The notes below the pieces were generated by a model. That model searched no databases and was not told the origin of the DNA. It saw only the letters and a list, made by a program, of their open reading frames with translations. A DNA stretch of 43,996 nt from a virus. Shown here piece after piece: positions 1 through 43,996 of the stretch (within the stretch, counting starts at the first letter, position 1; the number at the start of each line of letters is the position of its first letter). The position numbers and the translations under genes were made by a program. Location: the IMG/VR virus record IMGVR_UViG_3300042400_000887, positions 1 through 43,996 of that record; one strand, given 5' to 3'.

Positions 1-1
1 C

Positions 2-55
2 ATTACTACTGTAGGTGACCCATCAACAGGTAACGTTACAACAACAATTAATTAA
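2..55 (+). CDS. 3' end of an upstream gene (partial)
   Basis: An open frame enters from the left edge and ends at a TAA at 53-55, encoding a tail reading ITTVGDPSTGNVTTTIN. The Thr/Asn/Gly-rich composition fits the C-terminus of a virion protein, and in T4-like phages neck and tail-completion genes precede the terminase. Too little is present to assign it. The 63-bp repeat starts inside its last codons. Confidence 0.35.
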   Translation: MTTVGDPSTGNVTTTIN

Positions 56-114
56 TAAGAGTTACATCAACCGCTAACACAGTTAGCATACCTTAGTTAC
101 AAAGGAAAGTAAAG
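52..114 (+). repeat. 63-bp intergenic repeat, copy 1
   Basis: This 63-bp block recurs at 11940-12002 (one mismatch) and, inverted, at 41648-41710 (two mismatches). It contains the perfect inverted repeat GCTAAC-aca-GTTAGC. Read on the minus strand it holds TTTACT-17-TATGCT, close to this phage's standard promoter. Read on the plus strand a weaker GTTACA-17-TAGCAT is present. It ends in a purine-rich, SD-like run seven bases before the gene at 122. All three copies sit in the same orientation relative to the next gene start, so a promoter/operator/leader role is likely. Confidence 0.85.
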
Positions 115-121
115 TTTTTGT

Positions 122-325
122 ATGAAAAAATATAAAGAAATGATGGTTGAAGTGTTAGGCACTATCAGCAAAGCCAATGAATACCTAGATAAGAATTCAG
201 AATCGCGTAAAAAAGCAATTGAGAAAGGTCAGCACGATCTTGCCAGAAAACGAATCGAAGGTGCGCATAAAGCGATCGATAGACTGAATGCTAACATTGA
301 TCGCGAACGAGCAAGAATGAAATAA
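122..325 (+). CDS. Small charged helical protein, unknown
   Basis: A 67-residue protein, very rich in Lys, Arg and Glu and predicted almost wholly helical, with heptad-like spacing in its second half. It sits directly upstream of the large terminase, with one base between its stop and the terminase ATG, so the two are probably translated together. Its position is that of small terminase gp16, but it is far shorter than T4 gp16 (about 164 residues) and no gp16 motif is visible. I leave it as unknown. It is preceded by copy 1 of the 63-bp repeat. Confidence 0.7.
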   Translation: MKKYKEMMVEVLGTISKANEYLDKNSESRKKAIEKGQHDLARKRIEGAHKAIDRLNANIDRERARMK

Positions 326-326
326 A

Positions 327-1928
327 ATGTCTTCTTTTTATAATAATAATCCTTTATTGAAATCTGTCGGGCAAATAATACCATTTACCCAAGATAACGT
401 AACGGAATATATTAAATGTAAACAATGCCCAATTTATTTTATAGAAAATTATGGAAAAGTGATATCGTTGGACTATGGTTTAGTTCCTTTTAAATTGCAC
501 GATTATCAAAAGAAATTAATAACGGCATATAAAGAGGAAAGTCGTATAATTGCCCTAATTGGGAGACAAATGGGCAAAACGGTTAGTTCTGCAGCATTTA
601 TATTATGGTATTCATTATTTTATTCAAATAAAACTGTTGCTATACTTGCTAATAAATCGTCTGCGGCGAGAGAAGTGTTATCGCGTTACCAATACATGTA
701 CGAGAATTTACCATTATGGTTACAACAAGGCGTTAAAACTTGGAATAAAGGCGACGTAGAATTAGAAAATGGTTCTAAGGTATTCACTGCTGCAACCACC
801 GGAAGCGGTATCCGAGGAAAATCTGTTAATCTTTTGTACGTCGATGAAACCGCTGCAATTCCTAATACAGTCGCTGAAGATTTTTTTACTGCCACGTACC
901 CCGTTATTTCTGCGGGTAAAACAACGAAGGTTATATTAACTTCAACGCCGATTGGTTATAACCATTTTCATACGTTTTGGAGCGAAGCAGAAAAAGGAAT
1001 TAATGGATTTAAACCCATAAGAGCAGAATATTGGGAACACCCCGATAGAGATGAAGAATGGGCAGAAAAACAAAGGGAATTGTTAGGGGACGTTAAATTT
1101 TCACAGGAAGTGTTATGTTCGTTCATCGGCAGTAGTTATACGTTAATTCCAGGTGACAAACTAGCAAAGCTATCATCAAATAATCCAATCATCATAAATC
1201 CAGACGGTTTAGACATATTTGAAAGACCAGATAAAACCAGAAATTATTGTCTAACCGTCGATGTAGCAAAAGGTGTTGGCGGTGATTATTCCACTATACA
1301 AGTGATTGATGTTACGGAATTACCTTATAAACAAGTCGCTAAATATAGAAATAATAAAATCGCGCCATTATTATTTCCGAGCGTTATCTATAAGATTGCC
1401 AAAGATTACAATGACGCTCATGTATTAATCGAGATTAATGTGTCAGAACAAGTTAGTCATATTCTTCATTATGAATTTGAATATGAGAATATGTTGCTAG
1501 TCAATAAAACTCAGAAAGGATTAAATAAAGGTCAAATTGTCGGTGGCGGATTTGGCACTAAACCGCAACTTGGCGTTAATACTGACAAGAAAGTAAAACG
1601 GATTGGTTGTTCAAATTTAAAATCATTGATTTGTGAGAATAAATTATTAATACAGGATTCAGATACCATTGCTGAATTATCAACTTTTATTGAAAAGAAA
1701 GATTCGTTTGAAGCAGATGATGGCTATCATGATGATTTAGTAATGGGTTTGGTTATATTTGCTTGGTTGACTACTCAGCAATATTTCAAAGAAATGAATA
1801 ATGTCAATCTCAGAAAGATTATGTATGAAAATCAGATGAAATCGATCGAAGAAGATTTAACGCCTTTTGGTTTTTATAATGACGGTCAATATGAACAGAC
1901 TGGTCCAGTTATGATGATGAATTTCTGA
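327..1928 (+). CDS. 17: Large terminase subunit (gp17-like)
   Basis: DNA-packaging motor ATPase and headful nuclease that docks on the portal and pumps DNA into the prohead. The N-terminal ATPase has a Walker A-type GRQMGKT (residues 79-85), a Walker B LLYVDE ending in D173-E174, and a coupling motif TSTP (205-208). The C-terminal RNase H-like nuclease shows acidic residues in LTVDVAKG (D312), LIEI (E369) and YHDDLV (D469/D470). The length of 533 residues is shorter than T4 gp17 (610) but usual for related environmental T4-like phages. No intein or intron interrupts it. It is followed by an AT-rich gap carrying a late promoter for the sheath gene. Confidence 0.97.
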   Translation: MSSFYNNNPLLKSVGQIIPFTQDNVTEYIKCKQCPIYFIENYGKVISLDYGLVPFKLHDYQKKLITAYKEESRIIALIGRQMGKTVSSAAFILWYSLFYSNKTVAILANKSSAAREVLSRYQYMYENLPLWLQQGVKTWNKGDVELENGSKVFTAATTGSGIRGKSVNLLYVDETAAIPNTVAEDFFTATYPVISAGKTTKVILTSTPIGYNHFHTFWSEAEKGINGFKPIRAEYWEHPDRDEEWAEKQRELLGDVKFSQEVLCSFIGSSYTLIPGDKLAKLSSNNPIIINPDGLDIFERPDKTRNYCLTVDVAKGVGGDYSTIQVIDVTELPYKQVAKYRNNKIAPLLFPSVIYKIAKDYNDAHVLIEINVSEQVSHILHYEFEYENMLLVNKTQKGLNKGQIVGGGFGTKPQLGVNTDKKVKRIGCSNLKSLICENKLLIQDSDTIAELSTFIEKKDSFEADDGYHDDLVMGLVIFAWLTTQQYFKEMNNVNLRKIMYENQMKSIEEDLTPFGFYNDGQYEQTGPVMMMNF

Positions 1929-1940
1929 AAAACAAAAAAT

Positions 1941-1948
1941 AATAAATA
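1941..1948 (+). promoter_or_regulatory. Late promoter core AATAAATA
   Basis: AATAAATA differs by one base from the T4 late consensus TATAAATA recognised by gp55, which this phage encodes at 13972. It lies 61 bp before the tail sheath start, further than at most sites in this window. Confidence 0.5.
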
Positions 1949-2009
1949 CTATAATTGGATAATAAATGTCCAAGTGAACATGAATATCATTAACTAGGAG
2001 TAAATTAAT

Positions 2010-3695
2010 ATGGCAGTTCAATTATCGCCAGGTGTACAAGTTAAAGAATCTGATTTAACATCAGTTGTACCAGCAGTATCAGCATCTAATGGTGCATTTG
2101 CAGGTACGTTTCAATGGGGTCCAGTTTTAGAACCAACTTTAGTTTCTAACGAAAATGAATTGGTTAAACAATTTGGTAAACCTAAGCAAGACAATTTTCA
2201 ATCATTTTTTACCGCTGCAAACTTCTTGGCGTATGCTACCAATTTATTGGTGACTCGCGCTGATGTTGCGGGTTTGAAAAATGCGGTATCATCTGGCACT
2301 GCAATTAAAATCAAAAATACTGATGATTATGAAACTAACTATGCCAATGGCGGCGCGGATGTTGGTGAATTTGCCGCGAAATATCCAGGTGCATTGGGTA
2401 ACTCGTTAAAAGTTTCAATGGCTGACGGTGCTACTTATTCTACATGGGATTATAAAGCAGAATTCTCTTCAGCGCCAAGTACATCTGAATACGTTGCAAA
2501 TCAAAATGGTCAACTTGACGAATTGCACATTATCGTAATCGATGAAGATGGTTTGTGGACTGGCACACAAGGCGCTATCCTTGAAAAATTTGCATTTGTA
2601 TCTAAAGCAAATGACGCTAAATCGTTCGATGGTACAAGCAGTTATTATATCAATGTAATCAACTCGCGTTCTAAATACATTTGGTGGACTGATCACCCAA
2701 CTGCATTGACCGTTGGCGGTGACGCTTGGGGTACTGCTGCACATAATGTATTATTCAAAGAATTAACAGCGGCTGTTACTCGTTCATTATCTGGCGGCGT
2801 TGATGATTATACTGCAACCGATGGTGAATTACTAGACGCATGGGTATTGTATGCTGATGATACTTTGTACGATATTGGTTTATTACCAATTGGTAAAGCA
2901 TCTGCTTCATTAGCTTCAAGCATTATTGCTGATGTTATTGAAATGCGCACCGATGTAATTGCATTCATTTCGCCGGAAGATATTACATCGGGCGAACCAA
3001 TTATTGGTACAGGTAAAGCATCGGATGTAAATGCATACAGAAATCAATTACCAAGCACCTCTTATGGTTTCTTGGATTCTGGCTACAAATACCAATATGA
3101 CCGTTATAACGACAAATATCGTTGGATTCCATTAAACGGTGATATTGCTGGCTTATGTGCCCGTACCGATGCAACTAATGATGCATGGTGGTCACCTGCT
3201 GGTTTAAACCGCGGACAAATCAAAAATGTTGTTAAATTAGCATACAACCCAAATAAAGCAGATCGTGATGCATTGTATTCAAATGGCGTAAATCCAGTTG
3301 TAACATTCCCAGGTCAAGGCACTGTATTGTATGGCGATAAAACTTTATTGTCAAAACCGTCTGCATTCGACCGTATCAATGTTCGTAGATTGTTTATTGT
3401 ATTAGAAAAAGCGATTGCAAAAGCATCAAGATATCAATTGTTTGAATTCAATGATTCATTCACACAAGCACAATTTAGAAGTTTGGTTGAACCATTCTTG
3501 AGAGATGTACAAGGTCGTAGAGGTATTACTGCATTTAAAGTTGTTTGTGATTCTACTAACAACACTGCAGAAATTGTTAATACTAATCAATTTGTTGGTG
3601 ATATTTTTATCCAACCGAATTATAGCATTAACTATATAACACTAAACTTTATTGCGTCTAAACAAGGCGTTGCATTTACTACAACTGGTGCTTAA
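2010..3695 (+). CDS. 18: Tail sheath protein (gp18-like)
   Basis: Contractile sheath subunit that assembles around the tail tube and drives DNA delivery. The 561-residue protein begins with the diagnostic sheath N-terminus (SPGVQVKESDLT, then GAFAGTFQWGPV at about residues 28-39). It ends with the conserved C-terminal sheath domain, including SINYITLNFIASKQGVAF, which links neighbouring subunits. T4 gp18 is 659 residues, so the variable surface domains are smaller here. The ATG at 2010 follows an AGGAG ribosome site. A hairpin terminator at 3704-3723 closes the unit. Confidence 0.96.
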   Translation: MAVQLSPGVQVKESDLTSVVPAVSASNGAFAGTFQWGPVLEPTLVSNENELVKQFGKPKQDNFQSFFTAANFLAYATNLLVTRADVAGLKNAVSSGTAIKIKNTDDYETNYANGGADVGEFAAKYPGALGNSLKVSMADGATYSTWDYKAEFSSAPSTSEYVANQNGQLDELHIIVIDEDGLWTGTQGAILEKFAFVSKANDAKSFDGTSSYYINVINSRSKYIWWTDHPTALTVGGDAWGTAAHNVLFKELTAAVTRSLSGGVDDYTATDGELLDAWVLYADDTLYDIGLLPIGKASASLASSIIADVIEMRTDVIAFISPEDITSGEPIIGTGKASDVNAYRNQLPSTSYGFLDSGYKYQYDRYNDKYRWIPLNGDIAGLCARTDATNDAWWSPAGLNRGQIKNVVKLAYNPNKADRDALYSNGVNPVVTFPGQGTVLYGDKTLLSKPSAFDRINVRRLFIVLEKAIAKASRYQLFEFNDSFTQAQFRSLVEPFLRDVQGRRGITAFKVVCDSTNNTAEIVNTNQFVGDIFIQPNYSINYITLNFIASKQGVAFTTTGA

Positions 3696-3703
3696 TTGAT
3701 ATT

Positions 3704-3729
3704 GGGGAGTGAAATATCTCCCCATTTTC
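3704..3729 (+). terminator. Hairpin terminator, repeated GGGGAG type (copy 1)
   Basis: A 6-bp stem GGGGAG/CTCCCC with loop TGAAATAT, followed by ATTTTC. The same 20-mer recurs at 30228 and 35540, with a variant at 31387. The weak T-run here suggests partial termination between sheath and tube genes. Confidence 0.75.
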
Positions 3730-3733
3730 AAAC

Positions 3734-3741
3734 GATAAATA
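3734..3741 (+). promoter_or_regulatory. Late promoter core GATAAATA
   Basis: This matches seven of eight bases of the T4 late consensus and ends 29 bp before the tail tube ATG. The same spacing is seen before the scaffold gene, the 10940 gene and the 15669 gene. Confidence 0.65.
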
Positions 3742-3770
3742 ATAAAGAATATTAAAGGAGTAACAAATAA

Positions 3771-4439
3771 ATGGCTTCAATTACCGATTTTAAAAATCGC
3801 TTATCTGGCGGTGGTGCTAGAGCGAATCAGTTCAGAGTAATGCTGAACTTCCCACAATGGGTGCCACTGGCTATGCCGGCAGGCGATGATGCTCAGTTTT
3901 TATGCAAATCATCTTCATTGCCTGGATCATTCATTTCTGATATCCCAGTGCAATATCGCGGTAGAGAATTGCACGTTGCTGGCGAACGTTCATTCCAACC
4001 TTGGACATTGACTTTCTATAATGATACTAATTTCCATATCAGAAGCGCGTTTGAACAATGGCAAGCAGGTATTCAGTCTTACACCAATACTTCGGGTGCC
4101 ACTAATCCGCGTTCATATCAAGTACAGATGACAGTCTATCAATTAGACAGAAATGGCGCAGCTATTAAAACTTACCAATTTGTAAATGTATTCCCAACTG
4201 TTGTTGGTGCAATTCAATTGGATTATGACGCGGCAAATCAAATTGAAACATTTGATGTTGAATTTACTTACGACTATTTCATGACTAGCGCGGGTATTGG
4301 CGGCGCTGCAACTGACCTAGATTCGGTTGGTATTCAAGGAGCAATAAATATCGGCACTGACTTGTCAACTGGTAGCGTGGCATTTGGTGCCAGCGTTGGT
4401 GGAATTGGCGTAACTGCTGGCGGCACATTCGGTTTCTAA
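3771..4439 (+). CDS. 19: Tail tube protein (gp19-like)
   Basis: Subunit of the inner tail tube through which DNA passes. The 222-residue protein carries the family N-terminus ITDFKNRLSGGGARANQFRV, and its order after sheath and before portal is the fixed T4 arrangement. The C-terminus is a Gly/Ala/Ser-rich extension (from about residue 175) beyond the core beta barrel, making it longer than T4 gp19 (163). ATG 3771 follows AAAGGAG. Expression is probably late, from GATAAATA at 3734. Confidence 0.93.
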   Translation: MASITDFKNRLSGGGARANQFRVMLNFPQWVPLAMPAGDDAQFLCKSSSLPGSFISDIPVQYRGRELHVAGERSFQPWTLTFYNDTNFHIRSAFEQWQAGIQSYTNTSGATNPRSYQVQMTVYQLDRNGAAIKTYQFVNVFPTVVGAIQLDYDAANQIETFDVEFTYDYFMTSAGIGGAATDLDSVGIQGAINIGTDLSTGSVAFGASVGGIGVTAGGTFGF

Positions 4440-4455
4440 TTATTTGAGATAAATT

Positions 4456-5940
4456 ATGCAATTATTTGGTTTGACATTAGGTAAATCTAAAAAAGTAGAA
4501 AAACAAAATCCGCTAAGTGTAGTACCACCTAGCACGGAAGATGGCTCTACGGTAATTACTTCGGCACCAGGTGCGGCTAATTACTATGGTCTTGTTCTTG
4601 ATATGGATAGTATCATTAAGAACGAGAATGACCTAATTCGTCGATACAGAGAAATTGCACAATACTCAGATTGCGATGCTGCTATTACCGACATTGTCAA
4701 CGAAGCAATTGTAACGGATGATGATAAATCAATCGAAATTAAACTTGATGATTTAAGAGCATCTGATTCAATTAAAGCAAAAATAGAAGATGAATTTGGC
4801 GAAGTATTACGTCTATTCGACTTTGAAGAGTTTGGCCCAGACATCTTCCGTCAGTGGTATATTGACGGAAGAGTTTATTATCAAGTATTAATTGATCCAA
4901 ATAATATTAAAAATGGTATTGTCGAATTAAGAAAAGTTGATCCAAGAAAAATCAGAAAGATTAAAAATGTAACCAAACAACGTAATGATAAAGGCGTTGA
5001 AGTGGTTATTGGTATTGAAGAATACTATCTTTATAATGATAAAGGAATCAGCGAACAAACTACGCAAGGCGTGAAAATGACGCTGGATTCTGTCATCTAT
5101 TGTCCATCTGGATTAATAGACCCAAATTCAGGTATGACGCTTGGTAATTTACATAAAGCAGTCAAACCAACCAATCAATTAAAAATGATCGAAGACGCGG
5201 TTGTTATTTACCGTATCTCAAGAGCACCAGAACGCAGAGTATTCTACATCGACGTTGGTAACTTACCTAAGTTAAAAGCAGAGCAATACGTCAATGATAT
5301 TATGAATAAGTTTCGTAATAAAATTGTCTATGATGCTACAACAGGTGAAGTTCGGGATGATCGTCGCCATCTAAGTATGATGGAGGATTTTTGGATGCCT
5401 CGTCGCGAAGGCGGTAAAGGCACAGAAATTACCACGCTTCCTGGCGGACAAACGCTGGGTCAGATAGAAGATGTGCAATACTTCCAAAACAAATTATATC
5501 AAGCATTGAATGTACCATTAGGCAGACTTCAACCGCAACAGGGATTTAGTTTAGGTCGTTCAACAGAGATTACGAGAGAAGAAGTAAAGTTTAATAAATT
5601 CATCACCCGATTGCGTAAAAAATTCGCCAATCTATTATCGGATGCGTTGAAGATACAATTAGTTGCTAAAGGTATTATCCGCGAAGATGAATGGTCAGAG
5701 ATTAAACAATTTATTCAATTTGACTTTCAGAAGGATAATTATTTTTCTGAATTAAAAGAAGCAGAAGTATTAATGAACCGCGTTCAGATGCTTCAACAGA
5801 TTACTCCCTATGTTGGGCAGTATTACAGTTTTGAGTGGATTCGCAAAAATGTATTAATGATGAGCGATGATGATATTAAATTAATTGCTCAACAAAATCA
5901 AGCTGAACCACCCATTTCACCTGAAGAACAAGGACAATAA
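4456..5940 (+). CDS. 20: Portal protein (gp20-like)
   Basis: Dodecameric portal that nucleates prohead assembly, docks the terminase and joins head to neck. At 494 residues it is close to T4 gp20 (524). The most diagnostic stretch is around residues 350-380 (LNVPLGRLQPQQGFSLGRST, then EITREEVKFNKFI), followed by the helical clip/crown region. The N-terminal wing contains the usual RYREIA motif preceding conserved Asp-rich helices. It starts 16 bp after the tube gene, and the prohead-core gene follows three bases after its stop. Confidence 0.96.
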   Translation: MQLFGLTLGKSKKVEKQNPLSVVPPSTEDGSTVITSAPGAANYYGLVLDMDSIIKNENDLIRRYREIAQYSDCDAAITDIVNEAIVTDDDKSIEIKLDDLRASDSIKAKIEDEFGEVLRLFDFEEFGPDIFRQWYIDGRVYYQVLIDPNNIKNGIVELRKVDPRKIRKIKNVTKQRNDKGVEVVIGIEEYYLYNDKGISEQTTQGVKMTLDSVIYCPSGLIDPNSGMTLGNLHKAVKPTNQLKMIEDAVVIYRISRAPERRVFYIDVGNLPKLKAEQYVNDIMNKFRNKIVYDATTGEVRDDRRHLSMMEDFWMPRREGGKGTEITTLPGGQTLGQIEDVQYFQNKLYQALNVPLGRLQPQQGFSLGRSTEITREEVKFNKFITRLRKKFANLLSDALKIQLVAKGIIREDEWSEIKQFIQFDFQKDNYFSELKEAEVLMNRVQMLQQITPYVGQYYSFEWIRKNVLMMSDDDIKLIAQQNQAEPPISPEEQGQ

Positions 5941-5943
5941 ACA

Positions 5944-6141
5944 ATGTTAAAAGAAAATATCGAGAATTTAATTAATGCAATTGCTGGCGGTGATACCATC
6001 GAAATTGAAAATAATTTCAATACTGTCATGGCACATAAAATTGCAGACAAATTGGAGTCTATGAGAGCGGATGTTGCTCAAGGTATGTTTACTGGTAGCC
6101 GAGTAGTTGAAGAATCAGTCGAACCAGAAGTTGAAGAATAA
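5944..6141 (+). CDS. 67: Prohead core protein (gp67-like)
   Basis: A 65-residue helical protein with an acidic tail (EESVEPEVEE). In T4-like phages the small acidic internal core protein gp67 lies exactly here, between portal and protease, and helps scaffold the prohead. The pattern FNTVMAHKIADKLESMR is typical of phage prohead-core and precursor proteins. The assignment rests on position and composition more than on detailed similarity. Its stop overlaps the next start as TAATG, indicating translational coupling. Confidence 0.6.
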   Translation: MLKENIENLINAIAGGDTIEIENNFNTVMAHKIADKLESMRADVAQGMFTGSRVVEESVEPEVEE

Positions 6142-6698
6142 TGAATTATTCACAGTTTTCTAAAAAGTTAAATACTACCTTAACAGGAATGGATATTCGC
6201 GAGTCTATCCATTTCTATGGGTCTGTCATTCAATGCGCCAACGACAGCATTTTAATTGACAATGCGAAAACTGATTATACATCAATATCAGAAGCAAAAC
6301 AACATTTAAAATATCAAGAACAAACAAAAACTATTATCAAAGATTTACAAGAACAAGTTTACCAAGATAATAAACAAAAAATTGCTGATATTATCAATGA
6401 AGAACATAACATAAAAGTTACTAATAACATCATTGATTCTTATATTAAACTTGCTTCTGATAAAACGTTCTCAATTGACCCAGTAGTGCATCAAATCAGA
6501 GAAATGAATAAGCTAGACACTATTGTCAATGGTAAAATTCATTATATTCTTGAAGATAATTCAGTTGTTGCTATCAATTCTGAAACTCAAAAATTAATAA
6601 ATAATATAGCAAATAATAATTTAAAAGTCGTTGATTATATGAAAGAAAGTTCGGATAACTTTCTAAACATAATCAATGTCATATTACAGGAACAATAA
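6141..6698 (+). CDS. Unknown head-region protein (gp68 position)
   Basis: A 185-residue, Ile/Asn/Lys-rich, mainly helical protein with no motif I recognise. It occupies the slot of T4 gp68, a minor prohead core protein of 141 residues, but I cannot confirm homology. It is coupled to the previous gene by TAATG at 6139-6143. Given its location in the head operon, a minor core or scaffold role is the simplest guess. Confidence 0.7.
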   Translation: MNYSQFSKKLNTTLTGMDIRESIHFYGSVIQCANDSILIDNAKTDYTSISEAKQHLKYQEQTKTIIKDLQEQVYQDNKQKIADIINEEHNIKVTNNIIDSYIKLASDKTFSIDPVVHQIREMNKLDTIVNGKIHYILEDNSVVAINSETQKLINNIANNNLKVVDYMKESSDNFLNIINVILQEQ

Positions 6699-6699
6699 A

Positions 6700-7152
6700 A
6701 TGGCAGCATTATTAAAAGCGGTCCAATTAGTAACGGATTCAGAAGCAATCGTAAAGATTTCAGGAAACGACACTGCGCCGGCAATTATCGATATTAAAAC
6801 AGACATTCTCGCCGCTAATCAAATCGTATATCCAGTGGGCGGTAATGTTGTCGCAAATATCATTGGGTTTCAATGGGCAGGCGAACCAGGTGCTATCTAC
6901 AAAATTGATAGAAATGGTGTAAGAGTTGCGTCTTTACTTGCCGATAATGGCAACTTCATGGATTTTGTTGAATTATTCCCATCAGAACCTACTGAAAATG
7001 GTAGCAATATTTCAGTCACTATCGTCGATAAAGATGGCGCGGCAGTACAAGGCGAAGTCTGGATTCGTATTAGAAAAGTATCTGGCTATGCATCTAAAAC
7101 TGAAACTGCTGTTTATAGTGTCTACGATGATTTAACACAAGTGGGTAGTTAA
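6700..7152 (+). CDS. Unknown beta-rich probable virion protein
   Basis: A 150-residue protein starting at ATG 6700, preceded by ACAGGAAC. An in-frame ATG at 6676 would overlap the previous gene by 23 bases and lacks a ribosome site. The sequence alternates hydrophobic and polar residues with many Gly and Val, as in beta-sandwich capsid decoration or neck-type proteins. It ends in a regular strand pattern (VWIRIRKVSGYASKTETAVY). It lies between prohead core and protease genes, so a structural role is likely, but the family is not recognised. Confidence 0.7.
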   Translation: MAALLKAVQLVTDSEAIVKISGNDTAPAIIDIKTDILAANQIVYPVGGNVVANIIGFQWAGEPGAIYKIDRNGVRVASLLADNGNFMDFVELFPSEPTENGSNISVTIVDKDGAAVQGEVWIRIRKVSGYASKTETAVYSVYDDLTQVGS

Positions 7153-7165
7153 AGGGATTTAACAG

Positions 7166-7816
7166 ATGAAACTAATACAGGAATTAAACGAATCGGTTCA
7201 ACTGATTGTTGAAGAAAAACTTGGGAAAGAAAAGCAATATTATATAGAAGGAATATTCCTCCAGTCCAATATTAAAAATAGAAACGGGAGAATGTATCCA
7301 GAATCAATAATGGATAAAGAAGTCAACCGTTATATTAAAGAAAAGGTAAATACTAATTCTGCATACGGGGAAATGACGCATCCCGAAACGCCGCATGTTG
7401 ATCTTAAAAATGTTTCTCATTTGATCACCTCATTGAAAAAAGACGGCACTAATTGGATCGGTAAAGCAAAAATTCTTGAAACACCAATGGGTAGAATTGC
7501 TGAAGGTATTTTGAAAGGTGGCGGTAGATTGGGGGTTTCTAGTCGCGCACTCGGTTCTCTAAAAATGAATAATGAAGGTGTTAATATAGTTCAAAGCGAT
7601 TTCCTTTTGAGCACGGCGGCAGATATTGTTGGAGATCCAAGTGCCCCCGACGCATTTGTCAACGGCATCATGGAATCTGCCGAATGGATTTATCAAGATG
7701 GAAAATTCGAGAGAATTGCCGATGAAGCAAAAAGAACAATTAGAAAAGCATCATCGATGAATTTAGAAGAACAGAAAGCAATCGCTTTTGCAAACTTTTT
7801 ACGCAGTATTAAGTAA
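7166..7816 (+). CDS. 21: Prohead core protease (gp21-like)
   Basis: Serine protease that matures the prohead by cleaving scaffold and capsid precursors, related to herpesvirus assemblins. The 216-residue protein shows the catalytic His in GEMTHPETPHVDL (H72) and the catalytic Ser in LGVSSRALGS (S125/S126). A conserved NRNGRMYP motif lies at residues 38-45. T4 gp21 is 212 residues. It is placed directly before the scaffold and major capsid genes, its substrates. Confidence 0.95.
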   Translation: MKLIQELNESVQLIVEEKLGKEKQYYIEGIFLQSNIKNRNGRMYPESIMDKEVNRYIKEKVNTNSAYGEMTHPETPHVDLKNVSHLITSLKKDGTNWIGKAKILETPMGRIAEGILKGGGRLGVSSRALGSLKMNNEGVNIVQSDFLLSTAADIVGDPSAPDAFVNGIMESAEWIYQDGKFERIADEAKRTIRKASSMNLEEQKAIAFANFLRSIK

Positions 7817-7826
7817 AAATAATTTT

Positions 7827-7834
7827 AATAAATA
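7827..7834 (+). promoter_or_regulatory. Late promoter core AATAAATA
   Basis: Late-type core ending 27 bp before the scaffold start, in an AT-only gap between the protease and scaffold genes. Probably drives scaffold plus major capsid. Confidence 0.6.
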
Positions 7835-7861
7835 AAATATATTAATTAAGAGGTTATATAA

Positions 7862-8743
7862 ATGAGCATTGACAAAAAAATTGCCGAGATCGTGGAAGAA
7901 TCCAAATTGGCAGGATTAATTGTAGAGAATGAAGAAGCAGTGGAAGAAGTTGTTGAAGACGAAATCCCTGTTGAAGAAGTTGCGGTTGTCGAAGAATCAT
8001 TAAAAGTAGATGTTTCTGCTGATGTTGATGCTTTGATGAACGGCGAATCATTATCAGAAGAATTTAGAACTAAAGCAGCGACCATTTTCGAAAGTGCCGT
8101 TGTCGTGCGCGTTAAAGAAGAAGTTGCGCGTTTAGAAGAAGAATTTGATGTAAAACTTGCAGAGCAAGTTGAATCAATTACAGAGGGTCTTGTTGAAAAA
8201 GTTGATGGATACCTCGACTATGTTGTCGAGCAGTGGATTAGTGAGAATGAAATCGCCCTTGAACATGGTATCAAAACTGACATTATGGAATCTTTCATTT
8301 CTGGTATGAAAGGACTTTTCCAAGAACATTATATTGAAGTTCCTGAAGAAAAGTATGACGTACTAGGCGAAATGGAAGCAAAAATTGACAGTCTTGAAGC
8401 TAAACTTGACGAACAAGTTTCTAAAAATATTGATTTGAAAAAATCATTACAAGAAGCTACTCGTAAAGAAATCGTTGGTATGGTCAGCGAAGGTTTGACC
8501 GCGACTGAAGTTGAGAAATTCTCAGGTTTAGTTGAAGAATTGGTATTTGAAAGCGAAGAAGCATTCAAAACTAAAGTACAAACCATCCGTGAAAGTTATT
8601 TCACTGGTAAACCGCAACAAAGCACTATTCATTCAGTAGTAACTGATTCTCCAGTTGAATTGAATGAATCAAAAGGTTCTGTATCTGCAGATCCTTCTAT
8701 TGCCGCATATTTAAATGCAATTAAACAACTTGACTCAAAATAA
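7862..8743 (+). CDS. 22: Prohead scaffold protein (gp22-like)
   Basis: Internal scaffolding protein around which the capsid forms. It is later degraded by the gp21 protease. The 293-residue product is strongly acidic, with Glu/Val repeats near residues 15-45, and forms long coiled coils, for example from about residue 160 to 200 (AKIDSLEAKLDEQVSKNIDL). T4 gp22 is 269 residues. It ends in a hydrophobic tail PSIAAYLNAIKQLDSK, like other gp22 C-termini. ATG 7862 follows AAGAGG. The position immediately upstream of the major capsid gene is diagnostic. Confidence 0.9.
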   Translation: MSIDKKIAEIVEESKLAGLIVENEEAVEEVVEDEIPVEEVAVVEESLKVDVSADVDALMNGESLSEEFRTKAATIFESAVVVRVKEEVARLEEEFDVKLAEQVESITEGLVEKVDGYLDYVVEQWISENEIALEHGIKTDIMESFISGMKGLFQEHYIEVPEEKYDVLGEMEAKIDSLEAKLDEQVSKNIDLKKSLQEATRKEIVGMVSEGLTATEVEKFSGLVEELVFESEEAFKTKVQTIRESYFTGKPQQSTIHSVVTDSPVELNESKGSVSADPSIAAYLNAIKQLDSK

Positions 8744-8756
8744 AAAGGAAATAAAA

Positions 8757-10124
8757 ATGGAACAAGATCGTAGAGCTCTTTTAGAAAAATGGGCACCAAT
8801 TATCGACGCTGATGGCGTTACTGTTAAAGACCATGGTCGTCGTACTGACTTGGCTGTTATCTTAGAAAACCAACACCAAGACCAAGTTAAATCAGCACAA
8901 GCAATGGGCGTGTTATCAGAAACTGCTTACGCGCCTGCTAACTTTGGCGGTTCAACTGGTTTGAACGCTGTCTCAACTGGCGGTTATGCACCTGCTACTT
9001 CAACTGGTGGCGTTGCTGGTTTCGATCCAGTCTTGATCAATTTAGTACGTCGTGCTATGCCACAACTGATCGCATATGACGTTGCTGGTGTTCAACCAAT
9101 GACTCAACCTACTGGTTTGATCTTCGCAATGCGTTCAAAATATACCAACCAAACTGGTACTGAAGCATTGTTCAACGAAGCAAACACAGCATTCTCAGGC
9201 GCTGGTACACATGACGGTTCAGACCCAACTGAAACTGGTACTTATGCAACTGGTACAGGTATGACTACTGCTAACGCTGAAAAATTAGGTTCAGATGCTG
9301 GTACTAACCCATTCCCAGAAATGGCATTCTCAATTGAAAAAACTTCAGTTGTTGCTAAAACTCGCGCATTGAAAGCTGAATACTCAATCGAATTGGCACA
9401 AGATTTGAAAGCAGTACATGGTTTGGACGCCGAAGGCGAATTGAGCAAAATTCTTTCTACTGAAATTTTGGCTGAAATCAACCGCGAAGTTATCCGTACT
9501 ATCTACACTACTTCATACCGTGGTGCACAAAATGGTACAGCAACTGCCGGTATTTTCGACTTAGACGTTGACTCAAACGGTCGTTGGTCAGTTGAAAAAT
9601 TCAAAGGTTTGTTGTTCCAAATTGAACGCGAAGCAAACGCTATCGCACAGTTAACTCGTCGTGGTCGTGGTAACTTCATCATCTGTTCTTCTGACGTAGC
9701 ATCTGCGTTGGCAATGGCGGGCGTATTAGACTACGCTCCTGCGTTGTCTACTGGTTTGAACGTTGACGAAGCATCTACTACATTTGCTGGTATCTTGAAC
9801 GGTAAATATAAAGTTTATGTTGATCCATATTCAGGCGGTCAAAACTTAAACCACGCTGGCAACCCAAGCGGTTCACAATTCTTCACTGTTGGTTATAAAG
9901 GTGCTTCAGCATGGGATGCTGGTTTGTTCTACTGCCCATACGTTCCACTACAACAAGTACGTGCGATTGATCCTAACACCATGCAACCTAAGTTCGGTTT
10001 CAAAACAAGATATGGTTTAGTTGCCAACCCGTTTGTTGACTTGTTGGATGGTTCAGGCGATGTTAGTTTGACTGCAAACAAAAATTTTTATTATCGAACT
10101 GTCTCCGTACGGAACCTAATGTAA
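8757..10124 (+). CDS. 23: Major capsid protein (gp23-like)
   Basis: HK97-fold precursor of the main shell protein, 455 residues. The start at 8757 is chosen because AAAAAGGAAATAAAA precedes it. The longer frame from 8715 would overlap the scaffold gene. The N-terminal propeptide begins MEQDRRALLEKWAPII, typical of T4-like gp23. Residues 53-55 read L-S-E, matching the prohead protease consensus (L/I)-X-E, and predict cleavage after E55. The C-terminus (RYGLVANPF, then SVRNLM) is characteristic. It is followed by two hairpins, the second a strong terminator. Confidence 0.96.
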   Translation: MEQDRRALLEKWAPIIDADGVTVKDHGRRTDLAVILENQHQDQVKSAQAMGVLSETAYAPANFGGSTGLNAVSTGGYAPATSTGGVAGFDPVLINLVRRAMPQLIAYDVAGVQPMTQPTGLIFAMRSKYTNQTGTEALFNEANTAFSGAGTHDGSDPTETGTYATGTGMTTANAEKLGSDAGTNPFPEMAFSIEKTSVVAKTRALKAEYSIELAQDLKAVHGLDAEGELSKILSTEILAEINREVIRTIYTTSYRGAQNGTATAGIFDLDVDSNGRWSVEKFKGLLFQIEREANAIAQLTRRGRGNFIICSSDVASALAMAGVLDYAPALSTGLNVDEASTTFAGILNGKYKVYVDPYSGGQNLNHAGNPSGSQFFTVGYKGASAWDAGLFYCPYVPLQQVRAIDPNTMQPKFGFKTRYGLVANPFVDLLDGSGDVSLTANKNFYYRTVSVRNLM

Positions 10125-10139
10125 CTTATTGATTTTAAA

Positions 10140-10188
10140 GGACTTTTTCAAGTCCATTGTGAAGAAGGGGTCGCAAGACCCCTTTTTT
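10140..10188 (+). terminator. Double hairpin terminator after gp23
   Basis: A first stem GGACTT/AAGTCC (10140-10155) is followed by GGGGTC-GCAA-GACCCC (10167-10182) and TTTTTT. The second is a textbook intrinsic terminator with a GNRA-type loop. It separates the head operon from the minus-strand nuclease gene, and faces that gene's 3' end. Confidence 0.9.
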
Positions 10189-10206
10189 ATGAATTCTGAA
10201 AAATAA

Positions 10207-10731
10207 TCACGTTGGATAATGCTTTAAAAATTCTGTTAATGATCTATTATCGCAGGTATTTCCTATCATATAATCCATCAACTCAATTTCATCTTGAGAT
10301 CTCATGCATATACTATGATAAATTTCTTTTGCGGTTTGGCTAAATTCTGCATCAGTTTCATATCCAGTTTTCACTTTACTTGTAGACGGGTTGATGTCTT
10401 CTTGAAATCTTAATAATCCTAGCGTGCAATAATCATATGGGAGAATTATTTTCTTTTCTATGAATCCGCTTGGTATAGGCGTTGTTATTTCAATTCTATC
10501 TTTAATATAGAAATCAAATACATCATCTCCGAAATATTCGCATATAGTATAATCGTTTAACTGCACAAAATATGGAATTTCGACTAATCTTATGTCATTA
10601 TGATAACAATAATCTCTAAGCATATAGTCTCTATAAATTGTCTTAGACTGCGTATAATGAGTCGGTCCATTAAATTCCACGAAAAGAAGTTGACCGTTAT
10701 GCGGCATTATTAAAGAATAATCAACTCTCAT
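10207..10731 (-). CDS. PD-(D/E)XK-like endonuclease, C-terminal part
   Basis: A 174-residue frame on the opposite strand to its neighbours. The start MRVDYSLIM, then LLFVEFNGPTHY, matches the core D-x(n)-E-x-N/D-G-x-x-H of small restriction-fold nucleases (DUF559/Vsr/homing types), with D4 and E19 as likely metal ligands. The RVDY motif sits at the extreme N-terminus, which is abnormal because an N-terminal helix should precede it. That missing part is encoded at 10739-10849 in another frame. A single +1 shift at a T-run (10741-10745) would join them. It may be a mobile free-standing endonuclease inserted between head and tail genes. Alternatively it is a pseudogene. Confidence 0.65.
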   Translation of the reverse strand: MRVDYSLIMPHNGQLLFVEFNGPTHYTQSKTIYRDYMLRDYCYHNDIRLVEIPYFVQLNDYTICEYFGDDVFDFYIKDRIEITTPIPSGFIEKKIILPYDYCTLGLLRFQEDINPSTSKVKTGYETDAEFSQTAKEIYHSICMRSQDEIELMDYMIGNTCDNRSLTEFLKHYPT

Positions 10732-10738
10732 GTTTTTA

Positions 10739-10849
10739 TTAAAAATATTTTATTTTATGCTGTGGGTTTGGTTCTACATCAAACATTTCATAAAGAACGT
10801 TTTTTAAGTTTTTCTCGGATAAATAAGGATCAATTTTTAATCGTTTCAT
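10739..10849 (-). CDS. N-terminal fragment of the split nuclease
   Basis: A 36-residue frame (MKRLKIDPYLSEKNLKN, ending KIKYF) that has the gene's real expression signals: SD GGAGAA eight bases before the ATG at 10849-10847 and a consensus promoter upstream. It ends at UAU UUU UAA. Skipping one U at the UUU-UAA continues without a stop as KYFNKNMRVDYSL into the nuclease core. This is either a programmed +1 frameshift resembling the prfB arrangement (slippery codon plus stop) or a one-base inactivating deletion/insertion. Confidence 0.6.
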   Translation of the reverse strand: MKRLKIDPYLSEKNLKNVLYEMFDVEPNPQHKIKYF

Positions 10850-10873
10850 GTTTTTTCTCCATAATGAAATTTT

Positions 10874-10902
10874 AGTATACTCGCAAAACGGATTTACGTC
10901 AA
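10874..10902 (-). promoter_or_regulatory. Sigma70 promoter for the nuclease gene
   Basis: On the minus strand TTGACG (10902-10897), a 17-bp spacer, then TATACT (10879-10874). This is one of the best consensus matches in the window. It fires away from the late core at 10905-10912, making a compact divergent early/late promoter pair. Confidence 0.8.
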
Positions 10903-10904
10903 GC

Positions 10905-10912
10905 GATAAATA
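10905..10912 (+). promoter_or_regulatory. Late promoter core GATAAATA
   Basis: Late-type core ending 27 bp before the gene at 10940. It abuts the -35 of the divergent nuclease promoter. Confidence 0.65.
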
Positions 10913-10939
10913 CACAATTACCCATTTTTAGTATTCATT

Positions 10940-11470
10940 ATGCCAGCATCTAATCTTACCTGTCCCTTACCAGCGAATTTTAATCCATTATCACCAAATG
11001 GATTTAATTTTTCTATTACCAAAATACCCGAGATTACATTTTATTGCCAAGAAGTCAATTTGCCTGGTATTACACTTGCGTCTATTGATATTCTATCACC
11101 ACTGACCTTAAACCCATTCGCAGGTGATCTTATATCGTATGATGAATTAACCGTGCAGTTTCTGGTTGATGCCGAGATGATCAATTATCAAGCGGTCTAT
11201 AACTGGTTAACGGGTCTTGGATTTCCCAATGGTTATGAACAATATATAAACTTCACGAATAGTCAAAACGCGCCAACTAAAGGTACAGTTGATTATTCTG
11301 ATGGCACTTTACAGATTTTAAATAGTAACAATCAACCGGCAAAAACTATTCATTTTATTGATTTGATTCCGGTTTCGTTGAGTTCAATGACATTTACAAG
11401 CACAGCAACTGATGTTAATTACATTGTTGGAGTAGCATCATTTAAATTTGATAGATACAATTTCGTTTAA
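10940..11470 (+). CDS. Tail-tube-like virion protein
   Basis: A 176-residue beta-rich protein. NGFNFSITKIPEITFYCQEV followed by NLPGITL near residues 20-46, and LTVQFLVDAEMINYQAVYNW at about 70-90, are hallmarks of tail-tube/tube-initiator proteins of T4-like phages. T4 has tube paralogues gp19, gp48 and gp54. Synteny in related phages places a tail completion protein (often called gp3, 176 residues in T4) between capsid and uvsY, so that label is an alternative. A late promoter lies 27 bp upstream. No strong SD is seen. Confidence 0.75.
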   Translation: MPASNLTCPLPANFNPLSPNGFNFSITKIPEITFYCQEVNLPGITLASIDILSPLTLNPFAGDLISYDELTVQFLVDAEMINYQAVYNWLTGLGFPNGYEQYINFTNSQNAPTKGTVDYSDGTLQILNSNNQPAKTIHFIDLIPVSLSSMTFTSTATDVNYIVGVASFKFDRYNFV

Positions 11471-11488
11471 TTATTTTTGAGGTATATT

Positions 11489-11929
11489 ATGGCAACGATT
11501 GAAGAGTTGTTGAATGAATGGGATGAAGATTCTGTTATGGATGATAATCATATTAGCGATGAATCGATTCGCGTTCCAAAGTTACATGCCAAGTACGTGC
11601 GATATTTAATCCAAGCGAAACTTAAAATCGCTAAATTACAAAATGATTTTAACGTCCTAAAGAAAACAAAGTTCCGATATTATCGCGGCGAACTTTCCAG
11701 AGAAGAATTGACTGAATTACAATGGGAACAATGGCAAGGCGTCAAACCGCTTAAAAATGAACTTGATCAATTTCTTGATGGCGATTCAGATTTGAATAAT
11801 ATGAAGGTTAAGATTGAATATCTACAGACGATGGTTTACTTGTTAGAATCTATACTTGGACAGATTAAAGCGAGGGATTGGCAAATTCGTAATATGTTAG
11901 AACACAAGAAGTTCTTAGCAGGTAGTTAA
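11489..11929 (+). CDS. uvsY: Recombination mediator UvsY
   Basis: Mediator that loads the UvsX recombinase onto gp32-coated single-stranded DNA for recombination-dependent replication. The 146-residue helical protein matches UvsY in length and pattern, with RYLIQAKLKIAKLQ, then KFRYYRGELSREEL. A conserved C-terminus follows (LLESILGQIKARDWQIRNML then KKFLAGS), equivalent to T4's KSRGFAIKH segment. ATG 11489 follows TTGAGG. An in-frame TTG at 11477 is less likely because it would absorb that SD. It lies in the T4-typical uvsY-uvsW order. Confidence 0.9.
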   Translation: MATIEELLNEWDEDSVMDDNHISDESIRVPKLHAKYVRYLIQAKLKIAKLQNDFNVLKKTKFRYYRGELSREELTELQWEQWQGVKPLKNELDQFLDGDSDLNNMKVKIEYLQTMVYLLESILGQIKARDWQIRNMLEHKKFLAGS

Positions 11930-11939
11930 TAATAATCAG

Positions 11940-12002
11940 TTAATAAGAGTTACATCAACCGCTAACACAGTTAGCATACCTTAGTTACAAAGAAAAGTAA
12001 AG
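11940..12002 (+). repeat. 63-bp intergenic repeat, copy 2
   Basis: Differs from copy 1 at one position (A for G in the purine run near its 3' end). It lies between uvsY and uvsW, 19 bases before the uvsW ATG. The minus-strand promoter-like element inside it (TTTACT-17-TATGCT) would here produce RNA antisense to uvsY. Confidence 0.85.
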
Positions 12003-12021
12003 ACTCAAATCAAAACATTTT

Positions 12022-13509
12022 ATGATTAAAGTAGAAAAACGCAACGAAGTGTACATAAGAGTCTTTTCTGACCCTTCCATTGAACAAGAACTTTCCGATT
12101 TCTTTAAGTTTAGAGTAAAAGGTTATCAATTTACTCCTTCTTATAAAGCAAAAATGTGGGACGGATTCGTTAGACTCTACAATCTACATACTAAAATGTT
12201 GTATACTGGGTTGCTTAACTACGTCTTAGAATTCGCTAAAAGAAATGATTATGATATAGAAATACCCGATGAATTATTAATCATTAATAATATTTCCAGG
12301 GATGATGTACAATTGTTTTCGGATTCGTTAAATCTTTCTGCTAGAGGCGATTCTATCTCGCTAAGAGATTATCAAGTTGATGGTATTCACCGAGCAATAA
12401 GTACAAATAGAGTAACTTTGTTATCGCCAACCGCCAGCGGTAAATCTGGAATGATTTACGCGTTAATAAAATGGCATTTAAATGTTGGGCGTAAAATATT
12501 ATTAATTGTTCCAAGCACGATGTTAGTCGAACAGATGTATGCGGACTTTGAAGATTATTCATCTTTCAATAAATTTTCTGTTAATGATAATGTACAGAAA
12601 CTTTACTCTGGGTTTACTAAAGAGTTCACCAAAAATGTATTAATATCAACTTGGCAATCTTTAATAACCATTAAACAAAAATCATTTTTTGAACAGTTTG
12701 ACGTCGCTATTGTCGACGAATGTCATCTTGCTAAGGCAGCATCAATTTCAAGCGTGATGGAAAAATGTTCTAATGCAAAATATAGAATTGGCGCAACCGG
12801 AACCATCGACGAAAGTTCAAAAACCAATAAACTTACGTTAGAAGGGTTATTTGGTCCAGTTTATAAGGTTATATCAACTAAAGAATTAATGGATCAAGGT
12901 TCGGTTGTAAACCTTAAAATTAAATGCGTTGTGTTGAAATACGACGAACCGACAAGAAAGATGTTCAAGGGAACTGAATATCAGAAGGAACTTGATTGGT
13001 TAGTTACCCATCCAGAACGTAATAAGTTTATACGTAACCTTGCTATATCCACCGAAGGAAATACTCTTGTTTTATTTAATTACGTGGATAAACACGGTAA
13101 AGTGTTATTTGAAATGATTCGCAATAAAGTTCATGACGGAAGACCCGTTTATTTTATCCACGGTGGTATTGACACAAAAGACCGAGAAGAAATACGAAAC
13201 ATTGTAAAGAATCATAATAACGCAATTATAGTCGCCAGTTACGGGACATTGAGCACAGGTACAAATATTCCTAGTATACAAAATGTAATATTTGCGCACC
13301 CTTCTAAATCTAAAATACGTAACCTTCAATCGATAGGTCGAGGGTTAAGATTAGATGATGGTAAAAGCGAATGTGCGTTATTTGATATCGCCGATAATTT
13401 ACAGTGGAAATCTTGGAAAAATATCACCCTTACGCACGCCATAGAACGTTATAAAATATATGCGGAAGAACAATTTAAAATGAAAATCATAGAAGTGGAT
13501 ATAAAATGA
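12022..13509 (+). CDS. uvsW: UvsW-type DNA/RNA helicase
   Basis: SF2 helicase that unwinds R-loops and branched DNA, promoting the switch from origin-dependent to recombination-dependent replication. The 495 residues match T4 UvsW (about 500). The N-terminal DNA-binding domain contains FRVKGYQFTPSYKAKMWDGF (30-49), followed by a Q-motif-like LRDYQ, Walker A PTASGKSG (136-143), DECH (232-235), and motif III ATGT. The C-terminal RecA domain has the SIGRGLR arginine motif. Its stop overlaps the next ATG as ATGA. The start follows copy 2 of the 63-bp repeat. Confidence 0.96.
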   Translation: MIKVEKRNEVYIRVFSDPSIEQELSDFFKFRVKGYQFTPSYKAKMWDGFVRLYNLHTKMLYTGLLNYVLEFAKRNDYDIEIPDELLIINNISRDDVQLFSDSLNLSARGDSISLRDYQVDGIHRAISTNRVTLLSPTASGKSGMIYALIKWHLNVGRKILLIVPSTMLVEQMYADFEDYSSFNKFSVNDNVQKLYSGFTKEFTKNVLISTWQSLITIKQKSFFEQFDVAIVDECHLAKAASISSVMEKCSNAKYRIGATGTIDESSKTNKLTLEGLFGPVYKVISTKELMDQGSVVNLKIKCVVLKYDEPTRKMFKGTEYQKELDWLVTHPERNKFIRNLAISTEGNTLVLFNYVDKHGKVLFEMIRNKVHDGRPVYFIHGGIDTKDREEIRNIVKNHNNAIIVASYGTLSTGTNIPSIQNVIFAHPSKSKIRNLQSIGRGLRLDDGKSECALFDIADNLQWKSWKNITLTHAIERYKIYAEEQFKMKIIEVDIK

Positions 13510-13907
13510 TAGAACATGATTATGTTACAATTAAATTAATTAATGGCGATACCGTTATATGCGTATTGATATCCGATGAAGAAGATTCAATGACCATCAT
13601 GTATCCAATTTGTATGAAACCTGTTCGAGTTGAAGTAGAAAACAAAGCAAAAGAAGTTATGGTTGGTTCGCCTTGGTGTTCATTTACAGACGATCCGATA
13701 TTTGAAATATACAAACAAGATGTTATTATAATAAAACCTTTGAATCAGTCTACGATTGAATATTATAAAAATATGGTTGATATGACGCAATTTGAAGAAG
13801 ATTATGAAGAACAATTATCCGAAACTTACGACAATCTTCAAATCGAATACATCAACGAACTACCCGAAGAGTTTTTCTTCGTCCCTGGAAACAAGACCGT
13901 GAACTAG
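13506..13907 (+). CDS. Small Sm-like (beta-barrel) protein, paralogue 1
   Basis: A 133-residue protein coupled to uvsW by ATGA overlap. The first 60 residues (VTIKLINGDTVICVLIS, then MYPICMKPVRVEVE) form the strand pattern of Sm/LSm-like barrels seen in uncharacterised T4-like phage proteins. The C-terminal half is acidic. The protein at 30275 begins with the same IKLINGE(D)-V motif, so the phage carries two versions. An RNA-binding or scaffold role is only inferred from the fold pattern. Confidence 0.7.
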   Translation: MIEHDYVTIKLINGDTVICVLISDEEDSMTIMYPICMKPVRVEVENKAKEVMVGSPWCSFTDDPIFEIYKQDVIIIKPLNQSTIEYYKNMVDMTQFEEDYEEQLSETYDNLQIEYINELPEEFFFVPGNKTVN

Positions 13908-13910
13908 GTC

Positions 13911-13939
13911 TTTACTTTTTCAAGTTAGCGGGGTATACT
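13911..13939 (+). promoter_or_regulatory. Sigma70-type promoter for gp55
   Basis: TTTACT (13911-13916), a 17-bp spacer, then TATACT (13934-13939), upstream of the late sigma factor. The same element occurs before the 22781, 24989, 27103, 34733 and 42367 genes. Confidence 0.85.
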
Positions 13940-13971
13940 TGGTTTACACAATTAAAGAAAGGAACCTCGCT

Positions 13972-14580
13972 ATGTCAAAAGAAGCACCGAAACGCCAGTA
14001 TGTGGACAACGATGCGTTTTTCGAAGCAATGCAAGAACGTATTAAATTAGTCAAAGAAGCAGAAGAACAAGGTTTACCTAACCCTAGAATTACCGATTTT
14101 CTTGGTGAATGTATATTTAAAATTGCAACTAACTTCTCTAATTTAAGAAGTTTCAATAGATACCCATTCAAAGAAGATATGGTTCTTGACGGCGTAGAAA
14201 ATTGTTTAAAAGTCATCGACAATTTTGATGAAAATAAAACGCAAAATCCGTTTTCTTATTTTACACAAATAGTTTATTTCGCATTCCTTCGAAGAATCTC
14301 TAAAGAGAAAAAACAAGTTTATATTCGAAGTAAACTATTAACGTCTAATGCACTGGATTTACAGGAACTTCAAGAACACGACGAACAAGGCGATTTCACT
14401 AATCATTATATTGAATACATGAAAGCATTCAATAATTTTGACGGTTCCGCATTTGAAAAACCTAAAAAAGAAAAAAACTTGAATGCAGCATACAAAGGCG
14501 CTACATTAGATGAATTATGGGAGGAATTAGATGAACTCGACGATACAATCGCTCCTGAGACAAGCGGGAATCCGTCGTAG
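13972..14580 (+). CDS. 55: Late transcription sigma factor (gp55)
   Basis: Directs host RNA polymerase to late promoters with the TATAAATA box, with clamp-assisted activation. The 202-residue protein has the compact sigma2-like core of T4 gp55 (185 residues): DMVLDGVENCLKVIDNFDEN then PFSYFTQIVYFAFLRRISKE, aligning with T4's EMIADGIEASIKGLHNFDE and ITQACFNAFVQRIKKE. The C-terminal LDELWEELDE resembles the sliding-clamp-binding tail SLDFLYE. ATG 13972 follows AAAGGAAC; the longer frame from 13939 overlaps the promoter -10. The next gene starts within its last 50 bases. Confidence 0.93.
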   Translation: MSKEAPKRQYVDNDAFFEAMQERIKLVKEAEEQGLPNPRITDFLGECIFKIATNFSNLRSFNRYPFKEDMVLDGVENCLKVIDNFDENKTQNPFSYFTQIVYFAFLRRISKEKKQVYIRSKLLTSNALDLQELQEHDEQGDFTNHYIEYMKAFNNFDGSAFEKPKKEKNLNAAYKGATLDELWEELDELDDTIAPETSGNPS

Positions 14581-15634
14581 ACTCCGCGCAAGAAAGAACA
14601 GAAGAGTTAGTTATTTTTCACCAGAAGAAAAAGTGAGTTTTGTAATGAATAAAGATATAGTGATGGGCGTTGGCTCATTTGATGAATATGTGTCGGGTAC
14701 TATTCAACAAAAACGATTGAAAGAAAATAAAGAAATTTATCACAAAGAAGTAAAAATTATTGCATCACAAAAAGAATGGAGAGAATTTCTTGAAAGAGAA
14801 TATGTTGACAAATATAGAATTGTTCAAACAAGAAGTAATGGTGGCTGGATCATCGCTGATGCAATGGATAGTTATATTGATTACTATTGTTCTGGTACCA
14901 CCACTACTCTTAGTTTTATTGGGGATAGGGATTTTGTCATTAGTAATAAAGAGTATATCGAGAGCGTTTATCAAGTAGCAGAATCCTATATTAACTGGAT
15001 GTATGACTCAAACGGCAGTTATATCTCAATGGCATTGGAGACTGATACTCTGCCGATTGATTCCATGTATCCATTTTTAAATGGTGAAACATTGGAAAGC
15101 TACTATGACCGATTCCTAAAATCATCAGCATCTATTTTATTATTGGTGGGCGATCCTGGCACGGGTAAAACAAGTTTTATTAAAGGATTACTAAGTTATG
15201 CCAAAACTTCCGCAACTGTTACTTATGATCCCGCTATATTGGATAAAGACTCTATTTTTGCAGACTGGATGGAAGATTCCGATTCGACTGTATTAGTGTT
15301 AGAAGACATGGATATGTTCTTATCTGCTAGAACGGAAGGAAATAATCTTATGCACCGTTTCCTTAACGTATCAAACGGATTAATTACTGCCAAGGGTAAG
15401 AAGATGATTTTCTCGACTAACTTACCAAGCATTCGGGATGTCGACCCTGCTCTAACAAGACCTGGTAGGTGTTTTGAGGCATTAAAATTCGGTTCATTGA
15501 CTAAGGATCAAGCATCTAAAGTTGCAGAAGATTTAAACATCGGATTGGTATCAGATAAAGATTCCTATACAATCGCTGAAATCTTCCATGAAATGAATAT
15601 TAAACCTGTTAATAAATTTGGTTTTAATCAATAA
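14531..15634 (+). CDS. AAA+ ATPase (BCS1/FtsH-like fold)
   Basis: The 367-residue protein has an N-terminal domain of unknown function (1-195) and a C-terminal AAA+ module. The module has Walker A GDPGTGKT (207-214), Walker B VLVLEDMD (254-261), sensor-1 FSTN (294-297) and an arginine-finger region DPALTRPGR (305-313), the layout of BCS1/FtsH-class remodelling ATPases. It overlaps gp55 by 50 bases, but GGGAGGA seven bases before ATG 14531 supports this start. Similar ATPases are common uncharacterised genes in T4-like phages. The substrate is unknown. Confidence 0.88.
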   Translation: MNSTIQSLLRQAGIRRRLRARKNRRVSYFSPEEKVSFVMNKDIVMGVGSFDEYVSGTIQQKRLKENKEIYHKEVKIIASQKEWREFLEREYVDKYRIVQTRSNGGWIIADAMDSYIDYYCSGTTTTLSFIGDRDFVISNKEYIESVYQVAESYINWMYDSNGSYISMALETDTLPIDSMYPFLNGETLESYYDRFLKSSASILLLVGDPGTGKTSFIKGLLSYAKTSATVTYDPAILDKDSIFADWMEDSDSTVLVLEDMDMFLSARTEGNNLMHRFLNVSNGLITAKGKKMIFSTNLPSIRDVDPALTRPGRCFEALKFGSLTKDQASKVAEDLNIGLVSDKDSYTIAEIFHEMNIKPVNKFGFNQ

Positions 15635-15637
15635 ATA
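15630..15637 (+). promoter_or_regulatory. Late promoter core AATAAATA before the c-di-GMP gene
   Basis: The core overlaps the stop of the AAA+ gene and ends 31 bp before ATG 15669, matching the 27-31 bp spacing before structural genes. It implies late expression of the PAS-GGDEF-EAL protein. Confidence 0.55.
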
Positions 15638-15668
15638 ATGATTATTAACTAATTCCTCGGATAATCAT

Positions 15669-17384
15669 ATGCCATTCAATTCTAACCCAGAAAAACAGTT
15701 GGAGGATGCGGCATATGATTTCTTTCATTCGTCGCACGAAGCAATTTATACGGCTGATTTAGACGGTTTAATCCTAGCGTGTAACGCCAGATTAACATTG
15801 CTTACAGGTTATTCAACAGAAGAATTAATCGGTAGCCATACTAGAATGCTTAAATCGGGTATCTACGATAGCGAATTCTATAGGATTATGTGGGATTCAA
15901 TCAAAGAATATGGATTCTGGCACGGTCAGATAACTAATAGACGAAAAGACGGTTCATTCTATACCGTCATTACCACTATCACTTCTGTATATGATGCAGA
16001 CGGGACACCAATTCGATACTTATCGGTTGGTAGCGATATCACACAAATAATTGAAAATAAAAATCAGTTGGAATATTCCGCTTATTATGATAGTCTAACA
16101 GGTATACCCAATCGATTATTGTTATTGGATAGAATTAAACAATCAATTTCCTATTCAAACAGAAACAAAACTTTCGTTGCAATTCTATACATTGATTTGG
16201 ATGGATTCAAAGACATCAATGATAATCTAGGACATGATGTTGGCGATGAATTCCTGAAAGAAATCAGTCAGCGCATGAAATCAATACTCAGGGAATCTGA
16301 TACCATTGCCAGATTGGGCGGCGATGAATTTGTTATCGTATTGAACAATCTAACCGATAAAAAAGATTGTGAAGTACCCGCTAAAAAGATATTACAAATC
16401 TGTTCATCGCCAATAGAAATTGATGGTATATTACTTCAGACATCAGCCAGCATTGGTATCAGTTTTCATCCTGCAGAACCCTATGCAGTAGAAGCGGATG
16501 CATTGATTAGACAAGCTGATCAAAGTATGTACATTTCCAAGATGCAAGGCAAAAATCAATACCATATCTATGATAAGATGGAAGACGATCCAATTACCAC
16601 CAGACAGGAAATGATTGATCAGATTCATCCTTCTTTACAACGAGGTGATTTCTTTCTGTGCTATCAGCCAAAGATTAATATGATCGCGGGTGATTTGATT
16701 GGCGTAGAAGCATTGCTCAGATGGAAACACCCTACTCGCGGTATACTTGCACCAATGGAGTTTTTAAACATTATACAAAAGACGCCGATTGGTGTACAAG
16801 TATCCTGTTGGGTTATAAAGGAAGCATTGCGACAATCTTCAGTCTGGAAAGAAGATGGGTTGTATATACCCATTAGCGTTAATTTAGATCCCGTTGTATT
16901 GAGCCAATGCGATTTTGTTGATAAATTGAATACTATAATCCATCAACGCCCAAATTTTAACCCAGGCGATATTTCGTTTGAAATCCTCGAATCATCAATC
17001 ATAGAAGATAATAAAAGAGTATCTGAAATCATTGACCAATGCAAAGAAATGGGTATTACATTTGGGTTAGACGATTTTGGTACGGGATATTCCTCATTAT
17101 CCCACATCAGAAATCTTTCGATTGATCATATCAAAATTGATAAAAGTTTTGTTATGAATTTAATCCACAACCCAATCGATAGGGTTATAGTGGAAAGTAT
17201 CATCAATCTATCTAACGCATTGAATCTAACTGTTATTGCCGAAGGTGTAGAAACAGCGGAACAAGGCAGAGAACTGATTAAAATGGGATGCACGTATGCC
17301 CAAGGGTACTACATATCAAAACCAATCCTACCCGAGAAAATTCCGTTTTGGCTACGAGAATGGAAACTTTCGTCTTATTTTTGA
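15669..17384 (+). CDS. PAS-GGDEF-EAL cyclic-di-GMP enzyme
   Basis: A 571-residue soluble protein with no membrane segment. A PAS/PAC sensor (about 12-128) is followed by a GGDEF diguanylate cyclase domain (about 135-300) and an EAL phosphodiesterase domain (about 315-565). GGDEF is intact (217-221). An inhibitory RxxD site (R208-D211) lies exactly five residues before it. EAL is intact (347-349), as are DDFGTGYSS, IKIDKSF and AEGVET, so both activities look possible. Such proteins set intracellular c-di-GMP, which controls motility versus biofilm in bacteria. A complete one in a T4-like genome is unusual. A late promoter core precedes it. The PAS ligand is unknown. Confidence 0.95.
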   Translation: MPFNSNPEKQLEDAAYDFFHSSHEAIYTADLDGLILACNARLTLLTGYSTEELIGSHTRMLKSGIYDSEFYRIMWDSIKEYGFWHGQITNRRKDGSFYTVITTITSVYDADGTPIRYLSVGSDITQIIENKNQLEYSAYYDSLTGIPNRLLLLDRIKQSISYSNRNKTFVAILYIDLDGFKDINDNLGHDVGDEFLKEISQRMKSILRESDTIARLGGDEFVIVLNNLTDKKDCEVPAKKILQICSSPIEIDGILLQTSASIGISFHPAEPYAVEADALIRQADQSMYISKMQGKNQYHIYDKMEDDPITTRQEMIDQIHPSLQRGDFFLCYQPKINMIAGDLIGVEALLRWKHPTRGILAPMEFLNIIQKTPIGVQVSCWVIKEALRQSSVWKEDGLYIPISVNLDPVVLSQCDFVDKLNTIIHQRPNFNPGDISFEILESSIIEDNKRVSEIIDQCKEMGITFGLDDFGTGYSSLSHIRNLSIDHIKIDKSFVMNLIHNPIDRVIVESIINLSNALNLTVIAEGVETAEQGRELIKMGCTYAQGYYISKPILPEKIPFWLREWKLSSYF

Positions 17385-17393
17385 AAAAAGTTC

Positions 17394-17422
17394 TTGCCTT
17401 CCGTTCTGAGATGCGGTATACT
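17394..17422 (+). promoter_or_regulatory. Sigma70-type promoter
   Basis: TTGCCT (17394-17399), 17 bp, TATACT (17417-17422), preceded by the AAAAAAGTTCT extension shared with other promoters here. The transcript would begin with a 7-bp hairpin GGTAAGG-GGCGTT-CCTTGCC (17433-17452) before the 17470 gene, possibly an mRNA-stabilising 5' stem. Confidence 0.8.
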
Positions 17423-17469
17423 TATGTGCATAGGTAAGGGGCGTTCCTTGCCAACTAGGAGAGAATAAT

Positions 17470-17688
17470 ATGAAAAGATTTAAACCACTAATAGCAATAT
17501 TAATAACATTAACATCAACACCGTTTCTGGTAATATTCTATATTAGTATGTACAAATTGAGTATCCATCTAATTTCGCTGGAAACATTTGGTACACAAGA
17601 GTACATTGGTACTATTCTAGTCTGTTTTTTAACTCTTAGATTTTTAGGTAGAGCAAGACAAATACATTTTTCAAGAGATGAGGCATAA
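17470..17688 (+). CDS. Small membrane protein, two segments
   Basis: A 72-residue protein with two hydrophobic stretches (about 6-27 and 42-60) and a basic C-terminus (RARQIHFSRD). No family recognised. ATG 17470 follows CTAGGAGAG. It is the first gene of a run of small accessory genes behind its own promoter, ending just before the gp47-gp46 pair. An early host-takeover or membrane function is possible, but only from position. Confidence 0.7.
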   Translation: MKRFKPLIAILITLTSTPFLVIFYISMYKLSIHLISLETFGTQEYIGTILVCFLTLRFLGRARQIHFSRDEA

Positions 17689-17690
17689 TA

Positions 17691-18020
17691 ATGAGTAAAG
17701 TAAAACAAACACTAGAAGAAACTGCAGTCGAATTTGAAACATTTCAACAGAAATTACCTGTTGTAGAGGGCAAACCCAGTATCGCCAATTGGACGATTCA
17801 AATCAGATTCTATACAAGAGAACAGTGTTACAAATTAATTGAATTGCTATCAAAAGAACCTGTAGTGTATCCATTTAATTTTGATTGTATCTTCAACGGG
17901 GAATTTGAAGAATACTGGTTAACCATTAATGATATGCAATGGGCAACTAATCTGACTAAACTGGGTCAACTATTGGAACAATGTGATTATGGTTCGTTTC
18001 AAACTAAAGAAAGCAATTAG
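17691..18020 (+). CDS. Unknown 109-residue protein
   Basis: A mixed alpha/beta acidic protein with aromatic-rich strands (NWTIQIRFYT; EEYWLTINDMQWATN). The start lies two bases after the previous stop, so they are co-transcribed. No motif or family recognised. Confidence 0.7.
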   Translation: MSKVKQTLEETAVEFETFQQKLPVVEGKPSIANWTIQIRFYTREQCYKLIELLSKEPVVYPFNFDCIFNGEFEEYWLTINDMQWATNLTKLGQLLEQCDYGSFQTKESN

Positions 18021-18034
18021 AATTGGAGTATATT

Positions 18035-18274
18035 ATGCAAATTGATGCAACAAACATGTTTTTAGTTTATAATACCGTTACCGATATTTGTTCTGAACAC
18101 AGAATACCGATAAAACCTGAGTGGTCTTGTCCTTTTGTTCAAACTCAAGTTTATGATCAACATTCTAAAAGTTGGCGATTTATGTTTGCTAATTATGACA
18201 TAACTGATGAATTTATTATAATTTACTTTAATGTTAAAGATATCTATAAGATTTCAGTAGCGGCCGCCAAATAA
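18035..18274 (+). CDS. Unknown 79-residue protein
   Basis: Starts at ATG 18035 behind TTGGAG. The upstream in-frame start at 18023 would swallow that SD and is rejected. The sequence MQIDATNMFLVYNTV is followed by alternating hydrophobic strands and an Ala-rich end. No recognised family. Same operon as its neighbours. Confidence 0.65.
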   Translation: MQIDATNMFLVYNTVTDICSEHRIPIKPEWSCPFVQTQVYDQHSKSWRFMFANYDITDEFIIIYFNVKDIYKISVAAAK

Positions 18275-18292
18275 AAAAGACAACCGATTCTG

Positions 18293-18412
18293 ATGTATCT
18301 AACAGAAGAAAGAATCGGATGGATTTATGATGATAAAAGATTCTATATAAAGAATACGTGGCTAGATAGGAGATATTATGGAAGGTTTATTAATGACAAA
18401 GGCATCCATTAA
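18293..18412 (+). CDS. Tiny ORF, 39 residues
   Basis: Begins MYLTEERIGWIYDD and is rich in Tyr, Arg and Asp. The ribosome site is weak, and its 3' end overlaps the better-supported 18378 gene by 35 bases in another frame, so it may not be translated. It looks like the short surface peptides common in phage accessory regions. Confidence 0.35.
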   Translation: MYLTEERIGWIYDDKRFYIKNTWLDRRYYGRFINDKGIH

Positions 18413-18500
18413 CCCAACCTCGATTAGATTTATGCCAGATGGCAACACAGAAGTGTTGAGAATAGAACCGTTGGGTTCTATTCTCTGGAATGGTAGATAA
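18378..18500 (+). CDS. Tiny protein, 40 residues
   Basis: ATG 18378 is preceded by AGGAGA at good spacing, and the frame ends four bases before the next start. The product (MEGLLMTKASINPTSIRF through LGSILWNGR) has no recognised family. The clean ribosome site and spacing make it a credible gene. Confidence 0.6.
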   Translation: MEGLLMTKASINPTSIRFMPDGNTEVLRIEPLGSILWNGR

Positions 18501-18503
18501 AAT

Positions 18504-18794
18504 ATGACTCAAAAATTATTTCAACATAAACATTTAAATCATGGTAAAGATTCATATACTGTTGGCGACATTTTTGTATATGAAAGTGTATATTATATCT
18601 TAGCAGTTTCCAGTCATAATTTCGGTAGCGGAGGTTATGTTGTATTGATAAATTTATACTCAGGCGGTATTTGGGACGTCCACACATCTGTAAAAGATAT
18701 CGGTAAAATTACAGTATCGGAATTGTCTGATATTATTGGTTCTGATGTATCTAGGTTTAGATATGTTCCAAAATTAATTATCACAGAGGAATAA
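18504..18794 (+). CDS. Unknown 96-residue protein
   Basis: A beta-rich protein (YTVGDIFVYESVYYILAVSS, then GGYVVLINLYSGGIWDV) with the pattern of a small SH3- or KOW-like barrel, as in many phage 'property-of-the-moment' proteins. No confident family. Its stop overlaps the next start as TAATG. Confidence 0.7.
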   Translation: MTQKLFQHKHLNHGKDSYTVGDIFVYESVYYILAVSSHNFGSGGYVVLINLYSGGIWDVHTSVKDIGKITVSELSDIIGSDVSRFRYVPKLIITEE

Positions 18795-19144
18795 TGTTTG
18801 TAATGAAAAAGTTTAAATATTATAAAGAAGGTATTGTTTATGCTAATGATGATACTGAAGCATTAAACAAATTGAATAATGATGTTACAGAATTATGGGA
18901 AGAAGTTGAAGGTTTAGAGAGATGGGATGATGAGTTGCCAAATTCTGAACAAAAATATGTTAATATTCAGTATATTCTCGTTTCTAGTGAATATGATAAA
19001 GAACAACTATTAAAAGCATTTGAGTATATCCACGATTGTCGCGGAATTGATACAGATTATATGGCTGTAAATACAATCGCGCATTTATATCTACAACCTG
19101 ATAATATTATTGTAACCAAAGATTCTAATGAATCAATAATATAA
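18794..19144 (+). CDS. Unknown 116-residue protein
   Basis: An acidic protein with a predicted N-terminal coiled segment (EALNKLNNDVTELWEEVEGL) and an alpha/beta C-terminal half. ATG 18794 overlaps the previous stop and follows GAGGAAT. An internal ATG at 18803 is an alternative. Function not recognised. Confidence 0.7.
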   Translation: MFVMKKFKYYKEGIVYANDDTEALNKLNNDVTELWEEVEGLERWDDELPNSEQKYVNIQYILVSSEYDKEQLLKAFEYIHDCRGIDTDYMAVNTIAHLYLQPDNIIVTKDSNESII

Positions 19145-19158
19145 AGGAAAAATTAAAA

Positions 19159-19386
19159 ATGACATATACAATAGAATTGAGTAAAAACTCAATCCAAAAT
19201 TTGGATAAACAAGAATTAACTGATAGACATATTATACTCGTCAAAGTTGATGTAAAGGATATGCCGGCGCACAAAGCAATCAAATTTATGAGAGATATTA
19301 GTAAAGAATTTGCTGATAAAGTTGCTCCAGCTGAAATAATTGTCATGCCATTAGAAAATACTATCGAAGTATTTGCAAAAAAGTGA
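19159..19386 (+). CDS. Unknown 75-residue protein
   Basis: A compact alpha/beta protein (MTYTIELSKNSIQNL; then RHIILVKVDV; KFMRDISKEFADKVAP; EIIVMPLENTIEVF) with a beta-alpha-beta layout. Ribosome site AAAGGAAA. No family recognised. Confidence 0.7.
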   Translation: MTYTIELSKNSIQNLDKQELTDRHIILVKVDVKDMPAHKAIKFMRDISKEFADKVAPAEIIVMPLENTIEVFAKK

Positions 19387-19411
19387 TTATGAAACGGATT
19401 AAGGAATAATA

Positions 19412-19513
19412 ATGACTAAATTTAAAGTTCCTGGTGTAGTTGATATTGTTGAAAATTGTGATGGCGATTTAGATTGTGCCATATTTACTATCAAAAAAAG
19501 AATTTGGAGTTGA
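19412..19513 (+). CDS. Tiny protein, 33 residues
   Basis: ATG 19412 with AAGGAA upstream encodes MTKFKVPGVVDIVENCDG and ends IKKRIWS. It fits exactly between its neighbours, ending three bases before the next ATG. Unknown function. Confidence 0.5.
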   Translation: MTKFKVPGVVDIVENCDGDLDCAIFTIKKRIWS

Positions 19514-19516
19514 AGA

Positions 19517-19741
19517 ATGAAACCTAAAGTAAAATACTATTTCAATCAATTCTGTGAAGATCGGAAATTTCTGGCATTTAATGAAAGATATGATTTTATC
19601 TGGAAAGATTTTGATGATGAAGATTTAGCATGGGAAGCGTTTGTTCATCTTGCCACTATGATCCAACAACAATTTGGCACAATTAATCTTGAATTAGAAC
19701 TTCTAAAGAAATATGTAGCTATATCATCCGAGGATAATTGA
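19517..19741 (+). CDS. Unknown 74-residue protein
   Basis: An aromatic-rich acidic helical protein (KYYFNQFCEDRKFLAF; FIWKDFDDEDLAWEAF). It lies three bases before the gp47 gene, so it is probably co-translated with the recombination nuclease. No family recognised. Confidence 0.7.
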   Translation: MKPKVKYYFNQFCEDRKFLAFNERYDFIWKDFDDEDLAWEAFVHLATMIQQQFGTINLELELLKKYVAISSEDN

Positions 19742-19744
19742 AGA

Positions 19745-20800
19745 ATGAAAGCAGTTTTAATTTCCGACCAGCATATAGGAGCAAGGGAAAATAGTACCAT
19801 CATCCTTGAACATCAACGTAAATTTTATGATGAGATATTTTTTCCTTATCTGATAGAGAATAATATCAATACAGTTATTGGTCTAGGCGATTTCTGGGAT
19901 AAAAGAAAATATACCAATAATTATATTGCTGAACAAGCAAAACGATTATACTTTGATAAATTAGTTGAATATGGAATTTATCATTACATGATAGTAGGAA
20001 ATCACGATTGTGCGTTCAAAAATTCTCTATTCCCAAACACCCCAAGAACATTACTAGCTGAGTATTCCAATCTGCATATCATTGATGAGCCACAAACGGT
20101 ATCAGTTGATGGTATTGACATCGCTATGATTCCTTGGATTTGCCAAGATAATTACGATGCTTCAATGAACGAAATTGCTACGTCGAAGGCAGATATTTGT
20201 ATGCTTCATGCAGAAATCTCTGGATTTCAGATGTATCGCGGCGTTGAATCGCATGGCGGTTTATCTCAATCAATGTTCGACCGATATGATAAAGCATTTT
20301 CCGGTCATTACCACCATCGGTCAACTAAAGGCAATATTACCTATCTTGGTACGCCTTATGAACTAACTTGGCAAGATTATGGTGATCCTAAAGGATTCCA
20401 TACTTTCGACCTTGCTACTAGGGAGTTGACTTTTATTGAAAATCCGAATAAACTATTCGTTAAGATTGAATACAATGATTTAGATCAAGAACCCGTTGAT
20501 TTGAGTGGTTTACAAATCAAAGATACTTACGTAAAATTAATTGTAGTCAACAAGACCGATTTCTATAAGTATGATCAGTTCTTGAATAAATTGTATAACA
20601 AAGGTGCTTATGAGATTAAAATTATCGAAGACATCGGAGATTTCTCTACTGGCGAACTGTCGGATGACATTAAATTAGAAGATACGCAGTCTGTTCTAAA
20701 TCACTATATTGAATCAATCGAAACTGACGTTGATACTGTAAAAATTAAATCATACATTCAATCGCTTTATGCGGAAGCGTTGAACTTGGAAATGGCATAA
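19745..20800 (+). CDS. 47: Recombination nuclease subunit gp47 (Mre11/SbcD-like)
   Basis: Calcineurin-like metallo-nuclease that, with gp46, resects DNA ends for recombination-dependent replication and degrades host DNA. All phosphoesterase motifs are visible: SDQHIG (D8, H10), GDFWD (48-52), GNHD (85-88), MLHAEI (H155) and GHYHHR (187-192). The 351 residues match T4 gp47 (339). The last base of its stop is the first base of the gp46 ATG (TAATG), giving tight coupling of the two subunits. Confidence 0.96.
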   Translation: MKAVLISDQHIGARENSTIILEHQRKFYDEIFFPYLIENNINTVIGLGDFWDKRKYTNNYIAEQAKRLYFDKLVEYGIYHYMIVGNHDCAFKNSLFPNTPRTLLAEYSNLHIIDEPQTVSVDGIDIAMIPWICQDNYDASMNEIATSKADICMLHAEISGFQMYRGVESHGGLSQSMFDRYDKAFSGHYHHRSTKGNITYLGTPYELTWQDYGDPKGFHTFDLATRELTFIENPNKLFVKIEYNDLDQEPVDLSGLQIKDTYVKLIVVNKTDFYKYDQFLNKLYNKGAYEIKIIEDIGDFSTGELSDDIKLEDTQSVLNHYIESIETDVDTVKIKSYIQSLYAEALNLEMA

Positions 20801-22518
20801 TGGCGACTATTCACTTTAAATACGTAGAGTATAAGAATTTCCTTTCAACCGGTAATTCTGCGAATAAAATCGTATTGGATAAATCAAGAACTACATTAAT
20901 AATGGGTAAAAATGGCGAAGGTAAATCGACCATTCTTGATGCCATTACGTTTTGTTTATTTGGCAAACCGTTCAGAGATATTAAACTCGGGCAATTAGTT
21001 AATTCAATCAACGGAAAACAATTGACGGTTACCAGCGAGTTCATTGTTGGTAACAAACAATATAAAGTGATTCGCGGACTCAAACCCAATATCTTTGAAA
21101 TCTATGCCGATGGTATTATGATTAATCAAGATGCATCTGCAAAAGATTATCAGAAAATTCTGGAACAACAAATTTTACGGTTGAACTATAAAACTTTCAC
21201 GCAGGTTGTAATTTTGGGTTCCGCGTCTTTCGTGCCTTTTATGCAACTTAAAACAAGTCAACGCCGCGAGGTCGTGGAAGACATTCTTGACATTCGGATA
21301 TTCTCTGTCATGAATCAGTTACTAAGGGATCGTGCATCTTCTACTAAAGATTCTATTGCAAAGTTAGACGCTGAGATTAAAGTAGCAAAGGCAAAGGTAG
21401 AATCCCAGACAGCAATTATCAAAGCAATGACTGCTGCGAAAACTGATACGGTCAGGTCTTTGCTTGATAAAATTCATCAAAACGAATCCCAGATAGAACA
21501 ATCGCAAGTCACTTCGGAACTGCTGACCGCAGAAATTACAAAGTTACGGGAACGAACGACCGAAAAAAGTAGATTGGAAGAAGACATCAACCGTATCAAT
21601 AAAATGGTAAGTAAGTATTCTGCCACGATTGACCACCAGACAAACCACGTACATTTTTTCAACGATAACTCTGTTTGCTCAACCTGTTCCCAAGAAATCA
21701 CAGAAGAGTATAAACAGGAAGTGATTGCTGGATTGCAAGATAAAATTGATGAAGAACAAACGAAGATTACTCAATTAGAAAAAGCGCATATTAATCTGAA
21801 AGAATCTTTGGCAAAAATACAATCTGTTCAAAATGAAATAACAGATAAAAACATAGAGTTATCGACTACCAATAATACAATTTCGTTATTGAATAAACAG
21901 ATAACTCAGTTCCGCGCGGAAATAGAATCGGTTGAACAGGATACATCAAATGTTGATGAAGAGAAACGTAAACTAAAAGAGTTAGCATCGGTAACGGTAT
22001 CTCAAATCAATCAAAAAACTTCATTATTAGAATTGAGAGAACTCCAGGAAGTTTCTAATCAATTATTGAAAGATACAGGTATTAAAACTGCTATCATCAG
22101 AGAATATCTACCGGTAATGAATACGTTAATCAATAAGTATCTGGCAATCATGGACACTTATATCAAATTCGAGTTAGACGAATCATTTAATGAAACCATT
22201 AAATCTAGGTTTAGAGATGAGTTCACTTATGCTTCGTTTTCCGAAGGCGAAAAACGCAAACTTGACGTTGCAATTTTGTTTGCTTGGAGGCAAATCGCCA
22301 GATTGAAAAACTCAGTCAACACGAACCTATTAATCATGGACGAAATCGCGGATTCCTCATTAGATGACACGGCAACGGAATCTTTATTGACTATGATAAA
22401 CTCATTGGAGTCTGATACAAACGTGTTCGTTATATCACACCGCGGTGACATATTGAACGACAAATTTCACTCAGTTTTGCGCATAGAGAAGCGCAACGAT
22501 TTTTCTGTAATTGCTTAA
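20800..22518 (+). CDS. 46: Recombination nuclease subunit gp46 (Rad50/SbcC-like)
   Basis: SMC-family ATPase partner of gp47. The 572-residue protein has Walker A GKNGEGKST (36-44), a long coiled-coil arm, a zinc-hook CSTC (C293, C296) at the arm's tip, the ABC signature FSEGEKRKLD (480-489) and Walker B LLIMDE (D514, E515). All catalytic features appear intact. T4 gp46 is 560 residues. It is the last gene of this unit. About 150 bp of apparently non-coding AT-rich sequence and a terminator follow. Confidence 0.96.
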   Translation: MATIHFKYVEYKNFLSTGNSANKIVLDKSRTTLIMGKNGEGKSTILDAITFCLFGKPFRDIKLGQLVNSINGKQLTVTSEFIVGNKQYKVIRGLKPNIFEIYADGIMINQDASAKDYQKILEQQILRLNYKTFTQVVILGSASFVPFMQLKTSQRREVVEDILDIRIFSVMNQLLRDRASSTKDSIAKLDAEIKVAKAKVESQTAIIKAMTAAKTDTVRSLLDKIHQNESQIEQSQVTSELLTAEITKLRERTTEKSRLEEDINRINKMVSKYSATIDHQTNHVHFFNDNSVCSTCSQEITEEYKQEVIAGLQDKIDEEQTKITQLEKAHINLKESLAKIQSVQNEITDKNIELSTTNNTISLLNKQITQFRAEIESVEQDTSNVDEEKRKLKELASVTVSQINQKTSLLELRELQEVSNQLLKDTGIKTAIIREYLPVMNTLINKYLAIMDTYIKFELDESFNETIKSRFRDEFTYASFSEGEKRKLDVAILFAWRQIARLKNSVNTNLLIMDEIADSSLDDTATESLLTMINSLESDTNVFVISHRGDILNDKFHSVLRIEKRNDFSVIA

Positions 22519-22670
22519 TAAAATCAATAAGTTACGCGAATTTGATACCATTTTAACGACGAGTTAATTTTTTCGCCCTACCTTTCCTGCGGTTTGATGA
22601 AAAATCCATGATTTTACCGTTGTAACTCTTTGTTTAATAAGTGGTTTTTTAATTGAATTTCATTTTTAAA

Positions 22671-22700
22671 GACTGTTTCCTAAAACGAAACAGTCTTTTT
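22671..22700 (+). terminator. Intrinsic terminator after gp46
   Basis: A 9-bp perfect stem GACTGTTTC/GAAACAGTC (22671-22679, 22687-22695) followed by TTTTT. A closely related stem lies at 42257-42281. The stretch 22519-22670 before it shows no gene or clear signal. Confidence 0.9.
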
Positions 22701-22722
22701 CCTTCTGGCATTAAAAAAGTTC

Positions 22723-22751
22723 TTTACTTTTGGAAGTATTCGACGTATACT
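22723..22751 (+). promoter_or_regulatory. Sigma70-type promoter for the CobT-like gene
   Basis: TTTACT (22723-22728), 17 bp, TATACT (22746-22751), with AAAAAAGTTC just upstream. It directly follows the gp46 terminator. Confidence 0.87.
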
Positions 22752-22780
22752 ATGCGTATAGTTTGAATTTTGGAGTTATT

Positions 22781-24916
22781 ATGAATCAAGTGATCGACAT
22801 TACCGCTAAACTTCTGGCAACAGAAAATCTTACCATCATTAAAAAACCTTGCAGAACTGCCGCGTTTGACACCGAATCCCGCGAACTAATTCTTCCTGTT
22901 TGGAAAGACATGACCCCAGAAATCGAAGGGATGTTGGTCGGTCACGAAGTTGGTCATGCTCTTTATACCACCCTTGATATTATTGATGCTGTCAAAGATA
23001 ACAAAAAACTTCATACTTATTTGAACGTCATCGAGGATGTTCGAGTAGAAAAGTTAATGAAACGCAAATACCCTGGATTGCGCAAAACCTTTACTGCTGG
23101 TTATAAACAGTTAAATGATCGCGACTTCTTCGGCGTAAGCGAAATCGCTGATATGTCCACTTTGAATCTTATTGACAGAATCAATATGTGGTACAAAGTT
23201 GGATTTTCCGCAAACGTCAAATTCTCTAAAACCGAGATGGAATTTGTTAACCGCACCGAAAGAACTGAAACTTCTAAAGAGGTAATTCAACTTGCACAGG
23301 AAATCTATGATTATTCAAAAGAACAGTTAGAGAAGAATCCGCAACAACAAAAACCGCAATTGCAAATGGAAGATCCAGAAGGCGATGATGATTCATACGA
23401 TGATTCCGAATATATGGAATTTGATGAATCTGACTCCGATGAATCAGAAACTCCTAGTGATGTTGATGCAGAATCAACAGATGACGATCAAGGCACTGGC
23501 GAAACTTCTGCATCTGATGGTTCAAGTAACCGCGAAATGACCGAAGAAGAACTGGAAGAAGCATTAGAATCAATTACCGATAAAGCATTGTCAAATGCCA
23601 TCGATGAGTTAGCAGATACCTCGGTGCAGTATAACTACCATACTCTAGCAACTGATTATGATATTGATTTTATCATTCCAGTAAAAACAATTTTGGATGA
23701 AACCAAAGACGTTGATGATTATCCAAAAATGATTACTAGACGTGGAACTGAGATGGACCAGTCCGTCGATGATGCGTTTAATACATTCAAAACTAACGCC
23801 AATCGTACGGTATCTTATTTGGTAAAAGAATTTGAAATGAAAAAAGCGGCAACTGCTTACAAAAGAACCCAGACTTCAAAATCGGGTTCGCTTGATATGT
23901 CGAAAATCTTTGCTTACCAGTTGAACGATGATTTGTTCAAACGGGTTACCGCCATTAAAAGGGGTAAAAACCACGGTATGATGTTTTTACTGGACTGGTC
24001 CGGTTCGATGAGTGATGTCATTCATGATACACTTGAACAAGTAATTACTCTGGCAATGTTTTGTCATCGCGCGCAGATTCCGTTCCAAGTATTGGCGTTT
24101 ACCGATCATTATTATAGAAACTTCGATAAAGACAACACTGCTTATTATGAACGAGTAAAAGCGAGAAGGGTAGATTACCGTAATAAACAATTTACATTAA
24201 ATAATACCGTAGACACTTGTAATCTGTTGGAATTCTTTAATGACAAAATGTCTACGAGAGAATTTAATGTCATGGCAAAACGATTATTTAACACGTTTGC
24301 GTTCATTCATGGTAGTTATAATTTAGGTACAACGCCATTGAATCAATCATTGGCATTTATGACTGAATACCTTGGTTCATTTATTCGCAAAAATAATATT
24401 GAAAAAATGTCCTTTATTACGTTGACTGACGGCATGGGTGATAGTTTACGTTCGTCCAGTCCGTTTTATTCCGGAAAAATTGATAAAATTAAAAACTTTA
24501 TTACCGATCCAATTACTAAAATCACTTACCCTTTCAAAGAAAATTCGGTTGAACAAACAGGTACATTATTAAAAATTATTAAAGACAGATACAACGTTAA
24601 TAACATTGGTTTTTATATCGCATCTAAAGCATCCGAAAGAGATATAAATTATGCTATGTATTACAACGGCGTTTCATCTGGTTTGGCGTATGATTACCGT
24701 AAACAGATTAGAAATGATGGATTCGCTACCATGAAATCGGTTGGCAGGGATGGATTCTTCATCGTACCGGCAAAGTCGTTGAAGATTGAAGAAGGCGAAC
24801 TGTCGGTAACCGCCAAACAATCATCGAAGGCAATCGCAAAAAACTTTACCAAGTTGATGGAAGGTAGACAAGTAAACCGTTTGTTGCTTAACCAATTCAT
24901 AAAAATCATCGCTTAA
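22781..24916 (+). CDS. cobT: CobT-like protein: zincin-like domain plus VWA domain
   Basis: A 711-residue protein starting at ATG 22781 (TTTGGAG upstream). The longer frame from 22730 overlaps the promoter. Residues 55-59 read HEVGH, a zincin HExxH, followed by IEDVRVE (84-90), the usual second motif of NorD/CobT-type proteins. A long Asp/Glu/Ser linker (about 195-265) leads to a VWA domain with MIDAS motif DWSGS (405-409). CobT proteins pair with the AAA+ CobS in cobalt insertion, and phage versions often travel with cobS. In general, MoxR-AAA/VWA pairs act as chaperones for metal-enzyme or complex assembly, so cobalamin synthesis is not proven. Confidence 0.85.
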   Translation: MNQVIDITAKLLATENLTIIKKPCRTAAFDTESRELILPVWKDMTPEIEGMLVGHEVGHALYTTLDIIDAVKDNKKLHTYLNVIEDVRVEKLMKRKYPGLRKTFTAGYKQLNDRDFFGVSEIADMSTLNLIDRINMWYKVGFSANVKFSKTEMEFVNRTERTETSKEVIQLAQEIYDYSKEQLEKNPQQQKPQLQMEDPEGDDDSYDDSEYMEFDESDSDESETPSDVDAESTDDDQGTGETSASDGSSNREMTEEELEEALESITDKALSNAIDELADTSVQYNYHTLATDYDIDFIIPVKTILDETKDVDDYPKMITRRGTEMDQSVDDAFNTFKTNANRTVSYLVKEFEMKKAATAYKRTQTSKSGSLDMSKIFAYQLNDDLFKRVTAIKRGKNHGMMFLLDWSGSMSDVIHDTLEQVITLAMFCHRAQIPFQVLAFTDHYYRNFDKDNTAYYERVKARRVDYRNKQFTLNNTVDTCNLLEFFNDKMSTREFNVMAKRLFNTFAFIHGSYNLGTTPLNQSLAFMTEYLGSFIRKNNIEKMSFITLTDGMGDSLRSSSPFYSGKIDKIKNFITDPITKITYPFKENSVEQTGTLLKIIKDRYNVNNIGFYIASKASERDINYAMYYNGVSSGLAYDYRKQIRNDGFATMKSVGRDGFFIVPAKSLKIEEGELSVTAKQSSKAIAKNFTKLMEGRQVNRLLLNQFIKIIA

Positions 24917-24927
24917 CAAAAAAGTTC

Positions 24928-24956
24928 TTTACTTCTGCCGAAACTTGCTGTATACT
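24928..24956 (+). promoter_or_regulatory. Sigma70-type promoter for the CobS-like gene
   Basis: TTTACT (24928-24933), 17 bp, TATACT (24951-24956), 33 bp before the gene, with the same AAAAAAGTTC upstream extension as the cobT promoter. Confidence 0.87.
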
Positions 24957-24988
24957 AAGGTCTTACTTATTTTTATTATGGAGTTGTT

Positions 24989-26116
24989 ATGAGAAAATCG
25001 CAAATCGTGTCTGCTTTAGCAGAAATGTTCCCAGACGTTTTGACATCCGGTCAAGTCACCAAACAACAAATAATCGCGTTCAGAAAACAATCGAACTTCC
25101 CGCAAACCGAAGTATCGGTGGTTTTGATGGAGAACCGCGTTTCCCGCGGGGTTTACGCAATCAATGCTTCTAACGAACCTGGTAACAAAATTATACCGCT
25201 AAAGGAAGTCGCGCCAATGCAAGAATCTAATTCTTTTGTCCCAGAGAAAGATCCTAATTTTGTTCCGTTTGGAAATTATAAAGATTTAGAATCTATCATC
25301 AAATCGGGTATTTTTTATCCTGCCTACGTCTACGGACCAACGGGTAATGGTAAATCAACGATGGTTGAGCAAATTTGCGCTAACCATAAAAAACCGTTGA
25401 TTCGCGTAAATTTAAACATGATGACCGATGAGGAACAATTAATCGGTTCCAAAACGCTACGAGAAGGTAATGTTGAAATCGTCGAAGGACCTGTTTTAGT
25501 GGCAATGCGTAAAGGAACTGCGTTGCTTCTCGATGAGATTGACGCTGGTTCAGCGAACGCGTTATTGTGTCTACAACCTATCTTGGAAGGTAAACCGTAT
25601 TATTTCAAATTGAAAAATGAAATAATTGTTCCTGCTGCTGGTTTCAATGTCATTGCAACCGCCAACACTAAGGGTAAAGGTTCTGATGATGGTCGTTATA
25701 TCGGCACTAACGTATTAAATGAAGCGTTTTTAGAACGCTTCGCTGTTACGTTTGATCAAGAATATCCAGATGCGAAAACTGAATTAAAAATCGTCAAAAA
25801 CTTGATGACCCAATTTGATTGTCTTGACGTTCCATTTGCTGAATTATTAGTAAAGTGGGCAGATGCGATTCGCAAAACATTCGATGACGGCGGCGTTGAT
25901 GAATTGATTACTACCAGACGAATGACTCATATCATTCGCGCGTTTGCTATCTTTGGTAATAAAACGAAGGCAGTCGAGTTGTGTTGTAATCGGTTTGATA
26001 TTTCAACCAAAACTGCGTTTATTGATTTACTGGATAAAATTTCAGAACCGGAAGTGGTTTCCGAACCTGCGTTAGAACCAGAAGATAAAAAACCGCTTGA
26101 CGAAATTCCTTTCTAA
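24989..26116 (+). CDS. cobS: CobS/MoxR-like AAA+ ATPase
   Basis: A 375-residue AAA+ protein. The N-terminal helical region (1-90) precedes Walker A GPTGNGKST (116-124), Walker B LLLDEID (179-185), sensor-1 ATANT and sensor-2/lid helices with TTRRMTHIIRAF. It is closest to CobS/MoxR ATPases, the motor partner of the CobT-type VWA protein encoded just upstream, although each gene has its own promoter. The C-terminus ends KPLDEIPF, very like the acidic tip of bacterial SSB (DDDIPF), which binds many DNA-repair proteins. That similarity may be coincidental. Confidence 0.87.
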   Translation: MRKSQIVSALAEMFPDVLTSGQVTKQQIIAFRKQSNFPQTEVSVVLMENRVSRGVYAINASNEPGNKIIPLKEVAPMQESNSFVPEKDPNFVPFGNYKDLESIIKSGIFYPAYVYGPTGNGKSTMVEQICANHKKPLIRVNLNMMTDEEQLIGSKTLREGNVEIVEGPVLVAMRKGTALLLDEIDAGSANALLCLQPILEGKPYYFKLKNEIIVPAAGFNVIATANTKGKGSDDGRYIGTNVLNEAFLERFAVTFDQEYPDAKTELKIVKNLMTQFDCLDVPFAELLVKWADAIRKTFDDGGVDELITTRRMTHIIRAFAIFGNKTKAVELCCNRFDISTKTAFIDLLDKISEPEVVSEPALEPEDKKPLDEIPF

Positions 26117-26132
26117 TCGGAGATATATAATA

Positions 26133-26345
26133 ATGAGTAAAATTGAAGACGCAGTTTGTGCTAAAATCCAACAAAGAGCGGCAGTTGGATTGAATAAGTA
26201 TGGAGTAACCCTTGAACGAGATGATTTATCCGAGTTAGATTGGTTGGTTCATGCACAAGAAGAAGCAATGGATTTGGCAAATTACCTAGAGGTTCTCATC
26301 CAGCGAAAGAAAGCGGCGATTGACGAAATGAATAAAGAAGCGTAA
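26133..26345 (+). CDS. Small helical protein, possibly MazG/dNTP-pyrophosphohydrolase-like
   Basis: A 70-residue helical protein from ATG 26133. The frame from 26097 overlaps cobS and is rejected. KYGVTLERDDLSELDWLVHA is followed by QEEAMDLANYLEVLI. The KYG plus EExxDLxxYL pattern recalls phage all-alpha NTP-pyrophosphohydrolase-like domains (MazG superfamily), whose EExxD binds metal. It is shorter than a typical MazG unit, so an enzymatic role is uncertain. It lies between cobS and the sliding clamp gene. Confidence 0.65.
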   Translation: MSKIEDAVCAKIQQRAAVGLNKYGVTLERDDLSELDWLVHAQEEAMDLANYLEVLIQRKKAAIDEMNKEA

Positions 26346-26373
26346 AATTATTATTTTTAACAATGGAGAAATC

Positions 26374-27027
26374 ATGAAAATTAGCAAAGAAACAATTAAC
26401 ATCCTGAAAAACTATGCAGCAATCAATAGCAATTTGCTGCTCAGCGAAGGTAATAAACTTAAAACTACGTCAACTAATAAAACTATTGCATCAAGCGTAA
26501 CCGTCGCGGAGCAATTTCCAGTCGAATTTGGTATCTATGATTTGAACGCGTTTTTGGGCGCATTATCATTATTCAATGACCCCGAGTTAGAATTTGAAAG
26601 TAAATTCGTCACCATCAAAGAAAAAAATAACAAAATTAAGTATTTTGGCGCAGAACCTTCTATCTTGACCACGCCGAAAAAAGATATTGTATTCCCTGCT
26701 GCCGACATTCAATTTGATTTGTCTGAATCTTTATTCGGTACGATCCACAGAACCTCCGGTGTATTAAAAGCATCTGATTTTTCTGTCATCGGCGACGGTT
26801 CTAATCTGACCATTTTAGTCGGTGATAAAAAGAACGCGACTAGCAACTGTTACGAAACTGTTGTTGGCGAAACTGATAAAACATTCCGCGCCAACATTAA
26901 AATTGAAAACTTAAAAATGTTGCAGGCAAATTATCGCGTTACCATTCATTCTAAAATTGCTAGGTTTGAATCTGTATCAGGCGATTTAGTGTATTACGTT
27001 GCAGTGGAAGCAGATTCTTCGTTTTAA
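26374..27027 (+). CDS. 45: Sliding clamp (gp45)
   Basis: Trimeric DNA-polymerase processivity clamp, which also activates late transcription through gp55. The 217-residue protein (T4 gp45: 228) has the gp45 layout. It opens with KISKETINILKNYAAINSNL, a FPVEFGIYDLNAFLGALSLF strand-helix segment near residue 50, and a beta-rich second domain. The next units encode the clamp loader subunits. ATG 26374 follows AATGGAG. Confidence 0.93.
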   Translation: MKISKETINILKNYAAINSNLLLSEGNKLKTTSTNKTIASSVTVAEQFPVEFGIYDLNAFLGALSLFNDPELEFESKFVTIKEKNNKIKYFGAEPSILTTPKKDIVFPAADIQFDLSESLFGTIHRTSGVLKASDFSVIGDGSNLTILVGDKKNATSNCYETVVGETDKTFRANIKIENLKMLQANYRVTIHSKIARFESVSGDLVYYVAVEADSSF

Positions 27028-27034
27028 TATTCGC

Positions 27035-27063
27035 TTTACTTTTTGATACAGTTGGGGTATACT
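27035..27063 (+). promoter_or_regulatory. Sigma70-type promoter for the clamp loader
   Basis: TTTACT (27035-27040), 17 bp, TATACT (27058-27063), between gp45 and gp44. Confidence 0.85.
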
Positions 27064-27102
27064 TGATCGTTACCCCAACTTACTTTTTACTATGGAGACA
27101 TC

Positions 27103-28056
27103 ATGACAATTCAAACTCAAGACAATCAATTTTTGTGGACTGAACGCTACAGACCTCAAACTATCGACGATTGTATTTTGCCGGAATCAACCAAAGAAAC
27201 ATTTCGTAATTACATTAAACAAGGCGAGTTACCGACTCTTTTGTTGGCGGGAACTGCAGGCGTAGGAAAAACAACGATTGCAAAGGCGCTTTGTAATGAA
27301 GTCGGCGCTGAATATATCATGATCAACGGTTCTGATGAAGGTCGTAAGATTGATACTTTACGATATACGGTTAAAGATTTCGCGTCCTCTGTTTCTCTGA
27401 CCGACTCTAAAAAAGTTATTATCATTGATGAAGCAGACTACATGAATGCTGATTCGGTGCAACCTGCGTTGCGTTCGTTCATCGAAGAGTTCAGCAACAA
27501 CTGCAGATTTATATTCACGTGCAATTTTAAAAATCGAATAATCGAACCGTTGCATTCGCGTTGCGCAACCATCGAGTTTAAAATTGACCCGAAAGATAAA
27601 CAAGAAATGGCGGCGCAATTTTTTAAACGTGCCGCTAAAATCTTGAAACAAGAGAACGTTGAATTTGACCCTAAAGTGGTTGCTGAGTTAGTAACAAAAC
27701 ATTTTCCTGATTACCGGAGAGTCCTTAATGAGTTACAAAGATATTCTGTTGCGGGTAAAATTGACTCTGGAATTTTTGTCAATGTATCTGCGGATTCTTA
27801 TAAAGAATTAATTCGCGGTCTTAAAGAAAAAGATTTTGGTTCGGTTCGTAAATGGGTTGCGAGTTCAGACTCGGACGCACCGTCATTATTCCGTCATTTG
27901 TACGACAATGCAGTTTCGCTTTTGGATCCTTCGAGTATCCCTCAATTAATTATCATTTTGGGCGATTATCAGTTTAAAAGTGCGTTTGTTGCCGATCAAG
28001 AAATAAACGCTATGTCTGCTATGGTTGAAATTATGTCTTCCGTTAGATTCAAATAG
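27103..28056 (+). CDS. 44: Clamp loader large subunit (gp44)
   Basis: AAA+ ATPase that, as a 4:1 complex with gp62, opens and loads the gp45 clamp. The 317-residue protein (T4: 319) opens with LWTERYRPQTIDDCILP, typical of clamp loaders. It shows Walker A GTAGVGKT (50-57), DEAD (109-112), and the sensor-1/arginine region FTCNFKNRIIEPLHSRC, where the SRC motif acts in trans. It is followed by two small genes and then gp62. Confidence 0.96.
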   Translation: MTIQTQDNQFLWTERYRPQTIDDCILPESTKETFRNYIKQGELPTLLLAGTAGVGKTTIAKALCNEVGAEYIMINGSDEGRKIDTLRYTVKDFASSVSLTDSKKVIIIDEADYMNADSVQPALRSFIEEFSNNCRFIFTCNFKNRIIEPLHSRCATIEFKIDPKDKQEMAAQFFKRAAKILKQENVEFDPKVVAELVTKHFPDYRRVLNELQRYSVAGKIDSGIFVNVSADSYKELIRGLKEKDFGSVRKWVASSDSDAPSLFRHLYDNAVSLLDPSSIPQLIIILGDYQFKSAFVADQEINAMSAMVEIMSSVRFK

Positions 28057-28064
28057 AGAATGTT

Positions 28065-28436
28065 ATGGATAATTTTATAATTATAATTTGTGTTGTTATC
28101 GCTCTTGGTATTGGTTATTTCATCGGCGTGCATTTAACCATTGACAATTTCGTCAAAGGTTATTTCACAGTGGACGATTTCGCAGAAGAGTATGACCAAC
28201 CGACTCAAGAATGGATAAGTCCAACTACCGGTAAATTACTGGACAGCGAACATAAAATTTCAGTCTACATTGAAATCGTCGATGGCGTTCTGTATACCTA
28301 TGATTCAAAAACTAATAAGTATATGGCACATGGTGCTACTAGAATTGAGATGGAAGATATGTTAGTATCCAAATATCCAAATACTTTGTTTGGTATGACC
28401 GAAGAAAACTTACGAGAAGTAGGGTTTATAGAATGA
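28065..28436 (+). CDS. Membrane-anchored small protein
   Basis: A 123-residue protein with one N-terminal transmembrane helix (IIIICVVIALGIGYFIGVHL, residues 5-24) and a soluble acidic domain. The order suggests a cytoplasm- or periplasm-facing tethered domain, but no family is recognised. It sits inside the clamp-loader operon, and its stop overlaps the next ATG (ATGA). Confidence 0.7.
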   Translation: MDNFIIIICVVIALGIGYFIGVHLTIDNFVKGYFTVDDFAEEYDQPTQEWISPTTGKLLDSEHKISVYIEIVDGVLYTYDSKTNKYMAHGATRIEMEDMLVSKYPNTLFGMTEENLREVGFIE

Positions 28437-28609
28437 TTTTAATTAGCGAATATCAAAACAAATCGCGTAACGCCAGGGTGTATAAAACTGATAGAGGCGA
28501 TTATCATATAATAATGTATGATGCGGATTACGACTATAACGGGTTTCATGCGTTTATGAATCTGGATAACGCGGAAGATTACGCAGAATCTTGGGTATTG
28601 CAGCAATAA
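28433..28609 (+). CDS. Small protein, 58 residues
   Basis: Begins MILISEYQNKSRNARVYKT and is rich in Tyr and Asp, predicted as two strands and a helix. It is coupled to the previous gene by ATGA. Resembles the many small alpha/beta proteins of T4-like phages, with no known function. Confidence 0.65.
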   Translation: MILISEYQNKSRNARVYKTDRGDYHIIMYDADYDYNGFHAFMNLDNAEDYAESWVLQQ

Positions 28610-28628
28610 CAATAAGGAACTTTAAATT

Positions 28629-29006
28629 ATGAATCCATTTGACTTCATTAACGCAATTACACAAACTAAAGAAAACCTGTTCATAGACCCGCAAGCATCA
28701 AAAGATTATAATGCGTTTATGGTTAATAGAGGGTTGTCTCAATATGCGGATACGATTTTATATGCCAACGAAATGAATCGGTTTTATAATTTAGATCCGG
28801 ATATGCAGTTTCAATATCTTATAAATACAATTACTAAGAAAAAGCGATTTAATAAATGGGCAAAAAAAGAGAAAGACCCTAAATCATTTTTATTGGTTAA
28901 AGAATATTATAAGTATTCTGATGAGAAAGCAAGATCGGTCGTAGACATTTTAACTGATGATCAACTTGCTATAATTGAAACTAAATTGTATAAAGGCGGC
29001 AGATGA
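28629..29006 (+). CDS. 62: Clamp loader small subunit (gp62)
   Basis: Single-copy clamp-loader subunit pairing with gp44. At 125 residues it is shorter than T4 gp62 (187) but has the features of environmental T4-like gp62: FDFINAITQTKENLFID, KDYNAFMVNRGLSQYADTI, ANEMN and KKKRFNKWAK. The order gp44-gp62-regA is the T4 order, and its stop overlaps the regA start, as in T4. Confidence 0.88.
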   Translation: MNPFDFINAITQTKENLFIDPQASKDYNAFMVNRGLSQYADTILYANEMNRFYNLDPDMQFQYLINTITKKKRFNKWAKKEKDPKSFLLVKEYYKYSDEKARSVVDILTDDQLAIIETKLYKGGR

Positions 29007-29419
29007 TGACCGAAATTTACTATGATTGGACGTTTGATTCGTTATTGGAGGTAAAATTACCTGAACCCGATGCTTTTTTAAAAGTATGTGAAACTCTAAC
29101 TAGGATTGGCGTAGCATCAAAAAAAGAAAATAAATTATTTCAATCTTGCCACATTTTACATAAGCAAGGGAAATATTATATCACCCATTTCAAAGAATTG
29201 TTTGCCTTAGACGGTAAAGAATCCAATATCACTAATAATGATATTGAAAGAAGAAATGCTATTGCTGGATTGCTACAAGACTGGGAACTTCTTACAATTG
29301 TGTACCCAGAAAAAGCAGAAGCAAGAGCTGCAATGTCACAGATTAAAATTATCTCTTATAAAGATAAAAGAAACTGGGAACTTTGCACTAAATATTCAAT
29401 TGGTACTCGTGCTAGATAA
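29006..29419 (+). CDS. regA: Translational repressor RegA
   Basis: RNA-binding protein that represses many early mRNAs by covering their start regions. The 137-residue protein (T4: 122) conserves VCETLTRIGVASKKEN then LFQSCHILHKQGKYYITHFK, nearly the T4 sequence, and LLQDWELLTIV. An extra N-terminal segment (MTEIYYDWTFDSLLEV) explains the added length. ATG 29006 overlaps the gp62 TGA (an ATG at 29003 is the alternative), making autoregulation with gp62 plausible. Confidence 0.94.
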   Translation: MTEIYYDWTFDSLLEVKLPEPDAFLKVCETLTRIGVASKKENKLFQSCHILHKQGKYYITHFKELFALDGKESNITNNDIERRNAIAGLLQDWELLTIVYPEKAEARAAMSQIKIISYKDKRNWELCTKYSIGTRAR

Positions 29420-29443
29420 TTTTTAATATAAATTGAGGATAAA

Positions 29444-29653
29444 ATGGAAGACTTTGTAATTGAACTTGAATTGAAAGTAGGCACTGTTAATGCAATCTTA
29501 AATGTATTAGCTAAAGCACCTTATGGGGAAGTTGTTGATTTAATCTCAGAAATTCATACAAAAGGCGAGGCAGCGTTAATTAAATTGCGCGAAGAACATC
29601 CAGAATTGTTTGTTCAATCTGAAGATGTTCAAGAAGAAGCTACCGCAGAATAA
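29444..29653 (+). CDS. Small helical protein, unknown
   Basis: A 69-residue acidic protein (FVIELELKVGTVNAILNVLA; VDLISEIHTKGEAALIKL) of a type often seen in phages near structural or replication genes. No function known to me. Ends in an acidic tail (SEDVQEEATAE) just before the hsp20 leader. Confidence 0.7.
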   Translation: MEDFVIELELKVGTVNAILNVLAKAPYGEVVDLISEIHTKGEAALIKLREEHPELFVQSEDVQEEATAE

Positions 29654-29762
29654 TCCTTCTCCCGAAGGGATCGTTGTGTCTACGATTGAAAATAAGAGGC
29701 ACATAACCATCTACGCCGTAAGGGTAGATAAACTTTAATCTTGCCGAAAGGAAGAAAATAAA
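29654..29762 (+). promoter_or_regulatory. Structured hsp20 leader, ROSE-like RNA thermometer candidate
   Basis: A 109-nt non-coding leader folds into several hairpins. One is ATCTAC-G-CC-GTAA-GG-GTAGAT (29709-29729). The last, CTT-G-CC-GAAA-GGAAG (29740-29754), pairs the Shine-Dalgarno AGGAAG with CUUGCC, leaving a single bulged G opposite it and a GAAA tetraloop. ROSE thermometers upstream of bacterial small heat-shock genes use the same design: a U-U/C-G-C-U anti-SD with an extra G. The fold is from eye inspection only. Confidence 0.6.
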
Positions 29763-30218
29763 ATGACAACACAACGTATCGCATTTGGTCCACACTTCAA
29801 TAACTATCTTGGTATTGATTCATTAATTAGAGACATGGAGCGTATAGCTTCATTACCCCAACAAGAGAAATATCCGCCGTATAACACAATTGAGTTAGAG
29901 GATAACGAATTTCTTGTCGAGTTGGCAATTGCAGGATTCTCCATTGATGATTTATCAGTTGTTCTGGAGGATGGCAAATTAATCATTTCTGGTGATAAAT
30001 CACAGAAATCTGATGATACTGTAAAATATCTACACAGAGGTATTAGCACCAAATCGTTCTCAAAAACGATTCCGGTAGTTGATACTGTAGTAGTTAATAG
30101 AGCAGAACACATTGATGGTATCTTGCGTATTTACTTGGAGAACATTATTCCTGAGCATCGCAAACCGAAACGGATTACAATCAATAATTATGTTGAACCT
30201 GTTTTATTGGCTGAATAA
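29763..30218 (+). CDS. hsp20: Small heat shock protein Hsp20 (IbpA-like)
   Basis: Holdase chaperone that keeps unfolding proteins soluble. The 151-residue protein has the alpha-crystallin domain. Examples are PPYNTIELEDNEFLVELAI and GFSIDDLSVVLEDGKLIISG, the IbpA-type signature YLHRGISTKSFSKTIPVVD, then ILRIYLENIIPEHRKPKRI. An I-x-I/V-like C-terminal tail is less clear (EPVLLAE). Hsp20 genes are common in T4-like aquatic phages and may aid capsid assembly or stress survival. Its leader looks like an RNA thermometer. Confidence 0.95.
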   Translation: MTTQRIAFGPHFNNYLGIDSLIRDMERIASLPQQEKYPPYNTIELEDNEFLVELAIAGFSIDDLSVVLEDGKLIISGDKSQKSDDTVKYLHRGISTKSFSKTIPVVDTVVVNRAEHIDGILRIYLENIIPEHRKPKRITINNYVEPVLLAE

Positions 30219-30227
30219 ATTATTATG

Positions 30228-30256
30228 GGGGAGTGAAATATCTCCCCTTTCTTTTT
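30228..30256 (+). terminator. Hairpin terminator, repeated GGGGAG type (copy 2)
   Basis: GGGGAGTGAAATATCTCCCC followed by TTTCTTTTT. It ends the hsp20 unit. A GTG inside it is in frame with the next gene but is not its start. Confidence 0.88.
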
Positions 30257-30274
30257 GAATATAGGAATGAATTG

Positions 30275-30589
30275 ATGAGCGAAGATATTAAAGTAATTAA
30301 ATTGATCAATGGCGAAGATTTAATCGTAGAAGTAGTAGCGGAAGTGGAATCCTCATATGGCAGAACCCATTATGAAGTGATTAATGCTGCTAATTTAGTA
30401 CTACAAGAAACCGAAAAGGGCATGACAGTTGGTCTAGCGCCTTATTTACCTTATTCTGAAGGTAATATTAAATTGTATCTGCACACAATTACGGCAGAAG
30501 CATCACCAGAACCTCATATGCTACAAGAATATAAGAGAGTGTTCGGTAAGATTGTAACGCCATCCTCATCAATTATTATGCCAAAATAG
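30275..30589 (+). CDS. Small Sm-like protein, paralogue 2
   Basis: A 104-residue protein from ATG 30275 (AGGAAT upstream). An earlier in-frame GTG lies in the terminator stem. The start MSEDIKVIKLINGEDLIVEV mirrors the 13506 product (VTIKLINGDTVICVL), indicating a shared Sm-like barrel family. After the barrel comes a proline/serine tail. Unknown role. It sits between hsp20 and the endolysin. Confidence 0.7.
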   Translation: MSEDIKVIKLINGEDLIVEVVAEVESSYGRTHYEVINAANLVLQETEKGMTVGLAPYLPYSEGNIKLYLHTITAEASPEPHMLQEYKRVFGKIVTPSSSIIMPK

Positions 30590-30596
30590 GTAACTT

Positions 30597-31379
30597 ATGA
30601 TTACTAAAGAACATATTAAAGCAATTTGTCCAAATAATAAAAACCCAGAGCAAATTGCAGAAGCATTAAACCATGTATTACCTGAATACGACATCGCGTC
30701 TAAAGAACAAGTCGCGTGTTTTATTGCACAAACTGCCCATGAGTCAGGTGAATACAATTGTTTAAAAGAAAACCTAAACTATTCAGCTGATGGTTTATGT
30801 CGAGTATGGCCGAAACGTTTTCCATCGAAGGATGCTGCCGCGCCCTATAACCGCAACCCTGAAAAGATTGCCAATAAAGTCTACTGCGACAGAATGGGTA
30901 ATGGCTCAGAAGCATCCGGTGATGGGTTTAAGTTTCGTGGACGTGGTGTGATTCAGCTTACGGGTAAAGACAACTATTCTAAATTTGCCAAATCAATTGA
31001 TAAGTCGTTGGATGAAGCAGTTGCATTATGCGAAACGCTTGAAGGTGCAATTATTTCTGGTTGTTATTTCTGGCAAGCAAATAAACTAGACCGATTTGTA
31101 CAGAAAAAAGATTTCGTTGGATTGACAAAAGCCATTAATGGCGGAACGCATGGTTTAGATGATAGAACCAACAAATATAAAAAAGCATTGGCTGTATTGG
31201 ATTTTGATGTATTAGAGAAACCATCAAAACCTTCGCCAGAACCAGTTAAAGTTGAAGAATCTACAGAAGAACCCGATTACGCAGATTTGGCGTTAAAATA
31301 TGCCAATGAAGTATTTGATGACATCAGTAAAGGCGTTGATGATGCATTAAGTTCTATTACTAAATTTTTCCACGATTAA
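30597..31379 (+). CDS. GH19-type endolysin
   Basis: Cell-wall hydrolase for lysis. The GH19 (chitinase/lysozyme) catalytic domain spans about residues 5-200 of 260: FIAQTAHESGEY contains the catalytic Glu (E49), LNYSADGLCRVWPKRF is the substrate-loop region, and FKFRGRGVIQLTGKDNY (111-127) is the classic motif. The C-terminal 55 residues are a Pro/Glu linker and an amphipathic helix (KYANEVFDDISKGVDDALSS), unusual for GH19 and possibly a wall- or membrane-contact tail. No signal peptide, so it should need a holin, which is found at 34221-34532. Confidence 0.93.
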   Translation: MITKEHIKAICPNNKNPEQIAEALNHVLPEYDIASKEQVACFIAQTAHESGEYNCLKENLNYSADGLCRVWPKRFPSKDAAAPYNRNPEKIANKVYCDRMGNGSEASGDGFKFRGRGVIQLTGKDNYSKFAKSIDKSLDEAVALCETLEGAIISGCYFWQANKLDRFVQKKDFVGLTKAINGGTHGLDDRTNKYKKALAVLDFDVLEKPSKPSPEPVKVEESTEEPDYADLALKYANEVFDDISKGVDDALSSITKFFHD

Positions 31380-31386
31380 TGATTTT

Positions 31387-31414
31387 GGGGAGAGTAATAT
31401 CTCCCCTTTTCTTT
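31387..31414 (+). terminator. Hairpin terminator, repeated GGGGAG type (copy 3)
   Basis: GGGGAGAGTAATATCTCCCC followed by TTTTCTTT, eight bases after the endolysin stop. It is a loop variant of the three identical 20-mers. Confidence 0.87.
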
Positions 31415-31427
31415 ATAAGGGACTATA

Positions 31428-31580
31428 ATGAAACAAAAAAAATTAATTAAAAAAATATATTCTGCTTGTTTAGATAATGATATAGAAAAACAAACAGAAC
31501 TAAAATTAAAACAGTATAAAAAGATTCTTAAACGCAAAGAAAAGAATAAACCATTCAATAATAAATGGACTGTAATTTAG
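31428..31580 (+). CDS. Small basic protein, 50 residues
   Basis: Starts at ATG 31428 behind AAGGGAC; 50 residues, about 40% Lys/Arg (MKQKKLIKKIYSACLDN and KQYKKILKRKEKNK). It overlaps the cyclase start at 31565 by 16 bases, or by one base if the cyclase begins at GTG 31580, so the two are translated as a pair. Function unknown; nucleic-acid or membrane-surface binding is possible from charge alone. Confidence 0.6.
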   Translation: MKQKKLIKKIYSACLDNDIEKQTELKLKQYKKILKRKEKNKPFNNKWTVI

Positions 31581-33637
31581 TGAAAAAAATAGTATTATCG
31601 CCTTGGTTGGCATTATTAACATTAAGTTTAATTATTGGATTGAGAGTATCTGATCCTGATTTTATACAGAGTATTAGACTTAGATATTTTGATACTCTAA
31701 TTCTGTCTCAACCAATCAAAGAAGATAGCCAAGTTGCCATTGTTAATATAGATGATGAGTCTATACAGAAATATGGTCAATTCCCGTTTCCCCGCGATGT
31801 TTATTCAAAAATAATTACCGACTTATACGACCATGGTGCTGGTCTTGTTGTTTTTAATATTTTCACACCCGACAAAGATAGATTTGGTAAAGATGCAGTA
31901 TTCAAAGATACGTTACAGAAATTTCCTGTTATCATTCCACAAGTTGGTACTAATGATAATCTTGATTTTGGTATCCCTTTCAACCCAGGCGTTGCCGAGA
32001 TTGGTGAATCCGCGAGATTATTCGCACCGAGTTATCGAACAATACAACCTAGTATCTACAGAGAAACAATTGGCGGGATCGGAGTTATCAACACCTTGCC
32101 AGAGATTGATGGCGTTGTTAGACGAATGCCAATGCTGGTCACAGCAAATGATGTCCTGTACCCTTCAATCGCACTTGAAACGCTCAGAGTTGCTTCAGGT
32201 GATGTCAGCTTTCAAGTTAAGTCCAATGAATCTGGAATTGAAGCAGTACGAATACCACAATATGGAAAAATTGACACGGATGAATTCGGTAGAATCTGGA
32301 TTGATTGGTCACGCGAACCCAAACAATATTCTCTCCAGCATATACCAGAATCCTTCGATGGAAAGATTGTCATTGTTGGACTTTCAGCAAGAGGACTTAA
32401 TAACCCTGTTGGAACAGCAAGAGGCGGAAGATTTCCACATGACGTTCAGGGTGTCGTTTTAGAAACTATCATCAGTAACGCTAATATTGCTAGACCTGAT
32501 TGGTCGACTATTGCTGAAATTGGATTTACGCTACTATTAAGTATTATTTCATTATTATTAATTAGGTGGAAATATGGGTTTATACCTGTTATTGGAAGTA
32601 TTGCCTCTATTCATTTTGGTGCTAGTTATATTTTTAACAATTACCATTACCTTCTGGATGCTACGATTCCTATTCTGGGTATTTTTCTGGTCTATAGTCA
32701 TAGTTTTACCGTCAAATTTGTTACCGAACTAAATGCTAAATTACAAATAAAAAAACAATTTGGCGGGTACTTATCGCCGATTATGGTAGAACGATTACAG
32801 AAGAATCCTGAATTAATTAAATTGGGCGGCGAACGCAAAGAATTGTCTATTGTTATGACGGATCTCAGAGGATTTACGACATTGGGAGAATCGTTTGGCG
32901 AAGACGTTGAAGGGTTAACCTCTATTATGAATGATTACATGACCGCTATTTCAGAACCAGTATTAAAGAACGAAGGTTGTATCATAAAATTTATCGGCGA
33001 TGCTTCGCTCCATGTACACGGCGCGCCATTAGATGACAATCAACACCATTACAATGCGGTTAGAACGGGGTTAGCGATGTTAGATGCAGCGGAAGAATTC
33101 AATAAAGAATTAGAAGCAAAAGGTAAACCAAGAGTAGGTATGGGCGTTGGCGTTAATGCCGGACAAACTCTAATTGGTAACATTGGTTCTAAAACAAGAT
33201 TTGGGTATGATGTATTAGGAGATAGCGTGAGCACAGCTGCGCGACTTGAAGGGCAGACTAAACCATACGGTGTTAAAATTATTATCAGCGAATCAGTTGC
33301 TAAGGAAGTTTCTGATTACTATTTGACGTTAGAACTAGACATCGTTGCAGTCAAAGGGAAATCAATCGGTACAAGGATTTACACAGTGTTACCAATAACG
33401 GACGCTAATGGAGGACTTGACTATCTGTTAGCAGAAAAACAACATAACATTATGCTTGATTTATATCGTTCGCAAAGATGGATAGAAGCATCAATTATGT
33501 GCCACAAATTGATCGGCGAATTTGATGGTAGTATGGACGCTTATTACGAAATGTTAATTCATAGAATAGGCGAATATCAGCAAGATAACAAATTCCCTAA
33601 AGATTGGGATGGTACTTATATTAGTAAAACAAAATAA
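31565..33637 (+). CDS. CHASE2-domain class III nucleotide cyclase
   Basis: A 690-residue membrane signalling enzyme. TM1 (about 10-27) leads to a periplasmic CHASE2 sensor (about 35-310), then three TM helices (about 317-334, 338-357, 366-382), then a cytoplasmic class III cyclase domain (about 425-610). Metal ligands D433 (MTDLRGFTTLGE) and D479 (KFIGDA) are present. The adenine-selecting pair K475 and D549 fits adenylate cyclase. The transition-state Arg (R560 in AARLEG) is present, but the usual Asn is Ser (S556; GDSVSTAAR), so activity may be reduced or altered. A short C-terminal helical region follows. Host-type signalling genes of this size are rare in phages. Confidence 0.93.
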   Translation: MDCNLVKKIVLSPWLALLTLSLIIGLRVSDPDFIQSIRLRYFDTLILSQPIKEDSQVAIVNIDDESIQKYGQFPFPRDVYSKIITDLYDHGAGLVVFNIFTPDKDRFGKDAVFKDTLQKFPVIIPQVGTNDNLDFGIPFNPGVAEIGESARLFAPSYRTIQPSIYRETIGGIGVINTLPEIDGVVRRMPMLVTANDVLYPSIALETLRVASGDVSFQVKSNESGIEAVRIPQYGKIDTDEFGRIWIDWSREPKQYSLQHIPESFDGKIVIVGLSARGLNNPVGTARGGRFPHDVQGVVLETIISNANIARPDWSTIAEIGFTLLLSIISLLLIRWKYGFIPVIGSIASIHFGASYIFNNYHYLLDATIPILGIFLVYSHSFTVKFVTELNAKLQIKKQFGGYLSPIMVERLQKNPELIKLGGERKELSIVMTDLRGFTTLGESFGEDVEGLTSIMNDYMTAISEPVLKNEGCIIKFIGDASLHVHGAPLDDNQHHYNAVRTGLAMLDAAEEFNKELEAKGKPRVGMGVGVNAGQTLIGNIGSKTRFGYDVLGDSVSTAARLEGQTKPYGVKIIISESVAKEVSDYYLTLELDIVAVKGKSIGTRIYTVLPITDANGGLDYLLAEKQHNIMLDLYRSQRWIEASIMCHKLIGEFDGSMDAYYEMLIHRIGEYQQDNKFPKDWDGTYISKTK

Positions 33638-33638
33638 T

Positions 33639-33869
33639 ATGAAACATTTGAAAGACTTGAATTGGGCAGGAACTGTCTGTTTTATTATTGCCGGATTATG
33701 TTTTGCATTACATATAGACCCATATGAAAAATTTGCTTTTATATTTTTCTTATTGGGGCATTCTATCTGTTTAATTGCAGCAAAGAAAAGAGATATACAT
33801 TCGTTAATCGTCAGATATTATTTTTTTGTAGTCATTGACTGTATAGGGATATATCGCTGGTGGATTTAA
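33639..33869 (+). CDS. Small integral membrane protein
   Basis: A 76-residue protein with three hydrophobic segments (AGTVCFIIAGLCFALHI; KFAFIFFLLGHSICLIAA; YYFFVVIDCIGIYRWWI) starting at ATG 33639, one base after the cyclase stop. Probably co-expressed with the cyclase and possibly a partner or regulator in the membrane. No family recognised. Confidence 0.7.
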   Translation: MKHLKDLNWAGTVCFIIAGLCFALHIDPYEKFAFIFFLLGHSICLIAAKKRDIHSLIVRYYFFVVIDCIGIYRWWI

Positions 33870-33875
33870 TAAATA
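33868..33875 (+). promoter_or_regulatory. Late promoter core AATAAATA
   Basis: Overlaps the 33639 gene's stop and ends 26 bp before ATG 33902, in the standard late spacing. Confidence 0.55.
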
Positions 33876-33901
33876 CAATTTAATAAACTTGGAATTTAAA
33901 C

Positions 33902-34192
33902 ATGGCAACAAAACGTAAACCAAAGAAAGAGAAAGTAGCGGAAGAATTGGCGGTTAAACCAGTTCAGGTTAAACAATCTAAACCAAGAAAACCAAAGACA
34001 GTTAAACCAACGGAAACTGTTTCAATTGTTGAAGAAATCATTGAACCGATTGTAGAACAGGTAGTTGAAGAAGCGGTTAATGAAGTAGTTCCTAGTAAAT
34101 ATAATCCTAAAAAGATCGCGGTATTGATTACTGGAGGTATTATCGCTGGCGGCGTATACGGATTTGATTATTTAATTTCTTTGATTAAATAA
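33902..34192 (+). CDS. Lys/Pro-rich membrane-anchored protein
   Basis: A 96-residue protein with a basic, Pro-rich N-terminal half (MATKRKPKKEKV; KQSKPRKPKTVKPTE) and a central acidic amphipathic helix (VEEIIEPIVEQVVEEAVNEV). One C-terminal TM segment (IAVLITGGIIAGGVYGFDYL) follows. It sits next to the holin, convergent with it, and has a late promoter, suggesting a lysis or envelope role such as an antiholin or spanin-like partner. This is an inference. Confidence 0.7.
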   Translation: MATKRKPKKEKVAEELAVKPVQVKQSKPRKPKTVKPTETVSIVEEIIEPIVEQVVEEAVNEVVPSKYNPKKIAVLITGGIIAGGVYGFDYLISLIK

Positions 34193-34195
34193 AAA

Positions 34196-34216
34196 GAAGG
34201 GGATTTATTCCCCTTC
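34196..34216. terminator. Bidirectional terminator
   Basis: Stem GAAGGGG/CCCCTTC with loop ATTTATT, between convergent genes ending at 34192 (+) and 34221 (-). On the minus strand it is followed by TTTTTATTT, on the plus strand by GTTCTTACTTC. Confidence 0.85.
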
Positions 34217-34220
34217 GTTC

Positions 34221-34532
34221 TTACTTCTTGAATGCTGTTACGCCAAGAATGGCGCCGAATGCTAAATGCATCATGCCACCGCCTTGTAATGTAACACTTT
34301 GATATGCATCAATGTTTTGACCTGGATTCAAATACTGTAATACGTTATAGATTACAGGACCAATTACGAAATCAAAAATGTTGATGATCAAGTACCCTAT
34401 TCCCATCATCGGTTTCCAGGTTCTATCCATAAAATCTCCATTTTGTATAGATTGTTCAATCTGTTCTTCAACCACTTCGCTTAAATCAACATCCTTTTTA
34501 ACTCGCGTTCTTCTCGCCTTTACTTCTGCCAT
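34221..34532 (-). CDS. Holin (3-TM, GTA-holin-like)
   Basis: A 103-residue protein. After a charged N-terminus (MAEVKARRTRVKKDVDL) and an amphipathic helix comes DRTWKPMMGIGYLIINIFDF, then a second hydrophobic span, then LQGGGMMHLAFGAILGVTAF. The W(K/R)PMM...FDF and GGG(M/L)xHxAFGAILGV motifs are those of the holins of T4-like aquatic phages, placed in the 3-TM gene-transfer-agent holin family. It would permeabilise the inner membrane to release the endolysin at 30597. It is transcribed opposite to its neighbours, with its own TATAAATA late promoter. Confidence 0.8.
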   Translation of the reverse strand: MAEVKARRTRVKKDVDLSEVVEEQIEQSIQNGDFMDRTWKPMMGIGYLIINIFDFVIGPVIYNVLQYLNPGQNIDAYQSVTLQGGGMMHLAFGAILGVTAFKK

Positions 34533-34555
34533 AGTTTCCTCCTTATAAACTGTTT

Positions 34556-34563
34556 TATTTATA
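34556..34563 (-). promoter_or_regulatory. Late promoter core TATAAATA (perfect)
   Basis: On the minus strand the exact T4 late consensus TATAAATA, 23 bp before the holin ATG. It is the only perfect copy seen in the window and fits lysis timing. Confidence 0.8.
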
Positions 34564-34578
34564 ACAATAACGCAGGTC

Positions 34579-34607
34579 TTTACTTTTTCAACAACTCGCG
34601 GTATACT
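34579..34607 (+). promoter_or_regulatory. Sigma70-type promoter upstream of the flagellin-like gene
   Basis: TTTACT (34579-34584), 17 bp, TATACT (34602-34607). A TTATCAGT/ACTGATAA stem (34612-34619, 34629-34636) immediately follows. Confidence 0.83.
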
Positions 34608-34631
34608 TGATTTATCAGTTGAAGTTTGACT

Positions 34632-34684
34632 GATAAATAATCTTAGAAGTGATGTTGATGGTGTCTACGTTACACCGCACTTCT
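34632..34684 (+). promoter_or_regulatory. Late core GATAAATA and 5' leader hairpin of the flagellin-like gene
   Basis: GATAAATA at 34632-34639 is a second, late-type start signal. It is followed by a two-tier stem: AGAAGTG/CACTTCT (34645-34651, 34678-34684) enclosing GGTGT/ACACC. The leader is about 125 nt from the sigma70 start, long for this phage, and suggests post-transcriptional control. Confidence 0.55.
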
Positions 34685-34732
34685 ACTTTAGTAAAAACAT
34701 TTTTCTTAAATTTTTAAACTAAAGGTGATATT

Positions 34733-35530
34733 ATGCCAGCTCCATTAACAATGAGTTCAGTTGTTTTACAATCTATCAACTCAACAAAAGAAGCAACAAA
34801 TCGTGTACAAACTGAATTGACCACAGGCAAGAGAACTCTTGATGCTGGTGAACAAGGTGTCGTAACTCGTTTGTCTTCTCAAGTAAATGGTTATGCCGCT
34901 GCACAAAATAACATTCAGAAATCACAAAACGTTATCAATGTAGCACAAACAGGTCTTTCAGCTATTTCAGATATTCTGTCGCAAATGAAAGATTTGGCGA
35001 ATAAAACTAACGACAATACTATGTCGGATGCTGATAAAACTAAATTGAATCAAACTTTTCAATCTCTATTGAAACAGGTTGACGATTTAGCGTCATCTAC
35101 GCAGGTTGACGGCGTTAGCGTATTGTCAAGTTCAGCAACTGATTTAAAGGTACAAACTGGTTTGACTTCAACTGATCAAATTACAGTGACTGCACAAAAA
35201 TCAGACACTACAACATTAGGTATCAACACTCTTGATATCAGTGCCACCGGCGATGCTGCTGCTGCAGTTGATGCGCTACAAACTGCGATTGATTCTGTTT
35301 CGTCAAGTCAATCAAGTTTAGCTGCTGATAAAATCGGTTTATCTGCGAGAAATAAAACTGTTCAGTCTATTTCTAGCAATCTGGAGGATACAATTTCTTC
35401 GATAGAAAAACCAAATGCTGAGCAACTTCAAATGGATTTACAAAAGTTGAACAATCAGCAATCTATTAATTATTATTTGATTAATCAGATGAATCAACAA
35501 GCACAATCAATGTTGACAATCTTCCGTTAA
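34733..35530 (+). CDS. Flagellin-like protein
   Basis: A 265-residue protein with the D0/D1 architecture of flagellins. The N-terminal helices include INSTKEATNRVQTELTTGKR and NVINVAQTGLSAISDILSQM, with the hallmark QxGLSAISDIL and an LANKTNDNT turn. There is a short beta middle and C-terminal helices with SLAADKIGLSARNKTVQSIS and QQAQSMLTIFR. It lacks D2/D3 and canonical flagellin SGLRIN and LL-R termini, so it is divergent. Outer domains absent, no signal peptide. It might be exported by the host flagellar system, jam it, or be a virion protein. ATG 34733 follows AAAGGTGA. A FliS/FlaF-like gene follows. Confidence 0.82.
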   Translation: MPAPLTMSSVVLQSINSTKEATNRVQTELTTGKRTLDAGEQGVVTRLSSQVNGYAAAQNNIQKSQNVINVAQTGLSAISDILSQMKDLANKTNDNTMSDADKTKLNQTFQSLLKQVDDLASSTQVDGVSVLSSSATDLKVQTGLTSTDQITVTAQKSDTTTLGINTLDISATGDAAAAVDALQTAIDSVSSSQSSLAADKIGLSARNKTVQSISSNLEDTISSIEKPNAEQLQMDLQKLNNQQSINYYLINQMNQQAQSMLTIFR

Positions 35531-35539
35531 TCGGTTTAA

Positions 35540-35572
35540 GGGGAGTGAAATATCTCCCCTTTCTTTTTCTTT
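35540..35572 (+). terminator. Hairpin terminator, repeated GGGGAG type (copy 4)
   Basis: GGGGAGTGAAATATCTCCCC followed by TTTCTTTTTCTTT, ten bases after the flagellin-like stop. Identical stem and loop to copies 1 and 2. Confidence 0.9.
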
Positions 35573-35583
35573 ATGAGTAAATT

Positions 35584-35946
35584 ATGAATACTAGAAAAGC
35601 ATTAAACGTATATGCAGAGATTGATAGTAACCTTTCGGGCGCATCATTCGAGAAGAAGTGGTTTGAATCTGTAATCATGGTACTACAACGAGTACAGAAC
35701 GGTTATTATAATCCGGTCGAATCGCATATCAAATTGATTGAAGTGTGCGATGGGTTAGGTTGGATCCAAGAGAACTTAAATGAAAAATTGAGTTCACAAC
35801 ACAGAACATTATTGAAAAGCATCTATAGCACTGCTATTCAAATTATCAATGGCGCAATCGCCACCAAGAACTTCCAGTATTTGGAAATTGTCGTCTCCTC
35901 TTTAAGAACTGTAATAGAACCTTACAATCAGCAAAATAATTCTTGA
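35584..35946 (+). CDS. Flagellin-chaperone-like protein (FliS/FlaF type)
   Basis: A 120-residue all-helical protein directly after the flagellin-like gene. The N-terminal KALNVYAEIDSNLSGASFE, followed by VIMVLQRVQNG, a LGWIQENLNEKL helix and LEIVVSSLRTVIEPY, follow the helix pattern of flagellin chaperones. These are FliS (AYQQVD...) and the alphaproteobacterial FlaF (SPRELEA...LWTIFQ). Both are about 120 residues. Similarity is by pattern only, and context is the main support. It would bind the C-terminus of the neighbouring flagellin-like protein. Confidence 0.5.
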   Translation: MNTRKALNVYAEIDSNLSGASFEKKWFESVIMVLQRVQNGYYNPVESHIKLIEVCDGLGWIQENLNEKLSSQHRTLLKSIYSTAIQIINGAIATKNFQYLEIVVSSLRTVIEPYNQQNNS

Positions 35947-35971
35947 CTTCTTAGTCGCACTAGAGTAAAAT
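35943..35971 (+). promoter_or_regulatory. Sigma70-type promoter TTGACT-17-TAAAAT
   Basis: TTGACT (35943-35948) overlaps the stop of the FliS/FlaF-like gene. Spacer 17, TAAAAT (35966-35971). A sister promoter lies at 36778 and a lone -35 at 37081. Confidence 0.8.
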
Positions 35972-36019
35972 TGAATCATAGGTTGATCGCAGCGGTTGAC
36001 TCTGTTACTGGAGATAATA

Positions 36020-36235
36020 ATGAAAAGTACGAAATTATACGATGAATCAATTTATCCATACCTAGGAATTCATCGATCAGGTTGTCCTGTGGTATTATTT
36101 ACTGAACGTAATCAAGGAACAGTTGTATCAGTAAGTCCGCAAGCTGATGACACTCAACATCTAGGTGAATTCCGAAAAGATTGGATAATGGATAATTTTG
36201 ATAAATTTATTGGTAGAATAGTGTTGGAGAATTAA
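36020..36235 (+). CDS. Unknown 71-residue protein
   Basis: Starts at ATG 36020 behind TGGAGAT. The upstream in-frame start at 35996 has no SD. MKSTKLYDESIYPYLGIHRS then PVVLFTERNQGTVVSVSPQ suggest a small beta protein of a phage-common type. No function known. Confidence 0.65.
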   Translation: MKSTKLYDESIYPYLGIHRSGCPVVLFTERNQGTVVSVSPQADDTQHLGEFRKDWIMDNFDKFIGRIVLEN

Positions 36236-36236
36236 T

Positions 36237-36578
36237 ATGAACTTAGAAGATATTTTAAACTGTTTGAATGATGGTTACGAATTTGATTCATACCAACGAA
36301 CTGTTGTTCCTGCTGCATTAGCACAAGATTTAATTCTTAAAGCGGCAAATTTACATAAACCTAAATGGATTAATTCTGAAAAACGATTGCCAGAGTTGAA
36401 CCGCGAGGGAATTTTTGAACAATCAGAAAATGTTTTAATTTATGAGTCTGGGAATTTTTGGGTTGCTTATCTAACTTTTAGAACGTATAATGAATATAGG
36501 TGGATTCTGGATGCTTATCACGATATTCCAATAGAAAAAACATATTGGATGCCGCTACCTAAAAACCTTGAGAATTAA
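36237..36578 (+). CDS. DUF551-containing protein
   Basis: A 113-residue protein. The C-terminal part has the DUF551 pattern: KWINSEKRLPEL, a central ENVLIYESGNFWVAYLTF strand set, and TYWMPLPKNLE at the end. DUF551 proteins are frequent in phages and prophages, with unknown function. N-terminal 45 residues form a separate helical region. It starts one base after the previous stop. Confidence 0.75.
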   Translation: MNLEDILNCLNDGYEFDSYQRTVVPAALAQDLILKAANLHKPKWINSEKRLPELNREGIFEQSENVLIYESGNFWVAYLTFRTYNEYRWILDAYHDIPIEKTYWMPLPKNLEN

Positions 36579-36579
36579 T

Positions 36580-36771
36580 ATGAAAGCGATAATTGATTTG
36601 GAAGATTTAAAATCATTCATAAAAACTGTATCTGATTATCCAGATGAATGGTATGGACCACAAAATTATATGACAGGTGACTGTATTTGTGAGTTTTTAG
36701 AATGGAATAATAAAAAGAAAATAGCAAAAGAATTTAGAAGTTTTCTTGATGAGGAAATAGGTAACGAATAA
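36580..36771 (+). CDS. Unknown 63-residue protein
   Basis: ATG 36580 lies immediately after the DUF551 stop. An acidic alpha protein (MKAIIDLEDLKSFIKTVSDY; WYGPQNYMTGDCICEFLEW) with no recognised motif. Confidence 0.6.
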   Translation: MKAIIDLEDLKSFIKTVSDYPDEWYGPQNYMTGDCICEFLEWNNKKKIAKEFRSFLDEEIGNE

Positions 36772-36777
36772 AAGTAC

Positions 36778-36806
36778 TTGACTTCCTAGTCCTAGTCTAG
36801 TAAAAT
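36778..36806 (+). promoter_or_regulatory. Sigma70-type promoter TTGACT-17-TAAAAT
   Basis: TTGACT (36778-36783), 17 bp, TAAAAT (36801-36806), upstream of the 36894 gene. Nearly identical in form to the one at 35943. Confidence 0.8.
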
Positions 36807-36893
36807 TGATCTATAGGTTGGGTTGACCACCCTGACTCTTATCGAAGATTAACGGTATAATGAATCATACTTAAAGAAAAACTGGAGAGAAAA

Positions 36894-37073
36894 ATGAACT
36901 TTGATAAAGATTTTACCGACCTGACTATGTTCAATTTTGGCGTTGTTGTTGTGTATAACGAATCTATGCAGATTAACCTACCAAAAACTGGTTATCCGTT
37001 GTATGATGCGTTTGGTTACAAAATTGGGTTTTCGTATCCACGCTGGTTCAAAAATCTTTTTAAAATTGTTTAA
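36894..37073 (+). CDS. Unknown 59-residue protein
   Basis: ATG 36894 behind CTGGAGAG. MNFDKDFTDLTMFNFGVVVV then FGYKIGFSYPRWFKNLFKIV, aromatic and hydrophobic with an amphipathic basic C-terminus. Last plus-strand gene before the curli operon. A lone -35 (TTGACT at 37081) follows its stop. Confidence 0.6.
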   Translation: MNFDKDFTDLTMFNFGVVVVYNESMQINLPKTGYPLYDAFGYKIGFSYPRWFKNLFKIV

Positions 37074-37080
37074 AAAGTGC

Positions 37081-37086
37081 TTGACT
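37081..37086 (+). promoter_or_regulatory. Orphan promoter -35 (relic)
   Basis: TTGACT in the same post-stop context as 35943 and 36778, but no -10 lies 17 bp on (ACAGAT at 37104-37109). The last curli-operon gene's stop begins two bases later, as if the promoter had been cut at the cassette boundary. Confidence 0.5.
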
Positions 37087-37087
37087 T

Positions 37088-37549
37088 CTAATTACCTTGC
37101 GTTACAGATATCGGCGCGCACCCACCAACGGTAGAACAATTAAAATTGATTGAATAATATTGACTGGAATTGCCAGATTGGGTTAAATTTACCTCAACTG
37201 GCGTTCCGGATAATGAAATAATTGCGGTATGGTCGCCAATACCTTGTTGTAATGTATTAACAGACTTATTACTTCCCGATAACGTTACGTTCAATGTATG
37301 ATTACCGGAATCTTTCTGTTGTGCTATTACAGAGTTATTGCTACCATTATTAGTAACATCGATCTGCTTTGTGCCTGTACCCATTTCCTCTAAATCATAA
37401 TAATTATAATTACCATTGGTATAAGCGTTAACAGATTTATTTGTGTTACCTTCTTGCGTAACAACTGTTTCATTATATGCGCCAATTTGTTCGATGTATA
37501 CATCTGATGCATAAACATTGAAACTAATTAATAATAATATCCATTTCAT
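37088..37549 (-). CDS. Curlin-repeat secreted protein (CsgA/B-like) 2
   Basis: A 153-residue secreted protein. The signal peptide MKWILLLISFNVYA is followed by curlin repeats with Q-x4-N-x5-Q spacing, for example YIEQIGAYNETVVTQEGNTN, then N/G/T/S-rich strands (SNNSVIAQQKDSGNHTLNV; GSNKSVNTLQQGIGDHTAI). Curlins stack as a beta-solenoid amyloid on the cell surface. Two Cys near the C-terminus (NCSTVGGC) are uncommon in curlins. It is the last gene of the operon, and its ATG overlaps the FecR-protein stop. Confidence 0.82.
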   Translation of the reverse strand: MKWILLLISFNVYASDVYIEQIGAYNETVVTQEGNTNKSVNAYTNGNYNYYDLEEMGTGTKQIDVTNNGSNNSVIAQQKDSGNHTLNVTLSGSNKSVNTLQQGIGDHTAIISLSGTPVEVNLTQSGNSSQYYSINFNCSTVGGCAPISVTQGN

Positions 37550-38634
37550 TTTTGTTTCAATACTCCATTATTTTGTTTTATATTAATAATATTCCCACCT
37601 GGACTACCATCACCAATTAATATTGATGCTGGTACATCATCTTGGATAATTGTAATCAGACTATTAGAATTGTATCCTTGAGTTTTGACTTCGGAATAAT
37701 GTTCCACTCCTGATACCCTAAACGCGATACCAGAACCCTTTAATTGGGTTTCATTAGTATCAGGTCTCTGCCACAATACACAGACATTAGTTGTGGGATT
37801 GCAGTTGGTTTTATTGGCATAATCAATCATCTGTAATAATCTAGCATCTTCGGTTTCATTCAAACTATTGGCAATTTTACCCGCCATGCGTCTAGATGCA
37901 TCCGCGTCATCGAATTCTGCATCTTGTTCTTGTTTGGTCTTAGATGATGCCTTTACTGCCTTCTGTACTTCTGCTGGCTGAACAATGATCAAATGATTAC
38001 CAATATTCCCTTCGACTGTATTGATAATAGCGGGTATTGTCGGTAATCTAGTTGCACTTTGTACATAAGTTGCCTGAAATGCTTGGTCTAATGATACTTT
38101 ACCTGCCAGAGTTTCAACATCAATCTTACCGACTTTACAAGTATTTTCTTCCAACTCATATTCCTTTACTTTTTCATCGGGTTTACAGCTCGGTAATAAT
38201 ACGATTAATGATTGACCTGTTTCGTCGATTGTCATTGTGAAATCGGTACCACGAACAGCAATTGTAGCAGTTGGCGTTTGTATACCGACTTGTTGTGGAT
38301 TATTCTTAGCAATTTGACCCGATGCATATCTGACAGTACCCATTGCCACTTTTAATACCAATTTACCTGCATCACTTTTCTTAGTATCAAACACAAAATC
38401 ATCAATCAACAATTTACTATTCTCGGTGATTTTCGCCTTTGTATCATCTTTGAATACGATATTACCAACACAATTACCTGTGATATAAGTATCCATACTT
38501 TCAATGGTTGAACCTTTATCGCCCGGTAATTTTTGTTTATTTCGTTCTATCTGACATCCTGTGCCTTTAGATTCAACCACAGAACCAATATCTGCTATCA
38601 CATTAAGTGATACCAATATCAACAACCATTTCAT
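37546..38634 (-). CDS. Secreted FecR-domain protein
   Basis: A 362-residue protein with signal peptide MKWLLILVSLNVIA, almost identical in layout to that of the next curlin gene. Residues about 25-190 form a FecR-type beta domain (FVFDTKKSDAGKLVLKVAMG, VRYASG, TPTATIAVRGTDFTMTI). The distal part has charged helices and a final strand region (NIINIKQNNGVLKQ) rather like a curlin repeat. FecR domains occur in cell-surface sensing and in secreted matrix proteins. Here, within the curli operon, it may anchor or nucleate fibres. Five or more Cys are visible. Confidence 0.8.
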   Translation of the reverse strand: MKWLLILVSLNVIADIGSVVESKGTGCQIERNKQKLPGDKGSTIESMDTYITGNCVGNIVFKDDTKAKITENSKLLIDDFVFDTKKSDAGKLVLKVAMGTVRYASGQIAKNNPQQVGIQTPTATIAVRGTDFTMTIDETGQSLIVLLPSCKPDEKVKEYELEENTCKVGKIDVETLAGKVSLDQAFQATYVQSATRLPTIPAIINTVEGNIGNHLIIVQPAEVQKAVKASSKTKQEQDAEFDDADASRRMAGKIANSLNETEDARLLQMIDYANKTNCNPTTNVCVLWQRPDTNETQLKGSGIAFRVSGVEHYSEVKTQGYNSNSLITIIQDDVPASILIGDGSPGGNIINIKQNNGVLKQK

Positions 38635-39413
38635 TATCGTGCAATGGCAGTTTGTGGGTTAACAATCGCACTAGAACTGGTTCTGACAGTAACTGTATTA
38701 TGGTCACCTGTAGTTCTAATATCGACGGTAGTATCATTAGTGCCTTGCTGTTGCACTATATTGGAGTTATAATCACCCGCAATGTATTGTTTCAAATCAT
38801 GACCGAATGCACCAGCAGAATCTAATTGTTCATCAATTAGAATATTAGTATTACCCGTAATTGCTATATTGGATTTACCATTAGAACTTTTTAAATTATT
38901 GGTAATCTGATTTGAATTGCCCGTAGTAACAATTGTGCTGGTAATATCGCTCCCCAGTAATGTCTGTAGTATTAAATTAGTATTACCGGTAATTGTTTCT
39001 GAGATAATATTTCTAAGATTATTTGTATTAGCATCACCTAATAATAACTTACTCATATTGTCATTACCTGACACTGCACTAGTATATTGGTTATTACCGC
39101 CTTTTATATTATACTGCGCCCAGTTATTAGTACCATGTTGGGTGATGGTAGCTGTATTTGAACTACCGTTAATTGACCCATAATTCAAAGAACTTGGAGC
39201 ATCAGGCGTTAAAGTGGTAATATTATCAGAATTTGATACGCTGATATTACCATTAGAACCACCCACATTATTAGTTCCGCCAACCTGTTCAATAGTAATC
39301 GTATTAGTGTTTCCGACTTGTTCTATGTAAACAAGATTTGGATTTGTGGCGTTGTCTGCGTTTATGTTTTGACTTATCACAAGTAGCATAATCAAACTTA
39401 TTAGATTTTTCAT
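38634..39413 (-). CDS. Curlin-repeat secreted protein (CsgA/B-like) 1
   Basis: A 259-residue protein with signal peptide MKNLISLIMLLVISQNINA and about ten imperfect repeats rich in G-(N/D)-x-N, such as YIEQVGNTNTITIEQVGGTN with exact Q-x4-N-x5-Q spacing, and TGNTNLILQTLLG. This is the beta-solenoid amyloid pattern of CsgA/CsgB. It starts within the last 110 bases of csgG in a different frame, and its stop overlaps the next ATG. It could be the main fibre subunit or nucleator. Confidence 0.86.
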   Translation of the reverse strand: MKNLISLIMLLVISQNINADNATNPNLVYIEQVGNTNTITIEQVGGTNNVGGSNGNISVSNSDNITTLTPDAPSSLNYGSINGSSNTATITQHGTNNWAQYNIKGGNNQYTSAVSGNDNMSKLLLGDANTNNLRNIISETITGNTNLILQTLLGSDITSTIVTTGNSNQITNNLKSSNGKSNIAITGNTNILIDEQLDSAGAFGHDLKQYIAGDYNSNIVQQQGTNDTTVDIRTTGDHNTVTVRTSSSAIVNPQTAIAR

Positions 39414-40305
39414 CTATAATTTCCTTGTTTAAATTATCATCTTGAAGTTTTACATGCTCTTGGGTTTCAATAACTTCCTTTTCTTTCATTATAATTGGCG
39501 TCATAGATTCAGTTTTATATGACCAATGACCTTTTCTAATACCTTCTTTAATAGTTTCCAACACTGCAGATTGGATCGCTTTATTGGTGGCACGATTGAT
39601 ACTTTCATTAATAGAGCCGCCAATCTCTGCTTCAACTGACATAGTACCGGCATCCATGAATTTCAATACACCAATTTTATCCAAATAACTCAGCACAGTT
39701 TTGGTAATTGTAACTGATGTTAATACTTCGCCTGTCGTTACCGATACTGTTCTGAGATTAATAGTCACTGTATCGCTTTGATATTGAGTTTCGCCGCCAA
39801 TACCAAAAAATCGAACACCAGCGCCGCCTGTTACTGTATTTGAATCGTAACCCGTAATCGAACCTTCAAAAATGATGCCAGCAAATATCATGGGTGGTAG
39901 ATGTTGGGCATCTTTACCTTGATACTGTTCCCGCATTTGTCGAATCATCTGACGTTCTTTGATTAGATTTTCTAACCCAACTCGTTCAACCACAGTAAAC
40001 CATCGACCATCACCCACATCTTGTAATGCTTTGATTAGGTAACCTTCTCCGCCTTGCGTAACAGCAGAACTCAATGAAGCAATATTAGGTATTGATTTGC
40101 GCTGACCCGTTTTATCTTGAAATGCATACACGCCAACGGGTATTGGTCCACCCGATGGTGGTAATAGTACATTTTCTTCTTTATGCAAAAAGGTTGATTT
40201 TTCTACGGCTGGATCATCAAATTGTTCGCCAGTAATCAATTTGTGGATAGCACTACTAGTAGCACATCCTTGTAGTAATAAAAACAATAAAAATAATCGT
40301 TTCAT
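39304..40305 (-). CDS. csgG: Curli secretion pore lipoprotein CsgG-like
   Basis: Outer-membrane nonameric channel that exports curli subunits. A lipoprotein signal ends LLQGC (C14). The conserved CsgG domain runs to about residue 265: PVGVYAFQDKTGQRKSI, WFTVVERVGLENLIKERQMI, AGIIFEGSITGYDSN, then RTVSVTTGEVLTSVTITKTV. E. coli CsgG is 277 residues. This one is 333, adding about 65 residues whose last 36 (Lys/Arg/His-rich) overlap the curlin gene in another frame. It lacks CsgE in the operon. Ribosome site AAAGGAT. Confidence 0.94.
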   Translation of the reverse strand: MKRLFLLFLLLQGCATSSAIHKLITGEQFDDPAVEKSTFLHKEENVLLPPSGGPIPVGVYAFQDKTGQRKSIPNIASLSSAVTQGGEGYLIKALQDVGDGRWFTVVERVGLENLIKERQMIRQMREQYQGKDAQHLPPMIFAGIIFEGSITGYDSNTVTGGAGVRFFGIGGETQYQSDTVTINLRTVSVTTGEVLTSVTITKTVLSYLDKIGVLKFMDAGTMSVEAEIGGSINESINRATNKAIQSAVLETIKEGIRKGHWSYKTESMTPIIMKEKEVIETQEHVKLQDDNLNKEIIDEKSNKFDYATCDKSKHKRRQRHKSKSCLHRTSRKH

Positions 40306-40314
40306 TTTAATCCT

Positions 40315-40785
40315 TTAAAATGCGAAAGAACCTGCTGGCACTTTCATAGTAGTAGTCTGGGATAGATTACTGTTATTGGTAATATCAATGATGATCAATC
40401 CAGCGTCAGAACCAGCACCCAAAGACCAAGATACTGAATTTCCACCTAAATCTGGTATAGAACCACAGACTATGCCAGTAACTGTACAAGTAGCACCATC
40501 AGAAAACATAGAATCGGTCAATTGTTTTGCTAACTGCGAATAGATTCTTGATTCAAGATTAGCTAGAAATTTCGCTTGTGGGGTATTCAATGCTGCTGAT
40601 TCTGCCTCAGCTTTTATAGCATCGGTTGCTGCTTTATTCTTATCAATGGCTTGAGTTTCCAATTGATTGATGGTTAGAACGTGAGAACTGTAACCTGATC
40701 CAGAGAATGAAGGCGAATTGAATGTGTGCGTTAATTCTGCAGAATGAACAGAAGTGCTTAATAATAGAAGTAGCCAATATCTCAT
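40315..40785 (-). CDS. csgF: Curli assembly factor CsgF-like
   Basis: A 156-residue secreted protein. Signal peptide MRYWLLLLLSTSVHSA, then ELTHTFNSPSFSGSGYSSHV, matching the CsgF N-terminus (TFxNPxFGG) that plugs into the CsgG pore and links it to the fibre. A helical FLANLESRIYSQLAKQL segment and a beta C-terminal part (SDAGLIIIDITNN; TTTMKVPAGSFAF) follow as in CsgF. Two Cys (CTVTGIVC) are extra. It is coupled to the upstream membrane-protein gene by ATGA and precedes csgG. Confidence 0.85.
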   Translation of the reverse strand: MRYWLLLLLSTSVHSAELTHTFNSPSFSGSGYSSHVLTINQLETQAIDKNKAATDAIKAEAESAALNTPQAKFLANLESRIYSQLAKQLTDSMFSDGATCTVTGIVCGSIPDLGGNSVSWSLGAGSDAGLIIIDITNNSNLSQTTTMKVPAGSFAF

Positions 40786-41042
40786 TTCTTATTCTCCTTT
40801 TGAGCATTCTCGCGCATCTGCAAAACAGTATTGAGTTTTGCTGTAAGTCGAAGTAAATCGTTGTCGAGTAACCGTATTCTATCAATAAGCGTAATCAATT
40901 CTTTTGACGCTTCGCCGAGAACTGGGTTAATTTCATTAATGGTAAAATCCCAAACATGTTTGACCATTTTCAGCATAAAAAATGATGAAACTATTGGAAA
41001 ACCATACTTTGAAATAAGTTCTGATAACTGAGTAATGTCCAT
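40782..41042 (-). CDS. Small single-TM protein (BhlA/UviB-like) 3
   Basis: An 86-residue protein from ATG 41042; the longer frame from 41096 overlaps the previous gene. One hydrophobic segment (YGFPIVSSFFMLKMVKHVW) lies near the N-terminus and is followed by a long coiled coil (ITLIDRIRLLDNDLLRLTAK). This is the layout of BhlA/UviB-type holin-like proteins. It is the third of three similar genes. Confidence 0.65.
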   Translation of the reverse strand: MDITQLSELISKYGFPIVSSFFMLKMVKHVWDFTINEINPVLGEASKELITLIDRIRLLDNDLLRLTAKLNTVLQMRENAQKENKK

Positions 41043-41046
41043 AAAT

Positions 41047-41331
41047 TTAATCTCTGCGGCAATCGTTCTTTCCGTCTGATCTAGCAATCCTGTCAAGATC
41101 AGGTCTCAATCCCATAACAGATGATATTGTTACGTCAATTTTAATCAACTCATGGGAACATGTTTTAACACGATTCTCTAATGCCATTACAATAGACGCT
41201 AATGTTCTGACTGAAGTGATTATGTCGCCAAGCACAAACTTTAATGCCGTAAAAATAAACCCGCCAGCAGCACAACTTCCTAATATTGGCGTCACGACAT
41301 CAGAAAAAAACTTTACGTATTCTTGATCCAT
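41047..41331 (-). CDS. Small single-TM protein (BhlA/UviB-like) 2
   Basis: A 94-residue protein with MDQEYVKFFSDVVTPILGSC then a hydrophobic GGFIFTALKFVLG segment and a coiled C-terminal region (LASIVMALENRVKTCSHELI). It has the same layout as the flanking proteins at 41331 and 40782, so the three look like tandem duplicates. Its ATG overlaps the previous stop (TAATG). May form inner-membrane assemblies for the operon. Confidence 0.65.
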   Translation of the reverse strand: MDQEYVKFFSDVVTPILGSCAAGGFIFTALKFVLGDIITSVRTLASIVMALENRVKTCSHELIKIDVTISSVMGLRPDLDRIARSDGKNDCRRD

Positions 41332-41630
41332 TACGATGCCTTATTCATTACTTGGTGAACTTGATGGTGTATTTTTTCTGGGAGTGGTTCAACGTACAAC
41401 GATTTTGAGACTAGTTGGTCGAGTTCAAGAACATCTATATTCATCTGTTGAACTCTACCATCCATCGATTTAATCAATCCAGTAATTTTTTTAATTGATT
41501 TGACGATTGATCCTAGCACTAAGTTCACTGCTTGCATGATGAACCATCCGCACACGACTGCTAATGCGATTGGGAATCCACATGCTTCAACTAACTGGAA
41601 GAAATCAAAATTAGGTATACCAATGTCCAT
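41331..41630 (-). CDS. Small single-TM protein (BhlA/UviB-like) 1
   Basis: First gene of the minus-strand operon, 99 residues. A hydrophobic helix (CGFPIALAVVCGWFIMQAV) sits after a short acidic N-terminus (MDIGIPNFDFFQLVEA), followed by a long amphipathic coiled coil. The G-F-P-I-A motif and single TM are typical of BhlA/UviB bacteriocin/holin-like proteins. The start lies 17 bases after copy 3 of the 63-bp repeat. Role with curli genes unproven. Confidence 0.65.
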   Translation of the reverse strand: MDIGIPNFDFFQLVEACGFPIALAVVCGWFIMQAVNLVLGSIVKSIKKITGLIKSMDGRVQQMNIDVLELDQLVSKSLYVEPLPEKIHHQVHQVMNKAS

Positions 41631-41647
41631 ACTTTTCTCTTAAAGAG

Positions 41648-41710
41648 CTTTACTTTCCTTTGTAACTAAGGTATGCTAACTGTGTTAGCGGTTGATGTAA
41701 CCTTTATTAA
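41648..41710 (-). repeat. 63-bp intergenic repeat, copy 3 (inverted)
   Basis: The minus-strand sequence matches copy 1 at 61 of 63 positions. It lies between divergent genes 41630 (-) and 41742 (+). On the plus strand it contains TTTACT-17-TATGCT, facing the 41742 gene. On the minus strand it keeps the usual orientation to the curli operon. It therefore looks like a bidirectional promoter with an overlapping GCTAAC/GTTAGC palindrome. Confidence 0.85.
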
Positions 41711-41741
41711 TAACTTTGTTATTTAGTTCTAGGAGTCTTAA

Positions 41742-41951
41742 GTGATTGAAAATTTTGTTAACAGTATCAGCGTAGTTAATACTACCCTCGATGGGGAACC
41801 CGTTTATTACTACCACGGTGATGGAACTGGAGATTTTGAACAGATGAGTCGTCGGATAAAGTCTGTTAAAATACTTGATGATTACGAAGATTATTTAAGA
41901 ACTCAATTAAATTATGTGGAGATGTTACGTGAAAAAGAAACAGAAGTTTAA
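41742..41951 (+). CDS. Unknown 69-residue protein (GTG start)
   Basis: Starts at GTG 41742 with CTAGGAG upstream. MIENFVNSISVVNTTLDGEP then a helical acidic end (DYEDYLRTQLNYVEMLREKE). It overlaps the next gene in another frame. No family recognised. Confidence 0.6.
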   Translation: MIENFVNSISVVNTTLDGEPVYYYHGDGTGDFEQMSRRIKSVKILDDYEDYLRTQLNYVEMLREKETEV

Positions 41952-42258
41952 GACGGCAGAACACGCTAAACGCGCAAGAGAAGCAGAAAAGTATCAACAA
42001 GAACTTTATAAAAAGTGGGGTATCGGTGAAGCAAAAAGAAAACCTTCTACTAAGACGTTCGTACCCAGTTACTCTCATCGTTCTACAGATAATCGGGTTG
42101 GTTCTGTGGGGATGTCTGGTGGAACCTGTAGTCGTAAAGATGCTTTAATGTATACTGGAACTTTGGTTATTGGTATCAGTACAATGCATAAGAGTAACGC
42201 AGTTCCGATTATTGATCAGGCACAGGCAGAAGAGATTGCAAGAATGCGTCGCGGTTGA
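41929..42258 (+). CDS. Conserved phage protein, unknown
   Basis: A 109-residue protein, taken from GTG 41929 (GGAGAT upstream). An ATG at 41914 is the alternative. The N-terminal half is basic and helical. The second half carries the sequence set SYSHRSTDNRVGSVGMSGGT, MYTGTLVIGISTMHKSNAVP and EEIARMRRG, highly conserved in T4-like aquatic phages (Y-T-G-x7-G-I-x-T-M-H-K-S-N-x-V-P). Function unknown to me. It overlaps the previous gene by 23 bases. Confidence 0.78.
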   Translation: MKKKQKFKTAEHAKRAREAEKYQQELYKKWGIGEAKRKPSTKTFVPSYSHRSTDNRVGSVGMSGGTCSRKDALMYTGTLVIGISTMHKSNAVPIIDQAQAEEIARMRRG

Positions 42259-42293
42259 TTGTTTCGTTTTAAGAAACAGTCTTTTTGCTTTTT
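42257..42293 (+). terminator. Intrinsic terminator
   Basis: Stem GATTGTTTC/GAAACAGTC (one G.T pair) with a 7-base loop, then TTTTTGCTTTTT. Nearly the same stem as at 22671. Directly followed by a new promoter. Confidence 0.87.
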
Positions 42294-42308
42294 AGAGCGA
42301 AAAAGTTC

Positions 42309-42337
42309 TTTACTTCTTCCGAGAACTGCCGTATACT
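42309..42337 (+). promoter_or_regulatory. Sigma70-type promoter
   Basis: TTTACT (42309-42314), 17 bp, TATACT (42332-42337), with AAAAAGTTC upstream, as at 22723 and 24928. Confidence 0.87.
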
Positions 42338-42366
42338 ATACTCATACTTAATTATGAGAGGTTGTT

Positions 42367-42471
42367 ATGAAAACTAAAATTTTGAATGAATTGAAAACCG
42401 TTTCTTTTGCTATCGCGTTTGGCGCGTTCTATGTTACCGTAGAACCTATCTTAATGTCACTGCTTAAATAA
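42367..42471 (+). CDS. Tiny hydrophobic peptide, 34 residues
   Basis: MKTKILNELKTVSFAIAFGA then FYVTVEPILMSLLK, with one hydrophobic segment of about 20 residues. It starts behind GAGGTTG and the promoter at 42309. Probable membrane peptide. Confidence 0.55.
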   Translation: MKTKILNELKTVSFAIAFGAFYVTVEPILMSLLK

Positions 42472-42479
42472 GGATTGAC

Positions 42480-42656
42480 ATGAAACCTATGGATCAATTG
42501 ATTGAAAGATACGAAGAATTCCAGAAGTTAATTAAACATCCAGAATATGTCCTTAGCGACGATGAATATGATGAATACGCTTTTATTTGTCAAGAGTTAT
42601 TATGGAATATAATGGAAAATAATAAAGATGTTTTGATTAGATTGAGGGATAGATAA
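42480..42656 (+). CDS. Small acidic helical protein, 58 residues
   Basis: MKPMDQLIERYEEFQKLIKH then SDDEYDEYAF and LLWNIMENNKDVLIRL. Helical, acidic. The start follows AAGGATTG and its stop overlaps the next ATG (TAATG). No known family. Confidence 0.6.
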   Translation: MKPMDQLIERYEEFQKLIKHPEYVLSDDEYDEYAFICQELLWNIMENNKDVLIRLRDR

Positions 42657-42931
42657 TGATTGAATCCTATATGCAGCATTGTCGTAGACATAAGTATGGG
42701 TGGAGCGCTGGTGAATTATCTCATCGTTGGGTATCAGATAATCGTTGTTTTAATACAAGTGGAATACATTCCGGTAGAAGTTTGATCAGAACCTGCAGAA
42801 ATCGTCTTCCTTATAAGATGGTTAAAATTCGATGTAGAGTTGATGCATTCAGAACTCTACATGGCGTATTGTGGCTGAATAGTGCAGTTGTTATTAAAAA
42901 CTTGAGTGTAACCAATGAAAAATTTAATTGA
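42656..42931 (+). CDS. Basic 91-residue protein, unknown
   Basis: An Arg/His/Cys-rich protein (MIESYMQHCRRHKYGWSAGE, HRWVSDNRCFNTSGIHSGRS). It is coupled by TAATG to the previous gene and overlaps the next by 17 bases. Four Cys and several His could bind metal, though no zinc motif is clean. Function unknown. Confidence 0.55.
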   Translation: MIESYMQHCRRHKYGWSAGELSHRWVSDNRCFNTSGIHSGRSLIRTCRNRLPYKMVKIRCRVDAFRTLHGVLWLNSAVVIKNLSVTNEKFN

Positions 42932-43067
42932 ATTTATTGTAGTGGTGTGGTGGTTTATAGGAATCTCAGTATCACATGGTGCTATGACCTTATTAGCGAT
43001 ATTGTTCCCGCCTTACGCAATGTATCTGGCGATAGAAAAACTTTTGATTTATTATGGGGTATTATAA
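42915..43067 (+). CDS. Small membrane protein, 50 residues
   Basis: MKNLIEFIVVVWWFIGISVS then MTLLAILFPPYAMYLAIEKL: two hydrophobic helices. It fits between neighbours, and its stop directly precedes the next ATG. Unknown function. Confidence 0.6.
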   Translation: MKNLIEFIVVVWWFIGISVSHGAMTLLAILFPPYAMYLAIEKLLIYYGVL

Positions 43068-43475
43068 ATGAATAGAATTAAAACTGTTAATGAATTTTTT
43101 AAAGTATTATCTGATGGTGCTGTTGTTGAATTATTTGATGGATATGACGGTTGCAATGTCTATTATAAACTGATAGATAATAACATATATATTTCAGGTT
43201 TTCCTGATAAAGATTATATGTTATCTGCAGCAGTTAGTATGGATTTTGAAAAAAATGTTTATGTCAAATATGTCAAACCACCAGAATGGTATGATAATAT
43301 TCCTAAACAGGGTAGATTATGTTGGGTTTGGGATAGCGATTATAATCAGAGATATCCAGGCGTGGTTATAAGTTATAAACCTGATCTAACATATAGATTT
43401 ATCATAGCATCGGGTAGTAGTTTTAAAAATGCAAAATTAATGACTTCGGATGAGATTAAACGATATTATGAATAA
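43068..43475 (+). CDS. Unknown 135-residue protein
   Basis: Alpha/beta protein. The C-terminal PKQGRLCWVWDSDYNQRYPG then YKPDLTYRFIIAS resembles small beta-barrel domains (P-x-G-x-L-C-W-V) found in many uncharacterised phage proteins. The N-terminus (VNEFFKVLSDGAVVELFDG) resembles a second small barrel. Function unknown. Confidence 0.7.
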   Translation: MNRIKTVNEFFKVLSDGAVVELFDGYDGCNVYYKLIDNNIYISGFPDKDYMLSAAVSMDFEKNVYVKYVKPPEWYDNIPKQGRLCWVWDSDYNQRYPGVVISYKPDLTYRFIIASGSSFKNAKLMTSDEIKRYYE

Positions 43476-43554
43476 ACGAGAAATTGATATAGATTTATTT
43501 TTAATTGCAGCTGCTATTGCTGTGTTGTTTATCACAGTTAAATTTACATTATGA
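43468..43554 (+). CDS. Tiny membrane peptide, 28 residues
   Basis: MNKREIDIDLFLIAAAIAVL then FITVKFTL, one TM helix. Overlaps both neighbours (ATGA at its end), the usual coupling style here, which supports translation. Confidence 0.45.
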   Translation: MNKREIDIDLFLIAAAIAVLFITVKFTL

Positions 43555-43748
43555 TAGAAGCAGAGTCGGTATTGTTACATACATTTGAGCAGGATGATAA
43601 ATCTGCTAAGGTATTTTTGTACAATTCAAAATATTTTGTTGTGTATAGAGAAATGATTGGTACTGAATTAATCAGGCGAGAAATTGAACAATTTGATAAC
43701 GAATTAAATGCAGAATTATTTGCTGAGATATTAATAGAGGGTGTATGA
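43551..43748 (+). CDS. Unknown 65-residue protein
   Basis: MIEAESVLLHTFEQDDKSAK then FLYNSKYFVVYREMIGTELI and an acidic helical end. Start overlaps the previous stop, and its stop overlaps the next start. Unknown. Confidence 0.6.
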   Translation: MIEAESVLLHTFEQDDKSAKVFLYNSKYFVVYREMIGTELIRREIEQFDNELNAELFAEILIEGV

Positions 43749-43996
43749 TTAGTTTAGATAAAAAATATAAAACATTTTGTGGTCGCGAAGTTGTGTTATT
43801 AGACATTTATAATAATCAAGTATTCGGTAGAGCTAAAACTCCTTCAGGTAATTGGTATTCAGATCAATGGGATATATATGGAATTAATTCCAATTCTAGT
43901 TTAAAAGAATTAAATTTAATTGAAGTTCCTGATTTTAAAATTGTTAATGTAAAACAACGTTTTGTTAAAATTGTCCTATATTACGGTGTTAGTTAT
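43745..43996 (+). CDS. Unknown phage protein, cut by window end
   Basis: At least 84 residues. MISLDKKYKTFCGREVVLLD then WDIYGINSNSSLKELNLIEV has the pattern (Y-x-T-x-x-G-R-x-V ... D ... W-x-x-x-G ... S-x-x-x-L) of small repeat-like proteins common in phages and near tail or nucleotide genes. No stop within the window. Confidence 0.6.
   Translation, partial: MISLDKKYKTFCGREVVLLDIYNNQVFGRAKTPSGNWYSDQWDIYGINSNSSLKELNLIEVPDFKIVNVKQRFVKIVLYYGVSY

Follow-up and report, generated by a model that had tools for sequence, protein, structure and literature searches.

T4-like cyanophages carry psbA and other host genes. It is already known that phages encode curli together with an adenylate cyclase; a module of curli (T8SS), FecR, and adenylate cyclase genes has been published for pelagiphages and methylophages (HTVC008M and Melnitz; PMC9599517, PMC7029224, PMC9004378). 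Phage flagellin is likewise known from TldR prophages, where the prophage-encoded FliCP can replace or join the host flagellin (PMC13418256).

The window analyzed here, the whole stretch of 43,996 bases, is part of a T4-like phage: the fragment has genes of T4 type for the head, the tail, replication, and late transcription. A near-DNA search of it against phage records gave no match, an Rfam search returned nothing, and a tRNA search found none. All four gene classes named in a preliminary description of the sequence (c-di-GMP, cAMP, flagellin, and curli) are confirmed in their places, with complete domains. Their assignment to the late half of the genome was wrong, as they are interspersed with the replication genes uvsW, gp47/46, and gp45/44, and a fifth gene, FliS-like and directly after flagellin, had been overlooked. 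The features discussed below are these:

15631..15637, plus strand: ATAAATA late-promoter-like motif before the GGDEF-EAL gene (motif scan)
15669..17384, plus strand: PAS-GGDEF-EAL protein, 571 aa, host-type cargo (domain matches, intact motifs)
30597..31379, plus strand: GH19-type endolysin, neighbor of the adenylate cyclase
31565..33637, plus strand: CHASE2-class III adenylate cyclase, 690 aa (CHASE2 3e-38, cyclase 7e-19)
34633..34639, plus strand: ATAAATA late-promoter-like motif before flagellin (motif scan)
34733..35530, plus strand: flagellin, 265 aa, D0-D1 only (profile and structure-model matches)
35538..35561, plus strand: terminator hairpin after flagellin (the same 20-nt core recurs at 3704 and 30228)
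35584..35946, plus strand: FliS-like, putative flagellin export chaperone, 120 aa (fold; conserved position 3' of flagellin)
37088..37549, minus strand: second curlin-repeat protein, CsgA2 (weak Pfam match)
37546..38634, minus strand: FecR-domain protein of the curli module (FecR 2e-8)
38634..39413, minus strand: curlin-repeat protein, CsgA1 (curlin repeat)
39304..40305, minus strand: CsgG outer-membrane curli pore (CsgG 3e-49)
40315..40785, minus strand: CsgF (3e-7)
40782-41096, 41047-41331, and 41331-41630, minus strand: three small related membrane-type proteins, just upstream of csgF

CsgF, CsgG, the curlin-repeat proteins, and FecR together make up the genes of the phage curli module, and the window shares with HTVC008M and Melnitz CsgF, CsgG, a curlin-repeat protein, FecR, a second curlin-repeat protein, and the CHASE2 cyclase. 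The curli genes run on the minus strand from 41630 down to 37088 (curlin repeat profile E 9e-6), and one of the three small membrane-type proteins has a weak holin match. CsgD and CsgE are not among the annotated genes of the 44-kb fragment. The cyclase has the metal-binding Asp, the adenine-binding Lys and Asp, and the transition-state Arg (TDLRGF, IIKFIGDA, YDVLGD..AAR); where a transition-state Asn is expected, the window and 43 of the 51 readable phage copies have Ser, and four readable Methylococcales homologs have Asn. Across relatives, FecR is kept at 75 of 77 csgG loci and a cyclase lies near csgG at 55 of the 77, always on csgG's strand (55/55). The window differs from all 55 in having curli and cyclase on opposite strands, and its cyclase and CsgG have different nearest relatives. 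Neither curli nor cyclase was found behind the endolysin position in the stretches fetched from the closest backbone relatives. Compared with the pelagiphage and methylophage module, that of the window is reassorted, and alongside it the phage carries GGDEF-EAL and flagellin-FliS cargo that was not found in the relatives.

The preliminary description had suggested that the c-di-GMP, cAMP, flagellin, and curli genes could act as a single coordinated programme and jointly turn a motile host adherent or aggregated. All the classes do lie within 26 kb of one phage, curli, FecR, and cyclase do co-occur in relatives, and phages have been suggested to use curli for aggregation (PMC7029224, PMC9599517), although there was no clumping in Melnitz cultures (PMC9004378). 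The condition named there as refuting it, independent gain and loss of the genes, was checked in sets of 50 records. GGDEF and flagellin were found in 0/50 large relative records and EAL in 0/50; flagellin was also found in 0/50 of a second set that shares some records with the first, and CsgG in 0/50 records chosen by the phage's own gp47-type gene. Only curli, FecR, and cyclase travel together; GGDEF, EAL, and flagellin are missing from these curli/cyclase relatives. By the evidence of the relatives, the curli/cyclase genes, the GGDEF-EAL gene, and the flagellin gene were acquired separately and do not form one inherited circuit, and a single program is not supported. The strand arrangement of curli and cyclase, the absence from both of the motif that precedes EAL and flagellin, and the differing relatives of cyclase and CsgG also speak against a coordinated lifestyle switch, which we regard as very unlikely. 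The direction of change is doubtful in itself, because flagellin is accompanied by FliS, a combination that points to filament supply or replacement and not to a stop or loss of motility, and because the direction of the GGDEF-EAL enzyme cannot be read from sequence.

This last protein has matches to all three domains (GGDEF 2e-45, EAL 1.5e-64, PAS 5e-16), and the catalytic motifs are intact in both domains (GGDEF at 217, I-site RxxD at 208, EAL at 347, DDFGTG at 468, KID at 489, EGVE at 525), so that with both sites intact its sequence appears compatible with either synthesis or breakdown of c-di-GMP. The core domain order and catalytic motifs are those of bacterial PAS-GGDEF-EAL regulators such as MorA. 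Its best Methylococcales homologs, at 48-50% identity, sit in open frames of at least 944 aa, whereas the phage protein has just 571 aa. Two other contigs (L004 and L005) hold 99% copies of the EAL gene.

The flagellin matches Flagellin_N at 9e-19 and Flagellin_C at 2.7e-4, the latter slightly under its cut-off, and its structure model gives a full-length match to flagellar filaments, with both D0-D1 termini present. By family and fold it is a bacterial flagellin, and it is predicted to assemble into a filament; since the D0 and D1 termini are intact, it is more simply read as a subunit that assembles normally. Like FliCP of the TldR system, it is a full-length flagellin borne on a phage genome. 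The two differ in that the present phage is T4-like and not temperate, its flagellin is a minimal D0-D1 form, and a FliS-like gene is adjacent. Among the ORFs scanned near flagellin, none matched tldR, a TnpB-like gene. The flagellin region was found in this record only, and the phage records and viral contigs searched yielded no other flagellin. A word search of PMC7674155, on methanotroph phages, and PMC7824862, on jumbo phages, likewise turned up no phage flagellin.

For the 120-aa protein encoded behind flagellin, the top eleven Foldseek matches are all FliS (VIA Z 15.3), with FliS matches at Z 15.3-12.8 versus 11.6 for unrelated bundles and a Foldseek E of about 8e-3. By these matches the protein has the FliS helical-bundle fold. 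No Pfam match to a FliS sequence profile was obtained for any of eight family members, and a profile of the family gave only chance matches among solved structures, to an unrelated viral glycoprotein. FlaF was also considered as the identity of this gene and was dropped, as the fold search favored FliS. Beyond this record, the phage records and viral contigs searched contain no FliS-like gene and no second phage with flagellin plus FliS.

A bacterial counterpart of the pair is found in a Crenothrix polyspora MAG (L173), where flagellin and FliS are 58% and 64% identical to the phage proteins and order and spacing match. The FliS-like gene occurs in seven of 301 Methylococcales genomes, always behind a flagellin of the phage type; flagellar operons adjoin the pair in four of the seven, and three of the seven rank second to fourth for GGDEF-EAL homologs. 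The cargo suggests that the host is probably a Crenothrix-like methanotroph (Methylococcales). In both the L173 flagellar-cluster pair and the phage pair a hairpin lies between the two genes; what sets the phage copy apart is that its hairpin is a terminator of the phage itself and that it has a late-promoter-like motif.

The strict T4 late promoter TATAAATA has one match per strand, below expectation and not enriched, and the shorter ATAAATA was examined instead. This motif, picked after inspecting the sequence and not beforehand, lies within 130 nt 5' of a plus-strand start in 10 of 11 cases, including sheath, tube, portal, and scaffold. It is absent from the corresponding place in two relatives without the GGDEF-EAL gene (L029 and L035), and none precedes the cyclase or curli in the window. 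The phage-type promoters and terminators attributed earlier to all these genes hold for EAL (motif) and flagellin (motif and terminator), but at the cyclase and curli the motif is lacking. The tail sheath gene is followed by a terminator whose core is the same as that of the flagellin terminator; together with the late-promoter-like motif upstream, this indicates that flagellin is built into phage expression. The FliS-like gene sits behind the terminator, so that it could be expressed only by read-through or from a separate promoter.

These signals bear on two other readings. As the cassette is in one record only, a bacterial flagellin-FliS piece might have been fused to a phage contig in assembly. 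However, the terminator core in the gap has exact copies elsewhere in this phage and is unlike the hairpins that the bacterial loci have between the two genes, the late-promoter-like motif lies upstream, and the neighboring gene at 34221 has homologs in related phages, which make such an artefact extremely unlikely. It is also hardly probable that flagellin has become a structural or lysis-related phage protein that no longer enters the flagellum: the motif and sheath-type terminator would suit this, but the adjacent chaperone would be without a role, the 58% identity to a flagellar-cluster flagellin spans nearly the full length, and related phages lack the gene.

The best explanation, to which we give a probability of roughly 0.55, is that the window combines three separate cargos with phage-driven export of flagellin into the host filament. 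The cargos are the curli-FecR-adenylate cyclase module common in phages, its curli and cyclase genes here on opposite strands; a host-type PAS-GGDEF-EAL protein; and a cassette of two genes, flagellin and FliS, derived from the host. Flagellin would be made late in infection along with the chaperone that brings it to the flagellar export gate of the host. Phage-encoded subunits might then maintain or change the filament during shutoff of host gene expression, and the GGDEF-EAL protein would alter c-di-GMP in the same period. Motility might thereby be kept, or the surface changed against competing phages. We infer late expression, flagellin export, filament change, and benefit alike. More tentatively, the phage may keep or rebuild the host flagellum with its own flagellin and chaperone and set c-di-GMP through an enzyme that belongs to the late regulon as well.

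Phage flagellin and FliS could instead vie with their host counterparts at the export gate, or soak up competing flagellotropic phages, with the host filament lost or masked. The strong terminator and late-type signals fit high expression, and replacement of a host filament by a phage flagellin is known (PMC13418256), but that study found no evidence of defense against flagellotropic phages in its system. Intact D0 and D1 termini favor a normal assembling subunit and the matching chaperone favors productive export, and we consider jamming or decoy action rather unlikely.

The co-occurrence test sets a conserved phage module (curli, FecR, cyclase) apart from host-derived cargo, and the cargo offers a testable link between an uncultivated phage and Crenothrix-like methanotrophs, methane oxidizers in lakes. 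If export into the host filament is correct, infection would include an active programme for the host flagellum, with flagellin and a matching export chaperone. As in the psbA cyanophages, a T4-like phage would be supplying a host protein in infection, here a surface filament protein and chaperone of predicted function instead, and flagellum upkeep would be the motility counterpart of the cyanophage photosynthesis genes.

The window is a fragment of a T4-like phage (a virus record of 43,996 bases), with a structural and packaging set (terminase, tail sheath, tubes, portal, protease, scaffold and major head protein), a late sigma factor, and a replication set (UvsW, clamp, clamp loader and gp46/47-type genes) in which UvsW and the clamp loader show ~48% and ~60% identity to marine cyano- and pelagimyophages. 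GGDEF-EAL, cyclase, flagellin and curli genes are all present, as the preliminary description stated, but they are mixed among replication genes and do not occupy the late half to which it assigned them. Nor does a check of gain and loss among relatives support its reading of the four as a single lifestyle-switch circuit. In a first set of 50 large records (40 picked by CsgG and 10 by the gp47-type gene), GGDEF and flagellin were each found in none; EAL was found in 0 of 50 records, and flagellin and CsgG were each absent from 50 records picked by the gp47-type gene. Among 18 earlier records, GGDEF occurs only in the window and two near-identical contigs, and flagellin only in the window. Many compared records are fragments, so single absences carry little weight; the totals agree with large genomes (HTVC008M, Melnitz, and contigs of 141 and 146 kb).

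The curli and cyclase part is an already known phage block, described in myo- and podo-pelagiphages (PMC9599517, PMC7029224, PMC9004378). Pelagibacter phage HTVC008M and Methylophilales phage Melnitz carry CsgF, CsgG, a curlin-repeat protein, FecR, a second curlin-repeat protein and the CHASE2 cyclase as a single block. FecR was present at 75 of the 77 csgG loci compared and the cyclase, within the stretch examined, at 55 of 77, always on the csgG strand (55/55) and 2.4–9.0 kb downstream, whereas in the window curli and cyclase lie on opposite strands. Among the relatives, L103 is nearest in curli, with 80% identity in CsgG but only 50% in the cyclase, and L007 is nearest in the cyclase, with 66% identity there but only 46% in CsgG; the two parts were thus reassorted. 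In the window, 110 nt (39304–39413) are shared by csgG and the first curlin gene, which read them in different frames. In three relatives (L006, L007 and L009) the curli operon has as immediate neighbors a GH19-type endolysin and three membrane genes resembling holins; elsewhere among the relatives these membrane genes are found beyond the cyclase, on the opposite strand, so that a link to lysis is possible.

Judged by its sequence, the window's cyclase (31565–33637) is of phage lineage; identity to Methylococcales homologs is at most 36%. The transition-state Asn, which matters for catalysis in class III cyclases, is Ser in the window and in 43 of 51 readable copies among 53 phage homologs, and is kept in all four readable Methylococcales homologs. 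Synthesis of cAMP by the Ser variant is putative. In the relatives L009 and L017 (~11716–12741), ~1 kb of extra sequence, which may be an intron or an endonuclease insertion, splits the cyclase gene between residues 577 and 589.

The preliminary description had overlooked one gene:

35584–35946, directly 3' of flagellin: gene for a FliS-like protein of 120 aa

Sequence profile searches with this protein gave no FliS match. Its AlphaFold model (mean pLDDT 78) had FliS flagellin chaperones as its top eleven Foldseek matches (best E about 8e-3), and VIA-align scored it against FliS at Z 15.3 to 12.8, the first unrelated bundle reaching 11.6. The genome collection yielded a single flagellin relative (58% identity), on a contig of a Crenothrix polyspora MAG, and a homolog of the 120-aa protein (64% identity) comes after it at similar spacing. 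This gene occurs in 7 of 301 Methylococcales genomes, in all seven right behind a window-type flagellin. Four of these loci adjoin flagellar operons, which we take to be flgB–flgJ or fliL–fliR from the starts of translated ORFs; short contigs carry the remaining three. A second Flagellin_N gene in the Crenothrix genome probably encodes, judging by its length and neighbor, the hook-associated protein FlgL.

The GGDEF-EAL protein has all its catalytic motifs, and its gene is no assembly accident, since copies of 99% identity occur in two further viral contigs. It is flanked by the late sigma/AAA genes on one side and the gp47-type gene on the other, in an interval that is filled differently from relative to relative; at the same spot the relative L029 (3812–4588) encodes a secreted protein of 258 aa whose tail is PEP-CTERM-like. 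The best homologs of the GGDEF-EAL protein in the 301 Methylococcales genomes are 48%–50% identical, and the genomes ranked second to fourth (G254, G188 and G252) all belong to the seven with the flagellin-FliS pair. By hand calculation, the chance of three of seven such genomes falling in the top four is ~3e-5, a guide only, as the genomes may be close kin. Both cargos point to one host group.

Phage control signals accompany this cargo. The plus strand carries 11 copies of the motif ATAAATA and the minus strand one; 10 of the plus-strand copies fall no more than 130 nt upstream of a start on that strand, those of the sheath, tube, portal and scaffold genes among them. These counts are statistically indicative only, the motif having been picked after inspection. 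The copies ahead of EAL and flagellin end 32 nt and 94 nt, respectively, from the start codon; no copy precedes the adenylate cyclase or curli genes, nor does any occur at the corresponding place in the relatives L029 and L035, which have no EAL gene. The hairpin at the flagellin end (35540) has a 20-nt core that is an exact copy of those at 3704, after the sheath gene, and 30228; a variant of it stands at 31387. Most bacterial flagellin-FliS gaps also contain a hairpin, but of different sequence. With ATAAATA upstream and the phage terminator core at its flagellin, the host cassette has been fitted with phage signals, and these same signals argue against a chimera in which a bacterial flagellin-FliS piece was joined to a phage contig.

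Flagellin has already been described in TldR prophages, in which lysogeny swaps the filament (PMC13418256); the ORFs scanned around the window's flagellin included no TldR-like gene. What is new here is that a T4-like phage carries a flagellin-FliS cassette. In the late phase of infection, once host expression is off, the phage would produce flagellin and its chaperone, which would hand the phage subunits to the export gate, so that the filament could be maintained or altered with them while the GGDEF-EAL protein changes c-di-GMP. The gain may be that motility is kept, or that the surface is altered against competing phages.

Follow-up and report, generated by a model that had tools for sequence, protein, structure and literature searches.

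We found a flagellin gene, followed by the gene of a probable FliS-like chaperone, beside the lysis genes of a virus record which, judged from its gene content, is a T4-like myovirus, an aquatic phage of the Melnitz/HTVC008M kind. The record, of 43,996 bases, was analysed over its whole length and is called the window hereafter. We tentatively propose, with a probability of roughly 40%, that the pair is a private flagellin-chaperone set produced late in infection, which would be exported via the host flagellar machine and would alter the filament. The two genes are as follows.

34733 to 35530, + strand: flagellin, 265 aa, D0/D1 only (Pfam, PDB match, AF2 model, VIA)
35584 to 35946, + strand: probable FliS-like flagellin chaperone, 120 aa (AF2 single-sequence model, Foldseek, VIA, profile comparison)

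The flagellin and its downstream partner

Both open reading frames, of 265 and 120 residues, are present where the original prediction had placed them. The 265-aa product matched the Pfam profile Flagellin_N (PF00669) with 68.3 bits (cut-off 26.6, E=9.4e-19) and Flagellin_C (PF00700) with 21.7 bits, just under the cut-off of 23. The N-terminal domain is then recognised outright and the C-terminal one narrowly missed by its profile, while the full-length alignment and the fold agree with a C-terminal D1/D0 domain. Against PDB sequences, the alignment with Caulobacter filament proteins covers almost the whole product (E=7e-17), and its full-length matches include short flagellins made up of D0/D1 only, Caulobacter FljK for example. 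The AlphaFold (AF2) model, built on an alignment of 16 flagellins, has a pLDDT of 89 and presents the canonical order N-D0, N-D1, short beta, C-D1 and C-D0, with D2/D3 absent, in accordance with the earlier claim of D0/D1 helices at both ends around a short middle. The nearest structures in VIA are solved flagellar filaments, with Z values of 20-23 over ~260 residues, and not the non-flagellin coiled coil that had been named as the contrary outcome. On profile, alignment and model, the 265-aa protein is a bacterial flagellin, complete but unusual.

The best bacterial relatives are found in Alphaproteobacteria (81 bits, compared to 60 bits in Gammaproteobacteria), with 25-30% identity. The phage flagellin forms, in a tree of 215 sequences, a long branch beside a large clade (support 0.967), which holds most of the alphaproteobacterial sequences of the tree. 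It keeps 60% of 52 conserved positions, compared to a median of 94% for the others; only 2 of the 214 other flagellins are lower, with a minimum of 58%. Among the lost positions is the near-invariant D-x-D-x-A-x-E stretch before C-D0, at the C-D1/C-D0 junction, these conserved residues being typical of flagellins but not strictly defining them. The hydrophobic positions of D0 have been retained, as has the complete D0/D1 fold. Considering that the model is standard but many conserved positions are lost, the flagellin fold appears to have been kept while its interfaces drifted, and the losses, DxDxAxE included, make co-assembly with host flagellin doubtful.

The closest known type is that of Caulobacter FljK, FljL, FljM and FljN, which are also D0/D1 only, about 270 aa long and homologous over the full length, and the C-terminus ends in LFR/IFR in both. 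However, the phage protein stands outside their clade at the identity and with the losses given above, and its partner is FliS-like, not FlaF-like.

The lost residues at the C-D1/C-D0 junction would also fit a subunit that enters the filament without extending it. This belongs to a rather unlikely alternative, in which the pair is a dead end or decoy. Its target would be the FlhA export gate, which it would occupy, the filament tip, which it would cap or poison, or host FliS or regulators that sense flagellin, which it would titrate; motility would thereby be turned off and energy saved. The retained D0 hydrophobic positions and complete D0/D1 fold argue against a dead-end subunit.

The 120-aa gene starts 53 bases downstream of the flagellin gene on the same strand, which is the position of a FliS-type gene. 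Searches of Pfam, PHROGs and PDB with its product gave nothing significant at the sequence level, and PF02561 (FliS) was not matched in Pfam. The AF2 model from the single sequence is an all-helical bundle, as had been foreseen, of fair confidence (pLDDT 77, pTM 0.71). In Foldseek, ranks 1-5 were FliS, with TM 0.73-0.83, probability 1.0 and E about 0.02-0.05. In VIA, ranks 1-9 among PDB structures were FliS chaperones, with Z from 14.4 to 11.4 and the next unrelated entry at 11.1; for helical bundles such Z values are weak alone, and their weight lies in the FliS entries standing above unrelated bundles. In a global comparison with the FliS profile, the protein was first of 113 small phage-region proteins and aligned over its whole length, a weak sequence signal that gives the top rank only in this global comparison.

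Compared to the FliS structures of H. pylori, B. subtilis and Aquifex, the model shares the four-helix bundle and the short N-terminal helix, and the 120-aa length and the position downstream of flagellin are shared as well. However, the identity is 9-16%, under all sequence thresholds, and the GG and W that FliS proteins conserve are missing. The FlaF profile (PF07309) gave no match at E<=10, its score was under that of most shuffled sequences, and the protein ranked 54 of 113 small proteins, i.e. in the middle of the list. After these three tests the FlaF identity was dropped. The protein is therefore probably a FliS-like fold in the FliS position, while its sequence does not place it in the FliS family; of the two chaperones originally named, FliS is favoured by fold, structure lists and profile rank. 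Both proteins are strongly diverged, and a private chaperone would make sense if the flagellin had drifted beyond what host FliS can serve. A poison, in contrast, would not need a chaperone of its own.

Phage type and late expression signals

The T4-like genes of the window comprise terminase, sheath, tail tubes, portal, gp23, UvsY and the gp55 late sigma factor, and clamp, clamp loader and SbcCD-like genes are also present. Homologues of gp17, gp18, gp19, gp20, gp23 and gp55 are all found in the record, which is the gene set of a T4-like myovirus. The portal is 56% identical to that of Methylophilales phage Melnitz and up to 86% identical to those of uncultivated viral contigs. A PAS-GGDEF-EAL protein is encoded at 15669-17384 of the window, preceded at a distance of 38 bases by a late promoter core. 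Sought for host prediction, no tRNA or RNA family was found in the window. The expression signals are listed below.

13939 to 14580, + strand: gp55-type late sigma factor, candidate reader of the late promoters (phrog_234, E=7.4e-51)
34556 to 34563, - strand: late promoter core of the holin, TATAAATA (motif scan)
34632 to 34639, + strand: late promoter core of T4 type, GATAAATA, with the flagellin start about 100 nt further on (ATAAATA pattern)
34644 to 34685, + strand: stem-loop close to where the flagellin transcript should begin (leader RNA folding, z=-2.6 vs shuffles)
35538 to 35571, + strand: intrinsic terminator between the flagellin and FliS-like genes (8-bp stem then T-rich tract, -13.5 kcal/mol)

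The tail-tube gene is preceded by the same late core as the flagellin gene. ATAAATA occurs at 12 sites in the window, rarer than in shuffles, and 10 of the 11 sites on the + strand lie at most 121 bases upstream of an ORF, compared to an average of 26% for 7-mers of equal composition, a contrast that is still large considering that the ORF list was drawn up by hand. The original prediction had placed both an early-type promoter and a late-type core before the flagellin gene. The placement of ATAAATA before ORFs speaks for the late core; the early-type promoter does not stand, as the 17 sigma-70-like sites of the region are within what chance would give (15.2 expected). The identities proposed from the letters alone were thus sound for the flagellin and for FliS, and FlaF and the early promoter fell away.

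The flagellin gene has a good ribosome site, and the FliS-like gene lies beyond the terminator with a weaker start. The codon usage score of the flagellin gene is 0.667, compared to 0.716 for gp23, 0.77 for the sheath, 0.651 for the tube and 0.53-0.64 for the others. From the late core, ribosome site, codon usage, terminator and weaker FliS-like start, much flagellin and less chaperone are predicted late in infection. These motifs suggest that the flagellin gene belongs to the late regulon of the phage, with the late structural genes. Late and strong expression would also fit the titration proposed for a decoy.

The late promoter class and a codon usage like that of tail and head genes are consistent with another explanation, an unlikely one, in which the flagellin is a late structural part of a virion appendage or of an independent phage filament and the FliS-like protein its assembly chaperone. 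The divergence from host-type flagellins points in the same direction, and so do the bacteria that the nearest isolates infect (OM43, SAR11), to our knowledge non-flagellated; this counts at the same time against export through a host flagellum, for which host identity matters. However, FliS is an export chaperone not known as a virion assembly factor, relatives with the same virion genes are without flagellin, and the gene lies in a lysis/surface module, outside the tail and head modules.

The slot beside the lysis genes

The neighbourhood of the pair contains the following genes.

30597 to 31379, + strand: endolysin (GH19-like), lysis region (phrog_181, E=5.6e-69)
31565 to 33637, + strand: CHASE2 adenylate/guanylate cyclase, conserved in the phage group (Pfam)
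33902 to 34192, + strand: 96-aa basic protein with a late core of its own at 33868 and, by eye, probably one membrane segment
34221 to 34532, - strand: holin of the GTA_holin_3TM type, adjoining the flagellin gene and divergent from it (homologue in relative L093; weak Pfam match)
37088 to 40785, - strand: curli-type operon of CsgF, CsgG, curlin-repeat, FecR and curlin-repeat genes (Pfam)

The Pfam match of the holin itself is weak (E=0.031), but it is 42% identical over 71 residues to a protein of L093, a T4-like relative, and that protein matches GTA_holin_3TM at 3e-7. The 96-aa protein has no family match above threshold. The cyclase is 66% identical to those of the relatives L084/L085 and has homologues in Melnitz and HTVC008M, which both also present the same curli operon. 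Over 31565-41630 of the window, the orientation of the curli block with respect to the cyclase is the reverse of that in L084/L085 and Melnitz.

Genes with clear phage relatives flank the pair, to its left the cyclase and the endolysin, to its right the curli operon together with three small genes, and the GC content is even across the flagellin region and matches the flanks. This makes an assembly chimera joining bacterial and phage DNA barely credible: the absence of the segment from all relatives examined would fit it, but phage-related genes border it left and right, the holin immediately upstream among them, and the flagellin gene carries the phage's own late core.

Beside the same holin, L093 encodes a Gram-negative porin and an OmpA-family protein (L093:17259-18995), from which we infer that the slot takes surface-protein cargo. 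We therefore regard the region as a cargo slot by the lysis genes, the cargo of which is often a cell-surface protein. The genomic context, i.e. the late promoter, the adjoining holin, the nearby curli genes and the porin/OmpA genes of the relative, favours a late remodelling of the host surface. By sequence reading only, a GroEL-like chaperonin gene directly follows the cyclase in three relatives (L085:12043-13659, L087:13028-14644, L092:1060-2676), and a further one, L088, has a signal-peptide-bearing probable outer-membrane protein slightly beyond it.

Close homologues of either protein were not found in INPHARED, nor by a peptide-pattern search of IMG/VR, and the pair was absent from every related phage record examined, many of which are fragments; blank homologue searches without a positive control show little. 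FliS was found neither in viral contigs by profile patterns nor in phages by tblastn, and a BFVD search gave no convincing viral flagellin. INPHARED matches to Clostridium flagellin were not counted, being unannotated, in several cases short and possibly host contamination. Two BFVD entries from uncultured Caudovirales, A0A6J5L8W0 and A0A6J5LDL0, are flagellar hook/basal-body-like and FliS-like and may be a related system. As the pair was found in no relative examined, conservation is unusable as evidence of function. Its presence in one phage only, across INPHARED, the IMG/VR patterns and the related records, would agree with host cargo captured without a selected role in this phage. This is improbable: the late promoter core, phage codon usage, long divergence and retained chaperone partner argue for a maintained function.

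Proposed role and other phage-borne flagellins

In the filament-altering reading, which we prefer, a phage of the Melnitz/HTVC008M kind would have acquired a flagellin and a FliS-type chaperone and placed the flagellin in its late regulon. Transcription directed by gp55 would then yield abundant flagellin, while the FliS-like protein, at a lower level, would prevent its polymerisation in the cytoplasm and deliver it to the export gate of the host flagellum. Added at the filament tip, the phage flagellin would give a bare D0/D1 surface, altered packing and possibly arrested growth. The payoff may be a cell surface altered before lysis, against flagellotropic rivals or for control of dispersal or motility. 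The analysis establishes the two genes and their folds, the motif of a late promoter, the signals for expression and the setting among phage genes; we infer that the two products bind, that the host machine exports the flagellin, what becomes of the filament and what the phage gains.

The drift of the flagellin would be explained as well or better by a poison or decoy, or by a virion appendage, than by an altered filament. The GGDEF-EAL protein, with its late core, and the cyclase are both plausible controllers of motility and would fit a decoy. A wider formulation is possible, which we hold to be less likely than not: with the help of a private chaperone the phage would produce a flagellin filament of its own late in infection. 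This filament would either be a phage-type continuation of the host flagellum or stand alone, outside the cell or on the virion, and would come from a swappable surface-protein slot on the holin side that holds flagellin here and porin/OmpA elsewhere. If a late remodelling of this kind is true, a phage in its lytic cycle can remake the surface of the cell shortly before it bursts, and the flagellin and FliS-like genes are a small, testable two-gene unit for it.

The pelagimyophages and Melnitz belong to the same phage group and share the CsgF-CsgG-curlin-FecR-cyclase genes (PMC7029224, PMC9004378). In contrast to the window, flagellin or FliS was not found there (PMC7029224, PMC9004378), and here the flagellin island lies between the cyclase and the inverted curli block. 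Flagella go unmentioned in the papers on the curli-bearing pelagimyophages, on Melnitz and on pelagiphages (PMC7029224, PMC9004378, PMC9599517).

A phage-encoded flagellin is described for TldR-carrying Enterobacter prophages (phage FR-phi), the FliCP of which replaces or changes the host filament (PMC13418256), a precedent for the altered filament proposed here. Those prophages are temperate and lambda-like, with large D2-D4 domains in FliCP, and use an RNA-guided repressor of host fliC, whereas here the phage is T4-like, the flagellin D0/D1 only and its control apparently a late promoter core; a phage chaperone is not mentioned in the available text, in contrast to the FliS-like partner here (PMC13418256). 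No TnpB/TldR-like gene was recognised nearby, the larger ORFs around the flagellin gene being cyclase, curli, FecR and lysis genes. As far as we found, the TldR prophages are the only published case of a phage-borne flagellin, and a late-controlled flagellin in a T4-like phage, paired with a FliS-like protein, is new.

Flagellin genes were also found in five further viral contigs (L377:7878-8690, L378:7851-8666, L373:7896-8771, L374:7869-9086 and L379:7917-8846), near phage-type genes for DNA polymerase III alpha-like and RecJ-like proteins, terminase/portal/major head protein and endolysin. These are unrelated phages, whose flagellins are placed in the tree near Lachnospiraceae or other Firmicute types, and the five genes are apparently unpublished. 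The PHROG family phrog_16088, annotated as of unknown function, consists of flagellins, the L374 protein matching it with E=6e-59. With this family and the five contigs, phage-borne flagellin recurs, and its occurrence in unrelated viral contigs suggests an overlooked recurring theme.

Follow-up and report, generated by a model that had tools for sequence, protein, structure and literature searches.

A phage-borne curli-type gene set and the modular second curlin-repeat protein of its relatives

The phage curli operon itself is already known from two cultured phages, HTVC008M and Melnitz. The annotation of HTVC008M calls gp016 CsgB-like, that of Melnitz lists two curlin-repeat proteins and a FecR protein, and Wittmers et al. 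2022 described the series CsgF, CsgG, CsgA/B, FecR, second CsgA/B and cyclase, in which the cyclase is a frequent, not a universal, neighbor of the operon (PMC9599517). A preliminary description of the DNA analyzed here held that fibre subunits and a FecR protein in one operon go further than the literature; in view of these earlier records, this claim falls. Since 2020 the question has stood whether the curli genes of phages give rise to fibres, and to what end.

The window, the whole stretch of 43,996 nucleotides analyzed here, is a 44-kb linear fragment (IMG/VR record IMGVR_UViG_3300042400_000887), and genes may therefore lie beyond its ends. Its assignment to a T4-like phage was confirmed: the portal matches phrog_213 (E=1.5e-198) and has Melnitz as its closest isolate (56%), and profile searches identified T4-type portal, sheath, terminase and clamp loader genes, as in a relative of the Kyanoviridae. 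The window has an endolysin gene of its own and a weak holin candidate. By eye, FliS or FlaF had seemed possible beside the flagellin, but neither gave a match at E<=10. An ORF check recovered all eight of the minus-strand genes described earlier between 37088 and 41630, joined either by ATGA/TAATG overlaps or by short gaps, and their order (TM-CsgF-CsgG-curlin-FecR-curlin) is that of the phage type VIII secretion system (T8SS). Sigma-70-like sites occur at or below chance, with no recognizable promoter above chance driving the operon, and no T4 late motif lies near it. The genes are as follows.

41331..41630, minus strand: TM1, first operon gene, small membrane protein of 99 aa (phrog_18771, E=1.7e-16)
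41047..41331, minus strand: TM2, paralogue of 94 aa (phrog_18771, E=5.8e-22)
40782..41042, minus strand: TM3, paralogue of 86 aa (phrog_18771, 1.1e-19; holin phrog_4898, 4.8e-5)
40315..40785, minus strand: CsgF-like exported protein, 156 aa (PF10614, 2.7e-7, above cut-off)
39304..40305, minus strand: CsgG-like outer-membrane lipoprotein pore, 333 aa (PF03783, 2.9e-49)
38634..39413, minus strand: Cur1, candidate curlin-repeat fibre subunit, 259 aa (PF07012, 8.8e-6, above cut-off)
37546..38634, minus strand: FecR-domain exported protein, 362 aa (PF04773, 2.1e-8, above cut-off)
37088..37549, minus strand: Cur2, short headless curlin-repeat protein, 153 aa (NCBIfam CsgB model, 1.4e-5)
31565..33637, plus strand: CHASE2-adenylate/guanylate cyclase, 690 aa (PF05226, 2.9e-38; PF00211, 7.1e-19)

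These family matches uphold the earlier reading of a near-complete curli locus. The CsgF assignment, named then as one on which this reading depended, is supported by the PF10614 match. The gene overlaps TM3 by ATGA and adjoins csgG in all relatives; the N-terminal region of the protein is conserved in alignment, and its profile weakly matches solved CsgF over profile positions 4-48. The CsgG profile matches solved CsgG at 6.8e-66. The CsgG lipobox, previously recognized by eye, reads LLLQG-C14, and all 16 aligned sequences share C14; a C-terminal extension of the gene runs 110 nt into the Cur1 signal sequence. As had been proposed, CsgE is missing, with no match to this gate protein at E<=10 in the window, itself a fragment; CsgE is an accessory component that is missing too from the published phage operons (PMC9599517). 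Family scans of the window showed no CsgC or CsgD.

Both subunit candidates have the signal peptides and curlin repeats of type VIII secretion substrates. The Cur1 profile finds solved curlin 8c50 (4e-8), and the G-x2-N motif is strongly enriched in the protein (16 observed, 3.7 in shuffled sequences; 0 of 2000). The predicted model of Cur1 (pLDDT 77, pTM 0.75) is an all-beta ladder with some 19 strands, and thus not the non-solenoid fold that would have told against a fibre subunit. A Foldseek search with this model gave no PDB hit below 1e-3; its weak hits include many beta-helical proteins. Cur2 in the window is below the Pfam cut-off (0.018) and is recognized by the CsgB model and through its homologues, 27 of the 45 proteins in the alignment matching Curlin_rpt. 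The Q-x4-N-x5-Q spacing put forward earlier as evidence did not hold up: the exact motif occurs once in Cur1 and not at all in Cur2, which is not significant. Since this motif is too rare, the strong evidence for curlin repeats comes from the profiles and the G-x2-N periodicity.

A survey of related phages found the gene set in 64 further viral contigs. The order CsgF-CsgG-Cur1-FecR-Cur2 is complete in 56 of them, the other eight being cut by the sequence end, and a cyclase often lies just 3' of Cur2. The module also occurs on phage contigs of 219-372 kb, far bigger than those in the descriptions cited here. Median dN/dS is 0.10-0.11 for CsgF, CsgG, Cur1 and FecR and reaches 0.20 in the cyclase and 0.27 in Cur2. 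The low dN/dS and the fixed order indicate that the module is not decaying cargo. In a phylogenetic tree, phage CsgG occupies its own side (support 100/99), and the window CsgG belongs to a distinct, deep clade with 46 viral rows (100/100). It is hardly credible that the genes are transient host-derived cargo without function in the phage: the Pelagibacter and OM43 hosts are without a curli system (PMC7029224, PMC9004378), which would suit such a view, but it is opposed by purifying selection and fixed order across 64 viral contigs, by the well-supported placement of phage CsgG and by metatranscript evidence (PMC9599517). An alphaproteobacterial origin has been published; our scan of CsgG loci kept the best 80. 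None of 75 bacterial csgG loci had a phage-type FecR, small membrane proteins or a cyclase within 9 kb or less. A bacterial source of the whole module was rejected, the only candidates being five AT-rich MAG contigs (L068, L069, L070, L081 and L106). Because the tree places these with phage CsgG, and because several neighboring genes in L069 match phage families (no structural gene matched), they are probably phage contigs.

The FecR-domain protein has a signal peptide, a FecR beta domain, a long helix and a C-terminal five-stranded beta repeat ending GGNIINIKQNNG in the AlphaFold2 (AF2) model. Its six cysteines are paired. The predicted C-terminal strands (residues 302-354) follow curlin spacing and end in a curlin-like motif; N348, I352 and Q354 are invariant in alignments of 43-45 sequences. 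The protein shares the Pfam FecR domain with the FecR/PupR cell-surface signaling proteins, and the AF2 model matches PupR (6ovk; Foldseek E 3e-4). In contrast to those proteins, it is exported by a signal peptide, the N-terminal signal segment leading into the beta domain; it has no second transmembrane segment and no cytoplasmic anti-sigma part, and it carries C-terminal curlin-like repeats. It therefore cannot alone be a classical FecR regulator, and from sequence and model it resembles an exported, structural protein more than a regulator. This argues that the published iron-regulator reading of FecR needs revision. We consider it very improbable that CsgG serves as an open outer-membrane pore for nutrient or cofactor uptake, with incidental subunits and an iron-responsive FecR. 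The uptake idea and the FecR name come from PMC9599517 and PMC7029224, and the missing CsgE gate would fit an open pore, but Cur1 is under no weaker constraint than CsgG (dN/dS 0.11) and the FecR protein lacks regulator architecture. The window cyclase does not directly follow the second curlin gene; it lies ~3.5 kb outside the operon on the opposite strand and is a homologue of the cyclase found after Cur2 in relatives.

The three small membrane proteins precede csgF. TM1 has one transmembrane segment (hydropathy peak near residue 21) and a coiled coil, and aligns with viral relatives. The ATG of TM2 overlaps the stop of TM1 (TAATG), and among the phage collection TM2 is found only in the HTVC008M and Melnitz records. 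TM3 most likely starts at ATG 41042 (86 aa), the listed TTG 41096 being less likely. No HisKA or HATPase domain was found by Pfam in the 86-99 aa window proteins or in the HTVC008M or Melnitz copies, and the Melnitz protein, like TM3, weakly matches holin phrog_4898 (E=1.1e-4). The proteins that the literature calls "histidine kinases" and places before csgF thus seem to be small membrane proteins of holin-like type, which argues for revising that annotation. They resemble phrog_4898 proteins in size, N-terminal transmembrane segment, coiled coil and weak profile match, and differ from them in forming sets of two to three paralogues that accompany curli or cyclase genes. We rejected the idea that they are curli-only genes, as 24 of 80 TM loci had no curli gene nearby; 14 of these 24 had a cyclase, several are short contigs, and two of 12 re-searched records hold CsgG elsewhere. 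The holin-like matches, directly upstream of csgF, would fit a CsgG-CsgF pore that times lysis or egress in a pinholin- or secretin-like manner, with the TMs as holins and the curlin proteins secondary, as put forward for Melnitz (PMC9004378). That proposal presumed no fibre genes, whereas Melnitz and nearly all complete relatives hold two curlin proteins and FecR in order. We regard it as distinctly unlikely, given also the window's separate endolysin and weak holin candidate, a CsgG pore too small for virions (PMC7029224) and binding-type heads without an obvious role in lysis.

These heads are found on Cur2, and what is new here is that Cur2 in relatives is, by sequence, modular, with varying heads on a conserved tail. 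In relatives it measures 140-759 aa, and most of these versions bear a binding-type head on the N-terminal side of the curlin tail. Single-linkage clustering merged all heads, and classes were therefore taken from domain-specific searches (n=46): 20 proteins have F5/8 type C, 10 have PA14, 12 bear an unassigned head and 4 are headless. HTVC008M gp018, annotated "hypothetical", is a PA14 head with curlin repeats; Cur2 of Melnitz and of the window are headless. Heads differ between phages whose CsgG is 96% identical, as expected for binding specificity with fast turnover. Such interchangeable sugar-binding-type heads support a function in attaching cells or surfaces to one another. Of the roles suggested in the preliminary description, adhesion or aggregation is thus strengthened, while egress through CsgG is poorly supported, because fibre-like subunits are kept, the endolysin is separate and the pore is too small. 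A real fibre might instead benefit the phage by superinfection exclusion or surface masking rather than new-host capture, as suggested in PMC9599517. Fast-changing heads could also mean an arms race, but lectin-type heads are not obviously needed for masking, and we hold this view to be unlikely, if worth keeping in mind.

Taken together, the phage curli module is, as far as its genes indicate, a compact set through which an infected cell could export putative sticky amyloid fibres. We judge it somewhat probable that the operon encodes a type VIII (curli-type) secretion module, carried by the phage, with which the infected cell displays an adhesive amyloid-like fibre. CsgG would assemble as the outer-membrane lipoprotein pore, capped on the outside by CsgF. 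Cur1, the presumed main subunit, and Cur2, a second subunit usually bearing a glycan-binding-type head in relatives, would pass by Sec to the periplasm and out via CsgG, and polymerize into a beta-solenoid fibre. The exported FecR protein may nucleate, cap or anchor the fibre through its C-terminal repeats, with its FecR domain perhaps reporting to the CHASE2-cyclase, and the small membrane proteins would act at the inner membrane. Adhesion to neighbors or surfaces could keep new hosts near or competitors off. Counting against a fibre are the missing CsgE, the headless window Cur2 below the Pfam cut-off, the lack of a confident Foldseek match for Cur1 and the lack of an above-chance promoter. 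Buchholz et al. 2022 (PMC9004378) infected OM43 cells with Melnitz and did not observe clumping in the culture conditions used, although Melnitz Cur2 is headless.

More tentatively, it is possible, though we would not presume it, that this is a dedicated, horizontally exchanged adhesive-fibre system with a conserved core and tail, heads swapped as fast as receptor-binding proteins, an exported FecR-curlin protein that nucleates or anchors the fibre, and a CHASE2 cyclase serving as inner-membrane sensor. If true, it would turn infected cells into sticky traps of phage-chosen specificity. The domain architecture offers a concrete, testable answer to what phage curli genes do, namely displayed adhesins, and cultured phages provide the contrast: PA14-headed gp018 in HTVC008M against headless Cur2 in Melnitz, the phage in which clumping was sought. 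The inferred regulation has itself leaned on the two annotations, histidine kinase and iron regulator, that our analysis argues need revision.

In comparison with bacterial curli (E. coli csgBAC-csgDEFG; Pseudoalteromonas, Massilia, Flavobacterium), the CsgG-CsgF pore pair and curlin-repeat subunits are common to both, whereas no CsgE was found in the phage window. The T8SS of pelagiphages and OM43 phages (HTVC008M, Melnitz; PMC7029224, PMC9599517, PMC9004378) has the same genes in the same order, plus the CHASE2-cyclase. The window differs from these modules in its three membrane proteins, its cyclase outside the operon and its short headless Cur2, and its CsgG, only 40-45% identical to those of HTVC008M and Melnitz, falls in a deep clade separate from them.

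The curli operon proposed from the sequence proved genuine. All eight minus-strand genes between 37088 and 41630 were confirmed, joined by overlaps or short gaps. Pfam matches above the curated cut-offs identified CsgG (2.9e-49), CsgF (2.7e-7), a FecR domain (2.1e-8) and, in the product of 38634-39413 (Cur1), curlin repeats (8.8e-6). The second curlin protein (Cur2, 37088-37549) fell below the Pfam threshold (0.018) but matched the NCBIfam CsgB model (1.4e-5), and 27 of 45 proteins in an alignment of its homologues match Curlin_rpt. Cur1 contains 16 copies of G-x2-N, the turn motif of the curlin repeat, where 3.7 are expected; none of 2000 shuffles reached 16. The exact Q-x4-N-x5-Q spacing put forward in the preliminary description was not significantly enriched, while the lack of CsgE that it reported was borne out by a search of the window. 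The CsgG frame extends 110 nt into Cur1, in a different frame, across the Cur1 signal sequence (39304-39413, minus strand); this overlap spans 17 nt in HTVC008M and does not occur in Melnitz, two cultured phages with a published curli set.

The record is a linear virus fragment of 43,996 bp with 35.6% G+C. Its description as T4-like is upheld by a T4-type terminase, sheath, tube, portal, protease, scaffold and major head protein, and the helicase, SbcCD, clamp and clamp loader are also T4-type. The closest isolate by portal is Melnitz (55.6%), a phage infecting OM43 methylotrophs. The window further encodes:

15669-17384, plus strand: PAS-GGDEF-EAL protein whose GGDEF, EAL and DDFGTGYSSL motifs are intact
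29763-30218, plus strand: Hsp20-type small heat-shock protein (phrog_432, 2.9e-33), near the endolysin and cyclase
30597-31379, plus strand: endolysin, a clear match (phrog_181, 5.6e-69), outside the curli operon
31565-33637, plus strand, opposite to the operon: CHASE2-cyclase, homologous to the cyclase that follows Cur2 in relatives and missing from the preliminary description
34221-34532, minus strand: holin-like gene, a weak match (phrog_3427, 0.013), outside the curli operon
34733-35530, plus strand: full-length flagellin-like gene (PF00669, 9.4e-19)
35584-35946, plus strand: 120-residue helical-looking protein, after the flagellin-like gene

The top PDB matches of the flagellin-like product are flagellins, FljK, FljL, FljM and FljN types among them (7e-17); the gene had no match in the phage collection, in 45 curli-phage records or in the viral contigs. 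The protein encoded after it resembles a flagellin chaperone by eye, and was rejected as one when FliS and FlaF profiles gave no match. The PAS-GGDEF-EAL protein, a possible c-di-GMP enzyme judging by its motifs, shares a genome with the curli, cyclase and flagellin genes; GGDEF domains were absent from the 45 curli-phage records searched.

With the window CsgG as query, we found 64 viral contigs (62-80% identity). CsgF, CsgG, Cur1, FecR and Cur2 are complete and in the same order in 56 of these, the other 8 being cut by the sequence end. Membrane-protein genes lie upstream or close by, at times on the opposite strand, and a cyclase often lies downstream. Median dN/dS between closely related pairs was 0.10 for CsgF, 0.11 for CsgG, Cur1 and FecR, 0.27 for Cur2 and 0.20 for the cyclase; these low values indicate that the curli module is maintained. 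In the CsgG tree, one side of a branch (100/99) holds the phage sequences together with five contigs from bacterial MAGs; the window belongs to a clade comprising 46 viral rows (100/100), separate from HTVC008M and Melnitz. Several of the relatives come from contigs 219-372 kb long, with portals that are only distantly T4-like (E ~1e-105 to 1e-111, compared with 1.5e-198 for the window), suggesting that the module has been exchanged between phage lineages.

Among the best 80 bacterial CsgG loci, 75 have no phage-type FecR, small membrane proteins or cyclase within up to 9 kb. The remaining 5, with phage-type curli modules, are the AT-rich MAG contigs L068, L069, L070, L081 and L106, which are likely to be misbinned phage. 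One MAG has four CsgG copies, each on its own contig, a pattern suggestive of phage contigs having been binned with bacteria. Some genes neighbouring CsgG in L069, from the MAG Water_Bin34, match phage families; no phage structural gene was found among them.

Cur2 ranges from 140 to 759 residues in relatives, where the C-terminal curlin tail is conserved and the N-terminal head varies. Pfam assigned F5/8 type C domains to 15-18 of 45 Cur2 proteins and PA14 to 9; home-made profiles divided 46 into 20 F5/8C, 10 PA14, 12 other and 4 headless. The Cur2 of the window has no head, nor do those of L014, L019 and Melnitz. Heads differ between L051 and L052, whose CsgG proteins are 96% identical; the corresponding figure for L032 and L038 is 93%. 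HTVC008M gp018, deposited as hypothetical, combines PA14 with curlin repeats. PA14 domains are not mentioned in PMC9599517 or PMC9004378, and our search, confined to papers outside subscription and preprint sources, found no report of such heads on phage curlins. Cur2 is a candidate modular adhesin.

The FecR protein has a signal sequence at its start and no further hydrophobic segment, and is predicted to be exported. It has six cysteines; with the exception of one member of a pair, all show no or almost no variation among relatives. In the predicted model (mean pLDDT 72; pTM 0.48, leaving the domain arrangement uncertain), the FecR domain resembles PupR (6ovk, E=3e-4) and, across 62 columns, the solved "cell surface anchoring domain" 5ix9 (E 0.037, rmsd 1.1). 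It is followed by a long helix and then by C-terminal strands (302-308, 312-318, 325-331, 334-340 and 348-354) spaced near the curlin period of 22-23 residues. The C-terminus reads G-N-x-V-x-I-K-Q-N, and N348, I352 and Q354 are invariant, HTVC008M and Melnitz included. We infer that a structural role, as nucleator, cap or anchor, fits better than an iron-responsive regulator. FecR and CHASE2 may plausibly form a sensing pair, since a FecR-like gene lies within ~1.5 kb at 5 of 29 alphaproteobacterial CHASE2 loci (Pfam confirmed 4 of the 4 tested).

The small membrane proteins at the operon start (TM1, TM2 and TM3; 86-99 residues) belong to a single family, phrog_18771, and Pfam found no kinase domain in the three. 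TM3 weakly matches a holin family, and TM2 matches only curli-bearing phages within the phage collection. Of 80 family members located in viral contigs, 56 have curli genes nearby and another 14 have the cyclase nearby.

Display of a putative adhesive fibre by infected cells best explains these observations, a reading that we consider somewhat more probable than not. The most interesting additions are the swappable Cur2 heads and the revised readings of FecR and the membrane proteins. The curli set itself is known in kind. In Zaragoza-Solas et al. 2020 (PMC7029224), CsgF/CsgG were reported together with associated genes, and the authors suggested "sibling capture"; Buchholz et al. 2022 (PMC9004378) regarded the operon as incomplete and suggested that it acts in lysis. 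The set described by Wittmers et al. 2022 (PMC9599517) in podo- and myophages comprises CsgF, CsgG, CsgA/B, FecR, a second CsgA/B and an adenylate cyclase, with one or two "histidine kinases" ahead of it. The set is also present, partially annotated, in the HTVC008M and Melnitz records, so the combination of fibre subunits with FecR, previously taken as a step beyond the literature, is no advance. The "histidine kinase" position before csgF in published sets is the place of the small membrane proteins here, and the window operon is a genuine, well conserved phage curli module, a divergent new example of the published type.
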